This document shows, piece by piece, positions 1 to 53,516 of a stretch of DNA of 53,516 bases. Each line of letters opens with the position of its first letter. Positions within the stretch are counted from its first letter, which is position 1. A program made the position numbers and the translations under genes. The notes beneath the pieces are model-generated. The model had not been told where the DNA came from and did no database searches. It was given only the letters and a program-made list of their open reading frames with translations. Origin of the DNA: Plantactinospora alkalitolerans (GTDB lineage Bacteria > Actinomycetota > Actinomycetes > Mycobacteriales > Micromonosporaceae); assembly GCF_015690345.1 (NCBI RefSeq), contig NZ_JADPUN010000224.1:1-53516 (forward strand), given 5' to 3'.

Positions 1-547
1 GGATCTGGTCCGAGCGGCGTTCGATACGGCCGGCGATGGTGTTGACCTGGGTGGCTGTGGCGTGGGGTCGCTCGGCTGATTGGCGGGTCACGACTTTGAC
101 TCCTTGGCAGGGGTTGTGGGGGATGCGGCCGTCGGCGACGGCTTCGCGCATGAGGAGGCCGAACAGGGACATGACGCTGGCGGCGCTGCTGTCGGCGAGG
201 TGGGTTTTCAGTTGTTTGACGAAGACCTTGACGGCTTGGCGGGTGATCTTGGTTAGGGGTGTGTCGCCGAAGCGGGGGAGGACGTGGTTGCGGAGGTGGC
301 TGCGGTAGGCGGCCCATTTGGCGTCACCGGCGATGTGGCCGGCTTCCCAGATCTGCACCCATTCGGCGAGGGTGATTCGTCCGAGGGTGGGGTCGAGGTA
401 GGTGGCGAGGGCCTGGTCGAGGTCGACCTGCTTACGCCGGATGTCAGCGGCCCTCTGGGTGGGGTGGACGGAGTCGGTGGCGACGGTGCCGTCGGGTAGT
501 CGTAGCCGGACCCGGTAGTTGGTGCCTCGTTGTTCTATCCATGCCAT
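1..547 (-). CDS. Site-specific tyrosine recombinase (integrase), N-terminal part, cut by window edge
   Basis: The minus-strand frame starts at ATG 547 (MAWIEQRGTNYRVRLRL) and stays open to base 1, so the catalytic C-terminal half lies outside the window. The readable part matches the N-terminal arm-binding and SAM-like core-binding domains of actinobacterial phage/ICE integrases: a beta-rich start, then a helical stretch with WVQIWEAGH, FGDTPLTKITRQAVK and SVMSLFGLLMREAV. It overlaps the upstream excisionase by 13 bp, the usual xis-int coupling. The neighbouring tRNA 3' fragment (1109-1154) is the probable attachment site. Family assignment is firm; activity cannot be judged without the RHRY region. 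Confidence 0.9.
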   Translation of the reverse strand, partial: MAWIEQRGTNYRVRLRLPDGTVATDSVHPTQRAADIRRKQVDLDQALATYLDPTLGRITLAEWVQIWEAGHIAGDAKWAAYRSHLRNHVLPRFGDTPLTKITRQAVKVFVKQLKTHLADSSAASVMSLFGLLMREAVADGRIPHNPCQGVKVVTRQSAERPHATATQVNTIAGRIERRSDQI

Positions 548-906
548 GGGCTGCTCCCGCCTGATGTGTGGTCATCGCGGTGTGCATGGACGCTTCGCTG
601 CGGCGGTAGTGGCAAGTCGCGGTCCCGAACGGTGGTCGTGGGTTTGCGGCGGGGTCGTCGGCCGGTGGCGGGTTGGGCGGCGTTGGTGATGATCGCGGCG
701 AGGTCGGCGGGGGAGAAGCGCAGGTGTTTGCCAAGGAAGGTGCACGGCACCTGACGGGCGGCGGCCTTCTTTCGTAGCCAGGACTCGCGTACCTGTAGAC
801 GCTGTGCCGCCTCGGCGGGGGTGTAGAGCAGCGGCTGACTGTCCCCGCTCACGCTGACGGCCTGGTTGGGATAGCCGGAGTGTCGTGGTTGTGATGGCGT
901 AGCCAT
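535..906 (-). CDS. Excisionase-like MerR/HTH_17 DNA-binding protein
   Basis: About 123 residues starting MATPSQPRHSG. The core LLYTPAEAAQRLQVRESWLR followed by RQVPCTFLGKHLRFSPADL is the helix-turn-helix_17 (excisionase) fold: a first helix with a PAEAA signature, a recognition helix, then the conserved H-L-R-F strand. I chose ATG 906 over longer in-frame starts because TTGGAG sits about 8 nt upstream and the longer extension reads through the tRNA fragment. The C-terminus overlaps the integrase start. It probably controls directionality of excision. The basic, low-complexity C-terminal 40 residues have no recognisable fold. Confidence 0.82.
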   Translation of the reverse strand: MATPSQPRHSGYPNQAVSVSGDSQPLLYTPAEAAQRLQVRESWLRKKAAARQVPCTFLGKHLRFSPADLAAIITNAAQPATGRRPRRKPTTTVRDRDLPLPPQRSVHAHRDDHTSGGSSPWHG

Positions 907-975
907 GAAGTGGTCTCCAAGAGGTATGGATGTGATGGAACCGGGTGGGCCTCTGGGCCAGGGAGGCATGACACG

Positions 976-1008
976 ACGACGGCCGACGCCCAAGGCGTCG
1001 GCCGTCGT
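976..1008. terminator. Perfect 15-bp hairpin upstream of xis
   Basis: Arms 976-990 and 994-1008 are perfectly complementary with a 3-nt loop (CAA). The stem is GC-rich and followed by TT on the plus strand. It may be a terminator insulating the xis-int unit, or a cruciform in the attachment region. There is no long T tract, so it is called by structure only. Confidence 0.55.
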
Positions 1009-1108
1009 TTGCCGATAGCAGGTGGTGCATGTGCCGGGAGGAGCGATCGTTACTTGCGGCGGGGTGAGGTTCGGTCTCCGGTCGCGTTGCACGACGGGTT
1101 GGAGCATC

Positions 1109-1154
1109 GGACTACGGATCAGAAGGTTAGGGGTTCGAATCCCTTCGGGCGCGC
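1109..1154 (+). other. Attachment-site copy: 3' half of a tRNA-Arg(ACG) gene
   Basis: The anticodon loop CTACGGA (anticodon ACG), the TCAGA half-stem, the T arm AGGGG-TTCGAAT-CCCTT and acceptor 3' strand CGGGCGC are present. The matching 5' acceptor strand GCGCCCG is missing upstream. Bases 1095-1108 still look D-arm-like but do not pair properly. This is what integration into a tRNA 3' end leaves at the distal end of an element; the intact tRNA would be beyond the left edge. The adjacent int/xis supports this. It is not a functional tRNA gene. Confidence 0.72.
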
Positions 1155-1165
1155 AGAGCAAGGGG

Positions 1166-1207
1166 AAGCCCCCTACCCAGCCGAAACGGCAGGGTTGGGA
1201 GCTTTTT
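1166..1207 (+). terminator. Terminator downstream of the tRNA-Arg fragment
   Basis: An imperfect hairpin around the loop GCCG-AAA-CGGC, with outer arms AAGCCCCC / GGGAGCTT, is followed by TTTTT at 1203-1207. It is an intrinsic terminator in the position expected for the native terminator of the tRNA gene, so sequence to its right is chromosomal flank rather than element. Confidence 0.6.
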
Positions 1208-1221
1208 CGTGTCCGCCAGAA

Positions 1222-1347
1222 TCAGCCTTCGAGCGGGGCGTGACGCAGCCAGGACACGTAGACGATGGTGTCTCCCGAGGGGCGTAGCGCAAGCTTGCGG
1301 ATGACCCACCACTGGTCCAGCCGCAGCACGGCGAGCGTTATGACCAC
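1222..1347 (-). CDS. Possible small protein or remnant, unknown
   Basis: A 41-codon minus-strand frame from GTG 1347 reads VVITLAVLRLDQWWVIRKLA and ends RHAPLEG. The composition (WW, hydrophobic alternation, few rare codons) looks protein-like rather than random. I do not recognise it. It sits just outside the attachment site and could be the end of a decayed gene. Confidence 0.25.
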   Translation of the reverse strand: MVITLAVLRLDQWWVIRKLALRPSGDTIVYVSWLRHAPLEG

Positions 1348-1512
1348 GAGGATCGGGCAGCGATGGCGAGTCCGCGCTCCGCGGCAGTGTTCGTCAGTGC
1401 TTCACCGTTGACATAGAGCCGGTGGGAGAGGTGAGCCAACGTCGCGACGACATCGTCGATGAGCTGTTGGTTGCTGAGCGTGACCGCGAGTCTAGGGTCA
1501 GCAGGCCGAGGC
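1338..1512 (-). pseudogene. Start-less coding remnant
   Basis: An open minus-strand frame of about 57 codons contains SNQQLIDDVVATLAHLSHRL and ends with TAA at 1338-1340. It is closed upstream by a TAG and has no start codon, so it looks like the tail of a truncated gene. No family recognised. Confidence 0.25.
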
Positions 1513-1530
1513 CGTCGCGCTGCGGCCTAC

Positions 1531-1576
1531 TTTCTTCACATCGACCTTTCTTCACATCGACTTTGTTGACATCGAC
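1531..1576. repeat. Three tandem 15-bp repeats upstream of the fatty acyl-AMP ligase gene
   Basis: Two identical copies of TTTCTTCACATCGAC (1531-1545, 1547-1561) and a third, TTTGTTGACATCGAC (1562-1576), recur at 15-16 bp spacing. They lie 156-201 bp upstream of the fatty acyl-AMP ligase start. Tandem direct repeats at near-helical spacing suggest an operator, for example for a cluster regulator, but no protein has been assigned. Confidence 0.5.
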
Positions 1577-1595
1577 GTTTCCGAAGATCGAGGAT
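1566..1595 (+). promoter_or_regulatory. Candidate promoter for the fatty acyl-AMP ligase gene
   Basis: TTGACA at 1566-1571 lies inside the third repeat; GAGGAT at 1590-1595 follows after 18 bp. This resembles a vegetative actinobacterial -35/-10 pair. If used, the transcript would have a leader of about 130 nt. Confidence 0.35.
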
Positions 1596-1731
1596 GATCG
1601 CAGCATGTACGTCACGTCAGGTCGTTTCAGTTGGCGCTGACGAATACGGGGGTGCGATCGTCAGTGCGAATGTTCATGTCGGCGCGGCCGGCGGAAGTCG
1701 TCGTAGCTCGTAGCCGCCGGGGTGGCCTTCC

Positions 1732-3369
1732 GTGACCGGGGCGCCGGCATCGATCGTCGACCTGCTCGGACGTGGGGTTGCGGGCTCCGGTCGCCTCGTC
1801 AGCGTGGCACCAGGGCGTGCGGACAGGATCCTGACCTTCGCCGACCTGGACGCAGCATCCGGCCTCGGTGCATCGGCGCTCGGAGCCGTAGGTGACCGAG
1901 CCCGGGCTGGTCGGAACGTCGTTCTCGCGTGCAACGACCCACTCGCCTTCGTCACCGCCTTCTTCAGCGCGGCGAAGAACGGTGACGTCCCGGTGCCCGG
2001 GCCGAGCAGGCCGCTGTCCAGCCAGGCCCACCTTCGGCGCCTGCTCGGCATCGTCGAAGCCTCCCGGGCGAGCATCGTGGTCACCGACGAGCCTTCCCCG
2101 ACGGAGTTGCGGGAGCGCCTGGAGGGGACCGGGGTCGTTGTCGTCCCGGCGGTCGACCTGAACCACGCCACCCGCCCGTACCGGACACCCCGGCCCAACG
2201 ACACCGCGTACGTGCAGTACACGTCAGGGTCGGTGGCGGCCCCGAAACCGATCATGATCCGGCAACGGCAGGCGCTCGCCCAGCTCGCCCAGGCTGCTGC
2301 GGCCTACGCGGAGGACCGGTCCAGCGTCAGCGTCAACTGGGTACCGCTGTACCACGACATGGGCCTGGTCACCAGCGTGCTTCGCCCGCTCTGGTCCGAC
2401 TACACCTCCGTCGTGCTGGACCCGATGGACTTCGTTCGCGATCCGGGGTACTGGCTGGCCGAGATGACCAGGTGGCGGGCCACTCACACATCGGCACCCG
2501 ACTTCGGTTACGCGCTCTGCGCGACGCGGGTCGCCGCTCCCGAGCGCTTCAATCTGACGTCGCTGCGGGTGGCGCGTAGCGCTGGCGAGATGGTTCGGGC
2601 GAGGACCATCGCGGCCTTCACGGAGGCGTTCCGCCCCTCTGGGTACGACCCGATCGCGTTCAAGCCCTCGTATGGCATGGCTGAGGCGACGTTGACCGTT
2701 ACCACGTGCCCCCGGGACGAACCGCCTCGTCTGGTGCGGATCTCCCGCCGGGCCTTCCGAGACGGAGTCGTCGGCGATCCGCAGGGGGAGGACGACGTCC
2801 TGGAATTCGTGTCGAGCGGGCGTCCTCTGGCCGGCACGACGGTGACCGTCGTCGCCCCCTCCGGCGAGGTCTTGCCGGAGGGGGCGATCGGCGAGGTCGT
2901 CGTCTCAGGACCGCAGCTGGTCTCCGACGACTTCGCCACTGGTGACCTGGGCTTCCTTGTGGACGGCGAACTCGTCCTGATCGGTCGTAGCCACGAACGG
3001 TTCCAGATACATGGTGAGAACTTCTACAGCGGCGAGATCGAGACGCTGGTCACGGAGCACGAGCCGAGGGTGCGAGGGGGACGCGTCGCGGCGTTCGTCG
3101 CGTCAACGGACGGTGCCGGGCCCGCGGGTCTCGTCCTTCTCGCCGAGCTGCGCCGGGAGTATTCGACGGCGCCCGCGGAGCAGGCCGGCGCGATCGCCAA
3201 GCACATCCGCCGGGTGCTCAGCCGGGAGTTCGGTCTGAGCGTCCAACACGTCGGCTTGTTTCCCCCGAAGTCGCTACCGGTCACCACGAGCGGCAAGCTC
3301 TGTCGCGACCGGTGTCGCCTGGAGTTCGAGCGGGCCGGCGACGGTGCCTTCGCTCCGGTGACCGGTTGA
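1732..3369 (+). CDS. Fatty acyl-AMP ligase-like enzyme (FAAL)
   Basis: 545 aa from GTG 1732 (GGGGTGG about 8 nt upstream). ANL-superfamily enzyme: YVQYTSGSVAAPK (A3, ~160-172), WVPLYHDMGLV (~202-212), YGMAEATL (A5, ~314), TGDLGFLVDGELVLIGR (A7, ~403) and a C-terminal TTSGK lysine (~522). The LYHDMGL and YGxAEATL wording is typical of fatty acyl-AMP ligases, which adenylate a fatty acid and pass it to an acyl carrier protein rather than to CoA. It is the only plus-strand gene at this end, convergent with fabH across a 10-bp gap. The two free carrier proteins (5845-6421) are likely acceptors; this pairing is inferred. Confidence 0.88.
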   Translation: MTGAPASIVDLLGRGVAGSGRLVSVAPGRADRILTFADLDAASGLGASALGAVGDRARAGRNVVLACNDPLAFVTAFFSAAKNGDVPVPGPSRPLSSQAHLRRLLGIVEASRASIVVTDEPSPTELRERLEGTGVVVVPAVDLNHATRPYRTPRPNDTAYVQYTSGSVAAPKPIMIRQRQALAQLAQAAAAYAEDRSSVSVNWVPLYHDMGLVTSVLRPLWSDYTSVVLDPMDFVRDPGYWLAEMTRWRATHTSAPDFGYALCATRVAAPERFNLTSLRVARSAGEMVRARTIAAFTEAFRPSGYDPIAFKPSYGMAEATLTVTTCPRDEPPRLVRISRRAFRDGVVGDPQGEDDVLEFVSSGRPLAGTTVTVVAPSGEVLPEGAIGEVVVSGPQLVSDDFATGDLGFLVDGELVLIGRSHERFQIHGENFYSGEIETLVTEHEPRVRGGRVAAFVASTDGAGPAGLVLLAELRREYSTAPAEQAGAIAKHIRRVLSREFGLSVQHVGLFPPKSLPVTTSGKLCRDRCRLEFERAGDGAFAPVTG

Positions 3370-3379
3370 CCGCGGTCGG

Positions 3380-4408
3380 CTAGGGCCGGAGGTGGTCCAG
3401 CTTCGGCCAGGTCAGCGCGGCTGACGCCCACGTGCTGCCGGCCCCGAACGAGGTCAGCAGCACCTTCTTGCCCGGTGCCAGCAGCCCGGCCTGCATCGCG
3501 TCGGCCAGGGCCAGCGGGATCGACGCGGCAGCGGTGTTGCCGACCCGGTCGAGGTTGACGTAGCAGCGGTTCTCGGGGAGGCCCAGATTGGTGGCGACGG
3601 CGCGGAGAATACGCAGATTCGCCTGATGGCCGACGAGCAGGTCCAGTTCCGCTGAGTCCCAGCCGACCGTTCGCAGGATGTCCGACGAGGAGGCGGTCAT
3701 CCGTCGTACGGCGTGCCGGAAGACCGCTCGGCCGTCCATGCGCAGGTAGTCCCGGTCGCCGTCCAGGGGAAGCGGATGACGGGATCCGCCGGCCGACTTG
3801 ATGATCAGGTCGGCCTGATTTCCGTTGCTGCCCAGGTCGAACGCCAGGACCTGACCGTCGTCGCCGAACGAACCCGCCCTCAGCACTACCGCGCCGGCGC
3901 CATCACCGAACAGCGGGGCGACGACCTGGTCCTGCGGGTTCACGAGCGTGGTGAAGGTGTCTGCCGCTATGAGCAGGACGCTCTCTGCCAGACCGGAAAC
4001 GATCATGGACGTGGACACGGACAGGCCGTAGACGAACCCGGAGCACACCGCGTTGACATCGAACGCCGGCACGTTGGGCAGGCCCAGTCGGGCGGCAACC
4101 GAGGGAGCGGTCGCCGGGCACGGAAAGTCTGGGGTGGTGGTGGCGAGGACCACCACGTCGACAGCCGGATGTCCGGCCATGTCGAGCGCTCGGCTCCCGG
4201 CCGACACCGCCAGATCCGAGGTCGCCGCGTCCGCGTCGTTGACGTGCCGGGCGGTGATGCCGGTCCGTGAAGTGATCCATTCGTCCGAGACGCCGAGCCG
4301 GCGCTCCAGGTCGGCGTTGGTGAGCCGGCCGGGCGGGACCCAACCTCCGATGCCCGCGAGCACCGCCGTTCGCGATGCCCGCCCTCCCCGCTGGGTGGTG
4401 AACTGCAT
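3380..4408 (-). CDS. Beta-ketoacyl-ACP synthase III (FabH-like)
   Basis: 342 aa, the normal KAS III length. The catalytic triad is intact: Cys122 in NAVCSGF, His261 in GHQAN and Asn291 in GNTAAAS. FGDGAGAVVL and the C-terminal SFGAGSTWASA are also family signatures. GGAGAG lies just before ATG 4408. FabH paralogues in clusters start or extend an acyl chain by condensing an acyl donor with malonyl-ACP, or act as acyl transferases/ester formers. It ends the minus-strand run and faces the FAAL gene, so both probably prepare the lipid part. Substrate cannot be read from sequence. Confidence 0.93.
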   Translation of the reverse strand: MQFTTQRGGRASRTAVLAGIGGWVPPGRLTNADLERRLGVSDEWITSRTGITARHVNDADAATSDLAVSAGSRALDMAGHPAVDVVVLATTTPDFPCPATAPSVAARLGLPNVPAFDVNAVCSGFVYGLSVSTSMIVSGLAESVLLIAADTFTTLVNPQDQVVAPLFGDGAGAVVLRAGSFGDDGQVLAFDLGSNGNQADLIIKSAGGSRHPLPLDGDRDYLRMDGRAVFRHAVRRMTASSSDILRTVGWDSAELDLLVGHQANLRILRAVATNLGLPENRCYVNLDRVGNTAAASIPLALADAMQAGLLAPGKKVLLTSFGAGSTWASAALTWPKLDHLRP

Positions 4409-4474
4409 GCTCTCTCCTGTCCGTACCCGCCGGAGCGGGCGTCCGCCCGGCCTGCGTTGATGGGCTCGGATCGC

Positions 4475-5842
4475 TCACCCTTCGCCGAACGACTCACCGC
4501 ATGTCGGGTCGACGCCCGCCATGGCGACGAGCAGTTCCTCGAGCCGAAAGGCGAACGCCGCACTCTGCTGGCGGCTCAGATAGTGGGTGTCCACCCAGAA
4601 CGACAGTTTCGCGACCGGCCAGACCTCCCACACGTGCATATAGAAGGTCATCTGTTCGGCCTCGGCGGAGTCGCACCAGCCGAACTCGGACTGGCGCAGG
4701 AGCGCCGGATAGTCGGCGGGCTCGTGGGTGACCTTCTCGTAGGGCAGGGTCGGACGGTGGTAGTTGAAGGTACGGCCCAGTTCGGGAGCGGAGGACCGAC
4801 CGGAACTCACTTCCTCGATCAGCGCCGTCGCCGCTGTCGGGTCGAGTTGACCGTAACGCGCTGCGGCCAGCAAGGACGCGTGCGTACGGGCCAGGACCGT
4901 GGCATGGTCGCCGTGTAGATCCAGGTACAGGGGCACCGGCTGCGACAGGTGTCCCACCGTGGTTCGCAGCCGTGAGTGATTCCGATTCGTCACCACCACG
5001 AAGAGGCCGCTCTTGCGACCGCCGTCGTGCTCGGCCAGTGTGTGGGCGGCAGCGGTCAACAGCACCGACGAGGGCGCGACCCGGTACGTGGCCGCGACGG
5101 CTCGGGTGGCATGCGCCGTCGCGGCCGAGTTGAAGGCGGCATGCCAGAACCGCGGTGCCGTCGTCGATCGCGGCGGGGAGCGGTCCAGCGCCGGCATGGA
5201 CTCCAGTTGCCGGCGCCAGAAGGACAGGGCCCGCTGTCGGGCCTCGCGACCGCGTTCGCTGCGCTCGTGCCGGCCCTCGTCCAACGGTTGCCACCCCCCG
5301 TCCTCGTCATCGGCGTGCTCACCGCGAAGTTGTCGGGAAAGTTCGTCGTGGAGTACGTGCAGACTCCACCCGTCGACTGCGGGCAGCGACGTGACCAGGA
5401 CGAGGTGACCGGCTCCCGAGATCGTCCGTACGACCGCGGCGCGGACCTGAAGTTCCCGGTCACATCGGAACGGCCGCTCCCGCAGCCTCGCCGTGATCTC
5501 GCTGGTCATTACCGACAACTGGGTGTCCGAGACCAGCACGATTTCGACGTCGATCGAACCGGCGGGATGGGCGTACGCCCACAGCTGCGCGTCCCGGTCA
5601 CGCTCGTAGGTGGTCCGTAGCGCCTCGTGCCGGACCACCGTCACCCGCAGGGCCGCCAGTACCTCGTCGTCGCCGACGGTGGGAGGGATGTCGACGACCA
5701 GCGGCAGATTCAGATGCGGCCCGTAGCGGAACTCGAGGTCGGCTAGGACCTGCCAGGCAGCGAGTTGGCCGCTGGGGACCATGCCGTTCCTGGCCGACGC
5801 GCCCTGGAAGGTGAGCAGCCGCGCGTCACGGAGGGGGGACAC
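4475..5842 (-). CDS. Free-standing condensation-domain-like protein lacking HH of HHxxxDG
   Basis: 455 aa from GTG 5842; longer in-frame starts would run through the whole upstream carrier gene, so they were rejected. The fold signatures of an NRPS condensation domain are visible: VRHEALRTTY, VDGWSLHVLHDEL, LSFWRRQLE, VVVTNRNHSRLRTTVGHL. In the active-site motif the two histidines are replaced: residues 152-158 read SLPAVDG. The C-terminus (ARYGQLDP, FWVDTHYLS) closely resembles the second such protein (7498-8925), so the two are paralogues. With no catalytic His it may be structural, may use another residue, or may catalyse a different acyl transfer. The start is 3 bp from the carrier stop. 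Confidence 0.85.
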   Translation of the reverse strand: MSPLRDARLLTFQGASARNGMVPSGQLAAWQVLADLEFRYGPHLNLPLVVDIPPTVGDDEVLAALRVTVVRHEALRTTYERDRDAQLWAYAHPAGSIDVEIVLVSDTQLSVMTSEITARLRERPFRCDRELQVRAAVVRTISGAGHLVLVTSLPAVDGWSLHVLHDELSRQLRGEHADDEDGGWQPLDEGRHERSERGREARQRALSFWRRQLESMPALDRSPPRSTTAPRFWHAAFNSAATAHATRAVAATYRVAPSSVLLTAAAHTLAEHDGGRKSGLFVVVTNRNHSRLRTTVGHLSQPVPLYLDLHGDHATVLARTHASLLAAARYGQLDPTAATALIEEVSSGRSSAPELGRTFNYHRPTLPYEKVTHEPADYPALLRQSEFGWCDSAEAEQMTFYMHVWEVWPVAKLSFWVDTHYLSRQQSAAFAFRLEELLVAMAGVDPTCGESFGEG

Positions 5843-5844
5843 GA

Positions 5845-6111
5845 CTATTCGCCGCCTGACAGCGCCGGGGCCAGTTCCTGCACGAGTCCCCACAGACCTC
5901 CCGGGGTCTCGGTCGCCGGGCTGTTGAGCAGGTCGTCCGGCACGACGACCTCGAACTCGTCCTCCAGTTCCGTGAGGAGAGCCACGACCCCCAGCGAGTC
6001 GAGGCCAAGCTCCGTCAGCTCCGCGTCGGGCGAGAGCGGCGAGTCGGCGGGCAGGCAGAGGTGGCGCCGGACGAGAGCCTCGAAACTGACAGGCCAATGA
6101 GACTGGTTCAC
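5845..6111 (-). CDS. Acyl/peptidyl carrier protein 1
   Basis: 88 aa, GTG start with GGAGCAGAA upstream. The phosphopantetheine site is LTELGLDSLGVVALLTELED, with Ser39 as the attachment residue. Length and helix pattern fit a discrete ACP/PCP. It is coupled to the condensation-like gene downstream. Probable role: holds the acyl chain from the FAAL/FabH pair or an amino acid loaded by one of the cluster ligases. Confidence 0.9.
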   Translation of the reverse strand: MNQSHWPVSFEALVRRHLCLPADSPLSPDAELTELGLDSLGVVALLTELEDEFEVVVPDDLLNSPATETPGGLWGLVQELAPALSGGE

Positions 6112-6187
6112 TTCTGCTCCAGATGTGTGACGGGTGGGGTTCGCCGAGGACGGGTGGTCGCGAGGTCCGGCCGAGGCCGGGGGCCCT

Positions 6188-6421
6188 TCATGCCGGGGAC
6201 ACCGAACTCAGCCGGTGCGCGAGGTCTCTGAGGGTCGACGCTTCGAACACGTCGTCCAATCCGACCGGGACGCCGGTCTCGTCTGCCAACCGCTCGGCGA
6301 ACAGGACCGCCGTGAGGGAGTCCGCGCCCAGGTCGAACAGGTCGTCCGTGGGTGCGACAGCGGTGTGGAAGACCGCCGCCGCGACGGTCAGAACCGTCTG
6401 CAGGTGATCTTTCTCGGGCAC
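6188..6421 (-). CDS. Acyl/peptidyl carrier protein 2
   Basis: 77 aa from GTG 6421, with AGGAG 9-10 nt upstream. The motif DLFDLGADSLTAVLFAERL carries Ser35 for phosphopantetheine. It is more acidic and PCP-like than carrier 1, so the two probably carry different substrates. A 76-bp gap separates them. Its neighbour upstream is the transglutaminase-like gene. Confidence 0.9.
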   Translation of the reverse strand: MPEKDHLQTVLTVAAAVFHTAVAPTDDLFDLGADSLTAVLFAERLADETGVPVGLDDVFEASTLRDLAHRLSSVSPA

Positions 6422-6502
6422 GTGTTCAACTCCTACGTGTCTCGTAGCCGGTGACCGGGGTCGGCCCCCGTTGCTCGGCAGTGGTCCGCCGTCGATGCGG
6501 CA

Positions 6503-7489
6503 TCAGTCACCTACCTGTCGCGTCGGAAAGGAGAGGCCCAGGCCGGCCGGCGGCCGCTCAACCAGCGGAGTGTTGCGGGCACAGATCCGGAGCGTGCCGG
6601 CGGTGAGGCTGCCGGTCGGCGACCACTCACCCGGCCGGGCGATCCCCCACGGCACCAGACTGGCCAGCAGCAGCGGGTCGAACGGGACCCACCGGTCGTG
6701 CAACTCCAGCTCCAACCAGGTGTGTGGTACCGAGTAGGGAGTTGCCAGCAGCAGGCCGAACGACGTACGAGCCGGGACACCGGCACGTTGTGCCGCCGCG
6801 CACAGGTACCGCGCGGCTAACTCGCAGTCAGCGAGCCCCGCCCGGTCGACGAAGGCGAGATCCTTCCAGAGGGTCGGCGGAAGCAGGTGGTGGCGTACGC
6901 CGGCCATCCGGGCGAAGACCGCGCGCAGTGCGTCGGGAACCTCGACCGGCGAGTGGTGGACCCGCTGCCGTAGCAGCGCCGTCGGCCCGTGCGGAGTTCT
7001 CCCCACATTCTCGGCCAGCGACCGAACCCGGGGGTGGAACTCGTGGTCCCCCCGGCAGCGTTCACCTGCACAGGCGCACCGTGTCACCATCTTGACCTCG
7101 TACGTGGCCGGGCTTCCGGAGGCGCAGCGTTCCAGCGACCTGCGCCACCGGCGCATGGCGAGGTAGTCCGGAGACGGCAGGCGGAGTGCCACCGTTGCGC
7201 TGATCAGGTCGAGCCGCTCGAAGAGCAACTCCGTGCCGTGGCGGCGGTGCGGGAGGCCGAGCCCGGCGAGGAAGGCCAGCAGATCGGGGGTCAGCGCGTA
7301 ACGCAGCGCACCGGCGGCGGGAAACGAGAAGGTGCGGAGCTGGTCGGGAATCCGACGAGCCGCATCGACCAGGTCGGCCGCGGCGGCCTGGAAGGCGGGA
7401 CCACCGGAACCGTCCAGTGGTGGAGGCCGGTCGGGAGTCATGTTCGGGTCGGTGCGGGCGTCCAGTCCGGTCACGCCGCCGGTGCCCAT
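6503..7489 (-). CDS. Transglutaminase-like superfamily protein
   Basis: 328 aa from ATG 7489 (GAGG spaced 7 nt). The C-terminal third is a transglutaminase-like Cys-His-Asp fold: Cys222 in LADCELAARYL, His256 in SVPHTWLELEL and Asp271 in RWVPFDPLLL. The N-terminal ~200 residues are not recognisable; CACAGERC at 138-145 followed by HEFH could bind metal. Known precedent: AdmF of andrimid biosynthesis, a transglutaminase homologue, forms an amide between carrier-bound acyl and amino substrates. Lying between carriers and condensation-like genes, this protein is a good candidate for the real amide-forming enzyme here (inference). A protease role is the alternative. Confidence 0.78.
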   Translation of the reverse strand: MGTGGVTGLDARTDPNMTPDRPPPLDGSGGPAFQAAAADLVDAARRIPDQLRTFSFPAAGALRYALTPDLLAFLAGLGLPHRRHGTELLFERLDLISATVALRLPSPDYLAMRRWRRSLERCASGSPATYEVKMVTRCACAGERCRGDHEFHPRVRSLAENVGRTPHGPTALLRQRVHHSPVEVPDALRAVFARMAGVRHHLLPPTLWKDLAFVDRAGLADCELAARYLCAAAQRAGVPARTSFGLLLATPYSVPHTWLELELHDRWVPFDPLLLASLVPWGIARPGEWSPTGSLTAGTLRICARNTPLVERPPAGLGLSFPTRQVGD

Positions 7490-7497
7490 GGGGGACC

Positions 7498-8925
7498 TCA
7501 CCAGATGCCCTCCGCCCGTTCGACGACCGTCCCGCTGACCCCGGTGACGGCGCTCAGGTGGCACATCGGCACGTCCCCCGCCGTCACCTCGATGAGAAGC
7601 CGTTCGGCACCGAGGAGCACCTCGGCCACATCGGCCCGGGACAGGTAAGCGGTATCGACCCAGACCAGCAGGTCCACCTCGGTCAGGAAGCGCTGCGCCA
7701 GCACGAACATCCCGGGGCTCTCGTCGTCCGCGGCGGGCGTCCAGCGGAGCACCGTTCCGACGGCGAGCCCTCGCAGTGCGATCGCGTCGACGGTTGGGGT
7801 GGCGGGTGTCGGACCGGGGCTCGCGGCGAAGTCGAAGACCACCGGTAGGGTCCCCGAGGCACCGACGCAGGGGTCGTCTCCGTGGGTGAGCGCGGCCACA
7901 GCTGCCGGGTCGGGCTGGCCGTACCGGGCCGCGCGGAGCATCCGCTGGGCCGTCGTCGACACCACCTTTCCGAACGTCTCTTGGGACACGTCCAGGTACA
8001 CCGGGGCGATCTGGGCGTACCGGCCAAGAGATCGCCGCGTCTGCGCCAGGTGCCGGTTGTCGGTGAGCAGGGAGACACCGATCCCGGGCTGGCCGAGCCG
8101 GAGCCCGATCATCACGGCCAGCCCGCCGAGCAGGACGGTCTGAATCGGCACGCCCCACTTCACGGCGACCTGTTGGGCCGCCTGCGCCAAGGCTGAGGAG
8201 GTGAAGTGAACTGCCCAGCGCCGCGGTGCCTCGACGACCGGGCGGTAGCGCGGTGGCGGCGTCGCCCGTACGTGGTCGAGCTGCTCACGCCAGAACGCCA
8301 GGCTGGCCGCGGCAACGGACTTGGATTGCTCGCCCGACTCGTAGGCGACCTGGTCGAGGGGCTGCCACTCCGGTGTCACCAGGTCCTCGTGGGGAACGTC
8401 GGCGTCGTTGAGCCGAGTGTGCAGCCACCGCCAGAGCTTGGTGAGGCTCCAGACGTCGGCGGCGATGTTGGACAGCCCGACCACCAGCACCGTCGGGCGT
8501 CCGTCCGACATGATCAGACCGAAGCAGATCGGCGGCGCCGAACGCAGGTCAAACTGGGTCGCCGCCAGTTCCTGCGCCAGTGCCGCGGCGGCCTGCTTGG
8601 GCGGCTGCCCGTCCGTCTGGCGCAGCCGCAGGTCGAAGGCCCCCTCGCCGAGCACCTGCTGCTCGGGCTCTCCGATCCCGTCGAGCCGGTACGTCGTCCG
8701 CAGCGTCTCGAAGCGGGTGACCGCGTCGGTGGTCACCCCGATGACCTGGTCCACCGTGTATTCCGAGCCGATGTCGACCTGCAGGGTGAGGGTCGTGCGA
8801 TTCTCGTGTGGGGCGAGATCCCGGATGATGTCCCAGCACCAGCGTTGCCCCCGGGACAACGGTCCGTCTCGGACCGGAAGTCCTGCGAAACGGATGAGGA
8901 GAGACGTTCGGAGCTGGCCTGTCAT
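7498..8925 (-). CDS. Second condensation-domain-like protein with degenerate active site
   Basis: 475 aa from ATG 8925, preceded by AAAGGACC; ATG 8952 is possible but has no ribosome site. The condensation-domain scaffold includes LSRGQRWCWDIIRDL, RFETLRTTYRLD, ADVWSLTKLW, LAFWREQLD, VSLLTDNRHLAQTRRSLG. The catalytic motif at 152-158 is SNIAADV instead of HHxxxDG, so both histidines and the glycine are lost while the aspartate stays. It shares ARYGQPDP and VWVDTAYLS with the 4475-5842 protein. It ends 8 bp before the transglutaminase-like gene. Confidence 0.84.
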   Translation of the reverse strand: MTGQLRTSLLIRFAGLPVRDGPLSRGQRWCWDIIRDLAPHENRTTLTLQVDIGSEYTVDQVIGVTTDAVTRFETLRTTYRLDGIGEPEQQVLGEGAFDLRLRQTDGQPPKQAAAALAQELAATQFDLRSAPPICFGLIMSDGRPTVLVVGLSNIAADVWSLTKLWRWLHTRLNDADVPHEDLVTPEWQPLDQVAYESGEQSKSVAAASLAFWREQLDHVRATPPPRYRPVVEAPRRWAVHFTSSALAQAAQQVAVKWGVPIQTVLLGGLAVMIGLRLGQPGIGVSLLTDNRHLAQTRRSLGRYAQIAPVYLDVSQETFGKVVSTTAQRMLRAARYGQPDPAAVAALTHGDDPCVGASGTLPVVFDFAASPGPTPATPTVDAIALRGLAVGTVLRWTPAADDESPGMFVLAQRFLTEVDLLVWVDTAYLSRADVAEVLLGAERLLIEVTAGDVPMCHLSAVTGVSGTVVERAEGIW

Positions 8926-8952
8926 GTGCAGGTCCTTTCGCGCGTGCGTCAT

Positions 8953-9753
8953 TCAGCTGCCCGCGCTCTCGTAGCGACGTAGCCCGCGGCGGAACACCCA
9001 GATGGCGATGAACACGCAGGCCACCGCGACTGCGGGCGTGAGGAGGCCGATCGTGGCGTCGACACCATCGGCCAGGTAACTGACCGGGTAGTAGCTGGTG
9101 AAGGCGAAAGGCACGACCGTCGTCAGCACCACGCGAAGGCCGACCGGATAGATGCCCAGGGGATACCTGGCCAGCTCACCGACCTGATGCATCGCATAGG
9201 CGACCACCGGGTTGCGTCCCTGCAACCAGAAGGACGCTGCGTTGGTCGCCAGATTCATCGCGAGCTTCACCACGACGGCGCTGCCCGCCAGCAGGACGAG
9301 GATCAACCCCTGCAGCGGCGACCACTGGAGAGGGGCGTAGCACAGCGCCACGACGATCATCGCCGTGCCCAGTACGAGGTTGCCGAGTCCGTTGAAACCG
9401 ACCGCTGAACTCATCAGTTGGAGGGCCACCGGATAGGGCCGGACGAGCAGGTAGTCCAACTCGCCGGAGTTCACCATCGCGGCCAGGCGCCAGGTGCCCT
9501 CGAACAGCAACGAACCAATACCCTCGGCGACGGTCACCATCGCGTACATCAGCGCGACCAGCCAGAAGGACCAACCGTCAAGGTGTGGCACCCGGGCGAA
9601 GAGGGCCGCCAGGAAGATCAGTCCCACCCCCTGGCTGAGGACTGCCGCGAAGATCATGACGAGGAAGTCGGCCTTGTACTGGGCCGCGGCGCGCAGCTGC
9701 GCACCGAGCAGTCGGACGTACAGGCGGGCGGTCCGCATCCACTCTCCGGTCAT
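8953..9753 (-). CDS. ABC-2 type exporter permease
   Basis: 266 aa with six hydrophobic segments. It resembles the COG3694 ABC-2 permeases: MRTARLYVRLLGAQLRAAAQ at the N-terminus, WSFWLVALMYAMVTVAEGI, and GELDYLLVRPYPVALQL in the intracellular loop. It pairs with the next permease and the ATPase in a translationally linked block, so the three likely form one exporter of the cluster product. Its stop abuts the condensation-like start. Confidence 0.9.
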   Translation of the reverse strand: MTGEWMRTARLYVRLLGAQLRAAAQYKADFLVMIFAAVLSQGVGLIFLAALFARVPHLDGWSFWLVALMYAMVTVAEGIGSLLFEGTWRLAAMVNSGELDYLLVRPYPVALQLMSSAVGFNGLGNLVLGTAMIVVALCYAPLQWSPLQGLILVLLAGSAVVVKLAMNLATNAASFWLQGRNPVVAYAMHQVGELARYPLGIYPVGLRVVLTTVVPFAFTSYYPVSYLADGVDATIGLLTPAVAVACVFIAIWVFRRGLRRYESAGS

Positions 9754-9754
9754 G

Positions 9755-10540
9755 TCAACCTCCGTGCACCGTGAGCTGACGGACCGCGGTGGCCCACGTC
9801 GCCCTGGCCAGGAGCCAGAGCAGTAGGGCCCAGACCACCTGCAACAGCAGGCCGCGCACGGCGGCGAGCCCGTGCAGGTCCCCGGCCAGGATCAGTGCCG
9901 GGGTCGAGGTGATACCCGCGAAGGGCAGGTACTCGGCCACGGTCCCGAACCACGATGGCAGGAACGACAGCGGGATCAGTGCACCGGAAAGCAGGTTGAC
10001 CACCGCGACGCGGGCCCAGTTGATCCCCAGGTAATTCTGTGTCCAGAAGCAGGCGAGGCCGGTGATGTAGACGACCAGGAACTTCAGCGGTACGACCGCT
10101 GCCAGGCTCAGCACGAACAGCAGTAGGTGGACGGGGTCGGGCCAGAAGATCGTCCCGAGCAGCGTGATCACCCCGCACCACCCGAGCGCCGCCACCAGCA
10201 GCTCGATCCAGACGCCGCCGACGGTCTCGGCCAGTCGGGCCTTCTGGTAGTCGATAGGTCGGGTCAGGTCCACCGCCACCATTCCGCTCTGGATCCGGGC
10301 CGCCATCCCGAAGTCCGTGTACAGCGAGACGAGCGCGCCGCAGCTGAAGGCCACCAGCAGGTAGGACTTCATCTGTGGCCAGGTCAGACCGTTGACCTGG
10401 CCGGCACCGATGACCGCGTGCCAGATGGCCAGCAGTGCCAGCAGCTGGAAGATCAGCCCGAACATGCTGAACACGAAGGTCAGCCGGTAGGTCAGCACAC
10501 TCCGGGCGGAGGCGCGCGCGAGCGCGAGGTACGGTCTCAT
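9755..10540 (-). CDS. ABC-2 type exporter permease
   Basis: 261 aa, six predicted membrane segments, COG4587-like: YLALARASARSVLTYRLTF, SYLLVAFSCGALVSLYTDFG, DLTRPIDYQKARLAETVGG. ATG 10540 overlaps the ATPase stop by 4 bp (ATGA) and its own stop is 1 bp from the next gene. Such COG4586/4587/3694 triads are heterodimeric exporters often found in antibiotic clusters. Confidence 0.9.
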   Translation of the reverse strand: MRPYLALARASARSVLTYRLTFVFSMFGLIFQLLALLAIWHAVIGAGQVNGLTWPQMKSYLLVAFSCGALVSLYTDFGMAARIQSGMVAVDLTRPIDYQKARLAETVGGVWIELLVAALGWCGVITLLGTIFWPDPVHLLLFVLSLAAVVPLKFLVVYITGLACFWTQNYLGINWARVAVVNLLSGALIPLSFLPSWFGTVAEYLPFAGITSTPALILAGDLHGLAAVRGLLLQVVWALLLWLLARATWATAVRQLTVHGG

Positions 10541-11574
10541 GCGTCCACGCCCTGCGGGGGCAGCACCAGCAGCTCACCCCGGTAGACCCTCCGGACCACG
10601 TCCTCGATCTGCGGCTCCTGTAGCCGAAAGTCGACGACGTCGACCTGTCGGGTCAGCGCGTCGAGCACCTCGGTGGCTCGGTGGGCGAACCGGTCGAAGA
10701 CCACCACCAGTTCCCGGGTCGAGGCGCCCTGCTCGACCTGCGCCTCCGGCAGGCCGGCCCGCAGCGCGGCCAGATCGACCGGTGCGTCGACCTGCACCGA
10801 CAGCTGCCGTTGCCGGGCGTACGCGTCCTTCGCCCGACCGAGGTCGCCGTCGAAGATGATCCGTCCGTCATCGATGATGATCAAACGTCGACACACGTCC
10901 TCGATGTCACGCAGGTCGTGGCTCGTCATCAGGATCGTGGTACCGGCCGCCACCCGCTGCCGCAGGAACATCCGGACGCTGTCCTTGGCGGCGATGTCGA
11001 GCCCGATCGTCGGCTCGTCCAGATAGACGATGGCCGGCCCGTGCAGGAAGGTGGCTGCCAGGTCGGCGCGCATGCGCTGGCCGAGGGAGAGCCGCCGGGC
11101 CACCACCGGCAACAACTTGCCCAGGCCGAGCACCTCGTCGAACTCGTCGAGCCGTTCGGTGAACTGTGTCCGCGACACGCCGTACAGGTCGCGCAGCACC
11201 TCCAGCGAGTCCCGGACGGTCAGGTCCCACCACAGTTGGGAGCGTTGGCCGAACAGCACCCCGATCTGCCGGGCGTTGACGAGCCGGTCCCGGTGGGGAT
11301 CCACGCCGGCCACCCGTACGGTGCCGGAGCTGGGTATCAGGATCCCGGCCAGCAGCTTCACGGTCGTGGACTTGCCGGCTCCGTTCGCCCCGACGTACGC
11401 GACCGCCTCGCCTCGGCCGATCGTGAGATCGACCGAGTTCACGGCAGCACGGTTCGTGTGGCGCGGACGTACCAGATGGCGGAGGGAGCCGCTGAGGCCC
11501 GGCGCCTTGTCGGGGCTCCGGAAGACCTTGGTGAGCCCGGCCGCGCGGATGACCGGCTCGGACGCGCTACTCAT
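10537..11574 (-). CDS. ABC exporter ATP-binding protein
   Basis: 345 aa from ATG 11574. Walker A is GANGAGKST at 62-70, the signature is LSLGQRMRADLA, Walker B is IVYLDEPTIGLD and the switch region is LMTSHD. The sequence RHTNRAAVNSVDLTIGRGEA and the ~100-residue C-terminal extension are typical of the COG4586 family. ATGA overlaps with both the glycosyltransferase upstream and the permease downstream suggest that glycosylation and export are co-produced. It could also give self-resistance by efflux. Confidence 0.93.
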   Translation of the reverse strand: MSSASEPVIRAAGLTKVFRSPDKAPGLSGSLRHLVRPRHTNRAAVNSVDLTIGRGEAVAYVGANGAGKSTTVKLLAGILIPSSGTVRVAGVDPHRDRLVNARQIGVLFGQRSQLWWDLTVRDSLEVLRDLYGVSRTQFTERLDEFDEVLGLGKLLPVVARRLSLGQRMRADLAATFLHGPAIVYLDEPTIGLDIAAKDSVRMFLRQRVAAGTTILMTSHDLRDIEDVCRRLIIIDDGRIIFDGDLGRAKDAYARQRQLSVQVDAPVDLAALRAGLPEAQVEQGASTRELVVVFDRFAHRATEVLDALTRQVDVVDFRLQEPQIEDVVRRVYRGELLVLPPQGVDA

Positions 11575-12833
11575 GACAGGATCGAATCGGGGCTCGCGTC
11601 CGCCGGTGACGGACGTCTGACGGTGTCGTCCTGGCTGCGCGCCGGGCGGTCCGGTCGTCCGATCGGATCCACCGGGCGCCAGCTCAGAAACCGCCGCTCT
11701 GCGAAGAACCACTTGCCGTCCTCGCGTACCTGCGGGCGGGGATGGAACATGTGCAGCAGTGGATCGTCATACCGATCCAGGGAGCCCATGAACTCGACCC
11801 GGAAGGCGAAGTCGAGATCCTCACCGCCCCAGCCCTCGAAGCGCTCGTCCATTCCCCGCACCCGCATGAACAACGGCATGCGGAGCCAGACACAGTGGCC
11901 GGGTGGCCGTCTCAGGTAGACGCCACGGACGCGATCGAGGTCGACCGCCTCGCCCAGCAGGCAGCGATGCCGGACGGCGTAGTCGGTCGAGGCAGGATCC
12001 AGGCAGAGTGCGTCCAGGTACGGCCAGTGCGCCTGGCTGCCGCGGCGGTGAAACCGATCGAGGTTGCGCCGAACGAAGTCCCGGTCGACAAGCACGTCGC
12101 TGTCCAGGATGCAAAGTATTTCGGCGTCTCCCGCCTCGGCCACCACCCCAACGTTGACCGCCCAGGACTTGTTGAACCGGCGCGTCGAGTGCACATGGAG
12201 GTAGCGGTCGACGAAGGGTCGGATGACGTCCTCGTGGCGGGCGTGGCTGTCGAGTTCCACCACGACGCACCGGTAGTTCTCCCGCGGCATGGACTGGTCG
12301 GCCAGGGCGCTCAGGCAGGCCAGCAGGTTGCGCAGCCGGGGCAGGGCCGGATCGGAGTCCCGGAAGGGAATGACCACGAGTACCTGCGCGTCGCTGGCTC
12401 CGGTCGGTGCGGGGGTGCCCTGCGCCGGAACGAGGTCCGCCGCGGCGATCGGAGCGGCCTCCACGGGCTCGTGGCCGACGTGCATGGCGAGCCGGCTGTA
12501 CGCGTCGGCGCGTACCGCCGAGGCGGCCAGTTCGGGCCATGGCGGCGCACCGCCCTCAATCCGGCTGGCCACCGTGGCGGTGAGCAGGTCCAGCGTGGCG
12601 GGGGTGGCGACGCCTCCGGCGATGGCGTCCAGGCCGGCCGTGACCTCCGGGTCGCCGACCGCGCGCAGCGACTCGGCCACCGCGCAGTGGTCCTCGCGGG
12701 CGAACTCCCAGAAGACGTCCGCCGCGGTCTGCGCGAACTCGTCGTGGGCCAGCACGGCGCTGTCCACGGCGGCTCGCGCGACGACCTTCGGGTCCGCTCG
12801 CCAGCGGCGAACGGGTGCGTCGGATGCGGTCAT
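11571..12833 (-). CDS. GT-A (family 2-like) glycosyltransferase
   Basis: 420 aa from ATG 12833 (GAGAGGGG upstream). The GT-A domain starts near residue 150: VLVVIPFRDSDPALPRLRNL, then the metal-binding DSD at 244-246 (CILDSDVLVDRDF) and the galactosyltransferase-type GWGGEDLDFAFRV at 334-346. About 145 N-terminal residues form a separate helical region with no recognised fold. It directly follows the HAD phosphatase (2 bp) and overlaps the exporter ATPase, so it probably attaches the sugar made by the ThiG/HAD pair; this link is inference. Confidence 0.88.
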   Translation of the reverse strand: MTASDAPVRRWRADPKVVARAAVDSAVLAHDEFAQTAADVFWEFAREDHCAVAESLRAVGDPEVTAGLDAIAGGVATPATLDLLTATVASRIEGGAPPWPELAASAVRADAYSRLAMHVGHEPVEAAPIAAADLVPAQGTPAPTGASDAQVLVVIPFRDSDPALPRLRNLLACLSALADQSMPRENYRCVVVELDSHARHEDVIRPFVDRYLHVHSTRRFNKSWAVNVGVVAEAGDAEILCILDSDVLVDRDFVRRNLDRFHRRGSQAHWPYLDALCLDPASTDYAVRHRCLLGEAVDLDRVRGVYLRRPPGHCVWLRMPLFMRVRGMDERFEGWGGEDLDFAFRVEFMGSLDRYDDPLLHMFHPRPQVREDGKWFFAERRFLSWRPVDPIGRPDRPARSQDDTVRRPSPADASPDSILS

Positions 12834-12835
12834 CG

Positions 12836-13552
12836 TCAGGACCCCTCTCCCGTCGGGTTCGATTGAGGCACGGCGCGGAGGCGGAGCCGCTCGACGCCGA
12901 CGCGCAGCTCGACGAAGCCACCCCCGGCCGGATGTGCGACCTCGATGGCGGCCAGTGAGCTGGTGACCACGCGGGCTCCGTGCGTCGCCAGTTCTGCCGT
13001 TCCGATGCCGACGCAGAAAGCCGGCGCGGCGACCGCGGCTGTCACCCCGACCACCGAATCCTCGAACACGACGGTCTGGCTGGGTCCGAGGTCGAGCAGC
13101 CGCGCCGCCAGTCGGTAGCCGTCGGGGTGCGGCTTGCCCCGGGTGACGTCGCCCCAGGCGACCAGGGCAGCGAAACATCCATCGAGCCCCAGGGCTCGTA
13201 CCGCCTCGGTGGCGCGCTCCCGCGACGCCCCGGTGACCAGGACCGTCGGCACGGCAGCGGCGGCGAGCGTCCGGACGAAGGCAGCGGCTCCGCTGATCGG
13301 TACGACCGGCAGGCTGCTGTCCGCCTTGTGAACGGCCGCGAGTAGTCCATCCCGTTCCAGCGGATCGAGGCCGGGAAACAACTGCGCCACGGTGTGCTCG
13401 GCCGAACAGCCGACCACCGACGTCCGGATCTCCTCGGCGGACAGGACGCGGCCGTGCTGCCCGCAGACGTCACGCCAGAGCTGCACCACCTCTGCCTGTG
13501 TGTCGACGAGGACGCCGTCGAGGTCGAACAGGGCGGCGCGGAGCGTGGTCAT
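12836..13552 (-). CDS. HAD-superfamily sugar-phosphate phosphatase/mutase
   Basis: 238 aa. HAD motif I is LFDLDGVLVDT (Asp10/Asp12), motif II VLVTGASRERA, motif III GKPHPDGY and motif IV VFEDSVVGV. The cap and wording match beta-phosphoglucomutase/2-deoxyglucose-6-phosphatase relatives, and Asp12 supports phosphatase or mutase chemistry on a hexose phosphate. Its ATG overlaps the stop of the ThiG-like gene (ATGA). The residue stretch after ~200 is extended and basic. Confidence 0.88.
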   Translation of the reverse strand: MTTLRAALFDLDGVLVDTQAEVVQLWRDVCGQHGRVLSAEEIRTSVVGCSAEHTVAQLFPGLDPLERDGLLAAVHKADSSLPVVPISGAAAFVRTLAAAAVPTVLVTGASRERATEAVRALGLDGCFAALVAWGDVTRGKPHPDGYRLAARLLDLGPSQTVVFEDSVVGVTAAVAAPAFCVGIGTAELATHGARVVTSSLAAIEVAHPAGGGFVELRVGVERLRLRAVPQSNPTGEGS

Positions 13553-14316
13553 CGTCCTGCCACCAGGTCGTGCCGTGCTCTCGCCGCCATGCCGCCGGCA
13601 ACCATTGCGTGGAAGACGGCGGTGGCCATCACGGCAGGGTTGGCGGACCTCGCGATCAGCGTGTTGACCAGCACGGCGGATGCGCCCAGCTCCATCGCCT
13701 GGGCGACGTGGGCAGGAGAGCCCATGCCGCCTTCGAGGACCACGGGGACGGGCAGCCCGTCCAGGCACTCACGGACCGCGTCGACGTCGGCCACACCTGC
13801 GTAGCTACCGACCGGCGAGGCCAACAGCCGAATGGCGGGGCAGCCCGCGTCCGCGAGCAGGCTCGCCGTGCGGAGATCCGGCTGCACTAACGGCAGGGGA
13901 ACGAAACCGTCGGCCAACAGCTCCTTCGTGGCCTGGATCGTCGACTCGGCGCAGGGCAGGTTCTGCGCGTTGCGGACGTCCAGCTTGATGATGTCCAGTC
14001 CCATCGACGCCCGTAGGCGCTGTGCGGTCTCGACGGCCGCATCGACGGACCGGGCGAACGAGGTGGTGCCCACCCAGAGATAGCTGTCCAGGTCGAGCTG
14101 GCCGTCCAGGTCGGAGAGCATCAGACTGGACCGGGTCTGTTCGAGGTCGTAGGTGGTGATGAACACGTCGGCGTGTGCTGCCCTCAACACCTCGCCGACG
14201 ACCTCCGCCGAGGTGTAGAGCTCGATGCCCACGAGCAGCCGGGATTGGAACTCCCGGCTGCCGATGCGCAGCCACGGATCCCTACCGAACGTCTCGGTGA
14301 CCAAGTGGTGTGTCAT
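13549..14316 (-). CDS. Thiazole synthase (ThiG)-like protein, possible thiosugar synthase
   Basis: 255 aa from ATG 14316 with GGGGAGA in front; a longer frame exists but lacks such a site. ThiG features: LRIGSREFQSRLLVGIELY at the start, catalytic lysine Lys111 in DIIKLDV, AGCPAIRLLASPVGS, VPVVLEGGMGSPAHVAQAMELGASAVLVNT. ThiG normally has KLEV and a DAG; here they read KLDV and EGG, so it is a divergent paralogue. The family precedent for a non-thiamine role is BexX (BE-7585A), which makes a 2-thiosugar from a hexose phosphate and a sulfur-carrier thiocarboxylate. No ThiS-like carrier is encoded nearby; it would have to be borrowed. Confidence 0.82.
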   Translation of the reverse strand: MTHHLVTETFGRDPWLRIGSREFQSRLLVGIELYTSAEVVGEVLRAAHADVFITTYDLEQTRSSLMLSDLDGQLDLDSYLWVGTTSFARSVDAAVETAQRLRASMGLDIIKLDVRNAQNLPCAESTIQATKELLADGFVPLPLVQPDLRTASLLADAGCPAIRLLASPVGSYAGVADVDAVRECLDGLPVPVVLEGGMGSPAHVAQAMELGASAVLVNTLIARSANPAVMATAVFHAMVAGGMAARARHDLVAGR

Positions 14317-14463
14317 TGTTTCTCCCCGTCTGCTGGCCGTCGCCGGCTCCGCCGTTGTGCCGGGCACCCGGCCTCTGTCTGGCCGTGCCCGCTTCTATCC
14401 GTTGCGTCCGAGGCTCGATCGCCCGCCGCGGGTGGACGCGGCCGGGTGCGGCGCGGATGCCGC

Positions 14464-15834
14464 TCAGCCATCGGTGCGCCGAAGCTTGCCGCTCGCGGTG
14501 CGGACGAAGGTGCCCGACGGCCGGATCTCCAGCTCGACGTGGTGGGATCCGAGAGCTTCGACCACGGCCTGTACCTCCTGCCGCAGCGCGGAGGTACCCG
14601 AGGCCGTGCACTCGATCCGCACGACGAGCGTGTCGGTGCGGTGCCGGTGCGCCGTGGCGACGACATCGGTGACGGTGGGAAGCTCCCGCACCGCGGCTTC
14701 GACCCTGGCGTTCAGCTCGCGGTACCGGTCGTCCAAGCGGCCGAGGATGAATAGGTAGCCGTCCTCGCTCAGGTAACCGAGGTCGCCGGTCCGGACGAGG
14801 CCGGGCGTCCTGTCGAGCCGGTCCACCCGTCGCGGCCACACCTGCACCTCGCCGGGCTCGCCCGCCCGCGCCTGCTGGTCGCCGGCCGTGATCTGTACCT
14901 TCACCCCGGGCAGCGGCCGGCCCACCGATCCGGGCCTGCGGAGCCAGTCCGATGTCGAGATCTCGCTGACAATCCCGGCCGATGTCCCGTAAAACTCGTG
15001 CAGGACCGGCCCGAACAGGTCGATGGCGGACCGCTTGATGTCGGGCGGGCAGGATGCCCCGCCGTGCAGTACGACCTTGAGGCTTCGCGCCGGTGCCACC
15101 CGCCGGTCGACAAGTTCCACCAGCCGGTCCGGGCTCAGGAAGGTGCTGTCCGCCGCGTAGCGGTCCACCAGGCCCGCGAAACCGTTGACGGACCAGCTGT
15201 CCTGAGCCACGACAGCGCTGCCGGCCTGCAGTGCGTACAGGGCCGGACCCAGCGTGCCCAGGTGGGCGGTCAGGTTCGTCATCACGTGCGGGCCGTGGCG
15301 CATCCCGGCCGCATAGCGATCGAGGACGGCGACCCCCCGGTACGGGTACCACGGACGGGCGCGCCGCACCGCGGTCGGCGCCCCGGTGGTGCCGGACGTG
15401 GCGAGGACCAGGTATCCGCCGGATCTGGGCGGCGGATCGTCGCCCCGCCTGCCGTTCAGCTCGGATGTGCCGACCTGTGGCACGGCGATCCCGATGTCGC
15501 CGTCCGTTCCGTCGGCGACGTGCAGGCGCGTGTCGACCTGGCCGAGCAGCCCTCGGCCACCGTCGTTCGAGATGTGCCACGGCTCGACCGGAAAGAAGCC
15601 GAACCCGTATCGCAGGGTCGCCAACGCCAGCGCGAAGAACTCCGGGCCGACCGGCAGGCTGGTGGAGACCACCGCCCCGTCCGGGACGCCCAGGTCGCTG
15701 ATTGCCGGGCCGTAGCGGTCCGCGAGGTCCACCAGTTCGCCGAAGGTCTGGCTCCGGTCGCCTCGGACGACGGCGACTCGAGCGTGATCCGCGTCGGCGG
15801 TGTGCCAGGGACTCCATGCGTACGGTCGCGCCAC
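14464..15834 (-). CDS. AMP-forming acyl/amino-acid ligase
   Basis: 456 aa from GTG 15834 (GGGAGG upstream). Compact ANL enzyme: VLATSGTTGAPTAV (A3, ~143-156), HEFYGTSAG (A5), VRTGDLGYLSEDGYLFILGR (A7-A8) and a terminal ASGKLRR lysine. At 456 residues it is shorter than acyl-CoA synthetases, with a short N-terminal domain. It is the first gene after a hairpin and probably starts a separate transcription unit leading to ThiG-HAD-GT-exporter. Substrate unknown; it could activate an aromatic or amino acid for one of the carriers. Confidence 0.85.
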   Translation of the reverse strand: MARPYAWSPWHTADADHARVAVVRGDRSQTFGELVDLADRYGPAISDLGVPDGAVVSTSLPVGPEFFALALATLRYGFGFFPVEPWHISNDGGRGLLGQVDTRLHVADGTDGDIGIAVPQVGTSELNGRRGDDPPPRSGGYLVLATSGTTGAPTAVRRARPWYPYRGVAVLDRYAAGMRHGPHVMTNLTAHLGTLGPALYALQAGSAVVAQDSWSVNGFAGLVDRYAADSTFLSPDRLVELVDRRVAPARSLKVVLHGGASCPPDIKRSAIDLFGPVLHEFYGTSAGIVSEISTSDWLRRPGSVGRPLPGVKVQITAGDQQARAGEPGEVQVWPRRVDRLDRTPGLVRTGDLGYLSEDGYLFILGRLDDRYRELNARVEAAVRELPTVTDVVATAHRHRTDTLVVRIECTASGTSALRQEVQAVVEALGSHHVELEIRPSGTFVRTASGKLRRTDG

Positions 15835-15875
15835 GCCACCCTCCCATCAATCGATTATCTTCGATGTATTGGCCT

Positions 15876-15913
15876 GCACTGCCCCCTTGAACGACTCCAA
15901 GGGGGCGGTGCCC
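15876..15913 (-). terminator. Hairpin between MetRS and AMP-ligase genes
   Basis: Arms GCCCCCTT / AAGGGGGC, extended by three further pairs (one wobble), enclose a 10-nt loop. The hairpin follows the MetRS stop on the minus strand. The downstream DNA is AT-richer (AATACATCGAAGATAATCG), so it may combine termination with a fresh promoter for the AMP-ligase unit. No clear T tract. Confidence 0.45.
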
Positions 15914-15970
15914 GCGTTCAGTCGGGCGGATCGAGGAGCATGGTCTTCGATCCACTGCTCCGAACCAACG

Positions 15971-17533
15971 TCATTGTTGGAACTCCAGCCGGGGGAACAG
16001 CGCCGGTGGCTTGGTGACCGCGCGCCCAGTGAGGTCGGCCAGCCAGTCGTCCGCGTCCGGCACGGCGCGCAGACTGCCACCGAGTGCCTCGACGATGGCC
16101 TTTCCCGGAGCCGGCAGGAACGGTGTCACCAGCGCCCCCAGTTGCTGCACGGCACCGGCCAGGTGGTGCAGGGTCGTGTCCAGTTGCGCGGCGGCCGAAT
16201 CGTCGCGGTCGGCGAGCTTGGCAAGCTGCCACGGAGCCCGTTCGTCCACATAGGCATTGGTCCGCCGGACCAGGTCCCAGATCCTGGCCAGTGCCTGCCG
16301 GTGGTCGTAGCCGGCCATCGCCTCGACGCTGCCGGCCCGACTGGCCGTGACCTGCTCGGCCAGTGCGGCCTCGCTTGGTCCCGCCGGCGCGGTGGGCGCC
16401 GGTATCACACCGTCCCGGTAACGCAGCGTCATGCTGGTCGCCCGACTCACCAGATTCCCGAGTCCGTTCGCGAGATCGGAGTTGTACCTCGCGACCAGCC
16501 GCTCCTCGCTGAAGTCGCCGTCGGTGAAGGGCGCGAAGTCGGCGAGGAGGAAGTACCGGACGGCGTCGACGCCGTACCGGGCGACCAGGTCCGCCGGGTC
16601 CACCACGTTGCCGAGGGTCTTGCTGAGTTTCTGCCCGCCGGCCGTGATGTATCCGTGCACCATCACGTCGCTGGGGATCGGCAGGCCGGCGGACATCAGC
16701 ATGGCAGGCCAGTACACGGCGTGGAACCGAACGACACCCTTGCCCACCACGTGCACGCGTCGCCGGGCGCCGGCCCAGTAACGCTCGTACTCCACCGAGC
16801 CCCGAGTCCAGCCGAGGGCATTGATGTAGTTCGTCAGGGCGTCGATCCACACGTACATCACCTGGTCCGGATCGCCCGGCACCGGGATCCCCCAGCCGCG
16901 TGCCCGTGCGTTCGACCGCGAGATGCTGATGTCCTCCAGGCCGCCGCGCACGAAGCTGACCACCTCGTTGAGTCGGGTGGGCGGCACCACTCGAAGCGCA
17001 CCGGACTCCAGCGCCGCGAGCAGTGGCTCCTGGTATCGCGAGAGCCGGAAGAAGTAGTTGTTCTCTCTGACCAGCTCCGGTGCGACGAGATGCTCCGGGC
17101 ATTTTCCGCCCACCAGTTCACCGGGACTGTAGAACTGTTCGCAACCTACGCAGTACAGCCCTTCGTACTCCTTGGCGTAGATGTCTCCCTGAGCTGCCAT
17201 GCGCTCCCAGATCAGTCGGGCGCCGTCAAGGTGGTCCTTGTCGACGCTCGTCCGGATGAAATGGGAGGGGCTAATTCCGAGGGCATCTATCATCTCCTCG
17301 AAATAGATCACGTTCCGGTCCACGAGATCTCTCGTGCTGATGCCCTCCCGCTCGGCCGCGAGAACATTCTTCAGGCTGTTCTCGTCCGAGCCGGTTAGGA
17401 AGAAGACGTCGGTTCCGTTCGCGGCCATGTGTCGGGAGAATGCGTCGGTCTGCACATATTCCAACGCATGCCCCAGGTGTGGGTGAGCATTGACGTACGG
17501 GATTGTCGTCGAAATAAAGGCGCTGTCGGTCAT
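15971..17533 (-). CDS. Complete methionyl-tRNA synthetase paralogue inside the cluster
   Basis: 520 aa, full MetRS length. HIGH is HLGH at 19-22, the zinc knuckle is CVGC plus CPEH, KMSKS is KLSKT in GGQKLSKTLGN, and the anticodon-binding helix bundle has TNAYVDERAPWQLAK. The usual GTDEHG reads GSDENS, an active-site change next to the methionine/ATP pocket. A full enzyme with its anticodon domain inside a biosynthetic operon suggests a duplicate, drug-resistant MetRS, or recruitment to aminoacylate a small molecule as MshC (a CysRS relative) does in mycothiol synthesis. Whether the genome has another metG cannot be seen here. Confidence 0.93.
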   Translation of the reverse strand: MTDSAFISTTIPYVNAHPHLGHALEYVQTDAFSRHMAANGTDVFFLTGSDENSLKNVLAAEREGISTRDLVDRNVIYFEEMIDALGISPSHFIRTSVDKDHLDGARLIWERMAAQGDIYAKEYEGLYCVGCEQFYSPGELVGGKCPEHLVAPELVRENNYFFRLSRYQEPLLAALESGALRVVPPTRLNEVVSFVRGGLEDISISRSNARARGWGIPVPGDPDQVMYVWIDALTNYINALGWTRGSVEYERYWAGARRRVHVVGKGVVRFHAVYWPAMLMSAGLPIPSDVMVHGYITAGGQKLSKTLGNVVDPADLVARYGVDAVRYFLLADFAPFTDGDFSEERLVARYNSDLANGLGNLVSRATSMTLRYRDGVIPAPTAPAGPSEAALAEQVTASRAGSVEAMAGYDHRQALARIWDLVRRTNAYVDERAPWQLAKLADRDDSAAAQLDTTLHHLAGAVQQLGALVTPFLPAPGKAIVEALGGSLRAVPDADDWLADLTGRAVTKPPALFPRLEFQQ

Positions 17534-18352
17534 CTACTCCACTCTTCCCTTCCGGTTCGCAACGCCCACGATACCCTTCAGGACGGTCGGTTCACGGACG
17601 CCGTCGACCGACACCAAGGCGACGTCTTCCTCTCCGCAGATCGCCCGAAAGCGGGGATCAGTCAGAGCAGCCAGATCAGACAACCGGTAGTCGACAGCCC
17701 ACTTGTACCTTCGGGATCCGCGGTGGCAGAGCGACCGCAGCTCAGGCCGGTCCAGCGCGGGATGGGCCACGATTAGGTGATCGCCCTCGGGAAGGCTCCG
17801 TACGTGACGGACGAGCTCCTCCGTCTTGGTCTCCGGCGAACGGGGCGTCAGGTGCCACAGTGAGTCCAATGCCAGCATCCGGCCAGGCCCAGGAATCGGA
17901 TCCCGGCAGGCGAGCTCGAACTCGGCAGCTACCTGCGACAGCGCCTGGGTGTCTAAGACGCCGATGTGCGAGTCCAGGTGCGTGACCGGCACTCCCCAGT
18001 CCAACGCGGCGACGATCTGCGCCCGCAGTTCACTGACGACCTCGCTCCGTCGTGCCGTGCGGGCCAGTTCGGCCAGCCCCGGCTGCAGTCCACCGTCCTC
18101 ATCGCACAGCGAAGCCGCTGGCGTGAGCGGCCGCCACCGCACCGACTCCCACTCACACATCAGTGCCAGATGTACGCCGAGCGGCAGTCCCGCCTCGACG
18201 GCCACCCGTATCCCGCGCTCGGCGTCGCCGGCCGGGACGATGACGGATGCCTGGGTGACCGCTCCCGCCTCGAACGCGGTCAGGATGCCGTCGGTGATGG
18301 CGGCGCACGCGCCGAGGTCGTCCGCCTGGACGACGAGCCGTCGCGCCGGCAT
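17534..18352 (-). CDS. YdjC/ChbG-family carbohydrate deacetylase
   Basis: 272 aa; ATG 18352 overlaps the radical SAM stop by one base (TGATG) and its stop abuts MetRS. The family start RRLVVQADDLG carries the metal/catalytic Asp pair (Asp11, Asp12), with LPLGVHLAL, VTHLDSHIGV and LIVAHPA further on. ChbG/YdjC enzymes remove N-acetyl groups from acetylated sugars. In this setting it likely unmasks an amino group on a GlcNAc-like unit before acylation or aminoacylation, analogous to the MshB step, though MshB is of a different fold. Substrate is inferred. Confidence 0.87.
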   Translation of the reverse strand: MPARRLVVQADDLGACAAITDGILTAFEAGAVTQASVIVPAGDAERGIRVAVEAGLPLGVHLALMCEWESVRWRPLTPAASLCDEDGGLQPGLAELARTARRSEVVSELRAQIVAALDWGVPVTHLDSHIGVLDTQALSQVAAEFELACRDPIPGPGRMLALDSLWHLTPRSPETKTEELVRHVRSLPEGDHLIVAHPALDRPELRSLCHRGSRRYKWAVDYRLSDLAALTDPRFRAICGEEDVALVSVDGVREPTVLKGIVGVANRKGRVE

Positions 18353-19089
18353 CAGAACATTCTCCCGTATCCGCACGACAGGCACTGGTCCAGTGCGAAT
18401 TCACCGCGCACGTTGGCGCGGTGCACGGCCATCCGCTCCGGCATGTTCCAGGCTTCCTCGATCGTCACGTCGCGAATGTTGCCGAAGGTCTTCTTGCCGA
18501 GGTAGTCCTCGCAGCACAGCATGAGATCGCCGTGTGCGTTGATGTGCAGCTCGTTCATGACCACCCCGCAGGCGGAGCGCCGCGTGTAACTTATCGGAAT
18601 GATTCCGGCTCGGTTCGACGCCTGTGCCTGAATATCTTGAGCCGTCTTGTACCTGATCTTCGGGTGTTGCCCACCGAAACGGTCGAGCGTCTGTCGTACA
18701 CCGGCCGGCATGGTATCGCCGTGCTGGGTGATGACAAAGGCGTCGACCGAGCGGTTCAGTCGATCGAAGAGGTCCGGGTTGAGAAAGTCGCCATTTGTGT
18801 AGAGCGCGATGCGGGCCAGTGGCATCGCCGCCCGGGCGAGGTCGAGCAGGTCCGGCATCCGCGGGTCAGCGAGCGGCTCGCCGTAGCGGTGCGGGGAGAA
18901 CTGCATACAGAAGTTGTTCCCACCGAGGTCTGTCACGACCTTCTCGAAGAGTTCGGTCGGCATGCGGACCTCGTTGGCTCGGCTGCCGCGTTCGTAGATG
19001 CTATTCGGGCAGTAAGAACACCGGCGGTTACAGTAGGTCGTGGTCTCTACCTCGACGAACATCGGCTGGTGGTCAGCGAAGACCCCCAT
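18352..19089 (-). CDS. Radical SAM enzyme, BtrN-like (SPASM/Twitch)
   Basis: 245 aa from ATG 19089 with GGGGAGGGG upstream. The cluster motif CNRRCSYC (Cys20, Cys24, Cys27) is followed by SPHRYGEPLADP, ARIALYTNGDF, FVITQHGDT and a C-terminal auxiliary cluster region CGVVMNELHINAHGDLMLCC...CLSC. Size and wording are close to BtrN, the radical SAM dehydrogenase that oxidises a secondary alcohol of an amino-cyclitol in butirosin synthesis. A similar oxidation of a sugar or cyclitol hydroxyl, followed by transamination by the class III enzyme at 26465-28525, is a reasonable inference. Confidence 0.88.
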   Translation of the reverse strand: MGVFADHQPMFVEVETTTYCNRRCSYCPNSIYERGSRANEVRMPTELFEKVVTDLGGNNFCMQFSPHRYGEPLADPRMPDLLDLARAAMPLARIALYTNGDFLNPDLFDRLNRSVDAFVITQHGDTMPAGVRQTLDRFGGQHPKIRYKTAQDIQAQASNRAGIIPISYTRRSACGVVMNELHINAHGDLMLCCEDYLGKKTFGNIRDVTIEEAWNMPERMAVHRANVRGEFALDQCLSCGYGRMF

Positions 19090-19121
19090 CGTATTCCCCT
19101 CCCCGTAGTCCCCATCGCGAG

Positions 19122-20345
19122 CTAATAGATCCGAGCCACGTCCGACAGCAGGGCGAGCCGGCCGGCCCGCCCACAATCCCCACAGGGGCCCAGGTCGGCC
19201 GGTACGACCCACCCGTGGACCGTGGGCCGGTGAGTTACCGCGCAGGGCGGACACAACCGAGCCGACGCCGAGGAGCGGGCGAGCCCTCGCTGCCACCGGG
19301 CGTCGCTGCGGGACCGGAGCCGGTCGTCATGGTCCCGGAGACGGTCGATCAGCACGTCCTCCCGCACCTCGCCGGCGCGATCCCGGCGCAGCGGCAGACG
19401 ACCGACGAGCAGAGGGCTGCCGTCGTCGGCGTAACTGACCACCACGGGAACGGACCGGCGGTGCAACCGACGTTCGGCACGCCGGCGGCCCGAGTGGCCG
19501 CCCACGACGACGACCTCGGCACGTAGACCAGAGGTCGCAGTCGTCATCCGGTCCGAACCCCGGGGAACGATCACACCCACCTGGCGGGGGGCGAGAGTCG
19601 ACGGCAGCGCCAGGCCACGGTGGTCGCGGTGATGCATCGCCGCCACGGCGAGGATCTTCCCGGTGAAGCCGACGTCCACCACCTCACTGGTGGTTCCGAG
19701 CGTGCTGCGGTAGTGCTCGGCAAGGGCGTAGATGGTGGCGAGGACGGTGAGCCGGCCATCCGGTAGGCAGGAGAGAACCAGCAGGGTCCGCTTGCCGTAC
19801 GGGGCCGACACCGGCGGTGCGATGCTGAGCACCGGCAGGCCGGCGTTCCGGATCACCGCCTCGGTCGCCCGCCGCCAGCGGTCCATGGCGTCGGGCAGTT
19901 CGTCCGGCTCCACGAGCTGGTTGGCCTGCACGGCCGGCCAGATGTGGCAGTCGCGGAAGACCGGCGTGGCGCCCCCGGTCAGGGTGCGGACCAGACCGCC
20001 GACCGCCACCACCGCGCGCCGCGTTCCGGCCGCGGCGAGCCGTGACACGTTGAGGTGGAGGTTGTCCGGCCGGAATACCGTGGGCTCGGACAGTCCGGGC
20101 ACCTGGGCCGCGTAGGTATTGGTGTAGTCGCCGAACACCGCGCGGTATCCGGCCGTGGGAAGCAGGAAAGGGTGCTCGACCACGTCGGCCTCGGTGAACC
20201 GCCGTACCTGGGCGGTGAAGTGGTCGACGAGCAGACCGGCCGAGGTCAACCCGGAGCCACGCCAGACCGGGATGCCCTTGGCGATGGGACGTGCGGTGAT
20301 CATCGCCGCGTCGGCCAGTGCGTGCAGGTGCGCGGTTTCAGCCAT
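19122..20345 (-). CDS. Divergent prolyl-tRNA-synthetase-like protein, archaeal-type, compact
   Basis: 407 aa. Class II core: motif 2-like VFRDCHIWPAVQANQ and motif 3-like GFTGKILAVAAMHHRDHRG followed by LALPSTLAPRQVGVIVPRG, the LPP-AP-QVVIVP junction of ProRS. The motif 3 arginine is replaced by Lys. A shrunken anticodon-binding region (VPVVVSYADDGSPLLVGRLP) leads to a CxxC...CxxC zinc ribbon, and the protein ends in Tyr, as archaeal/eukaryal-type ProRS do. About 70 residues shorter than those enzymes. It may activate proline or a relative for a carrier or sugar, or be a resistance paralogue. It overlaps the orphan gene upstream by 8 bp. Confidence 0.7.
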   Translation of the reverse strand: MAETAHLHALADAAMITARPIAKGIPVWRGSGLTSAGLLVDHFTAQVRRFTEADVVEHPFLLPTAGYRAVFGDYTNTYAAQVPGLSEPTVFRPDNLHLNVSRLAAAGTRRAVVAVGGLVRTLTGGATPVFRDCHIWPAVQANQLVEPDELPDAMDRWRRATEAVIRNAGLPVLSIAPPVSAPYGKRTLLVLSCLPDGRLTVLATIYALAEHYRSTLGTTSEVVDVGFTGKILAVAAMHHRDHRGLALPSTLAPRQVGVIVPRGSDRMTTATSGLRAEVVVVGGHSGRRRAERRLHRRSVPVVVSYADDGSPLLVGRLPLRRDRAGEVREDVLIDRLRDHDDRLRSRSDARWQRGLARSSASARLCPPCAVTHRPTVHGWVVPADLGPCGDCGRAGRLALLSDVARIY

Positions 20346-20769
20346 GCGCGTCCGCCACTTCGGCAGCGAGCCGTAGACACCAGCGGTCCCAGAGGCCCGT
20401 CACATCGCACTCGAACCCCGACACGGTCCCCCGCAGGGCCTCGGTCAGGCCGGTCGCCAGGTCGTCGAGCGCCTCCTGATCCGTGCCGAACGCCTGCGCG
20501 AGGACCAGGCGGTGGGTCTGCCGCCCGTTGACCAGGCCCCAGCCCAGCGAATAGCAGCGGGTCAGGCCGAAGCGGAGCCAGGGCCGGGCGACGAGGCTGA
20601 AGCAGGTGCTCATCGAACGCAGGGACCAGCTCTCTCCAGAGTCGGTCGTCACTTTGGTCGCATACTGATGATCCGTCGCGTTGTCGGCCGGCAACGCGGG
20701 GAGGGCCAGCAGTCGCTCGAAGGCGTAGCCGTCGAGAATCTCGGTCACCGGGTCAGCCGACGGCGGCAT
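20338..20769 (-). CDS. Orphan protein coupled to MccF-like and ProRS-like genes
   Basis: 143 aa from ATG 20769 (GGAG 7 nt upstream, inside the MccF-like gene, 17-bp overlap); the 3' end overlaps the ProRS-like start by 8 bp. The middle WSLRSMSTCFSLVARPWLRF and the GWGLVNGRQTHRLVLAQAFG strand pattern look like a folded alpha/beta domain. No family recognised. The tight overlap on both sides suggests a partner subunit of the ProRS-like protein, perhaps supplying a missing domain; this is speculative. Confidence 0.72.
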   Translation of the reverse strand: MPPSADPVTEILDGYAFERLLALPALPADNATDHQYATKVTTDSGESWSLRSMSTCFSLVARPWLRFGLTRCYSLGWGLVNGRQTHRLVLAQAFGTDQEALDDLATGLTEALRGTVSGFECDVTGLWDRWCLRLAAEVADAHG

Positions 20770-21751
20770 CGGTCAACTCCAGGGTGCGGGCGTCGGCGTC
20801 GACTGTGGCGTGGACGCCGATCGGCAGGGTCAGCATCGGATCGGTGTGGCCCAGGTCGACGTCGGCAACCACCGGTAGCCGCGTTCCGAGCGTTCGGCGG
20901 AGCAGCGCGCGCAACCGTTCGGGGCACCCTTCCGCTGCCCGGAATGGGCGACCGAAGAGCACGGCGGCGGCTGTCGTGAACACGCCGATCATCTCCAGAT
21001 GAGTCAGCAGCCGTTCGATTTCGTCGATGTTCGCGCCGGCCGTCTCCAGGAACACCACCGCGTCGGTGAAGTCGGGCAGGTAGGGCGTGCCGGCCAGGGC
21101 ACTGATCGTCTCGAGGTTGCCGCCGACGAGTGGCCCGCTGCCGCGACCGCCGCTCAGCCAGGACCAGCCACCGCTCGGCCGCATCTCCCGGGCACGGTTG
21201 TCGTCGACGTCCCAGGCGTGGAACTCGTCGGTCCAGGCGTCCGGTGCCACCAGCCGGCCGGCGGGCCGGGACCGGCCGACCACCGACCACAGGCGTTCCG
21301 CGGTGTAGGGCAGCACCATCGGGAACTCCCCGAGTTCCGGCAACAGGGTCGGCCCGTGGAAGGTCACCACCTGCGCCTGCGCGTAACATCCGAGCAGGAT
21401 GGCGGTGATGTCGCTGTATCCGCAGATCACCTTGGGCCGCTCACGTAGTGCGGCGAAGTCCAGGTGGGGCAGGGTCGCGTTGCTGAGGTGTCCGCCGATG
21501 CCGACGAACACCGCCCGTACTGTCGGGTCGTTGATGAAGCCGTTCAACTCCGCGGCCCGGGCCTCGACGCCGCGCTCGGCCGGATCCGCCGTCCGCGCCA
21601 TCGGACCCACGACAACCTCGAAGCCCAGCTCCCGCAACGCGGCCACACCTCGCGCCAGCCGACCAGGGGTCCGGGACGGTCCGGACGGCGTGGCGACGGC
21701 GACCACGTCGCCGGCCCGCAGTCGCGGTGGTAGCCGCAACTCCTGCTTCAT
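20753..21751 (-). CDS. MccF-like S66 serine peptidase (self-immunity candidate)
   Basis: 332 aa with GGAAGGGA before ATG 21751. The S66 triad is complete: Ser113 (CGYSDIT), Glu236 (VFLETAG) and His302 (GHTDPMLTLPIG). The glycine loop VGIGGHLSNATLPHLDF follows the MccF version rather than the RGGYG of muramoyl LD-carboxypeptidases. MccF hydrolyses the bond between an amino acid/peptide and the nucleotide in microcin C and related aminoacyl-nucleotide toxins, protecting the producer. Its place among synthetase-like genes makes an aminoacyl-adenylate-like product plausible. A cell-wall LD-carboxypeptidase is the alternative. Confidence 0.9.
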   Translation of the reverse strand: MKQELRLPPRLRAGDVVAVATPSGPSRTPGRLARGVAALRELGFEVVVGPMARTADPAERGVEARAAELNGFINDPTVRAVFVGIGGHLSNATLPHLDFAALRERPKVICGYSDITAILLGCYAQAQVVTFHGPTLLPELGEFPMVLPYTAERLWSVVGRSRPAGRLVAPDAWTDEFHAWDVDDNRAREMRPSGGWSWLSGGRGSGPLVGGNLETISALAGTPYLPDFTDAVVFLETAGANIDEIERLLTHLEMIGVFTTAAAVLFGRPFRAAEGCPERLRALLRRTLGTRLPVVADVDLGHTDPMLTLPIGVHATVDADARTLELTDAAVG

Positions 21752-21770
21752 CGTGCGTCCCTTCCGCGCC

Positions 21771-22508
21771 TCATCGGCACCGCAGCACCCATGTCTCGCG
21801 TTGGGTTGTGGCGCTGACCGGCTTGTCGCTGTAGTCGTCGACGACCTCTTCGACGGTGAATCCGGCAGCCCCGGCGGCCGCCCTCACCTCCGAATGGTCG
21901 AACCAGCGCTGCACGTGCCGTTCGGTCCGGCGCCGATATGCCTCGGCATCGGCCACGAAGATCGAGATCAGGAATTCGGTGGTGCGGGCCTGCCGATCGG
22001 TGCGGTTGCGCCAGACGTACGCGAAGTCGCCGAGGTCGTCGCCGTAGTGGCTGTCGCCGAAGACGTCCTCCAGCTTGTGCCGGGTGTTCAGGTCGAACAC
22101 GAACAGCCCGCCCGGCCGTAGCGTCTCGCCCACCCGGACGAACGCACGAGTCAGCTCGTCGGCGCCGGCCAGGTAGTTCAGGCTGTCGAAGGAACACACC
22201 GCCACGTCGAAAGCCGCCGGTTCACCGAGCGTGGCCGCGGGCAACACCGCCCGGTCGAAGCGAACCGTGGGGACCTCCGCGCGGGCGACGGCCAGCATCG
22301 CCTCGGAACCGTCCAACCCGACGACGTCGTGACCGTGGGTGGCGAAGAGGCGGGCCAGGCGGCCGGTACCGCAGCAGATGTCAAGCACCCGCGCAGGGCC
22401 CTCGGTCGGCAGCCGCTCCAGCGTGAACCGGGCCCAACCGGCGTAGTCATTGTTCGCCGTCCAACGATCGTAGACGTCGGCCAGGCCGTGGTAGAAGGTT
22501 GTCATCAT
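21771..22508 (-). CDS. SAM-dependent methyltransferase (class I)
   Basis: 245 aa; ATG 22508 overlaps the previous stop (ATGA). Motif I is VLDICCGTGRLARLF, the acidic residue ending strand 2 is in VVGLDGSEAML, and motif IV-like FDVAVCSFDSLNYL follows. The C-terminal part (DFAYVWRNRTDRQ, HVQRWFDHSEVRAAA) matches small-molecule N-/O-methyltransferases. Target atom unknown. Probably acts in tandem with the neighbouring methyltransferase. Confidence 0.9.
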   Translation of the reverse strand: MMTTFYHGLADVYDRWTANNDYAGWARFTLERLPTEGPARVLDICCGTGRLARLFATHGHDVVGLDGSEAMLAVARAEVPTVRFDRAVLPAATLGEPAAFDVAVCSFDSLNYLAGADELTRAFVRVGETLRPGGLFVFDLNTRHKLEDVFGDSHYGDDLGDFAYVWRNRTDRQARTTEFLISIFVADAEAYRRRTERHVQRWFDHSEVRAAAGAAGFTVEEVVDDYSDKPVSATTQRETWVLRCR

Positions 22509-23353
22509 CCACCCGCCGGCTTGCTGACCTTGATGAGCAGGTTGATGCCGCGCTCCGACCAGGCCGGGTCCGCCGAGGCGGAGAGCTCCGTCTCGAGCGC
22601 GGCCTGAAAGAACTCGGGGTCCTGCAGAGAGCGGGAAATCTTGCTCTCGCCGGTGTACGGGTACCCGAAGTCCTCCGGTCCGGGGTGGGCAACGCACGTC
22701 ACACCGAACGTGCGGTGCACCTCCAGGCCGGCGGTGTGCGCCAGGTCCGTCAGTTCCTGAGCGGTGTAGACCCGCAGCGGTGGGACGCTGGGTGACCACT
22801 GCACGACCCGCTTCTGGTAGAGGTTGCGGATCTCCTGGGCCGTGGTGGTGCCGTCGCTGAGTTTGGACGTGAGCGCGGTGGAGAGTGAGTGGCTCATCAG
22901 CAGTCCGACGCCGCCCGGCTTGAGCACCCGCGCGAGCGTGCGGAAGACCTGCTCAGGATCTTCCAGGAAGCTCAGCACGCCGTACGTGGAAATGATCGCG
23001 TCGAAACCGTCCGTGGGTAGCTCTGGGGCGTCGTGCAGGTCGGCCAGGACGAGATCCACGGAGGTGGAGCCGGCGTTGGCGAGGTTGCGTTCGGCCTGCG
23101 CCAGCATGGTCTCGGACTTGTCGGCCACCGTGACCCGCACACCCAGTTCGCCGGCGAGCCAGAGCGCGAATCGACCGGTCCCGCCCCCGGCGTCGAGGAC
23201 CCGGTCGCCGGGCTCGACGTCTAGGTGCCGACGGATGAGTTCCTTGATCAGTTCATCGGAGAGCGACCAGTAACGTGCCTCGTAGAATCCTTCGACGTTT
23301 TCGGCGTACGGCGTGAAGAACTGCTCGAACTGCTGCTCGGTCATCAATGCCAT
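22505..23353 (-). CDS. SAM-dependent methyltransferase (class I)
   Basis: 282 aa with GGAGG 8 nt before ATG 23353. N-terminal FFTPYAENVEGFYEARYWSL, motif I VLDAGGGTGRFALWL, VTVADKSETML, FDAIISTYGVLSF, VLKPGGVGLLMSHS. The overall pattern fits the Methyltransf_11/25 group acting on small molecules or carrier-bound intermediates. It sits 1 bp from the PhyH dioxygenase stop and overlaps the next methyltransferase. Confidence 0.9.
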   Translation of the reverse strand: MALMTEQQFEQFFTPYAENVEGFYEARYWSLSDELIKELIRRHLDVEPGDRVLDAGGGTGRFALWLAGELGVRVTVADKSETMLAQAERNLANAGSTSVDLVLADLHDAPELPTDGFDAIISTYGVLSFLEDPEQVFRTLARVLKPGGVGLLMSHSLSTALTSKLSDGTTTAQEIRNLYQKRVVQWSPSVPPLRVYTAQELTDLAHTAGLEVHRTFGVTCVAHPGPEDFGYPYTGESKISRSLQDPEFFQAALETELSASADPAWSERGINLLIKVSKPAGG

Positions 23354-23354
23354 G

Positions 23355-24293
23355 TCAGGCCTCCTCGGTGCGTCGAAGTCGTTGGTTCAGCAGGGCTGAG
23401 GGAGGTGCGGTCAACGTGCGGAGGTACTCGCCGTAGGGGAGGTCGGTCGGCATCGGCCGCAGCTCGACCTCCTCGGGGATCTCGGTGATGCCGGCGTCGG
23501 CCCAGTCGGCCGTCAGTTCCGGCCAGTCCGGCGTGCGCGGCCACCCGTGCGGGTGCGCGAACTCGGCCCGCATCGGCTCACTGGTCAACTGGTAGCGGAC
23601 GTCGCCCGAGAGGCGCACGCTGTGGGAGGTGTTGTGACCTCCCGCGTGCACCATCAACGAGTGGAAGAGCACTACGTCGCCGAGCTGGTAGTCCGTGGTG
23701 GCCCAGCGTGGATCGTCCGGTCGAACGGGCAGGTACAGGGGGCGGGCGCCCCCCGCTGCGGGATCGGTGGGCAGGAACCCGTCCAGGTGAGAGCCGGGTA
23801 TCAGGCGAAGACCCTGACAGTCCGGCGTGGTGGGGGTGAACGGGATCCAGGCCGTCAGCACGTCGGTGGCGACGTGCAGCACCACGAAGTCCTGGTGGGC
23901 GCGGGTGAACATCCGGCTGGCGACGCTGGGAGGTGACACCCGTAGCACCCGCGCCGGGTGACAGAACACCTCGCCGTCGAGGACCTCCGACACCAGCCGC
24001 AGGATTCGCGGATGGAGAGCGACGCGGTGGAATTGCTCGACCCGCTGCACCGCCGGGTACACCGTGGCGAACGAATCACTGGTGAAGGCTAGATCGGGTC
24101 GGGCGGCCGTCAGGGTCACCGGATCGGTGACCCAGCCGACGTCGACCAGCGCCTTGCCGATCAGCTCCTGAGTACGGACGATCGGGTCGACGTCGAGGAA
24201 GCCCGGCAGATAGACGTATCCGTCCTCTACCAGATGTTTCCGGACGGCGTCGGCATCGCCGACCAGGTCGGCGGAACGGCGCAACTCACGCAT
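23355..24293 (-). CDS. PhyH-type Fe(II)/2-oxoglutarate dioxygenase
   Basis: 312 aa. The facial triad is visible as H-x-D in FTRAHQDFVVL and the distal His in LMVHAGGHNTSHSVRLS, with the co-substrate-binding Arg following in RLSGDVRYQ. GLRLIPGSHLDG and YQLGDVVLFHS are typical of phytanoyl-CoA dioxygenase-like hydroxylases. Likely hydroxylates an amino acid or acyl/sugar unit of the product. It is 21 bp downstream of the AsnRS-like gene, on the same transcript. Confidence 0.9.
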   Translation of the reverse strand: MRELRRSADLVGDADAVRKHLVEDGYVYLPGFLDVDPIVRTQELIGKALVDVGWVTDPVTLTAARPDLAFTSDSFATVYPAVQRVEQFHRVALHPRILRLVSEVLDGEVFCHPARVLRVSPPSVASRMFTRAHQDFVVLHVATDVLTAWIPFTPTTPDCQGLRLIPGSHLDGFLPTDPAAGGARPLYLPVRPDDPRWATTDYQLGDVVLFHSLMVHAGGHNTSHSVRLSGDVRYQLTSEPMRAEFAHPHGWPRTPDWPELTADWADAGITEIPEEVELRPMPTDLPYGEYLRTLTAPPSALLNQRLRRTEEA

Positions 24294-24314
24294 CCCGAAC
24301 GCTCCTGGATCGGG

Positions 24315-25373
24315 TCATGGATTGATCGCCTTGCCGTTCTCACGAGGCAGGAGCTGCATGTCGCGGATGTCGTCGTGACGCAGCAACCACATGAAGAAGC
24401 GCTCGACGCCCAGGCCGAAGCCCGCCGTCTCCAGCGGCACGGTCTCCTTCATCCGGACGTACCAGTCGTACGCCTCGCTGTCGACCTGGTGCAGGCGCAG
24501 GGCGGCCAGCACCTGATCGCGGTTGGTGTGGCGCTGTCCGGCGCCGACGACCTCCCCGGGACCGAACAGCAGGTCGGCGTTCACCGCCCGCCCGTGCTCG
24601 TCCTGCGCCTGGTAGAACGGAACGGCCAGATGGTCGTAGTGGGTGACCCAGAGGAACTGACCACAGCGGGCCATCAACTCCTGCTCGCCCTCGCGGGTCA
24701 GCGAGCGCCACCCCCCATGTCTGACGATCCAGCGTGGATCGTGGCCGAGCAGGTCGGCGGCCTCGTCGAAGGTGAGACGTCGGAAGGGTCGGGCGTCGTG
24801 GAGCAGCCGGTTGAGGTGGTCGAGATCGCCGGTGATCCGGCTGATCGTCGCGCTACACGTCGAGGCCAGCGCCTGCGCCAGATACCGCAGGTAGGCCTCG
24901 ACCACGGTGAGGACGTTGTCGAGGTCGCCTGGCAGTTCGGCCTCCGCGTGCATGAACTGGGCGAGGTGCGTCCGGTCGGTGCTCTCGCCCCGGAAGGACG
25001 GCATCACGTAGTAGGCCCCAGCCGGAGCGAACCGGCACAGGTACTCCAAGCCGAACTGCATTGAGTCGGCCAGGTAGGTCCGCACGCCGAACATGTCCAC
25101 GGCGACCGGGAGCGAGTCACTGCCGAGACCCATCGGTGACGACACGGAAGAGGTGGTGAGTGGAAGGAAACCGAATCTCGCCCGGCGTGCGGACCAGAAT
25201 GCCACCGTCGCGCTCGTGAAGGCATCCTGCAGTTGGGCTAGACAGTGGTACCAAGGGCTCTCGACGGCCTCCAGGAAGTGCGTTTCCGGGCGCCGCCACG
25301 ATCCGGGTGCGCAGACGGTGCTCCGAGCCGCGCTGATCGAATTCTCCAAATCGAGTGGCTGGTTCCTGATCAT
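24315..25373 (-). CDS. Asparaginyl/aspartyl-tRNA-synthetase-like catalytic core without anticodon domain
   Basis: 352 aa from ATG 25373 (GGGGGAC upstream). Class II core of the Asp/Asn group: motif 2 YYVMPSFRGE (121-130) followed by HLAQFMHAEAEL, and motif 3 GFGLGVERFFMWLL (318-331) followed by DIRDMQLLPR. The N-terminal OB-fold anticodon-binding domain of true AspRS/AsnRS is absent; the protein begins close to the catalytic domain. Such stand-alone paralogues (for example archaeal AsnA-type asparagine synthetase) use the adenylate for another acceptor. Here it may load Asp/Asn-like residues onto a carrier protein or the sugar. First gene of its transcript. Confidence 0.82.
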   Translation of the reverse strand: MIRNQPLDLENSISAARSTVCAPGSWRRPETHFLEAVESPWYHCLAQLQDAFTSATVAFWSARRARFGFLPLTTSSVSSPMGLGSDSLPVAVDMFGVRTYLADSMQFGLEYLCRFAPAGAYYVMPSFRGESTDRTHLAQFMHAEAELPGDLDNVLTVVEAYLRYLAQALASTCSATISRITGDLDHLNRLLHDARPFRRLTFDEAADLLGHDPRWIVRHGGWRSLTREGEQELMARCGQFLWVTHYDHLAVPFYQAQDEHGRAVNADLLFGPGEVVGAGQRHTNRDQVLAALRLHQVDSEAYDWYVRMKETVPLETAGFGLGVERFFMWLLRHDDIRDMQLLPRENGKAINP

Positions 25374-25411
25374 TCGTCCCCCATGTACTTGTTTATTGGA
25401 ACTGACGGACG

Positions 25412-25471
25412 TCAACCCCAGTTGGTGTCGCCGCGTCGGATTCCGGTGGGCGGTGCACACTCGTTCTGCAT
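25412..25471 (-). CDS. Possible 19-codon leader ORF before the AsnRS-like gene
   Basis: ATG 25471 has AGGAG nine bases upstream (25481-25485). The frame of 19 codons ends TGA at 25412-25414, 38 nt before the AsnRS-like start. It contains two Asn (AAC) codons, one Trp and one Cys, and ends GDTNWG. It could be an attenuation leader, a tiny precursor peptide, or chance. No terminator/antiterminator pair was convincing. Confidence 0.3.
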   Translation of the reverse strand: MQNECAPPTGIRRGDTNWG

Positions 25472-25717
25472 CGGAACGCACTCCTGACTCATTCGCTCGC
25501 TGTGATGAGCGACGCTCGGTCGTCGGCGACCGCCGCGCTCTGAGAGAAGAGAACCAGGGGGCGCTTTCGTTTCCTTGTCCTGCGGCTTAGGCGGCGCCAC
25601 ACCGTTTCCTTCGCCGCGCAATTGGCTTGCGAAAGGGTGATCACGGTGGCAATGCTCACCGGGCACGACCGTCAGCAGCCGCGTTTCGGCAGGTGGGAAA
25701 ACGGGCAGTCCTGCAGA

Positions 25718-25758
25718 GATGCCCCGGGACGGTGCCTACGTGCCCGTCCCGGGGCATC
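25718..25758 (-). terminator. Strong intrinsic-type hairpin after methyltransferase gene
   Basis: Perfect 15-bp arms (25718-25732 and 25744-25758) with an 11-nt loop, 100 bp beyond the methyltransferase stop. It ends the aminotransferase-methyltransferase transcript and insulates the AsnRS-like operon. GC-rich stem; no long T tract, as is usual in actinobacteria. Confidence 0.7.
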
Positions 25759-25859
25759 CTCAACCGGCCGGTTAAGGGATCCGATACTGCTGCGATAAGG
25801 CCGGCGCCGACGCCGTTATGGGCGGACGACGCGCTGCTGAGCGGTGCCCTCGCCTGCCG

Positions 25860-26468
25860 TCAGTCCAGGCCGGGGTTCGGCAGCCGGGTCACCACGTGCA
25901 TGCTCCAACGCCGGTGCCCCGCAGAACCGATCAGGGCGCCCTGATCACCGGCGAGCCCGGCCAACCGCGTCGCGAGGTCCGAGATCAGTGAATGCCACCC
26001 GGGGTGCCGCTCGGCCGCTGGTCGGTACAGCGAGACCACCAGTTCGCCAGCCGGAGCGACCAGTGCGAGCGCCTCGGCGAGAGCCCGATCCGGATCATCC
26101 AGGTAGTACAGCACCTCGCTGAGCACCACGACGGCGAACTGGCCGCGCACGGGTAGTTGTGCCAGGTTGGCGCAGACGAACCGCCGGTTCGGTCCGCCCG
26201 TCGGCGGTAGGGCGCTGTGCGCCCAGTCGACGCCGACGTAACGTCCGGTGAACCCTGCCGTTTCCAGATGGCGTGCCAGGAGCCCTTCGCCGCAGCCCAG
26301 ATCCAGGACCTCCGTCGCGCCGGCGGTCAGGATGCGGGCCACGATCGCCTGGTAGCGAGCCGCCTCGTCGGGCTCACCGAGGTAGCGCCAGCGCCCCCGG
26401 CGGTACTCCTCGTTCCACTCCCGTCGGCCGACGGTCGGTACGCCACCGGCCGGGGAACCACCACTCAT
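25860..26468 (-). CDS. SAM-dependent methyltransferase
   Basis: 202 aa; ATG 26468 overlaps the aminotransferase stop by 4 bp. N-terminal RREWNEEYRRGRWRYLGEPD, motif I VLDLGCGEGLLARHL, YVGVDWAHSAL, FAVVVLSEVLYYLDDPDRAL. The wording matches the SAM methyltransferases that often act on nucleotide sugars or amino-sugar moieties (NodS-like). Last gene before the hairpin at 25718. Confidence 0.88.
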   Translation of the reverse strand: MSGGSPAGGVPTVGRREWNEEYRRGRWRYLGEPDEAARYQAIVARILTAGATEVLDLGCGEGLLARHLETAGFTGRYVGVDWAHSALPPTGGPNRRFVCANLAQLPVRGQFAVVVLSEVLYYLDDPDRALAEALALVAPAGELVVSLYRPAAERHPGWHSLISDLATRLAGLAGDQGALIGSAGHRRWSMHVVTRLPNPGLD

Positions 26469-28525
26469 CGGAGCACCGCCGGAGCGACCGGTGCGGGGGT
26501 CCCGACGGCGATCTCGGACAGCACCCCATCGGCGGCGGCCAGGGCGAAGTCGATCTGCTCCTCCTGGTGTGCGGCACAGACGAAGTTCACGTCGCGGCGC
26601 ATCAGCACCCCCCGCCGGGCCATGCCGGCGAGGAATGCCTCGGCGGTCCGGGCATGCTCGGTGGGATCGGCGGAGAACCGCAGGCAGGGCATCGGATCGT
26701 AGCCGAATACGAAGTTCGGCATACCTCGCCTCCGCGCCGCCGCGTTCAAGCCGGTCCGCAACCGGCGGCCCAGGCGGGCGATCCGGCCGTAGTAGTCGTC
26801 CGTCGTGTACTCCTGCAGCGTCGCCTTCATCACCTCGAGTGAGAGAGCCTCGCCCGCGAACGTGCTGGACACCCGCTGCGTGGCGAAGGCCGACATGATG
26901 TGACGCGGACCGGCGACCGCCGCCAGGGGCATTCCGGCGGCCAGGCCCTTGGAGAAGCAGAGAAGGTCCGCGGCCACCCCGCGCAGTTGACCGAGCCCGC
27001 CCGGAGCGAGTCGGAATCCGGTGACCACCTCGTCCAGGATCAGTAGCGTGCCGGTCCGGTCGCACAGCTGCCGAACTCGTTGTAGTAGCGCAGCGTCCAG
27101 TTGCCGGTGGTAGGGGGTGGACACCATGACGGCCGCAAGCTGGTCGCCTCGCCGGTCGAGGTCGGCGCAGAACTGTTCCTCCGCGTCGGGGGAATCCAGG
27201 TGGGTCCGGCGGGTCAGGGCGGCGACGGACGGCGGTATCCCCGGTGCCGATCCCATCAGCTGATCGTGCCAACCGTGATAACCGACGAGCAGCACCGCAT
27301 CACGGCCGGTCAGTGACCGGGCCAGCCGGATCGCTGCGGAGCACGCCTCCGCTCCGGTCTTCAGGAAACGCACCATGTCGACGCCGGGCACCTGGGCCGT
27401 GAACGACTCGGCCGCACTGACCTCCGCCGGAGTCGGCAACGACAGCAGGACGCCACGGCCGGCGCGTTCACGCAGCGTGTTCGAGACCGCGGGATGGTTG
27501 TGTCCGAGCGTCGCAGCCCCCAGCGCGCAGACGAAATCGACGTACGCCTGGCCGTCCACGTCCCAGACGACCGCGCCGTCACCCCGTTCGAGGTACGTCG
27601 GATAGGCGCCGGGCGCGAAGTTCTCCGGCCGTTTGTGATATGTGTGCGTCATGCCCGGCGTGACGGCCATGGCGCGGTCGGCGAGCTGCTGCGACCGGGC
27701 CAGGCGCAGCGGGCCGCCGGGCTGGGGTCGCACCGCCGGCACAGCGTGGGCGGTACGTTGCTCGGGCGATATCGCGCGGTGGAGCCGGCGGGCGCGCATC
27801 CATTCCCGCCCGATGTCGTGGGCTACGATGTCCCGCGTCCACAGCACATTGTGCCGCTCGTACGAGCCCTCCGCCACGATTTGGTCGCGGACCCGTTCGT
27901 CCGGACATCGGGCCGGGTCGGTGCCCGCGAGCGCCCGAGCCACCGTGGCGGACCACCGTGATCGTCGGTGTACGTGAGGGGCGAGCGGCATGAAGTACGC
28001 CGCCCAACTGGCCGGCTGCAACCGCAGCAACTCGCAGCGGGCGCCCCGCACCGGTGTGGCTTCCTCGGGAGAGTCGAAGGTCCCACCCCGCGCGGTGTGC
28101 GAGTTGCCGAAGACGATCTGGGTGCTGTCCTGTTCGTACAGGTCGGCGACGAGACCGTCGAGGTCCAGTGGTGCCCGAAACTCCCAGTCGTCCTCCAGGT
28201 GCACGCCGATTGGCGCGGTGGCCGAGGCGAGCAGCACCGACAACGCGCCGGACAACCCGACGGGTCGGGCAAAGCGCTCGACACGGCTCGCCGCCACCTG
28301 CGGATAGCGCTCCGGCAGCGTCCGTACGAATTCGCACGTCGCGGCGATCTCGCCCTCGTCCACCCCGTAGGCCGGGTCCACCGTGAGAAACACGTGGAAC
28401 GAGCCCGTGAAGGAGACGTTACGGAAGAAACTTGTATAGGTGCGAACCAGGGTGTCCCGGCCCACGGAAGTGGTGGTGAGGTCGATCCGATCGGTACGGG
28501 ATGACGACTCGGGTGCATCCGGCAC
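26465..28525 (-). CDS. Fusion: glycosyltransferase-like domain plus class III PLP aminotransferase
   Basis: 686 aa from GTG 28525 with a consensus AGGAGG about 7 nt upstream. Residues ~1-300 form a GT-A-like domain with FHVFLTVDPAYG, an acidic metal site LEDDWEF (Glu111-Asp113) and SWAAYFMPL. Residues ~335-686 are a class III aminotransferase related to glutamate-1-semialdehyde aminomutase: NFAPGAYPTYLERGDGAVVW, ATLGHNHPAV, LLILDEVVTGFRLAPGG and PLP lysine Lys526 in CFSKGLAAGMPLA. The fusion is unusual. It could aminate a keto sugar, for example one made by the BtrN-like enzyme, and transfer it. Confidence 0.86.
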   Translation of the reverse strand: MPDAPESSSRTDRIDLTTTSVGRDTLVRTYTSFFRNVSFTGSFHVFLTVDPAYGVDEGEIAATCEFVRTLPERYPQVAASRVERFARPVGLSGALSVLLASATAPIGVHLEDDWEFRAPLDLDGLVADLYEQDSTQIVFGNSHTARGGTFDSPEEATPVRGARCELLRLQPASWAAYFMPLAPHVHRRSRWSATVARALAGTDPARCPDERVRDQIVAEGSYERHNVLWTRDIVAHDIGREWMRARRLHRAISPEQRTAHAVPAVRPQPGGPLRLARSQQLADRAMAVTPGMTHTYHKRPENFAPGAYPTYLERGDGAVVWDVDGQAYVDFVCALGAATLGHNHPAVSNTLRERAGRGVLLSLPTPAEVSAAESFTAQVPGVDMVRFLKTGAEACSAAIRLARSLTGRDAVLLVGYHGWHDQLMGSAPGIPPSVAALTRRTHLDSPDAEEQFCADLDRRGDQLAAVMVSTPYHRQLDAALLQRVRQLCDRTGTLLILDEVVTGFRLAPGGLGQLRGVAADLLCFSKGLAAGMPLAAVAGPRHIMSAFATQRVSSTFAGEALSLEVMKATLQEYTTDDYYGRIARLGRRLRTGLNAAARRRGMPNFVFGYDPMPCLRFSADPTEHARTAEAFLAGMARRGVLMRRDVNFVCAAHQEEQIDFALAAADGVLSEIAVGTPAPVAPAVLR

Positions 28526-28629
28526 TAGTGAACCCTCCTGACGTGCGGATCTGCTGGCAAGCGGTTGAGAGAGCGCGGGGCCGGACATCACCCGGAACCG
28601 GCGCGGAGGTGCTGACCGTCCGGTACGGC

Positions 28630-31600
28630 TCAGGACATCGCTGGAATGCTGCCGGCTGCCTCCAGACGGGCTCTGAGCGATGCGAGAACCTCCTGGACGC
28701 CGTGCGCGTTGCAGCCGTGGAGGGCCGAGATGCCGCGCTGCCAACTCGCCCGTGCCGAGTCCCCCGCCCCCTGCTCCGTCTGCATGTCGCCGTAGACGAG
28801 GAGGGTCCGAGCGACCCAGAGGGGAACGTCGACCTCACGGAAGAGACGCAGCGCTCGCTTGAACCAGTCCGCCGCCCGGGGCGGATCGGCGTTCTCCTGG
28901 TGCAACGTCCCGAGGAGGTAGCAGACCCGGGCGGTGGTGAGGCGGTCCCCGGTCACCTCGATCAGAGCGTACGCACGGCTCATCAGCGACATCGCCTCGG
29001 CATACCGGCCCCGCCGTGCCAACACCGCGCTGCGGCCCACCAGCGCGTGCACCTCACCGATCCGGTCGCCCACCGGGCGGGTCAGGTTCAGCACGCGTTG
29101 GTAGTGGATGTCCGCGGAGTCGAGGTCACCCTGCTCCCGGCACAGATCGCCCAGCCGGTGGCTCACCTGTGCCAACACCCGGCGGTGACCGGCCTCCTCA
29201 GCCAGGCTCCGGGCGACGCCGAGGCAGTGTTGCGCCTGCGCCGACTCGTCCCGGTCGAGGTGAATCTGGGCCATGCCGCTGAGGACGTGCGCCTCACCGA
29301 TCTGGTCGCCGACCGCTCGCAGTACGACCAGCGAGTGCTCGTACTGGTCCTGCGCGGTGTTCAGGTCGCCGCGGACCCGGTTGACGAAGGCCAGGTTGCG
29401 GATGGCCAGCGCCTCGCCGTGTGCGTGGCCGAGACCGTGGAACAGCGACACGGCGGTGCCGAGGTGCTCGACAGCCTCCTCGAGGTCGCACTCGACGATG
29501 CTCAGCGCGCCGAGCGAGTAGAGCATCGCGGCCTGACCGAGCTGGTTGCCGGTGCGGCGCACTGCGGCCAGTGCCGTCTCGTGCGTCGTCCGCCAGTCGC
29601 CCAGGTAACCGTGCGCTTCGTACAGGGTCACCGCCAGCAGGGCAAGGTTCCAACAGTGGTCGTCGCTGCCGACCTCGGCAGCATGGCGGACCTCGGCGAG
29701 GATGGATTGCCGCTCCAGTTCGAACCAGCTGAGTGGGTTGACCACGAACCTGTCGGTGACCGCCGCCGGCATCGCCCATCTCGGCGCCGGCCCCTGGATC
29801 ATGGTTCCGTAACCCCCGTACTCGCGGTGGTAGGCGTTCTCCGCGAGCCAGAGGCGGGCGGCGAAGACCCGATGGAGGGCGTCGAGTTGGGCGTCCTGCG
29901 GTTCGGCGGCATGTTTCTCACGGGCGAAGGTCCTGATGATGTCGTGCATCCGGAACCGGGTCTGCACCGTCTGGCCGTACGTGACGGGCTCCGCCTCCAG
30001 CAGCCGGCTGTCGGCGAGGTTCTCCAACAACTCCTCGGCCTCCTCGATCGGCACGTCCAGCAACGGAGCGGCGACCCAGCTGGGGAAATCGGCGGTACGC
30101 AGCGTGCTGAGCAGCTGGAACAGCCGCTTCGCGCGGTCGGTCAGCGCGTCGTACGTGACCGCGATGCTGGTACGCAGCCGCAGGCCGCCGTGCTGGAGTT
30201 CGTCGAGCCGGTGCTCCTCAAGAGCCAGTCGGTGGTTGAGCTGCTCGATTCGCCAGTGCGGCCGGGCGGCTAGTTTGGCTCCGGCGATCCGGATGGCGAG
30301 CGGTAGCTCCTCACATAGCGCCGCCAGTCGCCGCACCTGCGACGGTTCGGCCGCCACCCGGTGGTAACCCACTATGGCGGCGAGCAGGTCGGTGGCGTCC
30401 TGCTGTGAGAGCGACCCCAGCTCGTAGTGTCGTGCGCCGGTGAGGCCGGTCAGCCGCAGCCGGCTGGTCACCAGGACCGCACAACTCGCGCTGCCCGGCA
30501 GCAGTGGAATGACCTGCTGCTCGCTGGTGGCACCGTCGAGCAGGATAAGGATGCGGCGGCCGGCGATGCGGTTGCGGTAGACCTCGGCGCGCTCGTCCTG
30601 CCCGTCCGGAATGGCCGAGCCCACCACGCCGAGCGCTCGTAGAAAGCGCTCCAACAGGTCAGCCGGGGTCACGGGGTTCATCCCCGCGCCGTCCAGGTTG
30701 ACGTAGAGCTGGCCGTCGGTGTAGGCGTCGCAGATTCGGTGGGCGACGTGGATTGCGAGGCTGCTCTTCCCGGTGCCCGCCCGTCCGGATAGTGCGATGA
30801 CGGTCCCCGGGCCGCCCCGCATCGTTTCGGTGAGCGTGCTGACGAGCCGCCCATGGCCGGTGAAGTCGGCGATGTCCGTGGGCAACAGGTGTGGCAGGTC
30901 CACCCGACGGTTCGAGACGTTCATGCGTTCGGAGTCGGATCCGGCCGTGGTCTGGAGGATCTCCGGGGCGGTCGGGACGACGTTGACCACCTCGCCGGGC
31001 GGGTCGCCGGAGAGGATGACGGACTCCAGCCGGCGCAGCTCCTCGCCGGGCTCGATGCCCAGCTCCTCAATGAACATCCGGCGGGTCGCCCGGTATGTCT
31101 CGAGCGCCTCCGCCTTGCGACCGCCATGGTAGAGCGACAGCATGAGGTGCCCGCGTAGCCGCTCCCGCAGCGGGTGTTCGGCCACCAGCCCCATCAGTTC
31201 GCCGATCAGACTGCGGTACTGACCGAGGGCGAGCTTGAGGTCGATGCTGTCCTCCAGGGTCGCCATGCGGCACTCGTCGAGCCGGGCGGCGGACGTCTGG
31301 ATCACCGGGCTGTTGATGCCGGCGAGCGGGGAACCGCGCCACAGGGACAGCGCGGTGTTGTAGGCGGCGGCCGCCTCGTCGAGTCGCTGCTCCGCCACGG
31401 CTCTGCGGGCCCGTTCCTCGCAGCGGTTGAATTCGTGCAGGTCGAACTGGGCATTGCCCAGGTACAGGGCATAACCGGGTGGCCGGGTGACGATCGAAGT
31501 GGTCACGCCCGTCGCAGCGAGAATCCGTCGCAGACTCGAGATGCATATCTGGATCTGTCCTCGCGCGGTCGCCGGCGGCCTGTCGTGCCACACCGCGTCG

Positions 31601-31737
31601 ATGAGCCGGTCGACGGCGACGACCCGCTCGGCCTCCAGCAGCAACATCGCGAGCACGATCTGTTGCCGCGCCGCGATCGCCGGCGACCCGCCCACCGACC
31701 CCCGGATCTCCAGGGGCCCCAGAATGGCCAACTGCAT
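28630..31737 (-). CDS. AfsR/SARP-type transcriptional regulator (SARP-NB-ARC-TPR)
   Basis: 1035 aa from ATG 31737 (GGGGAG about 9 nt upstream; ATG 31746 is too close). Order: winged-helix DNA-binding domain (1-95, LRRILAATGVTTSIVTRPPG), bacterial transcriptional activation domain (100-245), NB-ARC ATPase with P-loop GRAGTGKSS (~319-327) and Walker B RILILLDGA, then a long TPR array (~680-1030). This is the architecture of large pathway activators of the AfsR type. It is probably the cluster activator; the P450 lies upstream on the same strand, 138 bp away. Confidence 0.94.
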   Translation of the reverse strand: MQLAILGPLEIRGSVGGSPAIAARQQIVLAMLLLEAERVVAVDRLIDAVWHDRPPATARGQIQICISSLRRILAATGVTTSIVTRPPGYALYLGNAQFDLHEFNRCEERARRAVAEQRLDEAAAAYNTALSLWRGSPLAGINSPVIQTSAARLDECRMATLEDSIDLKLALGQYRSLIGELMGLVAEHPLRERLRGHLMLSLYHGGRKAEALETYRATRRMFIEELGIEPGEELRRLESVILSGDPPGEVVNVVPTAPEILQTTAGSDSERMNVSNRRVDLPHLLPTDIADFTGHGRLVSTLTETMRGGPGTVIALSGRAGTGKSSLAIHVAHRICDAYTDGQLYVNLDGAGMNPVTPADLLERFLRALGVVGSAIPDGQDERAEVYRNRIAGRRILILLDGATSEQQVIPLLPGSASCAVLVTSRLRLTGLTGARHYELGSLSQQDATDLLAAIVGYHRVAAEPSQVRRLAALCEELPLAIRIAGAKLAARPHWRIEQLNHRLALEEHRLDELQHGGLRLRTSIAVTYDALTDRAKRLFQLLSTLRTADFPSWVAAPLLDVPIEEAEELLENLADSRLLEAEPVTYGQTVQTRFRMHDIIRTFAREKHAAEPQDAQLDALHRVFAARLWLAENAYHREYGGYGTMIQGPAPRWAMPAAVTDRFVVNPLSWFELERQSILAEVRHAAEVGSDDHCWNLALLAVTLYEAHGYLGDWRTTHETALAAVRRTGNQLGQAAMLYSLGALSIVECDLEEAVEHLGTAVSLFHGLGHAHGEALAIRNLAFVNRVRGDLNTAQDQYEHSLVVLRAVGDQIGEAHVLSGMAQIHLDRDESAQAQHCLGVARSLAEEAGHRRVLAQVSHRLGDLCREQGDLDSADIHYQRVLNLTRPVGDRIGEVHALVGRSAVLARRGRYAEAMSLMSRAYALIEVTGDRLTTARVCYLLGTLHQENADPPRAADWFKRALRLFREVDVPLWVARTLLVYGDMQTEQGAGDSARASWQRGISALHGCNAHGVQEVLASLRARLEAAGSIPAMS

Positions 31738-31875
31738 CTTGCTCATCTCCCCGTTTGACTTTCCGTGGCTGCGCACTGGCCGGCCCACCCTGGCCAGCCG
31801 CCTTCGCGGTGCACGACCAGCGCGCTGCCGAACGACGGGCGGCCAGGCATGCCGCCCCCGTGGTCGGCAGGCGGC

Positions 31876-33060
31876 TCAGGTGGCGATTCGGAGCGACGTC
31901 ACTCGAGACATGCTCGGTGAACGGACCCACACGGCAGCCACGCCGGGCCAGTTTCTGCCGAACGCCTCGTCGACACTGTCGAGGCCGGCGCGCAGGATCT
32001 CCCGCGCCGCCCGCGCGCCCAGGCAGTAGTGCAGGCCCCTGCCAAAGGTGAGGTGGCTACGACGGGGCCGTACCTGGGACACCAGGTCCGGATCGTCGTA
32101 CGCTTCGGTGTCCCGGTTCGCCGAGGCCAACACCAGGATGACCCGAGCGCCCCGCGGAATGACGTCTTCGCCGACCTTGATGTCCGCCAGCGCAGTCCGG
32201 GGCGCGAAGTGGAACGGGCAGGCCAGTCTCAACACCTCGTCGACCACCGCCGGTGGGTCGTGCCGGAAGGCCGTGAGGAACTGGGGGTCGTCCGTACCCA
32301 GCGTCATGCCGTGGGCCAGGGCCGTGCAGGTCGGTTCCAGGCCCCCGGTGAGCATTTGGGTGAAGACCGCCAGCAGATCCTCCGGGTCCGCGGTCCCGCT
32401 CTTCAGCAGATCGACGAAGCGGCGCGCCAGCGGACCGGAACCGTCCCGGAGGTACGTCGTCACGAAATAACTCCGCAGGTCGCGCAGGGCGCGGTCGGCG
32501 GTTGCCACGACGTCGGCACGGTACCGGTCCAGAGCGAGGTAACCGACCAGTTCACGTCCCCAGGCGGCCACCGGGTCCTGGTGCTCGGCGGCGATACCGA
32601 GCAGCCGGGAGACCGCTGCGGTCACATAGGGTTCGACGAAGCTCGTGACGAGTTCGGCACCGGGCTCGTGGATCGCCGTGGCGTGCTGCGCCGCCAGTCC
32701 GGTCAACTGCGCCTGCCACTCGCGCAGCGCGGCGGCGTTCAAACTGTGGGTGAAGGCGGATCGCAGAGTGGCCACGGTGGGACCGTCGTCAAAGACCAAC
32801 CAGCGGCGGAACAGCTCCTCCAGGGCGGTCACGGTGGCGAGTTCGGCCGGGTCGAGGTCGCTCGTCGCCGCTTCCGACGAGCGCGGCCCCAACCGGTTGT
32901 CCAGCAGCAGCCGTGACACCTCGGCGTAGCGTGGCACGAACCAGATTCCGGTCTCCGGATCGTGGTGTACCGGGCCTGCAGCCCGTAGTAGGGCGAAGGT
33001 TCCCGGTGGGTCGTCGGCGATGTCGCGAAACAGGTGGGCGGAGAGCGACACCCCACTCAC
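31876..33060 (-). CDS. Cytochrome P450
   Basis: 394 aa. Heme-thiolate motif LTFGRGLHYCLGARAAREIL with Cys346, ExxR in DEVLRLACPFHFAPR, and I-helix MLTGGLEPTCTALAHG. The I-helix reads GGLEPT where AGxE/DT is usual, keeping the Thr. Class I bacterial P450 of tailoring type, needing ferredoxin partners encoded elsewhere. Divergent from the plus-strand kinase gene across 168 bp. Confidence 0.93.
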   Translation of the reverse strand: MSGVSLSAHLFRDIADDPPGTFALLRAAGPVHHDPETGIWFVPRYAEVSRLLLDNRLGPRSSEAATSDLDPAELATVTALEELFRRWLVFDDGPTVATLRSAFTHSLNAAALREWQAQLTGLAAQHATAIHEPGAELVTSFVEPYVTAAVSRLLGIAAEHQDPVAAWGRELVGYLALDRYRADVVATADRALRDLRSYFVTTYLRDGSGPLARRFVDLLKSGTADPEDLLAVFTQMLTGGLEPTCTALAHGMTLGTDDPQFLTAFRHDPPAVVDEVLRLACPFHFAPRTALADIKVGEDVIPRGARVILVLASANRDTEAYDDPDLVSQVRPRRSHLTFGRGLHYCLGARAAREILRAGLDSVDEAFGRNWPGVAAVWVRSPSMSRVTSLRIAT

Positions 33061-33228
33061 GTGATCGCCAGCTCCGATGGGACCCGGTGGGGGTGGCGCG
33101 GCGGTTGCGGACTGCTACTCGACGCCGGTGTCCCCGGCCTGATTCCCCCGTTAGAGAACTGCATCAATGTAAGATAGCTCGACTGATCATCCGGGCGCTA
33201 CCCGTCCGACGGCGACGGGAGGGACCTC
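33061..33228. promoter_or_regulatory. Divergent promoter region between P450 and kinase genes
   Basis: The two genes point away from each other across 168 bp, so both promoters must be here. An AT-richer block around 33150-33180 includes TAAGAT at 33171-33176, a plausible -10 for the kinase gene. No clear -35 partner at 17-18 bp. Confidence 0.35.
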
Positions 33229-34203
33229 GTGGAGGTCGGTGTTTCCCCACCAGCAGAGGGGCGTCGGCTGCTCCGCGCCGAGGCCAGCCGGCGGCCGTGG
33301 CAGGCGCTGCCGGCCGGGTTCCAGACTGCCGTGGCCGACCTGTTGGGCGCGACCGTGGCGATGTCGAGCACTGAGTCCGGTGGCTTCTCCGGCGGCGTGG
33401 CGGCGCGGGTCGGCTGCACCGATGGCAGGCGGGCCTTCGTGAAGGCCGTCCCGATCGAGGACGATGCCGGCGCCGTCGCTCTCTATCGGAGGGAAGCCGT
33501 GATGGCCGCCGCCTTACCGTCCCACCTGCCCGCACCCCGCCTGCTCGGTTGTGTCGAGGCGGACGGTTGGCTGGGACTGGCGTTCGAGGAAATCGACGGG
33601 CATTGCGTCGCCCTGCCGTGGCGGGACGCGGAGCTCCGACTGGTGAGCGCCGCGGTGGATGAGTTGTCCGGGTTGGGCACGCCATGCCCCGTGGCGGCGG
33701 CCGAGCCCTGGGGCGGCGCGCCGGACGGTTGGGAGTCCTGGCGGTCGATCGCGGTGGACCCCGGGGCGGTCACGCTGCCGACGTGGTGCCGGGGCCGGCT
33801 GAACGATCTCGTGTCGCTGGAGGACCGGCTGGCGGAGGCGGTCGATGGTGACACCCTGTTGCATTCGGATCTGCGCTCCGACAACATCATGCTCACCGCG
33901 GACGGGATCCGTATGGTCGACTGGGCGTGGGCCGCCCGCGGGCAGCCCTGGATCGATCAGTTGATCTTCTGTCTCTGTGCTGCGGTGCAGGGAGCCGATG
34001 CACCGGATTCGATGTTCCTCGCCAGTCGGTGGGGTCGCCGGGCCGACGCCGCCGCGGTGGACTCCGTCCTTGCCGCCCTGGCTGGCCGCTTTCTGTTGGC
34101 CGCGGCGTCGGATGCGCCGGCCCCCTGCGGCCTGCGGGCATTTCAGCGGGAGGAGGCGCGGGTGAGCCTCGAATGGCTAAGCTCTCGCACCAAGTGGGGC
34201 TGA
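33229..34203 (+). CDS. Aminoglycoside phosphotransferase-like kinase (APH family)
   Basis: 324 aa from GTG 33229 (GGGAGG 7 nt upstream). Kinase signatures: FVKAV lysine in the N-lobe, catalytic loop LLHSDLRSDNIML (His212, Asp214, Asn219) and metal-binding MVDWAWAARG. APH-family enzymes phosphorylate hydroxyls of aminosugar antibiotics or small metabolites. Next to a cluster with aminosugar features it is a self-resistance or tailoring candidate. First gene of a short plus-strand unit with the FkbM methyltransferase. Confidence 0.85.
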   Translation: MEVGVSPPAEGRRLLRAEASRRPWQALPAGFQTAVADLLGATVAMSSTESGGFSGGVAARVGCTDGRRAFVKAVPIEDDAGAVALYRREAVMAAALPSHLPAPRLLGCVEADGWLGLAFEEIDGHCVALPWRDAELRLVSAAVDELSGLGTPCPVAAAEPWGGAPDGWESWRSIAVDPGAVTLPTWCRGRLNDLVSLEDRLAEAVDGDTLLHSDLRSDNIMLTADGIRMVDWAWAARGQPWIDQLIFCLCAAVQGADAPDSMFLASRWGRRADAAAVDSVLAALAGRFLLAAASDAPAPCGLRAFQREEARVSLEWLSSRTKWG

Positions 34204-34277
34204 TCGATGTCAGGCGGTCGCCCAAGAGCGCTGCTCCACACATCCACGCGTTCACCACGGGGGAAGGACGACAGGCC

Positions 34278-35075
34278 ATGACCGATCAGGCAGTCACCAC
34301 GGGACAGCCGGCCATCGACCACGACGAGCTGTCCGAGGTGGTCGCCCGGCTTCGTGATCCGCGGTGCCCAGCCACCGGGACGTTGACGTTCGGTGGATTT
34401 ACCATCGAATACGTCTCGCCGCAGGCGTGCGCGTCTACCATCGAGCTTCTCTTCGATCAGCGGATCTACGACGTCGGCCCGTTGCGCGGCCCCGAGCGCA
34501 TCATTGACGGTGGAGGGTGGATCGGACTGAGCACCTTGCGGTTCCGTTCGCTCTACCCGGATGCCCACATCACCGTGTTCGAGCCCGATCCGGAGCTTTT
34601 TGCCATCCTGTGCCGCAACATCGAGCGGAACGGGCTCACCAACGTGCAGCCGGTCCAGGCGGCGCTGGCGGGCCGCGCCGAGCAACGCGCGTTCATGGCG
34701 TCCGGAAGCGACAACGGCAGTCTCGTGGCCGCGCCGTGGTCAAGTACGTCGATCCAAGTACCCACAATTCCGGTCAGCGGCTATGTCGACCCTTCCGTAT
34801 CTCTGCTCAAGCTGAACATCGAGGGCGCGGAGGCCGATGTCATCGCGGAGCTGGGCAGCCGGCTCGCGTCGGTCGACCAGGTGCTGATCGAGTACCACGG
34901 GTTCGCCGAACTGCCACAGAGCCTGCACGAAATTCTCGCGCGGCTGGATCAGAACGGGCACACGTACATCGTCAGCCACTTCAACGCCACGAACCGGTCG
35001 TGTGTGCCGCCGCTGCGCCTGGACCGGAACTACAGGTACTTCCTGCTGATCTATTCCCGCCGGCTGTCGGACTGA
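34278..35075 (+). CDS. FkbM-family methyltransferase
   Basis: 265 aa from ATG 34278; an in-frame start at 34174 would overlap the kinase gene and lacks a site, while GGAAGGA precedes 34278. FkbM features: ERIIDGGGWIGLSTLRF, HITVFEPDPELFAILCRNIE, LLKLNIEGAEADVI, VLIEYHGF. These are O-methyltransferases acting on sugar or polyketide hydroxyls. Convergent with the histidine phosphatase gene across 8 bp. Confidence 0.9.
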   Translation: MTDQAVTTGQPAIDHDELSEVVARLRDPRCPATGTLTFGGFTIEYVSPQACASTIELLFDQRIYDVGPLRGPERIIDGGGWIGLSTLRFRSLYPDAHITVFEPDPELFAILCRNIERNGLTNVQPVQAALAGRAEQRAFMASGSDNGSLVAAPWSSTSIQVPTIPVSGYVDPSVSLLKLNIEGAEADVIAELGSRLASVDQVLIEYHGFAELPQSLHEILARLDQNGHTYIVSHFNATNRSCVPPLRLDRNYRYFLLIYSRRLSD

Positions 35076-35083
35076 CGGGCGCG

Positions 35084-35761
35084 CTACGGGATCGACCAGG
35101 GGACGGTGTCGGCGGTCAGGATGCGTAGACCGGTGACGCTCCAGATCGCCACCGAGTGGCTGACCACGAGGACCGGTCCTCGACCGACCTGTCGGCGCAG
35201 CGCCGCGTCGACCCGGGTGCGCAGGTCGACGACGTCCTCGAAGTTAGGTCCGTCGTGCTCGTCCGGTCGGACACCGGTCCACATCGCATACAACGCGCGG
35301 TCGACGACCTCCATCGGATGAGATCGTCCGCTGACATCGACACACCACTCGCGCAGATCGATCTCGACCTCGAGCGTGAGTCCCAGTTCGACCGCCACCA
35401 GATGGGCGGACTGCATGGCCCGGGTCAGTGGCGAGCTGACCACCCGCCGGATGCCGAGTCCGGATATGGCCCTGGCCTGCCGCTCCACCTCGTCGATACC
35501 GTGGGAGGTCAGTGGTGCCAGGTCGGTGGCATCGGCTCGGGAACCGGCCGGCGTCGTCGGCCACGCCGTCTCGCCGTGCCGCATCAGCAGCGCTCCGGAT
35601 CCCGGCTGCCATGCCGGCGGCGCCCGCCGGGCCACCGGCGGTGCCGGAACGGATTCGGCGGTCTGCCGGACGCCCTCGGGAGCCAGCGACGGTATCGCGC
35701 CCGGGGATCCGGCAGTACGGCCGCCAACCGTGGCAGCACCTCGCCCGTCGTGAAGGCTCAT
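35084..35761 (-). CDS. Histidine phosphatase superfamily protein
   Basis: About 225 aa from ATG 35761; in-frame starts exist up to 35869 and the true one is uncertain. The RHG motif is LLMRHGETAW, followed by SSPLTRAMQSAHLVAVEL and the second catalytic His in VLVVSHSVAIWSV. The N-terminal ~60 residues are low-complexity Ala/Pro/Gly. It may remove a phosphate late in the pathway, for example one added by the neighbouring kinase as protection; this is inference. Marks the probable right edge of the cluster. Confidence 0.82.
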   Translation of the reverse strand: MSLHDGRGAATVGGRTAGSPGAIPSLAPEGVRQTAESVPAPPVARRAPPAWQPGSGALLMRHGETAWPTTPAGSRADATDLAPLTSHGIDEVERQARAISGLGIRRVVSSPLTRAMQSAHLVAVELGLTLEVEIDLREWCVDVSGRSHPMEVVDRALYAMWTGVRPDEHDGPNFEDVVDLRTRVDAALRRQVGRGPVLVVSHSVAIWSVTGLRILTADTVPWSIP

Positions 35762-35933
35762 ATCCTCATCCCTAGCTGTCGCCGTCGCATCAAGGGAACG
35801 CGATGGCGCTATCGTCACGCCTTCGCCTCGCTTTGCGTACGCCAGCCTTCCGGTTGCCCGGTGGTGCATGAACGGAACGGGGGCGCGAATCGTGGCCCAA
35901 CGCTGTACCTGCCGAAAATGTCATCCGGGCAGG

Positions 35934-37004
35934 TCAGGCCGCATGTTCGTACTCGTGCAGGATGCCGCCGAGGCGGTCACGACGACGGATGTTCAGGCGG
36001 TCGAGCCTGTGCGGGTCGGTGATTGGTTCGGGTAGCGGTGTGAGTGGTCGGACGTTGGCGATTCCCTGATGCGGGCGGTGCTCGTTGTAGAAGATCTCGT
36101 ACTCGCGCAGCGCATGCGGTAGGTGCCGCTGGTTAAGGATCAGTGTCCGGTCGAGGAGTTCGCGGCGGCGGGTCCGTACCCAGCGTTCCATGATCGCGTT
36201 CATCCGGGGTATCCGGACGCCGGTGCGTACCACGGTGATGCCGGTGTCGGCGAGAATCGTGTCGAACGCGGCCGGATACTTGCCGTCCCTGTCGCGGATC
36301 AGGTACTTCACCGGGCAGCCCGCGTCTTCGAGGTCCATGACCAGGTTGCGGGCGATCTGGGCCACCCACGCCGCGGTCGGGTGCGCAGTCGCACCGAGGA
36401 TCCGGACCCGGCGGGTGGCATGGTCGATGACCGCGAGGATGTAGAGGCGGGCCCCGGTCAGCGTGGTCGTCTCGAAGAAGTCGGCGGCGATGACGGCCTG
36501 TGCCTGGGTGCGCAGGAACGTGGCCCACGTGCTGGTGGTGCGCTCGGGTGCCGGATCGACACCCGCCTGGTGGAGGATTTCCCAGACGGTGGACGCGGCG
36601 GCCTTGACGCCCAGCACGAGCAGTTCGCCGTGGGTCCTGCGGTATCCCCAGGTGCTGTTCTCCCGGGCCAGGCGCAGGACCAGCCGGCGGACCGACCGGG
36701 CGGTTCGTGGCCGTCCGGCCTGGTCGGGCCGGGAACGCCGGGCGTGCCGGCGAGCGGTCAGATCCCGGTGCCAGCGCAGGACCGTGTCCGGGCTTACCAG
36801 TAGCCGCAGGTGGTTCAGTACGCCGCGCGGTAGCGGGTGTAGTAGGACTGCCAGCCACGCCCGGTCGGCTGGGGTGAACCGGACCCGGTCACTGTGCAGT
36901 TGTCGTTGCAGGACCATGATCTGGTGCCGCAGTGCGAGGATCTCTGTGTCCTTGTCGCGGTCACTCGTCGGCAGCAGCCGTAGTAGGGCGAGCGCATTGG
37001 TCAC
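35934..37004 (-). mobile_element. Complete DDE (rve-type, IS3-like) transposase gene
   Basis: 356 aa. N-terminal leucine-rich helix ILALRHQIMVLQRQL, helix-turn-helix VSPDTVLRWHRDL, HTH_21-like STWGYRRTHGELLVLG, then an integrase core with DFFETTTL (Asp), IRDRDGKYPAAF (Asp) and MNAIMERWVRT (Glu) as DDE residues. Single-frame, unlike classical two-frame IS3 orfAB. I could not define terminal inverted repeats by eye. It lies immediately right of the cluster and starts the mobile-DNA-rich region. Confidence 0.9.
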
Positions 37005-37239
37005 GCCGAGGTACGCCAGTCGAAGCAGTACACCTCATCGTCGCGCGGTGCTCGACGCAGACGGAACATCGCGATCCAGCCGAGAGGTTCCGCGTCTCCA
37101 CCGGCGGCTTTCACATCGATCATGAAGATGGCTGTGGCCAGGACGGATGAGATTGTCGGCATCCACACCGCCGTCCCGATGGCAGCGCCCGACGATCATC
37201 CGTAGCCGGTGGTCGCCGCCGGGGTGCCAGACCCCGTGG

Positions 37240-37500
37240 TCACCCCACCCGACGGCGCAGACAGAGGAGTTTTCCGCCCGCGTCCACGCCGACGATCTCC
37301 CAACCACGACTCTCCAAGAGCTCTGCGGCGGACAGCAGCACATCCACCCTGGCCAGATCGCTGGGATGGATGTTCGTGTCGGCGTAGAACGACGACAGCG
37401 CGATAACCAGGTAGATCAGCGAAAACGGGTAGCTGTCGAGCGACACCCGACCGGAGAGAACATCATCAGCCTCGAAGATCCGAGGCGGGCGCGGCAACAT
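37240..37500 (-). CDS. Small hypothetical protein
   Basis: 86 aa from ATG 37500. Reads as a folded domain (YPFSLIYLVIALSSFYADTN, LLSAAELLESRGWEIVGVDA) with a hydrophobic helix and a C-terminal strand-turn. No family recognised. Divergent from the next gene across 68 bp. Confidence 0.5.
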   Translation of the reverse strand: MLPRPPRIFEADDVLSGRVSLDSYPFSLIYLVIALSSFYADTNIHPSDLARVDVLLSAAELLESRGWEIVGVDAGGKLLCLRRRVG

Positions 37501-37568
37501 CAAACCAATATGCCATCACTTCTCAACAGCACAGCAGTGCCCGGAAATCTCGGACTTGTCGCAACCGC

Positions 37569-37967
37569 ATGGTTCCTACCAAACAGGCCGCCCTCAAGGT
37601 CCTCTACCTGGCCGTGGTCAGCCTCGACCCGACCCCGTCGCAGGCCTGGCTCGCGGCCCACCTGGACAATCCGTTCCGCGACTGGGTGGAGGACTCCAAG
37701 GCATTCGGGCAGGCCGCCTGCGTGGCATATACCCGTGCCTGGCACGCCGTCGGAGCCATCGCTCCCGAGGCATCTGATCGGCTGGACGCCGCGGAACGCG
37801 TGCTACGCGGATTCGTGGCTGATCTCAACGCGATCAACGACAAGTACGGCCTGATCGACACGCTGAACCGCGAGCACGCGTGGGACGTCTTCTGCGACCT
37901 GGCCAAACGCCTCCATGTTCCTGAAGCCCAAGCAGATAGGTGGTTCGAGGACGGGCGGCGATTCTGA
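37569..37967 (+). CDS. Hypothetical protein
   Basis: 132 aa from ATG 37569. Helical, soluble, with AALKVLYLAVVSLDPTPSQA and DRLDAAERVLRGFVADLNAI. Likely a real gene by codon use and composition; no family recognised. Possibly paired with the divergent small gene. Confidence 0.55.
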   Translation: MVPTKQAALKVLYLAVVSLDPTPSQAWLAAHLDNPFRDWVEDSKAFGQAACVAYTRAWHAVGAIAPEASDRLDAAERVLRGFVADLNAINDKYGLIDTLNREHAWDVFCDLAKRLHVPEAQADRWFEDGRRF

Positions 37968-38275
37968 AGGCATGATCGCCTCGATCAAGGCCGACCTTGT
38001 ACTCTCCACCGCGTCGGGCCAACCCGCGACCAGTCACACGCATGCTCATCGGCATGAGCCCGAGCCCGACACGTCAAGCGGCGTACGGGAAGTGATGAGG
38101 CGCCGGTACGCGAGGCGCACGATCGGGCGGCAGATCCGGACGTCGATCGACATGAAGGCCGGCCACGGAATGTGACGGCTCCGGCTGGCGGTGGCGTCGC
38201 GTGGTCGGCAGCGGCCAGAGATAGCCAGGGCGCGTCTCGTGTCCGCAGGGTTGGTTCGTGTTCCGGAAGTAGGTT
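37968..38275. other. Intergenic, nothing recognised
   Basis: 308 bp with only short overlapping frames of shadow composition. No RNA gene, repeat or clear promoter seen. Confidence 0.4.
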
Positions 38276-38704
38276 GTGGGCGTGGCCGGCTTTGGTCGTC
38301 AGGTGTTCCGCTACCGGCTGGACTTCGGTGGCGGTGAGCGCGAGGTCCTGTCGTTGTTGGAGGCGGACTGGGTGGTCCGGCATGGATTGAATCCGGAGGC
38401 GGTGATGGCAATCGTCCGTGAGGGCGCCGACTCGCACAGGCTGGCGGTGGCCGATGTTCGGGAGAACGGCGCGTTCCTTCGCCTGCTGTCGAGGGTCATC
38501 TTCGAGAACATCGGCCGGTGCGACGGCGTTCGGCGCCAAGCGGCGGTGCAGGGCAACGGCCACGTCTACCTGCTCGATACACGGATAGGCGATCCGAGCG
38601 GACGGGTGCCGCCCGATGACATCATCGGTGAGGTCGAGGTCCGTTACGGACGGCCCGTGGCAGGCTCGTATCGCCACAACCGCGACACCGACTACTCACG
38701 GTAG
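38276..38704 (+). CDS. Hypothetical protein
   Basis: 142 aa from GTG 38276 (GGAAG about 10 nt upstream). VFRYRLDFGGGEREVLSLLE and VYLLDTRIGDPSGRVPPDDIIG give an alpha/beta look. Not recognised. Stands alone on the plus strand. Confidence 0.5.
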   Translation: MGVAGFGRQVFRYRLDFGGGEREVLSLLEADWVVRHGLNPEAVMAIVREGADSHRLAVADVRENGAFLRLLSRVIFENIGRCDGVRRQAAVQGNGHVYLLDTRIGDPSGRVPPDDIIGEVEVRYGRPVAGSYRHNRDTDYSR

Positions 38705-39186
38705 CAGGATGGTTCGGCCTACCCGAGGTCATCGAAGCGGCGCTGCAGCACCGGCTACACGCCAGGAGCACTGACGAGCGCATCTGAACGGCAGGACGCC
38801 GTCGCAGGCAACAGACGGGCTGCACGAAACCGCGCCAGACCGCCGCAAGGTAGGAGATGTTGACGGTGGCGCTACCCGAGGCTGGTCATGCTGTGTAGGC
38901 GCTCGGAATGCGGCATGAGCGAGTGTCTCGACTGGCGGGCAGGAACCTGCGTTGGAGGTGCGAGCGAGTACCAAGGTGGGTGAGCGGCGAGTGGCCCCTG
39001 CCCGGCGCATGCCGCAACTCCCGCCGTGCGCCCACGCCGTCGGCCAGCGGGTCGCCGAGCGGCTTGGTTTCACCGTAGACATGCGCCCGGGTACTCGGTG
39101 CCTGCCAGCATGGTGGATCCTGGTTGACGTGGACCACGATCTGTTGACCGCTGTAGCGCCTCGCGAGAAGCGGAGGTCGGCGTTGC
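38705..39186. other. 482-bp gap, nothing firm
   Basis: Contains overlapping frames of about 80-117 codons on both strands, none with a convincing start or family signature. The end of the gap carries the GGAGG ribosome site of the HxlR gene. Confidence 0.4.
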
Positions 39187-39531
39187 ATGAGTGACTACGA
39201 CGTGTTTCTCGCTGACTGCCCCGCCCGCACGACGCTGGATCTGGTGGCTGACACCTGGTCGGTCGTCGTGGTGTTCGGCCTGGGACGCGGTCCGCAACGC
39301 TACAGCGATCTCCACGACCGAATCGGCGGGATCAGCAAGAAGATGCTCACCCAGACACTGCGCAAGCTGGAGCACAACAACCTTGTGGAGCGACGAGTCT
39401 TGGCTACCGCGCCTGCGGGCGTGGAGTACCGACTGACCCAGCTCGGGCAGAGCCTGCTCGGGCCGGTGTCGGTGCTCGCCCGGTGGGCTGAGGAGCACGC
39501 CGACGAGCTTGTTGACGACGACAGCTTCTGA
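39187..39531 (+). CDS. HxlR-family winged-helix regulator
   Basis: 114 aa from ATG 39187 with GGAGG 10 nt upstream. HxlR hallmarks: N-terminal Cys11 (LADCPARTTLDLVADTWSV), RYSDLHDRIGGISKKMLTQT recognition region, LVERRVLATAPAGVEYRLT wing. Likely a redox- or quinone-responsive repressor of the oxidoreductase gene 48 bp downstream, the usual pairing for this family. Confidence 0.93.
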   Translation: MSDYDVFLADCPARTTLDLVADTWSVVVVFGLGRGPQRYSDLHDRIGGISKKMLTQTLRKLEHNNLVERRVLATAPAGVEYRLTQLGQSLLGPVSVLARWAEEHADELVDDDSF

Positions 39532-39579
39532 CCAGGCAGGGAACCGGATGGTGCCCTACGTCCGCCTAGCGTTGCCGTC

Positions 39580-40224
39580 ATGAGAATTGGTGTTCTTGGT
39601 GCCGGGGTGATGGCCGACGCGCTCGGCGCTCGGTGGGCCGCCGCCGGCCACGAGTTGATGGTCGCGGGTCGGACGGCGGGCAAGGCCGAGGCATTGGCCC
39701 GGAAGTGGGGCTGCCGCGCCGGAGGCTTCAGGGAAGTGGCCGAGTTCGGCGATGTCGCTCTGATCGCAGTCCTTTACCAAGGCATGCCGGCCACCCTGGC
39801 CGAGATTGGCGAAGCGCTGCGCGGCAAACCGATCGTCGACTGCAACAACCCGGTCGAGATCGAGCACTTCACTCTGGTCACCGAACCCGGTCGGTCGATG
39901 GCACAGGACATCGAGCTGGCGACCGGCGGACACGTCGTCAAGGCGTTCAACCTCTGTGAGGCGCGCGTGTGGCAGATGGATCCGCCGATGTTCGACAACC
40001 GTCGTCTGGTGGTGCCCTACTGTGGTGACCACTCCGCCGCGCTGGACATGACGCGACATCTCATCGCCGACCTCGGCGGTGAACCGGTGCCGATCGGCGG
40101 CCTCCGGCATGCTCACCACCTTGAGGCGATGGCTGCGGTCGTGATTTCGTTGCTGTTCGGCGGACGTGATCCGTACACCGTCTTCAACCTCGTTGACCGC
40201 GCCGCCGTCAGTATCGACGCGTAG
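39580..40224 (+). CDS. NADPH-dependent F420/NADP oxidoreductase-like protein
   Basis: 214 aa from ATG 39580. N-terminal Rossmann motif MRIGVLGAGVMADALGARW, LMVAGRTAGKAEALARKWG, then PIVDCNNPVEIEHF. Matches the NADP-oxidoreductase F420-dependent family. There is no ribosome site but a TAGCGT box about 15-20 bp upstream, so it may be leaderless. Probably regulated by the adjacent HxlR protein. Confidence 0.85.
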   Translation: MRIGVLGAGVMADALGARWAAAGHELMVAGRTAGKAEALARKWGCRAGGFREVAEFGDVALIAVLYQGMPATLAEIGEALRGKPIVDCNNPVEIEHFTLVTEPGRSMAQDIELATGGHVVKAFNLCEARVWQMDPPMFDNRRLVVPYCGDHSAALDMTRHLIADLGGEPVPIGGLRHAHHLEAMAAVVISLLFGGRDPYTVFNLVDRAAVSIDA

Positions 40225-40244
40225 CTGAATCCGCCGGGACATCG

Positions 40245-40274
40245 CTGGCCGACAGCCGAAGAGCTGTCGGCCAG
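40245..40274 (+). terminator. Terminator of the oxidoreductase gene
   Basis: Perfect 12-bp arms (40245-40256 and 40263-40274) with loop CGAAGA, 20 bp after the stop codon. Confidence 0.75.
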
Positions 40275-40312
40275 CCCGTCGAGATGCGTCTCCACGAACG
40301 CACTGTCATCGG

Positions 40313-40398
40313 CATGTCAGTGCGCCTCGAGCCGGCCTTCGCGGGGATGCGCTGGGGGAGCAGACTGGGAGCAGGGCCGTGCTCCCAATGGCGCTGAA
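40313..40398 (+). pseudogene. Possible 3' remnant of a tyrosine integrase gene
   Basis: A short plus-strand frame ending TGA at 40396-40398 reads GMRWGSRLGAGPCSQW. The WGSxLGA tail is typical of actinobacterial ICE/phage integrases that end just before a tRNA attachment site. A tRNA 3' fragment lies 92 bp downstream, which fits. The catalytic part is absent, so only a scar remains. Confidence 0.4.
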
Positions 40399-40489
40399 CG
40401 GCGTCCAACAGCCTTGACCTGCACGTATCATCCCCTGCCCGACCTGCGGCCCTCGCGTCACTGCTGGTCAGAGCGTTGCGGACCGTTCG

Positions 40490-40536
40490 TTGGCACGGAA
40501 GAGGTCACTGGTTCAAACCCAGTATCGCCCACCAGT
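40490..40536 (+). other. Attachment remnant: 3' end of a tRNA-Val-type gene
   Basis: GGAAGAGGTCACTGG-TTCAAAC-CCAGTATCGCCCACCA gives the anticodon-stem 3' strand, variable loop, T arm and acceptor end with encoded CCA. The 5' acceptor GGGCGAT is absent upstream. It matches the 3' half of actinobacterial tRNA-Val, a common integration target, so this is a second element scar, not a tRNA gene. Confidence 0.65.
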
Positions 40537-40550
40537 TATATAAGCAGGTC

Positions 40551-40588
40551 AAATGGTTCGTTACCGGATCTTCGGTAACGAACCATTT
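40551..40588. repeat. Perfect 16-bp inverted repeat beside the tRNA fragment
   Basis: Arms 40551-40566 and 40573-40588 with loop GATCTT; the arm begins AAATGGTTCGTTACC. AT-richer than its surroundings. It may be a terminator left from the tRNA locus or a recombination feature. Confidence 0.65.
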
Positions 40589-40777
40589 CATAGTTGCTCC
40601 TTACGGTGGGAGCAAATTGGGAGCACATGATCATCTACGGCGGCCAGGCCGAGCGATGGATGATGTCGTACGGGAAGGCCTGCCTCAGGCCCGGTCCGGT
40701 GAAGGCGCCGTCGGGGCTGCTTCGCCGACGTGGGCCGCGCTTGCCGCGGCCCGGTTCTCGCGGCGCTCACCGGGTGA

Positions 40778-41296
40778 CAGGTGGTTCGTCGACGAGACGT
40801 ACGTGAGGGTGAACGGCGTCTGGCGGTACGTGTATCGGGCGGTAGACCAGTACGGGCAGGTCATCGACGTGCTGGTATCGGCTCGCCGTGACGCTGGCGC
40901 CGCCCGGCGGTTCTTTCAGCGGGCGCTGTCGACGTTGAAGGTGACACCCAACGAAATCGTCACCGACGCCGCCTCGGTCTACCCTGCCGTGCTCGACGAG
41001 CTGATTCCGTCCGCGTGGCACCACGTCGAGCGGTACGCGAACAATCCGGTCGAAGCTGATCACAGCCAGTTGAAACACCGGTTGAGACCGATGCGCGGGC
41101 TACGAACGGACCAGACAACACAGGTGATCATCGCCGGACACGCCTTCATGCAGAACCTCCGCCGTGGCCACTACGAACTCGCCATCGACACCCCACCCGC
41201 TCTGCGGGTCGCAGCAGCGTTCGCCGAACTCGCCCAGGCGATCTGACCGCCCCTCCGGCACGAGCCTGACGCGTTTCCGATGCCGCAACGCAACGG
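40778..41296 (+). pseudogene. IS6-family transposase, N-terminally truncated, right inverted repeat kept
   Basis: From about 40778 the frame reads SPGDRWFVDETYVRVNGVWR, then YVYRAVDQYGQVIDVLV, AARRFFQRALSTLKVTP and KHRLRPMRGLRTDQ, the IS6 DDE core to its normal C-terminus (stop 41244-41246). The N-terminal zinc-finger/HTH part is missing; upstream bases belong to the attachment region. A terminal repeat GCCGCAACGCAACGG at 41282-41296 matches the left end of the second IS6 copy (46384-46397). Confidence 0.8.
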
Positions 41297-41501
41297 CGCC
41301 CGTGGGGCCGGCTACAGCATCTCGGCGCACGCCGGGCGCAACTGTTGGTGGAGACTGGGCGGCAGGTCCAGCAGATGCGGGCCTGGGTACGACCGAGACC
41401 GTCAAGGTCGGAGTCCACGAGCTCAACGTGTTCGGGAAAACTACATCCTGGCCGTCGATAAGGGCATGATCACTCCATAGTCTGGTTGCTGGGCGTGCAG
41501 T
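41297..41501. other. Gap between IS6 remnant and GH43 terminator
   Basis: Open frames such as ENYILAVDKGMITP hint at decayed coding sequence, but nothing is identifiable. Confidence 0.3.
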
Positions 41502-41539
41502 AAGGAGCGGGCGAAATCAATAGATCTCGCCCGCTCCTT
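41502..41539 (-). terminator. Terminator of the GH43 gene
   Basis: Perfect 13-bp arms (41502-41514, 41527-41539) with a 12-nt AT-rich loop, 42 bp beyond the stop codon. On the minus strand it is followed by an AC-rich, not T-rich, tail. Confidence 0.75.
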
Positions 41540-41580
41540 CTTGTGGCGCATTCAGCACGTCTCGAGAGTGCCTATGCTGG

Positions 41581-44571
41581 CTACCGCACCTTCAACTTCT
41601 GATAGTTGGCGGCGTAGGGCTGGTAGGTCGGGTTGCCGGAGTAGGCAACGTGGACCTGGTAGGACCCGGGCTGCAGATCGCCGGTCTGCAGTTCGACGAC
41701 GACTTTACCGTCCGTCAGTGGCACGACGTGCACCGTGCCGCCGAAGGTGACGGTGACCTCGCCGGTCGGGGTCGGAGCGTGGTGCTTCGGCCCGCCCGCC
41801 GGCCCAACCGGGTGATGCTTCGGGCCGCCTGCCGGCTCAACAGTCACGTTCAACCGGAACGCTCGCCCGCGGACAACCGACGGCGGCGCGGCTGTCGCAT
41901 GGACCTTGACGGCGGCCGGGCCGGAGGGCACCTCGAACGACGCCGTACCTTCCGACGCCTTCAGGTAGTCGAAGCCGAGGTACTCGGCCTTGACCGTCCG
42001 GGCACCCGCAGGCAAACCCGTCGGCAGCGTGACCGTGGCCGCGCCGTCGTTCAGTTGGGCGAGTTTCGACCACGAGCCGATGCTGAACCGCACCTGACCG
42101 CCGGTCTCGAACCTGTCAGCTGCCGTGACCGTCGCGGTGGCCGTAGTCGTCTGGGCCCCGCGCGCGTACGGCTCGACAGCCACCTCGGTGGTGGTCGTGA
42201 CGTCGCTGTTCGGGATCCCGCGGATGTCGTTCCACTCGCGGACGGTCAGCGGGATCACGGTGCCGTGACGCGGACGGACGACACCCGCGTTGGTCATCGT
42301 GATCGCCTTGGCGTTCCAGGTCGGAGCCTCGATGTTCTCGTGGCACGCGGCCTGGTAACCCCCACCGTTCGTGTACCGGTCACCCCAGAGGTAGAACTGG
42401 TCGGGGCAGGCGGTGTCACCGGGGTTGGCCTTGAAGACGACCGGTCCCTCGTACCCCTGGTTGGCGGCCCACGTCGAGCGCCCCAGAGCCGGCGCGACCA
42501 ACGTCCAGCTGTCGATGTTGCTGTCCAGGAAGTCGGTGTGCTTCTCCGAGAAGATGTCCGAGCCCTGGTTGCCGGCCTCGTTCTTGGTCACCCGGTAGTA
42601 GTTGTCACCGACCCGGATCGCGGTCGTGTCGATCCGCGACAGCGGAGCCGGGTTCTGCCAGACCTGGGGAGCGGAGAACGTCTGGAAGTCTCGCGTCGCG
42701 GCGTACCACATCTGCGCGTTCCCCTGACCGGTGCGGTTCACGGGGTCGTTCCACAGTGACTGGGCCCAGAACACGACGTAGGCGCCGATCTCCTCGTCCC
42801 ACAGCGACTCTGGTGCGAAGGCGTTGCCCGCGTCGCTGGGCGCAATCTTCACGTGCCGCTGAGGGGTCCAGTTCACCAGATCGTGCGACTCGAACACCTC
42901 GATGTACTGGGTGTCGTTGATGGCGTATCCACCCTGGTCGTACCAGTTCAGGTCGGTGGCGATCATGTAAAATGTGTCGCCGTCGGGTGAGCGGACGATG
43001 TGCGGGTCACGAAGCCCCTGGTCGCCCAGCTGGGAGATGAGTGAGGGTCGACCTCCGGTCAGACCAGTCCAGTCCAGAGCGGTGTTTCCGTTGGATGTGG
43101 CGAACATGATCTGCTCGCCGTCGGCAATTCCCTCACCCTTGAAGTACCCCATGAAGTACCGCTCGTACTCCTCGGAACGCGGCATGGCGGTGATGGTCAC
43201 CGGGAACGACTTCTTCTGCTTGGCCCTACCCTTGGTGATGGTCGCCGTCAGGGTGGCGGCAACATCCTTATGGCCGAAGGCGGGGCGGCTGACCTCACCC
43301 GTCGGGGTGACGAGGCCGGTGGTCGACTTCCAGGTAATCGTGGATCCGAACTCGCCCTTGGCAGCGAGGTCGAGGTTTCCGCGTACGTCGTCGGTGGCGT
43401 CCAGGGCCAGGTCGAAGGTGTCACGGTCGACCGCCTGCGCGTTGTCGAACTCGGCCTTCACCACGACCGGGATCTCCCGGGTGGTGACCTCTTGGGCACC
43501 CTTGCGGACAGTCGCCGTGAGCGTGACTGTCGCGTCGGGCTGCCCCTGCGCGGGCCGGGTGATCCTGCCGGTCACCGCAACCTTGCGTGCGCTGGCGAGG
43601 GCTGGCGGGGTGTAGACCTCGACGACCGACGGGTCCGAACTCATCCAGGTGATGGCCGAGCCCGCCACGGAGCCCACCTTGGGCAGAACGATGTCGTGTA
43701 CGACCGCACTGGTCAGGCCGAGGTCGATGGCGGCGGCGTCGGCGCGATTGCCGTCGGAGACGGTCCTCTCCGCCAGGGCGAGTCTCTCGTCGAGACTCAC
43801 TGCCCGGTCGTACACGCGGAAGTCCCGGAGGGTTCCGCGGAAGGAGTAGTGGCCCGACGTCTGCGAGCGACCGAGGAAGTTGCAGTTGGTGCCCGCGGCG
43901 TTCACCGACGGTGCGGTGGTCAGGTTCGGCGACGTCGCGTGCAGCACGCCGTCGAGGTAGATACTGCCCGTCCAGCTCGTTCCGTTCGAGTTCAGTGACT
44001 GGGTGTAGGTGACATGCGTCCACGCTCCCTCGAGCATGCGGACCCGGTTCTGTTGAAGGTTTGTCGGACCCACCGCGACGCGGAACCGCTGGGTGTTCGA
44101 CGCGAAGATGGAGCCCTCGGCGCCGGTGTCGACGTCGCACGAGCCGGATTTACGGCCAAAACCCCACATCTGGTGCTCGCCGACGTTCGCCGGGTCAACC
44201 CACACGTCATAGTCGACGGTGAGGTTGGACATGCCGGCGGTGATGTCGTTCGGCAGCGCCACGTACGCGCCGTCGAGGGCGCTCTCGTAGGAAGCGGGGT
44301 TGAACCTGACTCCTTCGCCGGTCAAGGTCGCCTTCTCGGGATTCACGAGCGTGGCGTTCGCCGCCGAGCCCGCGCTACCCGAGTTGACCAGCGTCGTCCC
44401 ACTGGTCTCGTCGAGGGCGAAGTGGTGCACCAGACCCTCGTTGAGCTGCTCATCCGCAGCGTACGAGGGCGTCGCCGCGAACGAGGAGAGAAGTGCACCC
44501 AGTGCCAGGACCGCGACACCTCTACTCCTCCGACTCAACCCGAGACGTGGCCTCCGCTGTCGCAGTTTCAA
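41581..44571 (-). CDS. Secreted multidomain glycoside hydrolase family 43-like protein
   Basis: 996 aa from TTG 44571, chosen because AAGGAGG sits 6 nt upstream. Signal peptide 1-38 (RSRGVAVLALGALLSSFA, cleavage after SYA). Then a LamG/concanavalin domain (~45-270), two bacterial Ig-like (aBig_2) domains (~290-465), a GH43-type beta-propeller (~475-800; LRDPHIVRSPDGDTFYMIAT, FAPESLWDEEIGAYVVFWAQ), and two C-terminal Ig-like repeats joined by a Gly/Pro/His linker with a repeated GPKHH. Such enzymes act on arabinan/xylan-type polysaccharide outside the cell. Monocistronic, with an operator-like palindrome upstream. Unrelated to the cluster. Confidence 0.9.
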   Translation of the reverse strand: MKLRQRRPRLGLSRRSRGVAVLALGALLSSFAATPSYAADEQLNEGLVHHFALDETSGTTLVNSGSAGSAANATLVNPEKATLTGEGVRFNPASYESALDGAYVALPNDITAGMSNLTVDYDVWVDPANVGEHQMWGFGRKSGSCDVDTGAEGSIFASNTQRFRVAVGPTNLQQNRVRMLEGAWTHVTYTQSLNSNGTSWTGSIYLDGVLHATSPNLTTAPSVNAAGTNCNFLGRSQTSGHYSFRGTLRDFRVYDRAVSLDERLALAERTVSDGNRADAAAIDLGLTSAVVHDIVLPKVGSVAGSAITWMSSDPSVVEVYTPPALASARKVAVTGRITRPAQGQPDATVTLTATVRKGAQEVTTREIPVVVKAEFDNAQAVDRDTFDLALDATDDVRGNLDLAAKGEFGSTITWKSTTGLVTPTGEVSRPAFGHKDVAATLTATITKGRAKQKKSFPVTITAMPRSEEYERYFMGYFKGEGIADGEQIMFATSNGNTALDWTGLTGGRPSLISQLGDQGLRDPHIVRSPDGDTFYMIATDLNWYDQGGYAINDTQYIEVFESHDLVNWTPQRHVKIAPSDAGNAFAPESLWDEEIGAYVVFWAQSLWNDPVNRTGQGNAQMWYAATRDFQTFSAPQVWQNPAPLSRIDTTAIRVGDNYYRVTKNEAGNQGSDIFSEKHTDFLDSNIDSWTLVAPALGRSTWAANQGYEGPVVFKANPGDTACPDQFYLWGDRYTNGGGYQAACHENIEAPTWNAKAITMTNAGVVRPRHGTVIPLTVREWNDIRGIPNSDVTTTTEVAVEPYARGAQTTTATATVTAADRFETGGQVRFSIGSWSKLAQLNDGAATVTLPTGLPAGARTVKAEYLGFDYLKASEGTASFEVPSGPAAVKVHATAAPPSVVRGRAFRLNVTVEPAGGPKHHPVGPAGGPKHHAPTPTGEVTVTFGGTVHVVPLTDGKVVVELQTGDLQPGSYQVHVAYSGNPTYQPYAANYQKLKVR

Positions 44572-44620
44572 ATTGATCCTCCTTGACCGGTATCAGGTCT
44601 CCTCTAAAGTGGATGAGGTT

Positions 44621-44634
44621 TGTTAACGCTAACT
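44621..44634. promoter_or_regulatory. LacI-type operator candidate upstream of the GH43 gene
   Basis: TGTTAACGCTAACT differs at two positions from the palindrome TGTTAGCGCTAACA bound by LacI-family regulators of arabinan/xylan genes in actinobacteria. It lies 50 bp upstream of the GH43 start, where a repressor would block transcription. Confidence 0.5.
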
Positions 44635-44791
44635 ACGGCGTGCTGCCAGGTCAACGACGTGTGTCGCGGCCCGAGGCAACGGATCCGTCATAGTCATGAC
44701 TAGCCATGTTGTCGAGCGCGATGCGTCGACGACGGACTTTGACCAGGAGGCTGGGGGTGCTCTGACGGCCGCGCTCGCCTGTCCGGGAGCG

Positions 44792-45094
44792 CTACGTCAG
44801 CCACTCGCCGTCGACCATCAGATCCCGTCCTGCGATCTCGTTGACCTCGCGCCAGGCCTGGATCAGTTCCGGCCGGATGCGGAAGTACGGGTAGTTGCGC
44901 TGCCCGCGGGGTCGAACCCGGTCTCGGCCACGAACGCGTCCGCCACCTCGTCGGTGATCTCATCGACGACAACCCCGGATCCTTCGATCAGGACCACGTC
45001 GCGGGTCAGCCCGATCGTGAGCCGGACCCGGCCGCTGGCACGGAGATTGCGGGCCGTGGGGTTGGTGGCTGCCGTCGAGATCAACAGGGTATAG
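44792..45094 (-). pseudogene. Pyridoxamine-5'-phosphate-oxidase-like gene remnant
   Basis: Minus-strand frames read ISTAATNPTARNLRASGRVR and VVVDEITDEVADAFVAETGF, then after a one-base frameshift near 44910 continue QRNYPYFRIRPELIQAWREV to a TAG at 44792-44794. This is the C-terminal half of a PNPOx-like FMN-binding protein. The 5' part is missing where the IS1182 copy begins (~45100), so insertion probably broke it. Confidence 0.65.
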
Positions 45095-45106
45095 GCACCC
45101 TGTTGC

Positions 45107-46383
45107 CTAATTCTGGTTAGGCGGCGAGGGCGAGTTGTGGGAGGTGGGTCGTGCGGGTTCGGTCGAGGGTTTGCCGGTCCACCAGGCGCTGAGTCGTGTG
45201 AGGTTGATGGCGGTGGCGGCGAAGGCGTGTTCGAGGTGGACCTTGTCGAGGCCGGTGTAGCGGGCCTTGCGGATCCCGGTCAACGTGAGGGTTTGGTTGA
45301 TGGTTCCTTCGATACCGGCCCGCGCGGTAGCTGGCTTCCAGTCGTCGGTGGTTTGCTCGGCGCGGGCGTACCTCAGAGCCTCGTGTAGGTGTCGGGGGCG
45401 GAGGGTGAGTTGCCGGCGGCGTTGTTTCGAGGTGGTGCATCGGGTCCGGACCGGGCAGGGTATGCAGGTGCTGGCGGGGAAGGTGACCACCATGACGTCC
45501 TCACCACGCTGGCGGGTTTCGTTCCACATCGTCGAGGTGGCGTTGCGCGGGCAGACGGCGTGTCTGCGGTCGAAGTCGATGGTGAACGCGTCGCGGTGGA
45601 AGCCGGTCTTGGCGCGGGCTTGGTGGGACGGTCGGCGCGTACCGGGGTCACCAGCCGCACCCCGTACCCGGTGCGGCAGGTGAGGATGTGTGGGGCGGAG
45701 GGGTAGCCGGCGTCCATCAGATGTTCGGCGGGAGGTAGATCCCGGTCAGCCAGGTCGCGGTGGATCGGCAGGGTCATGGCGGAGTCCGCGATAGCGGCGT
45801 GGGTGGTGACCACGATGGTGATCAGGTTCGGTGGTTGGCCATCGTCGTCACCGCTGACGGTGGGGGTGTTGTCGCAGGTCTCGCTGATATGGATTTTGTA
45901 GCCCGACCAGCCGTGGCCGCGTTCTCTGCGTGGCGGGCATCGGTGTCGTACGGAGAGACGAGCATGGTTCTGCCCGGCGGGAGGGCGTGTGTGGTGGCGT
46001 CCCGCCAGATCACCCCCGGCCCGCTCTCGTCGCGGATGTACTGCTGCACCCACACCCGGCGCAGGACCTCGACCGCCCGGATCTGCCACAACCAGTCCGG
46101 AGTACGTTTGCCGGCGAGGGCTCGTAGCAGCCACCACCCGTCGTTGCCGACCTGGACCGCGAGGTCGCGGCGTTTGGTCTGCTCGCTGGGTAGTCGCCAT
46201 TCATCGATCCGGGCCGCGTACGGTTTCACCACGTCCGCGTCGACCTGACCGGCCAGCCAGCTCGGTGCCGCCGCGGCCAGGGCCTCCAACCCGGCCCGCA
46301 GCGTTTCGCCGACCATTTCCAGTCGGTTGACATCGCGTACCGCGGCCAGCACATGGGTGGCATCGATGCGCTGCCGGCGGCTC
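45107..46383 (-). pseudogene. IS1182-family transposase, truncated and frameshifted
   Basis: Three minus-strand frames give consecutive parts of one protein: THVLAAVRDVNRLEMVGETL to MLVSPYDTDARH, then GHGWSGYKIHISETCDNTPT to RLVTPVRADR, then MWNETRQRGEDVMVVTFPAS and PVRTRCTTSKQRRRQLTLRP to LEHAFAATAINLTRLSAWW. At least two frameshifts (near 45920 and 45640) separate them. The N-terminus is cut at 46383, exactly where the IS6 terminal repeat begins, so the IS6 copy inserted into or replaced it. Confidence 0.82.
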
Positions 46384-47142
46384 TGTTGCGTTGCCGGTTG
46401 CGGGCCTGGGGCAGTGTTGACGTGTGAAGCGATCGTGCCTGCGTCCTGCGTGGTCGCCGCCAGGGTCGGCGTTCGCCGGGTTCCGGTTTCCGGCTGGGGT
46501 GATCGTGGTCGCGGTCCGCTGGTACCTGCGGTTCAACCTGTCCTACCGGGATGTGGAGGAACTGCTGGTCGAGCGGGGTGTCGAGGTCGACCACGTCACC
46601 GTATACCGGTAGGTGCAACGGTTCACCCCGCTGCTGGCCGACGCCGCCGGGTTCCGCCGGCACTCGCCTGGTGACCGGTGGTTCGTTGACGAGACCTACG
46701 TCAAGATCAGTGGCGTGTGGCGGTACGTGTACCGTGCCGTCGATTAGTACGGGCAGGTCATCGACGTCCTTGTCTTGGCTCGTCGGGACGCCGCCGCGGC
46801 TCGGCGGTTCTTCCAGCGGGCACTGCGGATGCTGAAGGTGACACCCGTCGAGGTGGTCACCGATGCCGCCCCGGTCTACCCGGCGGTCCTCGACGACCTC
46901 GTCCCGTCGGCCCGGCACCACGTCGAACAGTACGCCAACAACCCGATCGAGGCCGACCACGGCCAGCTCAAGCACCGATTACGACCGATGCGCGGGTTAC
47001 GGACAGACCGGACCGCGCAAGTGATCATCGCCGGGCACGCCTTCATGCAGAACCTGCGACGCGGACACTACGAGCTCGGACACGAAGCGCCACCGACGCT
47101 CTGCGTCGCCGCAGCGTTCACCGAACTCGCCCGAACGATCTC
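46384..47142 (+). pseudogene. IS6-family transposase with two in-frame amber codons
   Basis: Left terminal repeat TGTTGCGTTGCCGG at 46384-46397. The transposase begins about 46424 (KRSCLRPAWSPPGSAFAGF, WYLRFNLSYRDVEELLVERG) and runs in one frame to about 47142, but has TAG at 46610-46612 (Trp expected) and TAG at 46745-46747 (Gln in the sister copy). Otherwise the DDE core SPGDRWFVDETYVKISGVWR and C-terminus are intact. Both stops are single transitions. The right terminal repeat is missing, replaced by IS30-derived sequence. Confidence 0.85.
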
Positions 47143-47198
47143 AATCCCGACCGGCATCCGGGGTTCGACATGTCTACCGACTTGAGAACGCGACAGCC

Positions 47199-47342
47199 CC
47201 TCAGCGTGCATACCGCCGAGGACCTGGCCGCCGTGGCCGCCGAACTCAACAACCGACCCCGCAAGATCCTCGGCTGAGACACCCCCGCCCAGCGGTTCAC
47301 CCGGTTGCTCGCCGAAGCCGCATGAACAGGTATCCGCTTCTG
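47199..47342 (+). repeat. 144-bp duplicate of the IS30 3' end
   Basis: Nearly identical to 48530-48673 (offset 1331). It encodes the last ~40 residues of the IS30 transposase but with TGG changed to TGA (LGWDTP becomes LG-stop-DTP). A relic of a second IS30 copy lying just left of the complete one. Confidence 0.85.
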
Positions 47343-47348
47343 TCGAGG

Positions 47349-47395
47349 TGATTCTGACGGCTTTTGGTGGCCCCACCCCGACGGCTTAGGTTCTA
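47349..47395. mobile_element. IS21-type terminal sequence fragment
   Basis: TGACGGCTT followed closely by GTGGCCCCACC also occurs at 52133-52156. This motif pair resembles the end repeats of actinobacterial IS21-like elements. It lies between the IS30 fragment and the complete IS30. Confidence 0.4.
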
Positions 47396-47432
47396 ACGGT
47401 CGTCGCAACACCTGACCTGTTCAGGAGTTGCC

Positions 47433-48656
47433 GTGCCCAAACCACGTCGTCCGCGTAAGCCAGCAGGTGCCGGTCCGGAGCAAGGGAAGCGTGATCACTA
47501 CCTTCGCCTCATGGCGCAGGGCATGAACAACTCGGCGGCCTGCCGGGAAGTCGGGATCAACCGTCGCACTGGCACCCGCTGGCGCTACGGCCGAACCGTC
47601 ACCAGCGTGGACGGCGAGTCCAGGATCTACCCGCCGCTCGCTGCACCGAAGCAGGCCGTCTCGGCCCGCTACCTGTCCGAGAACGAGCGCATCACCATCG
47701 CCGATGAGCACCGGGCCGGCAGATCGATCCGGGCAATCGCCGCACTGCTGGAGCGGGCGCCGTCCACGATCAGCCGGGAGATCAGCCGCAACAGCGACCC
47801 GGTAGCCGGCGACTACCACCCCTTCGCCGCCCACCAGCGTGCGGCGGCCCGTCGCCCACGACCCAAACCGGCGAAGTTACATACCAACACCGAGCTGCGC
47901 GGCCTGGTCCAAGAGTTGCTGGATCAGCGGTGGAGCCCGGAGCAGATCTGCCGGACCCTGTCGTTGAAGCATCCCGACCGGCCAGAGCTGCGGCTGACTC
48001 ACGAAACGATCTACCAGGCGGTGTACCGGCCCGATCGAGGCGGCCTGACGCGGAGTCGCTCGCCATTGCTGCGCACCGGCCGCGCTTACCGCAAGCGCCG
48101 TCGTAGCCGCGAGCAGCGGATCCCACGGTTCACCGACCGCTCGAAGAGCATTCACGACCGGCCCGCCACCGCCGACGACCGCGGCATGCCAGGGCACTGG
48201 GAAGGCGACCTGATCATGGGCGCCCACAACCGGACGGCCATCGGGACCCTGGTCGAGCGCAGTAGCCGCTACGTCGTCCTCGTCCACGTCCCGCAAGGCC
48301 GCAACGCCGCACACTTTCGCGACCGGCTCATCACCGTGTTCTCCACCCTCCCGGCAGGGCTGCGACAGTCGCTGGCCTGGGATCAGGGCGTCGAAATGGG
48401 CCGGCATGCCGAGTTCACTGTCGCCACGAGCACTCCGGTCTACTTTTGCGACCCGGCTAGCCCGTGGCAGCGCGGCTCCAATGAGAACACCAACGGCCTG
48501 CTCCGCCAGTACTTCCCCAAGAGCAGCGACCTCAGCGTGCATACCGCCGAGGACCTGACCGCCGTGGCCGCCGAACTCAACAACCGACCCCGCAAGATCC
48601 TCGGCTGGGACACCCCCGCCCAGCGGTTCACCCGATTGCTCGCCGAAGCCGCATGA
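47433..48656 (+). mobile_element. Complete IS30-family transposase gene
   Basis: 407 aa from GTG 47433 with AGGAG upstream. N-terminal HTH NNSAACREVGINRRTGTRWR and RSIRAIAALLERAPSTISRE, then SLKHPDRPELRLTHETIYQA and the rve/DDE core: GHWEGDLIMGAHNRTAIGTL (Asp), AWDQGVEMGRH (Asp), SPWQRGSNENTNGLLRQYFP (Glu). Uninterrupted, so probably still active. A partial duplicate of its 3' end lies 90 bp to the left. Confidence 0.94.
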
Positions 48657-48859
48657 TCAGGTATCCGCTTCTGCCGAATTGCGGGTACTCCAGCAAGAAC
48701 GGCGGTGGCCGGAAGGCCCCGACTTCCGCCGTCGTGCGCCTACCGTCGGGCCTGGTTCACGACGACGGCTCGCTCAGGATCAGTCAGTACGCGTACTTCG
48801 CGTTGAAGAGCGAGACGACGCTGGCGGAGTCGATGACCCATCATCTCGGCGCCTGGGAG

Positions 48860-49061
48860 GCCGTACGCCCGGGCAGTACCAGATCCAGGCGTCCACAGAC
48901 GGCACGACCTGTGCACCGTCCACACTGCTTACGACGGCCACGGTGGTACCGACATCGTCGCGTTCCCCGCGACCAGTGCCCGCTACGTGAAGATGCACGC
49001 ACCGCTGCGCGGCACCCAGTACGGAGTCTCGCTCTGGGAGTTCGAGGTCCGGGCCGGCTGA
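48860..49061 (+). pseudogene. F5/8 type C (discoidin/CBM32-like) domain remnant
   Basis: Frames PGQYQIQASTDGTT and, after a shift, TVHTAYDGHGGTDIVAFPAT, then ARYVKMHAPLRGTQYGVSLWEFEVRAG to TGA 49059-49061 are the end of a discoidin domain (SARYVKM, LWEFEV). It is the frameshifted C-terminal tail of a secreted carbohydrate-active protein, perhaps cut off by IS30. Confidence 0.6.
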
Positions 49062-49120
49062 AGCGGGCCTGTGGGCCGGGTGGAGACCCCGTCCCCCCGG
49101 CCCGCCCCTCCAGCCCGGTG

Positions 49121-49876
49121 TTATCTGCGGTTGAGCACCGCCGCGCGCTGCACCGCCGCCGGGATGAACTCCCGCACGACCGCCTCGGCGCCGCTGGACT
49201 CCTCCCAGCCGACGTCGACCAGCACCACCAGGGCCTGACCAACCCGCGCGACCAGTACGTACGTGAAGTGGTACACCTCGGCGTAGTCGACCCAGGTGCG
49301 CTGAGTGAGCAACACGGACTCGTCCCCGGCCACCCCAGTCGCGAGTACGGTCCACCGCTCGGCGTGCGGGTCGCCGGCCGGGCAGGCCGCGACGGCTCGG
49401 CGCAGCTCCCGCAGGTACCGGTGGGCGCCGTTGCCGCGGTAGTACGAGACGTGCTCCATGATGACCTCCGGCCCGCCGTCCACGCCGATGAGGGCTTGGA
49501 CGCCGCGCTCGGCGCTGCGCAGCGCGGTGCTGCGGTAGGGGCCGTCCGCGCACGGCTGCGGCGGCTGCAGCGACGTCCAGTAGCCGCCTTCGGTCGGGGT
49601 CAGCTCGCCCCCGCCCAGGTCCTCGGGCTGCAGCAGCGCGGCGTCGGGGATGGCCGTCGGCGGGCGCCGGGACAGGTCGATGGTGTGGCTCCCGCCGGCG
49701 GCGTACGCCGACAGGGCGGTGGCGCTGCCGGCCGCGGCCGGGGCAGCAGTGGCCGGCACGGCGCCGGAGACGGCCAGGACCCCGGCGAGCGCAGCGGCGG
49801 TGGTGCCGCGCCCGACCGGGCTCCAGCGGCTCTGCTGGCTCTGACGGGACGGCGGTGGCGGTGACGGCTGATACAT
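49121..49876 (-). CDS. Secreted or membrane-anchored hypothetical protein
   Basis: 251 aa from ATG 49876 (GGAGC upstream). The N-terminus is SPPPPSRQSQQSRWSPVGRG, then a hydrophobic stretch TTAAALAGVLAVSGAVPATA and an AxA cleavage site, so exported. The mature part (VIMEHVSYYRGNGAHRYLRE, WTVLATGVAGDESVLLTQRT, ALVVLVDVGWEE) resembles extracytoplasmic sensor-like domains of actinobacterial PknH-type proteins. That resemblance is weak. No partner gene adjacent. Confidence 0.7.
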   Translation of the reverse strand: MYQPSPPPPSRQSQQSRWSPVGRGTTAAALAGVLAVSGAVPATAAPAAAGSATALSAYAAGGSHTIDLSRRPPTAIPDAALLQPEDLGGGELTPTEGGYWTSLQPPQPCADGPYRSTALRSAERGVQALIGVDGGPEVIMEHVSYYRGNGAHRYLRELRRAVAACPAGDPHAERWTVLATGVAGDESVLLTQRTWVDYAEVYHFTYVLVARVGQALVVLVDVGWEESSGAEAVVREFIPAAVQRAAVLNRR

Positions 49877-50332
49877 GACGGGCTCCGCTCCTCGATGGAC
49901 TGTCAACTTGTTGGTCCACCGCGGATCCGTTTTTGTTTGCCGCTGTCGCCAGGCCGACAGCTCGCGGCGCCGAAACTGTCACCGTCACGGTGACGCTAAT
50001 CCGAACGCCCGCGAAGCCGGGTCAGACGTGCCGTCGAACACGCGCGTCGACTGGCAGACCGTCAACACGACCCGTATGGCCCGGATCCTTGATCGCGTGC
50101 GCCGATCTGCCGAGATGAGTGCGCTGTTCGGGACGTTGCGATAGGGGGGTTGCCCGGCGATGCAGTGGCCGTTGGTGCTCCCTCCGGCCACCGGAGAGTG
50201 CTCGTGTGGCTTGTTCGGGTCTGCCGGTTCGCGGGGCGCGGCCCGGGACTGCAAGCGGGCGATGTAAGCGCCCCGGCCGGCGCGGCACCAGCGCCGTTGC
50301 ACCATAGTCAGATAATCTTTATATTGACGGTC
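49877..50332. other. 456-bp gap upstream of the PadR gene
   Basis: One plus-strand frame ends RMARILDRVRRSAEMSALFG at a TAG (50142-50144) and could be the tail of a lost gene. The last 50 bp hold the PadR promoter: AT-rich GATAATCTTTATATTGAC at 50310-50327, close enough to the ATG for a nearly leaderless transcript. Confidence 0.4.
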
Positions 50333-50671
50333 ATGTCGAGGGCCATGCGAGAACCGACGTTCTGGATCCTGACCGCGCTGGTTGATCAACCACGGCACGG
50401 GTACGGCGTGATCCAGACGGCCGAGGCGCTCTCCGAAGGCCAGGTCAGGTTGCAGGCCGGCACCCTCTACGCGGCGCTGGACCGGTTAGCCGCCCAAGGA
50501 CTGGTCGCGATTGACAGAGAGGAGACCGTTGAAGGGCGTCCTCGGCGCTACTACCGCCTCACTGACGACGGCGCGGCGGCACTCGCTGAGGAGACAGCGC
50601 GATTGGCCCGCAACGTTCGCACCGCATCGCGGCTGCTGAACGCCTCGCGGCCTGGCCCGGCGTTCGCATGA
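50333..50671 (+). CDS. PadR-family transcriptional regulator
   Basis: 112 aa from ATG 50333. PadR hallmarks: PTFWILTALVDQPRHGYGVI, LQAGTLYAALDRLAAQGLV, GRPRRYYRLTDDGAAALAEE. Its stop overlaps the next start (ATGA), the usual PadR plus membrane-protein operon. Likely autoregulates through the AT-rich promoter directly upstream. Confidence 0.93.
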   Translation: MSRAMREPTFWILTALVDQPRHGYGVIQTAEALSEGQVRLQAGTLYAALDRLAAQGLVAIDREETVEGRPRRYYRLTDDGAAALAEETARLARNVRTASRLLNASRPGPAFA

Positions 50672-51711
50672 GCCGCCGCCTCGCCACCCCATATCGCCTG
50701 CTGCTGCGCGTCTACCCGAAGGGCTCACGTCGCGGAGAACTGGCAGACACGCTGCTCATGGCCGCCGAGGCCGGACACGTCCGGCCTGGCCCTATTGAGA
50801 CGCTCAACCTACTTCGGCAAGGCATGCGGGCCCGACTCGGTCGCCCACTTAGCAGAGGTGTGGTCGTGCTGGCTATCTTCGCCTCAATTTTCTCCGGCTT
50901 TCTGAGCGCGTCGCTGGCGAACCGTATTGGTTGGGAGGCGGCGCCGGCGCTTCCAACCGGCGCAGCGTGGACTCAGCTCGCCCAGATGCTCACCCCAGGC
51001 TTATCGGCACAATCGTACGGAAGGTCGGACGACCCCTTCCGCAACAACGGTGGTGAGACCGATGCGGCGTCGGTCAGCTACCTCACCGATCGAACGCCTG
51101 CGACCGAGGACGTCGATGCCTATCTAGCCGGCCTGCAGCAACGCCTGGAGGCGGCCGGTTGGACCGTCACCGACACCTACTCGACCAGCCCGACCGACAT
51201 CGAAACCGGCGCCCGGCAAAACAACTCGCAGGCGTTGATCGCACGCAACGGCGCACTCGTGCTGCGGTTCGAGGACTACTTCGACGCAGCGTACGCCGAA
51301 GGCGGGCTCAGGGTCTCGATCTACCGGGCGGAACCGCGCTGGCTCACCGGTTCGACGCTCGCCGTCGGCCTGCTCGGCATGCTGGCTGGATGGCTGCTAG
51401 CCGGCTGGGCCAGCCGCCGTCTCGAGCACCGTCCGTTGGCAGCCTTTCTCGCTGCCACCACCGCCATCGGCGGTCTCGTCTTGCTGATCCCCGCCTGGCT
51501 GCTCGGTAGTCTGCAATACCTGGGCATACTGTCAGGCACGGCCGTGCCTGACTCGCCGTTCTGGCATGGCCTGGTGCCCACCGACGATTTTGGCGGCATG
51601 GCGTACCCCGCCGGGGCGGCGATAACAGCAGCCATCGCCGTGGCTGCGCTCTGCCCGCCCCGGCCTGCACCCGCCACCGACCCCGGCTCAGCAGGCACGG
51701 CGAAGACATGA
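50668..51711 (+). CDS. Membrane protein of a PadR-linked operon
   Basis: 347 aa. N-terminal soluble YRLLLRVYPKGSRRGELADT (a signature common in PadR-neighbour proteins), then a membrane segment VVVLAIFASIFSGFLSASLA, an external domain, and three more hydrophobic helices (LAVGLLGMLAGWLLAGW, AAFLAATTAIGGLVLLIPA, AGAAITAAIAVAAL). Function unknown. Confidence 0.8.
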   Translation: MSRRLATPYRLLLRVYPKGSRRGELADTLLMAAEAGHVRPGPIETLNLLRQGMRARLGRPLSRGVVVLAIFASIFSGFLSASLANRIGWEAAPALPTGAAWTQLAQMLTPGLSAQSYGRSDDPFRNNGGETDAASVSYLTDRTPATEDVDAYLAGLQQRLEAAGWTVTDTYSTSPTDIETGARQNNSQALIARNGALVLRFEDYFDAAYAEGGLRVSIYRAEPRWLTGSTLAVGLLGMLAGWLLAGWASRRLEHRPLAAFLAATTAIGGLVLLIPAWLLGSLQYLGILSGTAVPDSPFWHGLVPTDDFGGMAYPAGAAITAAIAVAALCPPRPAPATDPGSAGTAKT

Positions 51712-52410
51712 CAAAACGTAGCTGCCATCGGACTGTCCCGACGCCGCTCCCCCACAACCGTCCTCGGACCATCGCAATAGTCCACCTTCGGCCAGCTCGC
51801 CGACATAATAGGCCGGGCTCCAACTCCGGCAACACAGACGTAGCGCATCGATTCACCGCACAGTAGACCTGACGCCGACCCCGCCCGGTCTACTACAAAA
51901 CCAGCGCTGTCACCGCATTCGCAATCTGACCCACGAGGCCAACCTCGACCAAGATCAGGCGTACTGGTCTGCCGCAATCCGTGCGTCTGGCGGGCCGGCG
52001 GTGGTCCGTCGCTGAAGGCGCTGTGGCGGCATCGCTAAGCTCAGCCTCGTAGTTGCTCACCTGGAGTGTTGCGACGACCGCCAGAATCCGCCCGGCCCAT
52101 AGTGGCCCCACCGGGCTGGACGGCAGCCGTTGTGACGGCTTGAAGTGGCCCCACCGCGGGCGCAGTGGGTTCCCTGCCGGGTCACGCAATGTGATGGCGG
52201 CTGCCCTCTGAGATCTCGTCCCCGCGGCCTTGGCGGATGCTCTGTGCCGCGAATGCGGTTGCAGCGCCCCGTAGGATTCCGACCATGAGTTGCTTCGCCG
52301 CTTGGCGTACCCGCCACTGAGGGTCGGCTCGCCGCCGTTCCGGCCGCTGGCTGGCCGTCTGATGCCTGGTTTGTTGGCTTTCAGAACCTCAGCTCGAGAG
52401 GCACACTCAC
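51712..52410. other. 699-bp gap with IS21-type end repeats
   Basis: No supported gene. At 52096-52156 two GTGGCCCCACC copies flank TGACGGCTT, and the minus strand reads RPRWGHFKPSQ, a phrase often found at the ends of actinobacterial IS21-like elements. The rest shows no gene or RNA that I can recognise. Confidence 0.4.
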
Positions 52411-52893
52411 ATGCGTATCCGCTCGTTTCTTCAGCATGACCTGACCCGGCTCACCGAACTGACCATCGAGACGTTCGGGCCGTTCTATGAAGACTCCTTC
52501 CGCCCTCTCGTGGGCGAGGTCGTCTTCGCCAACCAGCACGGTAAGTGGCGCGACGACTACGTCAAGCAGGTTGCCGAGCTCCACGACCCCGCCCAGCACC
52601 GGTACGTCGCGGTCGCCGAGATCGACGGTGCCATCGCCGGCTACGTGGCCTGGGCAGTAGAGCCCGAACGCCGAAATGCCAGCGTCACGATCCTCGCCGT
52701 GTCCGCGGAGCACCGGCGGCTCGGCGCGGGCACCGTGCTGTGCGAGCATGCGTTCGCCGCGATGCGGGACTTCGGCGCCGAGGTCGTAACGATCGGCACG
52801 GGCGGGGACGGATTCCATGCGCCCGCCCGAGCCCTGTACGAAGCACTGGGCTTCACGCCGCTGCCGGTCGCCGTCTACTACCGGGAACTCTGA
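52411..52893 (+). CDS. GNAT-family N-acetyltransferase
   Basis: 160 aa from ATG 52411. GNAT motif A is VTILAVSAEHRRLGAGTVLC (acetyl-CoA binding, R-R-L-G-A-G), motif B ALYEALGFTPLPVAVYY. Complete single domain. Substrate unknown; stands alone. Confidence 0.92.
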   Translation: MRIRSFLQHDLTRLTELTIETFGPFYEDSFRPLVGEVVFANQHGKWRDDYVKQVAELHDPAQHRYVAVAEIDGAIAGYVAWAVEPERRNASVTILAVSAEHRRLGAGTVLCEHAFAAMRDFGAEVVTIGTGGDGFHAPARALYEALGFTPLPVAVYYREL

Positions 52894-52899
52894 TCTGAT

Positions 52900-52933
52900 C
52901 CGGGGCGGGTGGCGGCGACGCACCCCGCCCCGG
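52900..52933 (+). terminator. Terminator after the GNAT gene
   Basis: Arms CCGGGGCGGG (52900-52909) and CCCGCCCCGG (52924-52933), loop of about 14 nt that can extend the stem with one bulge; 7 bp after the stop. Confidence 0.65.
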
Positions 52934-52969
52934 TCACAGCAGCCCAACGAGCCGTGCCAGCCGTTTGTG

Positions 52970-53222
52970 TTAGGCGGGGATCGGGTGGTGTTGCTTCTGT
53001 CTGGCGTGGGCGAGGCGGTAGGAGTCGGTGCCGGTCTCGATGATGTTGCCGCCGAAGGTGAGGCGGTCGACGATCGCGGCGCAGAGCCGCGGGTCGATGA
53101 AGGTCTTGGTCCAGCCGGAGAACGACTCGTTCGACGCGATCGCCACGGAGGCTTTCTCCTCCCGCTCGGTTAGGACCTGGAACAGCAGCTCAGCGCCGCG
53201 CCGGTCGAGTTCCATATAGCCC
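52970..53222 (-). pseudogene. IS21 istB 3' fragment (minus strand)
   Basis: Minus-strand frame GYMELDRRGAELLFQVLTER, then IASNESFSGWTKTFIDPRLC and AAIVDRLTFGGNIIETG to the stop at 52970: the C-terminal half of the IstB AAA+ helper ATPase (Walker B Asp-Glu lies just upstream in IDEVGY, at the junction). Cut at the palindrome 53223-53264. Confidence 0.8.
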
Positions 53223-53264
53223 ACCTCGTCGATCTATGAGGACATCCTCATAGATCGACGAGGT
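53223..53264. repeat. 20-bp perfect inverted repeat at an istB/istB junction
   Basis: Arms 53223-53242 and 53245-53264 are perfect complements around CA. Each arm encodes the IDEV part of an istB Walker B region, so two istB fragments are joined head to head here. Confidence 0.85.
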
Positions 53265-53412
53265 CGGCTACCAGCCCCTCGAACGGGCCCAGGCCAACCT
53301 CGTCTTCCAGGTCATCTCGAAGCGATACGAGAAGGGCTCCACCCTGCTCACCTCGAACAAGAGTTTCGGCGAATGGGGCCAGGTCTTCGCCCGAGTTCGG
53401 TCATTTCGTTAG
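53254..53412 (+). pseudogene. IS21 istB fragment (plus strand)
   Basis: The plus-strand frame IDEVGYQPLERAQANLVFQV, then ISKRYEKGSTLLTSNKSFGEW and GQVFA, is a second, different IstB (Walker B, sensor 1 TSNKSF). It lacks the N-terminal P-loop half and its C-terminus, ending in a TAG at 53410-53412. It differs from the minus-strand copy, so the pair did not come from a simple duplication. Confidence 0.75.
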
Positions 53413-53516
53413 TGCCTGAGGTCCGCTCGGGGTGAGGGCGTCGATGATGGCCTGCCGTTCGGGGTCGATCTGGGGTGGGAACGTCTGCGTGGCGTCGTTG
53501 ATCGCGAGGGTCGCCG
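53401..53516 (-). CDS. C-terminal end of an unidentified protein, cut by window edge
   Basis: The minus-strand frame enters at 53516 and reads ATLAINDATQTFPPQIDPER, then QAIIDALTPSGPQALTK to TGA at 53401-53403. Composition is protein-like. Too short to identify. Confidence 0.35.
   Translation of the reverse strand, partial: ATLAINDATQTFPPQIDPERQAIIDALTPSGPQALTK

Follow-up and report, generated by a model that had tools for sequence, protein, structure and literature searches.

The right half of the stretch analyzed here probably encodes an agrocin-84-type pathway to an adenylate-mimicking antibiotic, in which a methionyl-tRNA synthetase (MetRS) replaces the leucyl-tRNA synthetase (LeuRS) as the self-immunity enzyme and an MccF-type peptidase is protective. 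We searched 29 kb of the agrocin 84 locus of plasmid pAgK84 (Rhizobium rhizogenes K84, CP000632.1) with 32 proteins from the window, the whole 53,516-nucleotide stretch from Plantactinospora alkalitolerans. The two loci have in common a core that occupies positions 15971-25373 of the window and comprises homologues of AgnA, AgnC1, AgnC3, AgnC5 (MccF-like) and AgnC6 (PhyH), together with a full class I synthetase. In addition, a small ORF overlapping agnC1 matches a 143-aa protein of the window (E 5e-13 in a small set of ORFs); this ORF is absent from the gene table of CP000632.1 and is a hypothetical protein in NC_006277.2. The class I synthetase is the LeuRS AgnB2 in pAgK84 but a MetRS in the window, and for this reason we treat the cluster as a variant of the agn type and not as one for agrocin 84 itself. 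Five plasmid genes (agnC2, agnC4, agnC7, agnD1 and agnD3) were unmatched at E≤1e-3 by the 32 window proteins within the 29 kb, while the window adds BtrN-like, aminotransferase, YdjC, ThiG, carrier and condensation proteins, an ABC exporter and a SARP regulator; its left half is unmatched in the pAgK84 stretch searched. The original prediction recognized no described system with this gene combination, but agrocin 84, a plant-biocontrol antibiotic, is such a relative. In the portions of the literature consulted it is known only from Agrobacterium and Rhizobium, and none of the titles and abstracts surveyed concerned an AgnA-type cluster outside Agrobacterium.

The AgnA-type protein (24315..25373, minus strand, as are all genes below unless stated) consists of the catalytic core of an asparaginyl-tRNA synthetase (AsnRS; PF00152, E 5e-31), with no anticodon domain matched, and aligns with AgnA of pAgK84 at 43% over 332 aa. 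AgnA is itself described as a truncated AsnRS homologue in the available portions of PMC4392301. We chose the start of the window protein by eye at Met 25373 (the longest ORF extends to 25481), and by eye both motif 2 (FR.E) and motif 3 (GxGxER) are intact. The AgnC1 homologue (19122..20345) gave nothing over the cut-off in a Pfam scan, and was recognized as resembling prolyl-tRNA synthetase (ProRS) by profile, Foldseek and hhalign: a 4-sequence profile matches ProRS in the PDB (E 5e-13), all 50 Foldseek matches listed for its model are ProRS (best E among them 3.5e-26), and hhalign pairs it with AgnC1 at a probability of 99.9 (E 1.4e-32). Motif 3, assigned by eye, has Lys230 at the arginine position, invariant in 8 homologues. 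A tblastn search of a plasmid collection with this protein returned no match at 1e-8 even though AgnC1 is in the collection, showing that the search misses distant members of the family. A class II protein of Streptomyces NBC_01707, considered as a further member, was rejected, with an hhalign probability of 16% and a Pfam assignment to tRNA-synt_2b.

Between the ProRS-like and peptidase genes, and overlapping both, lies the gene for the 143-aa protein (20338..20769), which the original prediction overlooked. Judged from its predicted model (pLDDT 91.9), it is a fourth synthetase-related protein, with a class II synthetase-like fold: the 50 Foldseek matches listed are all class II synthetases, although weak (best E 9.7e-5; TM-score on query 0.37-0.53).

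The peptidase (20753..21751) is an S66 enzyme of MccF type and a homologue of AgnC5 (40%), with predicted immunity function. MccF structures are its closest matches (E 2.5e-58), and alignment to 3gjz shows, by eye, a Ser, a Glu and a His together with a W-[ST]-D-E loop, which we take to be the MccF catalytic positions. Beyond it follow methyltransferase MT1 (21771..22508), the AgnC3 homologue (36% over 242 aa), methyltransferase MT2 (22505..23353), with homologues near the AgnA-type gene in the related genomes or loci G058, G124, G114, L041 and L042, and a PhyH-type dioxygenase (23355..24293), the AgnC6 homologue (28% over 279 aa, E 1e-28). Between the MetRS and the ProRS-like gene are a YdjC-type deacetylase (17534..18385), conserved in G058 and G114, and a BtrN-like radical SAM/SPASM enzyme (18352..19086; 75% in G114, 74% in L042). 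The remaining right-half genes encode methyltransferase MT3 (25860..26471), a protein with a C-terminal class III aminotransferase (26465..28744), whose N-terminal part is glycosyltransferase-like by eye only, a SARP/BTAD-type regulator (28630..31788), a cytochrome P450 (31876..33060), and a histidine phosphatase family protein (35084..35869), whose homologue adjoins MT1 in G058 and G114.

The left half contains a free-standing AMP-binding (adenylation) protein adjoining the MetRS (14464..15834; PF00501, E 6e-25; 45% in G189, 28% in G114), a ThiG-like protein (13549..14367; PF05690), a HAD hydrolase (12836..13768) and a GT2-type glycosyltransferase (11571..13178), the last two given as longest ORFs with uncertain starts, and an ABC exporter (8953..11712) of two membrane proteins (8953-9753 and 9755-10540) and an ATPase (10537-11712). 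Next come two condensation-like proteins (7498..8952 and 4475..5848; PF00668) flanking a transglutaminase-like protein (6503..7501; PF01841, E 1.5e-7) and two free carriers (6188..6421 and 5845..6111; PF00550), then a KAS III-like protein (3380..4408) and, on the plus strand, a free-standing AMP-binding ligase (1732..3369; E 7e-43). Thus domain, profile and structure matches bear out the original inventory of three synthetase genes, an MccF-like gene, two carriers, and transglutaminase-like and condensation-like genes, and its view that synthetase paralogues serve outside translation in a biosynthetic cluster with an MccF homologue is supported. The stated absence of an adenylation module does not stand, given the two AMP-binding proteins.

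We compared nine loci with a ProRS-like gene (the window, G058, G114, G189 and L041-L045) and found the AsnRS-like, small, ProRS-like and MccF proteins together in eight of them, including an archaeal metagenome-assembled genome (MAG, L044). The synthetase genes are thus a recurring set, and not the scattered, non-conserved neighbours whose finding the original prediction had named as its refutation. MetRS is linked in 6/9 loci and LeuRS in one, the archaeal MAG, which has a second LeuRS copy (35% identity) elsewhere in its genome; neither is in view in L043 (15.3 kb) or L045 (a fragment). The most compact arrangement is that of G189, where the AgnA-type, small, ProRS-like, MetRS and MccF genes lie in tandem within 5.3 kb, with MetRS between the ProRS-like gene, which it overlaps by one base, and MccF. 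Full synthetases also accompany other AgnA-type loci: LeuRS in Xenorhabdus (42% to AgnB2) and AlaRS in Peribacillus and Exiguobacterium. By annotation and with Leu-, Ala-, Met- and Pro-type queries, no partner synthetase was found at the AgnA-type loci of Pantoea, Bradyrhizobium, Streptomyces NBC_00829, S. changanensis, G124, G045, G172 and G062, or at the second such locus of G114. Two proposals were rejected: the ABC trio of G114 (L027) as part of the cassette there, since it lies beyond the flank common to G114 and its congener G034, and an archaeal amidohydrolase as a close AgnC4 homologue, since the two share only their Pfam family and a weak BLAST match (E 2e-4). Separately, a scan for the HIT triad motif with a strict pattern gave one unconvincing match (L030) and missed the archaeal one.

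The window MetRS (15971..17533) is a full enzyme with its anticodon domain (PF09334, E 1e-94, plus Anticodon_3). The linked MetRSs keep both class I signatures as well as the tryptophan and histidine regions of what we take to be the methionine pocket. Their KMSKS sequences vary (KLSKT in the window, KISKT in G189, KLSKS in G114, G058 and L042, and the canonical KMSKS in L041), and this comparison revealed no resistance signature common to all. In G114 the linked gene is the sole match to PF09334 at E≤1e-40, whereas each of the five other congeners searched besides G034 has a 603-aa MetRS type; for L042, too, no MetRS but the linked one was found in the genome. A sole MetRS must serve translation, which fits the expectation for a resistant target. 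The four remaining genomes have the linked gene in addition to others (copies: window genome 3, G058 2, G189 3, genome of L041 2). The linked enzymes fall in at least two separate groups of the tree, L041 among Streptomyces copies and the rest with the window type, indicating that MetRS became linked at least twice and ruling out a dedicated cluster-tied MetRS clade. Window-type and similar MetRSs also occur where the cassette is absent: a window-type match (E≤1e-40) is found in 37/81 family genomes, versus 4/354 for the ProRS-like gene.

Could this MetRS instead be a mere neighbour, part of the chromosome next to which the cassette has inserted repeatedly? The G114 enzyme shares 97% identity with its G034 counterpart, near which no cassette lies, and the flanks on both sides of the G114 cassette, which borders MetRS, are preserved in G034; the G114 MetRS may therefore simply be the lineage's own. 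G034 carries another PF09334 match besides. The absence of a single linked clade points the same way. We nonetheless consider a neighbour with no pathway role improbable, since linkage in six of nine loci involves MetRSs from separate groups, the gene is embedded within the G189 run, LeuRS or AlaRS is present at other AgnA-type loci, and the agrocin 84 precedent assigns the synthetase a role.

A biosynthetic MetRS, which would activate methionine or use Met-tRNA to install a methionyl group and might also confer resistance, has more in its favour, but is still unlikely. The available portions of the SB-203208 account describe SbzA as an IleRS copy whose cluster transfers isoleucine from Ile-tRNA to a sulfonamide (PMC6331615), and AcmF of ascamycin is an AlaRS-like case (PMC12945691, consulted in part); the retained class I and pocket regions and the G189 position between ProRS-like and MccF genes are consistent with such a function. 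In contrast, the homologous agrocin 84 synthetase is an immunity enzyme, a self-immunity copy of the target, in the sections consulted of PMC5059758, the agrocin 84 product bears a methyl pentanamide and not leucine (PMC4392301 and PMC6429109, in part), and in two genomes no MetRS other than the linked one was found. The original model, in which the synthetase-like proteins load amino acids onto the two carriers or an aminosugar, is very improbable. Carriers, two AMP-binding proteins, a BtrN-like enzyme and an aminotransferase are present as it would predict, but the window carriers, used as tblastn queries, matched neither the 29-kb stretch of pAgK84 nor the archaeal locus, both of which contain the core (a diverged small carrier could escape), the AMP-binding proteins are available for carrier loading, and the agrocin 84 class I synthetase acts in immunity, not loading. 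Nor is MshC or, probably, an amino acid:[carrier protein] ligase the closest homologue: a scan of ten proteins with the MshC model gave a match to the MetRS alone, at 28.6 bits versus a cut-off of 485.1, and the AsnRS-like protein is of AgnA type.

Other known systems resemble parts of the window. Microcin C7 is a ribosomal peptide with a ThiF-like MccB, and no ThiF-like protein was found among the window ORFs scanned; the likeness lies in MccF immunity and an adenylate-mimicking synthetase inhibitor (PMC7916415, in part). The SB-203208 and ascamycin clusters also include a synthetase paralogue among the genes for, respectively or in kind, a synthetase inhibitor or an aminoacyl nucleoside, but they rely on transfer from aminoacyl-tRNA, and the parts consulted of those accounts mention no AgnA-type or ProRS-like partner. 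Archaeal asparagine synthetase A, an AsnRS paralogue (PDB 3p8t), also has an AsnRS core without an anticodon domain (E 4e-16), but AgnA is closer to the window protein, which does not reach the asparagine synthetase A cut-offs of NCBIfam. Hydrazine synthetase, a cupin-MetRS arrangement, was rejected as a parallel: the scanned ORFs of the window include no cupin, and the MetRS retains its anticodon domain.

We return to the preferred reading, an agrocin-like pathway with MetRS as the immunity enzyme. A MetRS where agrocin 84 has LeuRS suggests that the window may make an antibiotic aimed at methionine charging, and we infer the reactions, product, target and delivery part as follows. The AgnA-type protein would use ATP to activate an acid or an amide. 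Together with the pair of ProRS-like and 143-aa proteins, it would couple an amide resembling methionine to the 5'-phosphate of a nucleoside, and the product would be a stable methionyl-adenylate mimic; the 5' N-acyl phosphoramidate of TM84 is established elsewhere. The methyltransferases and PhyH enzyme would tailor the nucleoside or the side chain. A delivery part would be attached and exported, in Trojan-horse style, by the aminosugar-type enzymes and by the left half, with its AMP ligases, carriers, ABC exporter, and condensation and transglutaminase-like proteins; with BtrN-like radical SAM, class III aminotransferase and YdjC enzymes present, an aminosugar or aminocyclitol part may be attached by enzymes other than the synthetase-like proteins. 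The MetRS would provide a drug-insensitive route for charging tRNA-Met, and MccF would hydrolyse escaped toxin.

More tentatively, and with slightly less than even confidence, we propose that AgnA and a second class II synthetase-like partner form a re-targetable machine for adenylate-mimicking antibiotics, with the adjacent full synthetase naming the target: LeuRS in Agrobacterium, Xenorhabdus and the archaeon, AlaRS in Peribacillus and Exiguobacterium, and MetRS in the window and five relatives. On this proposal the window would specify a natural nucleotide antibiotic directed at MetRS, and the archaeal MAG an agrocin-like compound of archaeal origin. Each would be built by a class II hetero-pair of the ProRS-like protein and the 143-aa mini-synthetase, whose pAgK84 counterparts are annotated solely as hypothetical proteins. 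This pair would be a testable assembly enzyme. Synthetic MetRS inhibitors are described in the available portions of PMC7916415; an agn core beside MetRS would point to a natural one. The occurrence of the agrocin 84 core with another synthetase in actinomycetes, and in an archaeal MAG, would make it possible to tell from the genome alone which target an unknown antibiotic hits.

A tblastn comparison of window protein with plasmid sequences returned 22 records, and the 20 listed include agnA, 'Agrocin84-synthetase', on the agrocin 84 plasmid pAgK84 of Rhizobium rhizogenes K84 (CP000632.1), whose product is 43% identical to the AsnRS-like protein of the window. On the same plasmid, AgnC1 matches the ProRS-like protein (tblastn E 1e-17, hhalign E 1.4e-32), AgnC3 the methyltransferase MT1 at 21771-22508(-) (36%), AgnC5 the MccF-like S66 peptidase at 20753-21751(-) (40%), and AgnC6 the PhyH dioxygenase at 23355-24293(-) (28%). 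An ORF lying between agnB2 and agnC1 and overlapping agnC1 (18287-18709 of the pAgK84 stretch, L101) matches the 143-aa family of the window (E 5e-13, with an ORF set from eight loci); the gene table of CP000632.1 leaves it out, and NC_006277.2 annotates it as hypothetical. A role in biosynthesis is described for AgnA, a truncated homologue of AsnRS (PMC4392301). TM84 bears a 5' N-acyl phosphoramidate, and AgnB2 is an experimentally established self-immunity LeuRS (PMC5059758).

The window is one contig (C186) of a 9.2-Mb genome in 441 contigs, probably an actinomycete judging from its relatives; its G+C is 0.65-0.71, and a run of minus-strand genes extends from 3380 to 33060. Pfam confirms the MetRS, AsnRS-like core, S66 peptidase, two PP-binding carriers, transglutaminase-like protein and two Condensation proteins of the original prediction; its claim that there is no adenylation module is contradicted by AMP-binding proteins at 14464-15834(-) and 1732-3369(+). 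To the right of the cluster lie integrase-core (rve) transposases (35934-37004 and 47433-48656) and a large protein that combines GH43, laminin-G and Ig-like domains (41581-44571).

The predicted ProRS-like protein has no Pfam match above the cut-off; its identity is borne out by a four-homologue profile that matches ProRS among solved structures (E 5e-13) and by an AlphaFold2 model (pLDDT 85.1) for which all 50 structural matches listed are ProRS. Because these proteins retain Arg120 and Arg131 and carry an invariant Lys230 at the position of the motif-3 arginine (motifs assigned by eye), they are probably active on an altered substrate rather than dead. Motifs 2 and 3 of the AsnRS-like (AgnA-type) protein look intact, making ATP use likely. 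The 143-aa protein (20338-20769, minus strand), which has neither a Pfam nor an NCBIfam match, is predicted to have a class II synthetase-like fold (pLDDT 91.9, pTM 0.86): all 50 matches listed for the model are class II synthetase catalytic domains, but weak, the best being HisRS 4rdx (E 9.7e-5, TM-score on query 0.51, rmsd 5.9). Its gene, with its lower boundary at 20338, overlaps that of the ProRS-like protein, which extends to 20345, and we infer that the two proteins form a pair.

In a search of 300 family genomes, 249 matched the AsnRS-like protein at E≤1e-3, with at least 48% identity over at least 300 residues at nine places in eight genomes, the source genome included. G243 holds a 60-residue piece at 70% identity, and the other matches listed, at 26-34%, were taken for true synthetases. 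The ProRS-like protein is rare, with 4 of 354 family genomes matching at E≤1e-40, 14 of 396 phylum genomes at E≤1e-10 (full-length in the source genome only), one of 371 genomes in an archaeal group, and five loci in a pattern-based scan of 84,980 species; the three family genomes were not among the hits of that scan, which makes these counts minimum values. ProRS-like genes are thus known from nine loci: the window, relatives G058, G114 and G189, and L041, L042, L043, L044 and L045. The co-occurrence of synthetase-type and MccF-like genes expected in related loci was found: the AsnRS-like protein, 143-aa protein and MccF are also present in eight of the nine, and MetRS is linked in the first six named. 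Only a ProRS-like fragment is visible in L045, and L043 has neither MetRS nor LeuRS in its 15.3 kb. L042 has a diverged AsnRS-like protein (30%) that by eye resembles the L044 protein more closely. Tblastn of window proteins against the relatives' neighbourhoods shows that the gene set is not a chance neighbourhood.

Some AgnA-type loci elsewhere also carry a full synthetase. A Xenorhabdus bovienii plasmid combines AgnA-type, methyltransferase and MccF genes with those of a LeuRS (42% identical to AgnB2) and of a tRNA-synt_2b-type class II protein. Plasmids of Peribacillus (L104) and Exiguobacterium (L107) each encode AgnA-type and methyltransferase proteins and a full AlaRS together with a shorter AlaRS-like protein, with MccF in Peribacillus and none in the Exiguobacterium stretch examined. 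The Streptomyces NBC_01707 plasmid locus (L102:8555-30477) has AgnA-type, methyltransferase, MccF and class II tRNA-synt_2b-type proteins, two condensation proteins, a P450, an adenylation protein and a SARP, with no full class I synthetase listed. Phosmidosine is a prolyl phosphoramidate of 8-oxoadenosine, and this locus is a lead for phosmidosine-like compounds of that kind. Phosmidosines are named among phosphoramidate nucleotides (PMC6429109). The same locus encodes FAD and molybdopterin oxidoreductase subunits, and its class II protein looks ProRS-like. With queries of Leu, Ala, Met and Pro types only, and annotation from a plasmid gene table that is incomplete by its own description, no partner synthetase was found at the AgnA-type loci of Pantoea, Bradyrhizobium, Streptomyces NBC_00829, S. 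changanensis, G124, G045, G172 and G062 or at the second G114 locus. On the Pantoea agglomerans plasmid (L103:11413-13008) the AgnA-type protein, annotated as a GNAT acetyltransferase, is apparently fused to a GNAT domain, reminiscent of MccE-type immunity. A Bradyrhizobium barranii plasmid (L109:10895-14680) has an S66 peptidase, a diverged AgnA-type protein (33%), HAD and methyltransferase genes adjoining nodU.

An agrocin-type gene set also occurs in an archaeal MAG, Dive96_bin10.467 (L044:2424-11185), comprising AgnA-type, methyltransferase, amidohydrolase, MccF, second LeuRS, small and AgnC1-type proteins. The synthetase has a LeuRS editing domain, and another copy (35% identity) lies elsewhere in the genome. 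The methyltransferase is 47% identical to the product of the gene following agnA in pAgK84; the Amidohydro_2 protein is of the same type as AgnC4, but weakly similar. A HIT-like protein (by eye; 6362-6784) adjoins MccF, and HIT hydrolases confer microcin C resistance (PMC7157772).

The left half of the cluster has no counterpart in the pAgK84 stretch, where the ThiG-like, HAD, GT2, AMP ligase, KAS III-like, carrier, condensation and transglutaminase-like proteins found no match. Matches in relatives are few: the adenylation protein in G189 (45%) and G114 (28%), the AMP ligase in G189 (34%), and the condensation proteins, weakly, in G189, G045, G172 and G062; the ABC trio is matched in G114, but outside its cassette. 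The ThiG-like, HAD and GT2 genes are consecutive (11571-14367); BexX, a ThiG-like enzyme, forms the 2-thiosugar in BE-7585A. A BtrN-like radical SAM enzyme (18352-19086; 74-75% identity in two relatives) points to an aminocyclitol or aminosugar part.

In the tree, the linked MetRSs do not group together. That of G114 is 97% identical to the MetRS of cassette-free G034, that of G058 91% identical to the C219 copy of the source genome (which has three MetRS genes, on C64, C219 and C186), and that of L041 82% identical to a copy in G696, the Streptomyces genome holding L043. Family members often have a window-type MetRS without the cassette (37 of 81 genomes have a match), and five of the closest, G034, G025, G072, G052 and G018, show none of the cassette genes within the 11.6-20 kb analysed. 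At the KMSKS loop the window has KLSKT, G189 KISKT and L041 KMSKS, and the linked MetRSs have no signature in common; in AgnB2, KQSKS is implicated in resistance along with other positions, and changing Q alone did not increase sensitivity (PMC5059758). In the genus of G034 and G114, five other genomes carry a 603-aa MetRS type. At E≤1e-40, G034 has one match besides the linked type; G114 has the linked MetRS only, which, on this search, must therefore serve translation there. A resistant target copy that took over from the housekeeping MetRS would explain this, and so would a cassette that settled beside a pre-existing MetRS. G034 and G114 share conserved flanks on either side of the MetRS region, and between these flanks G114 holds about 22.6 kb directly 3' of MetRS (L028 8860 to L029 11473) and some 2.1 kb on its 5' side.
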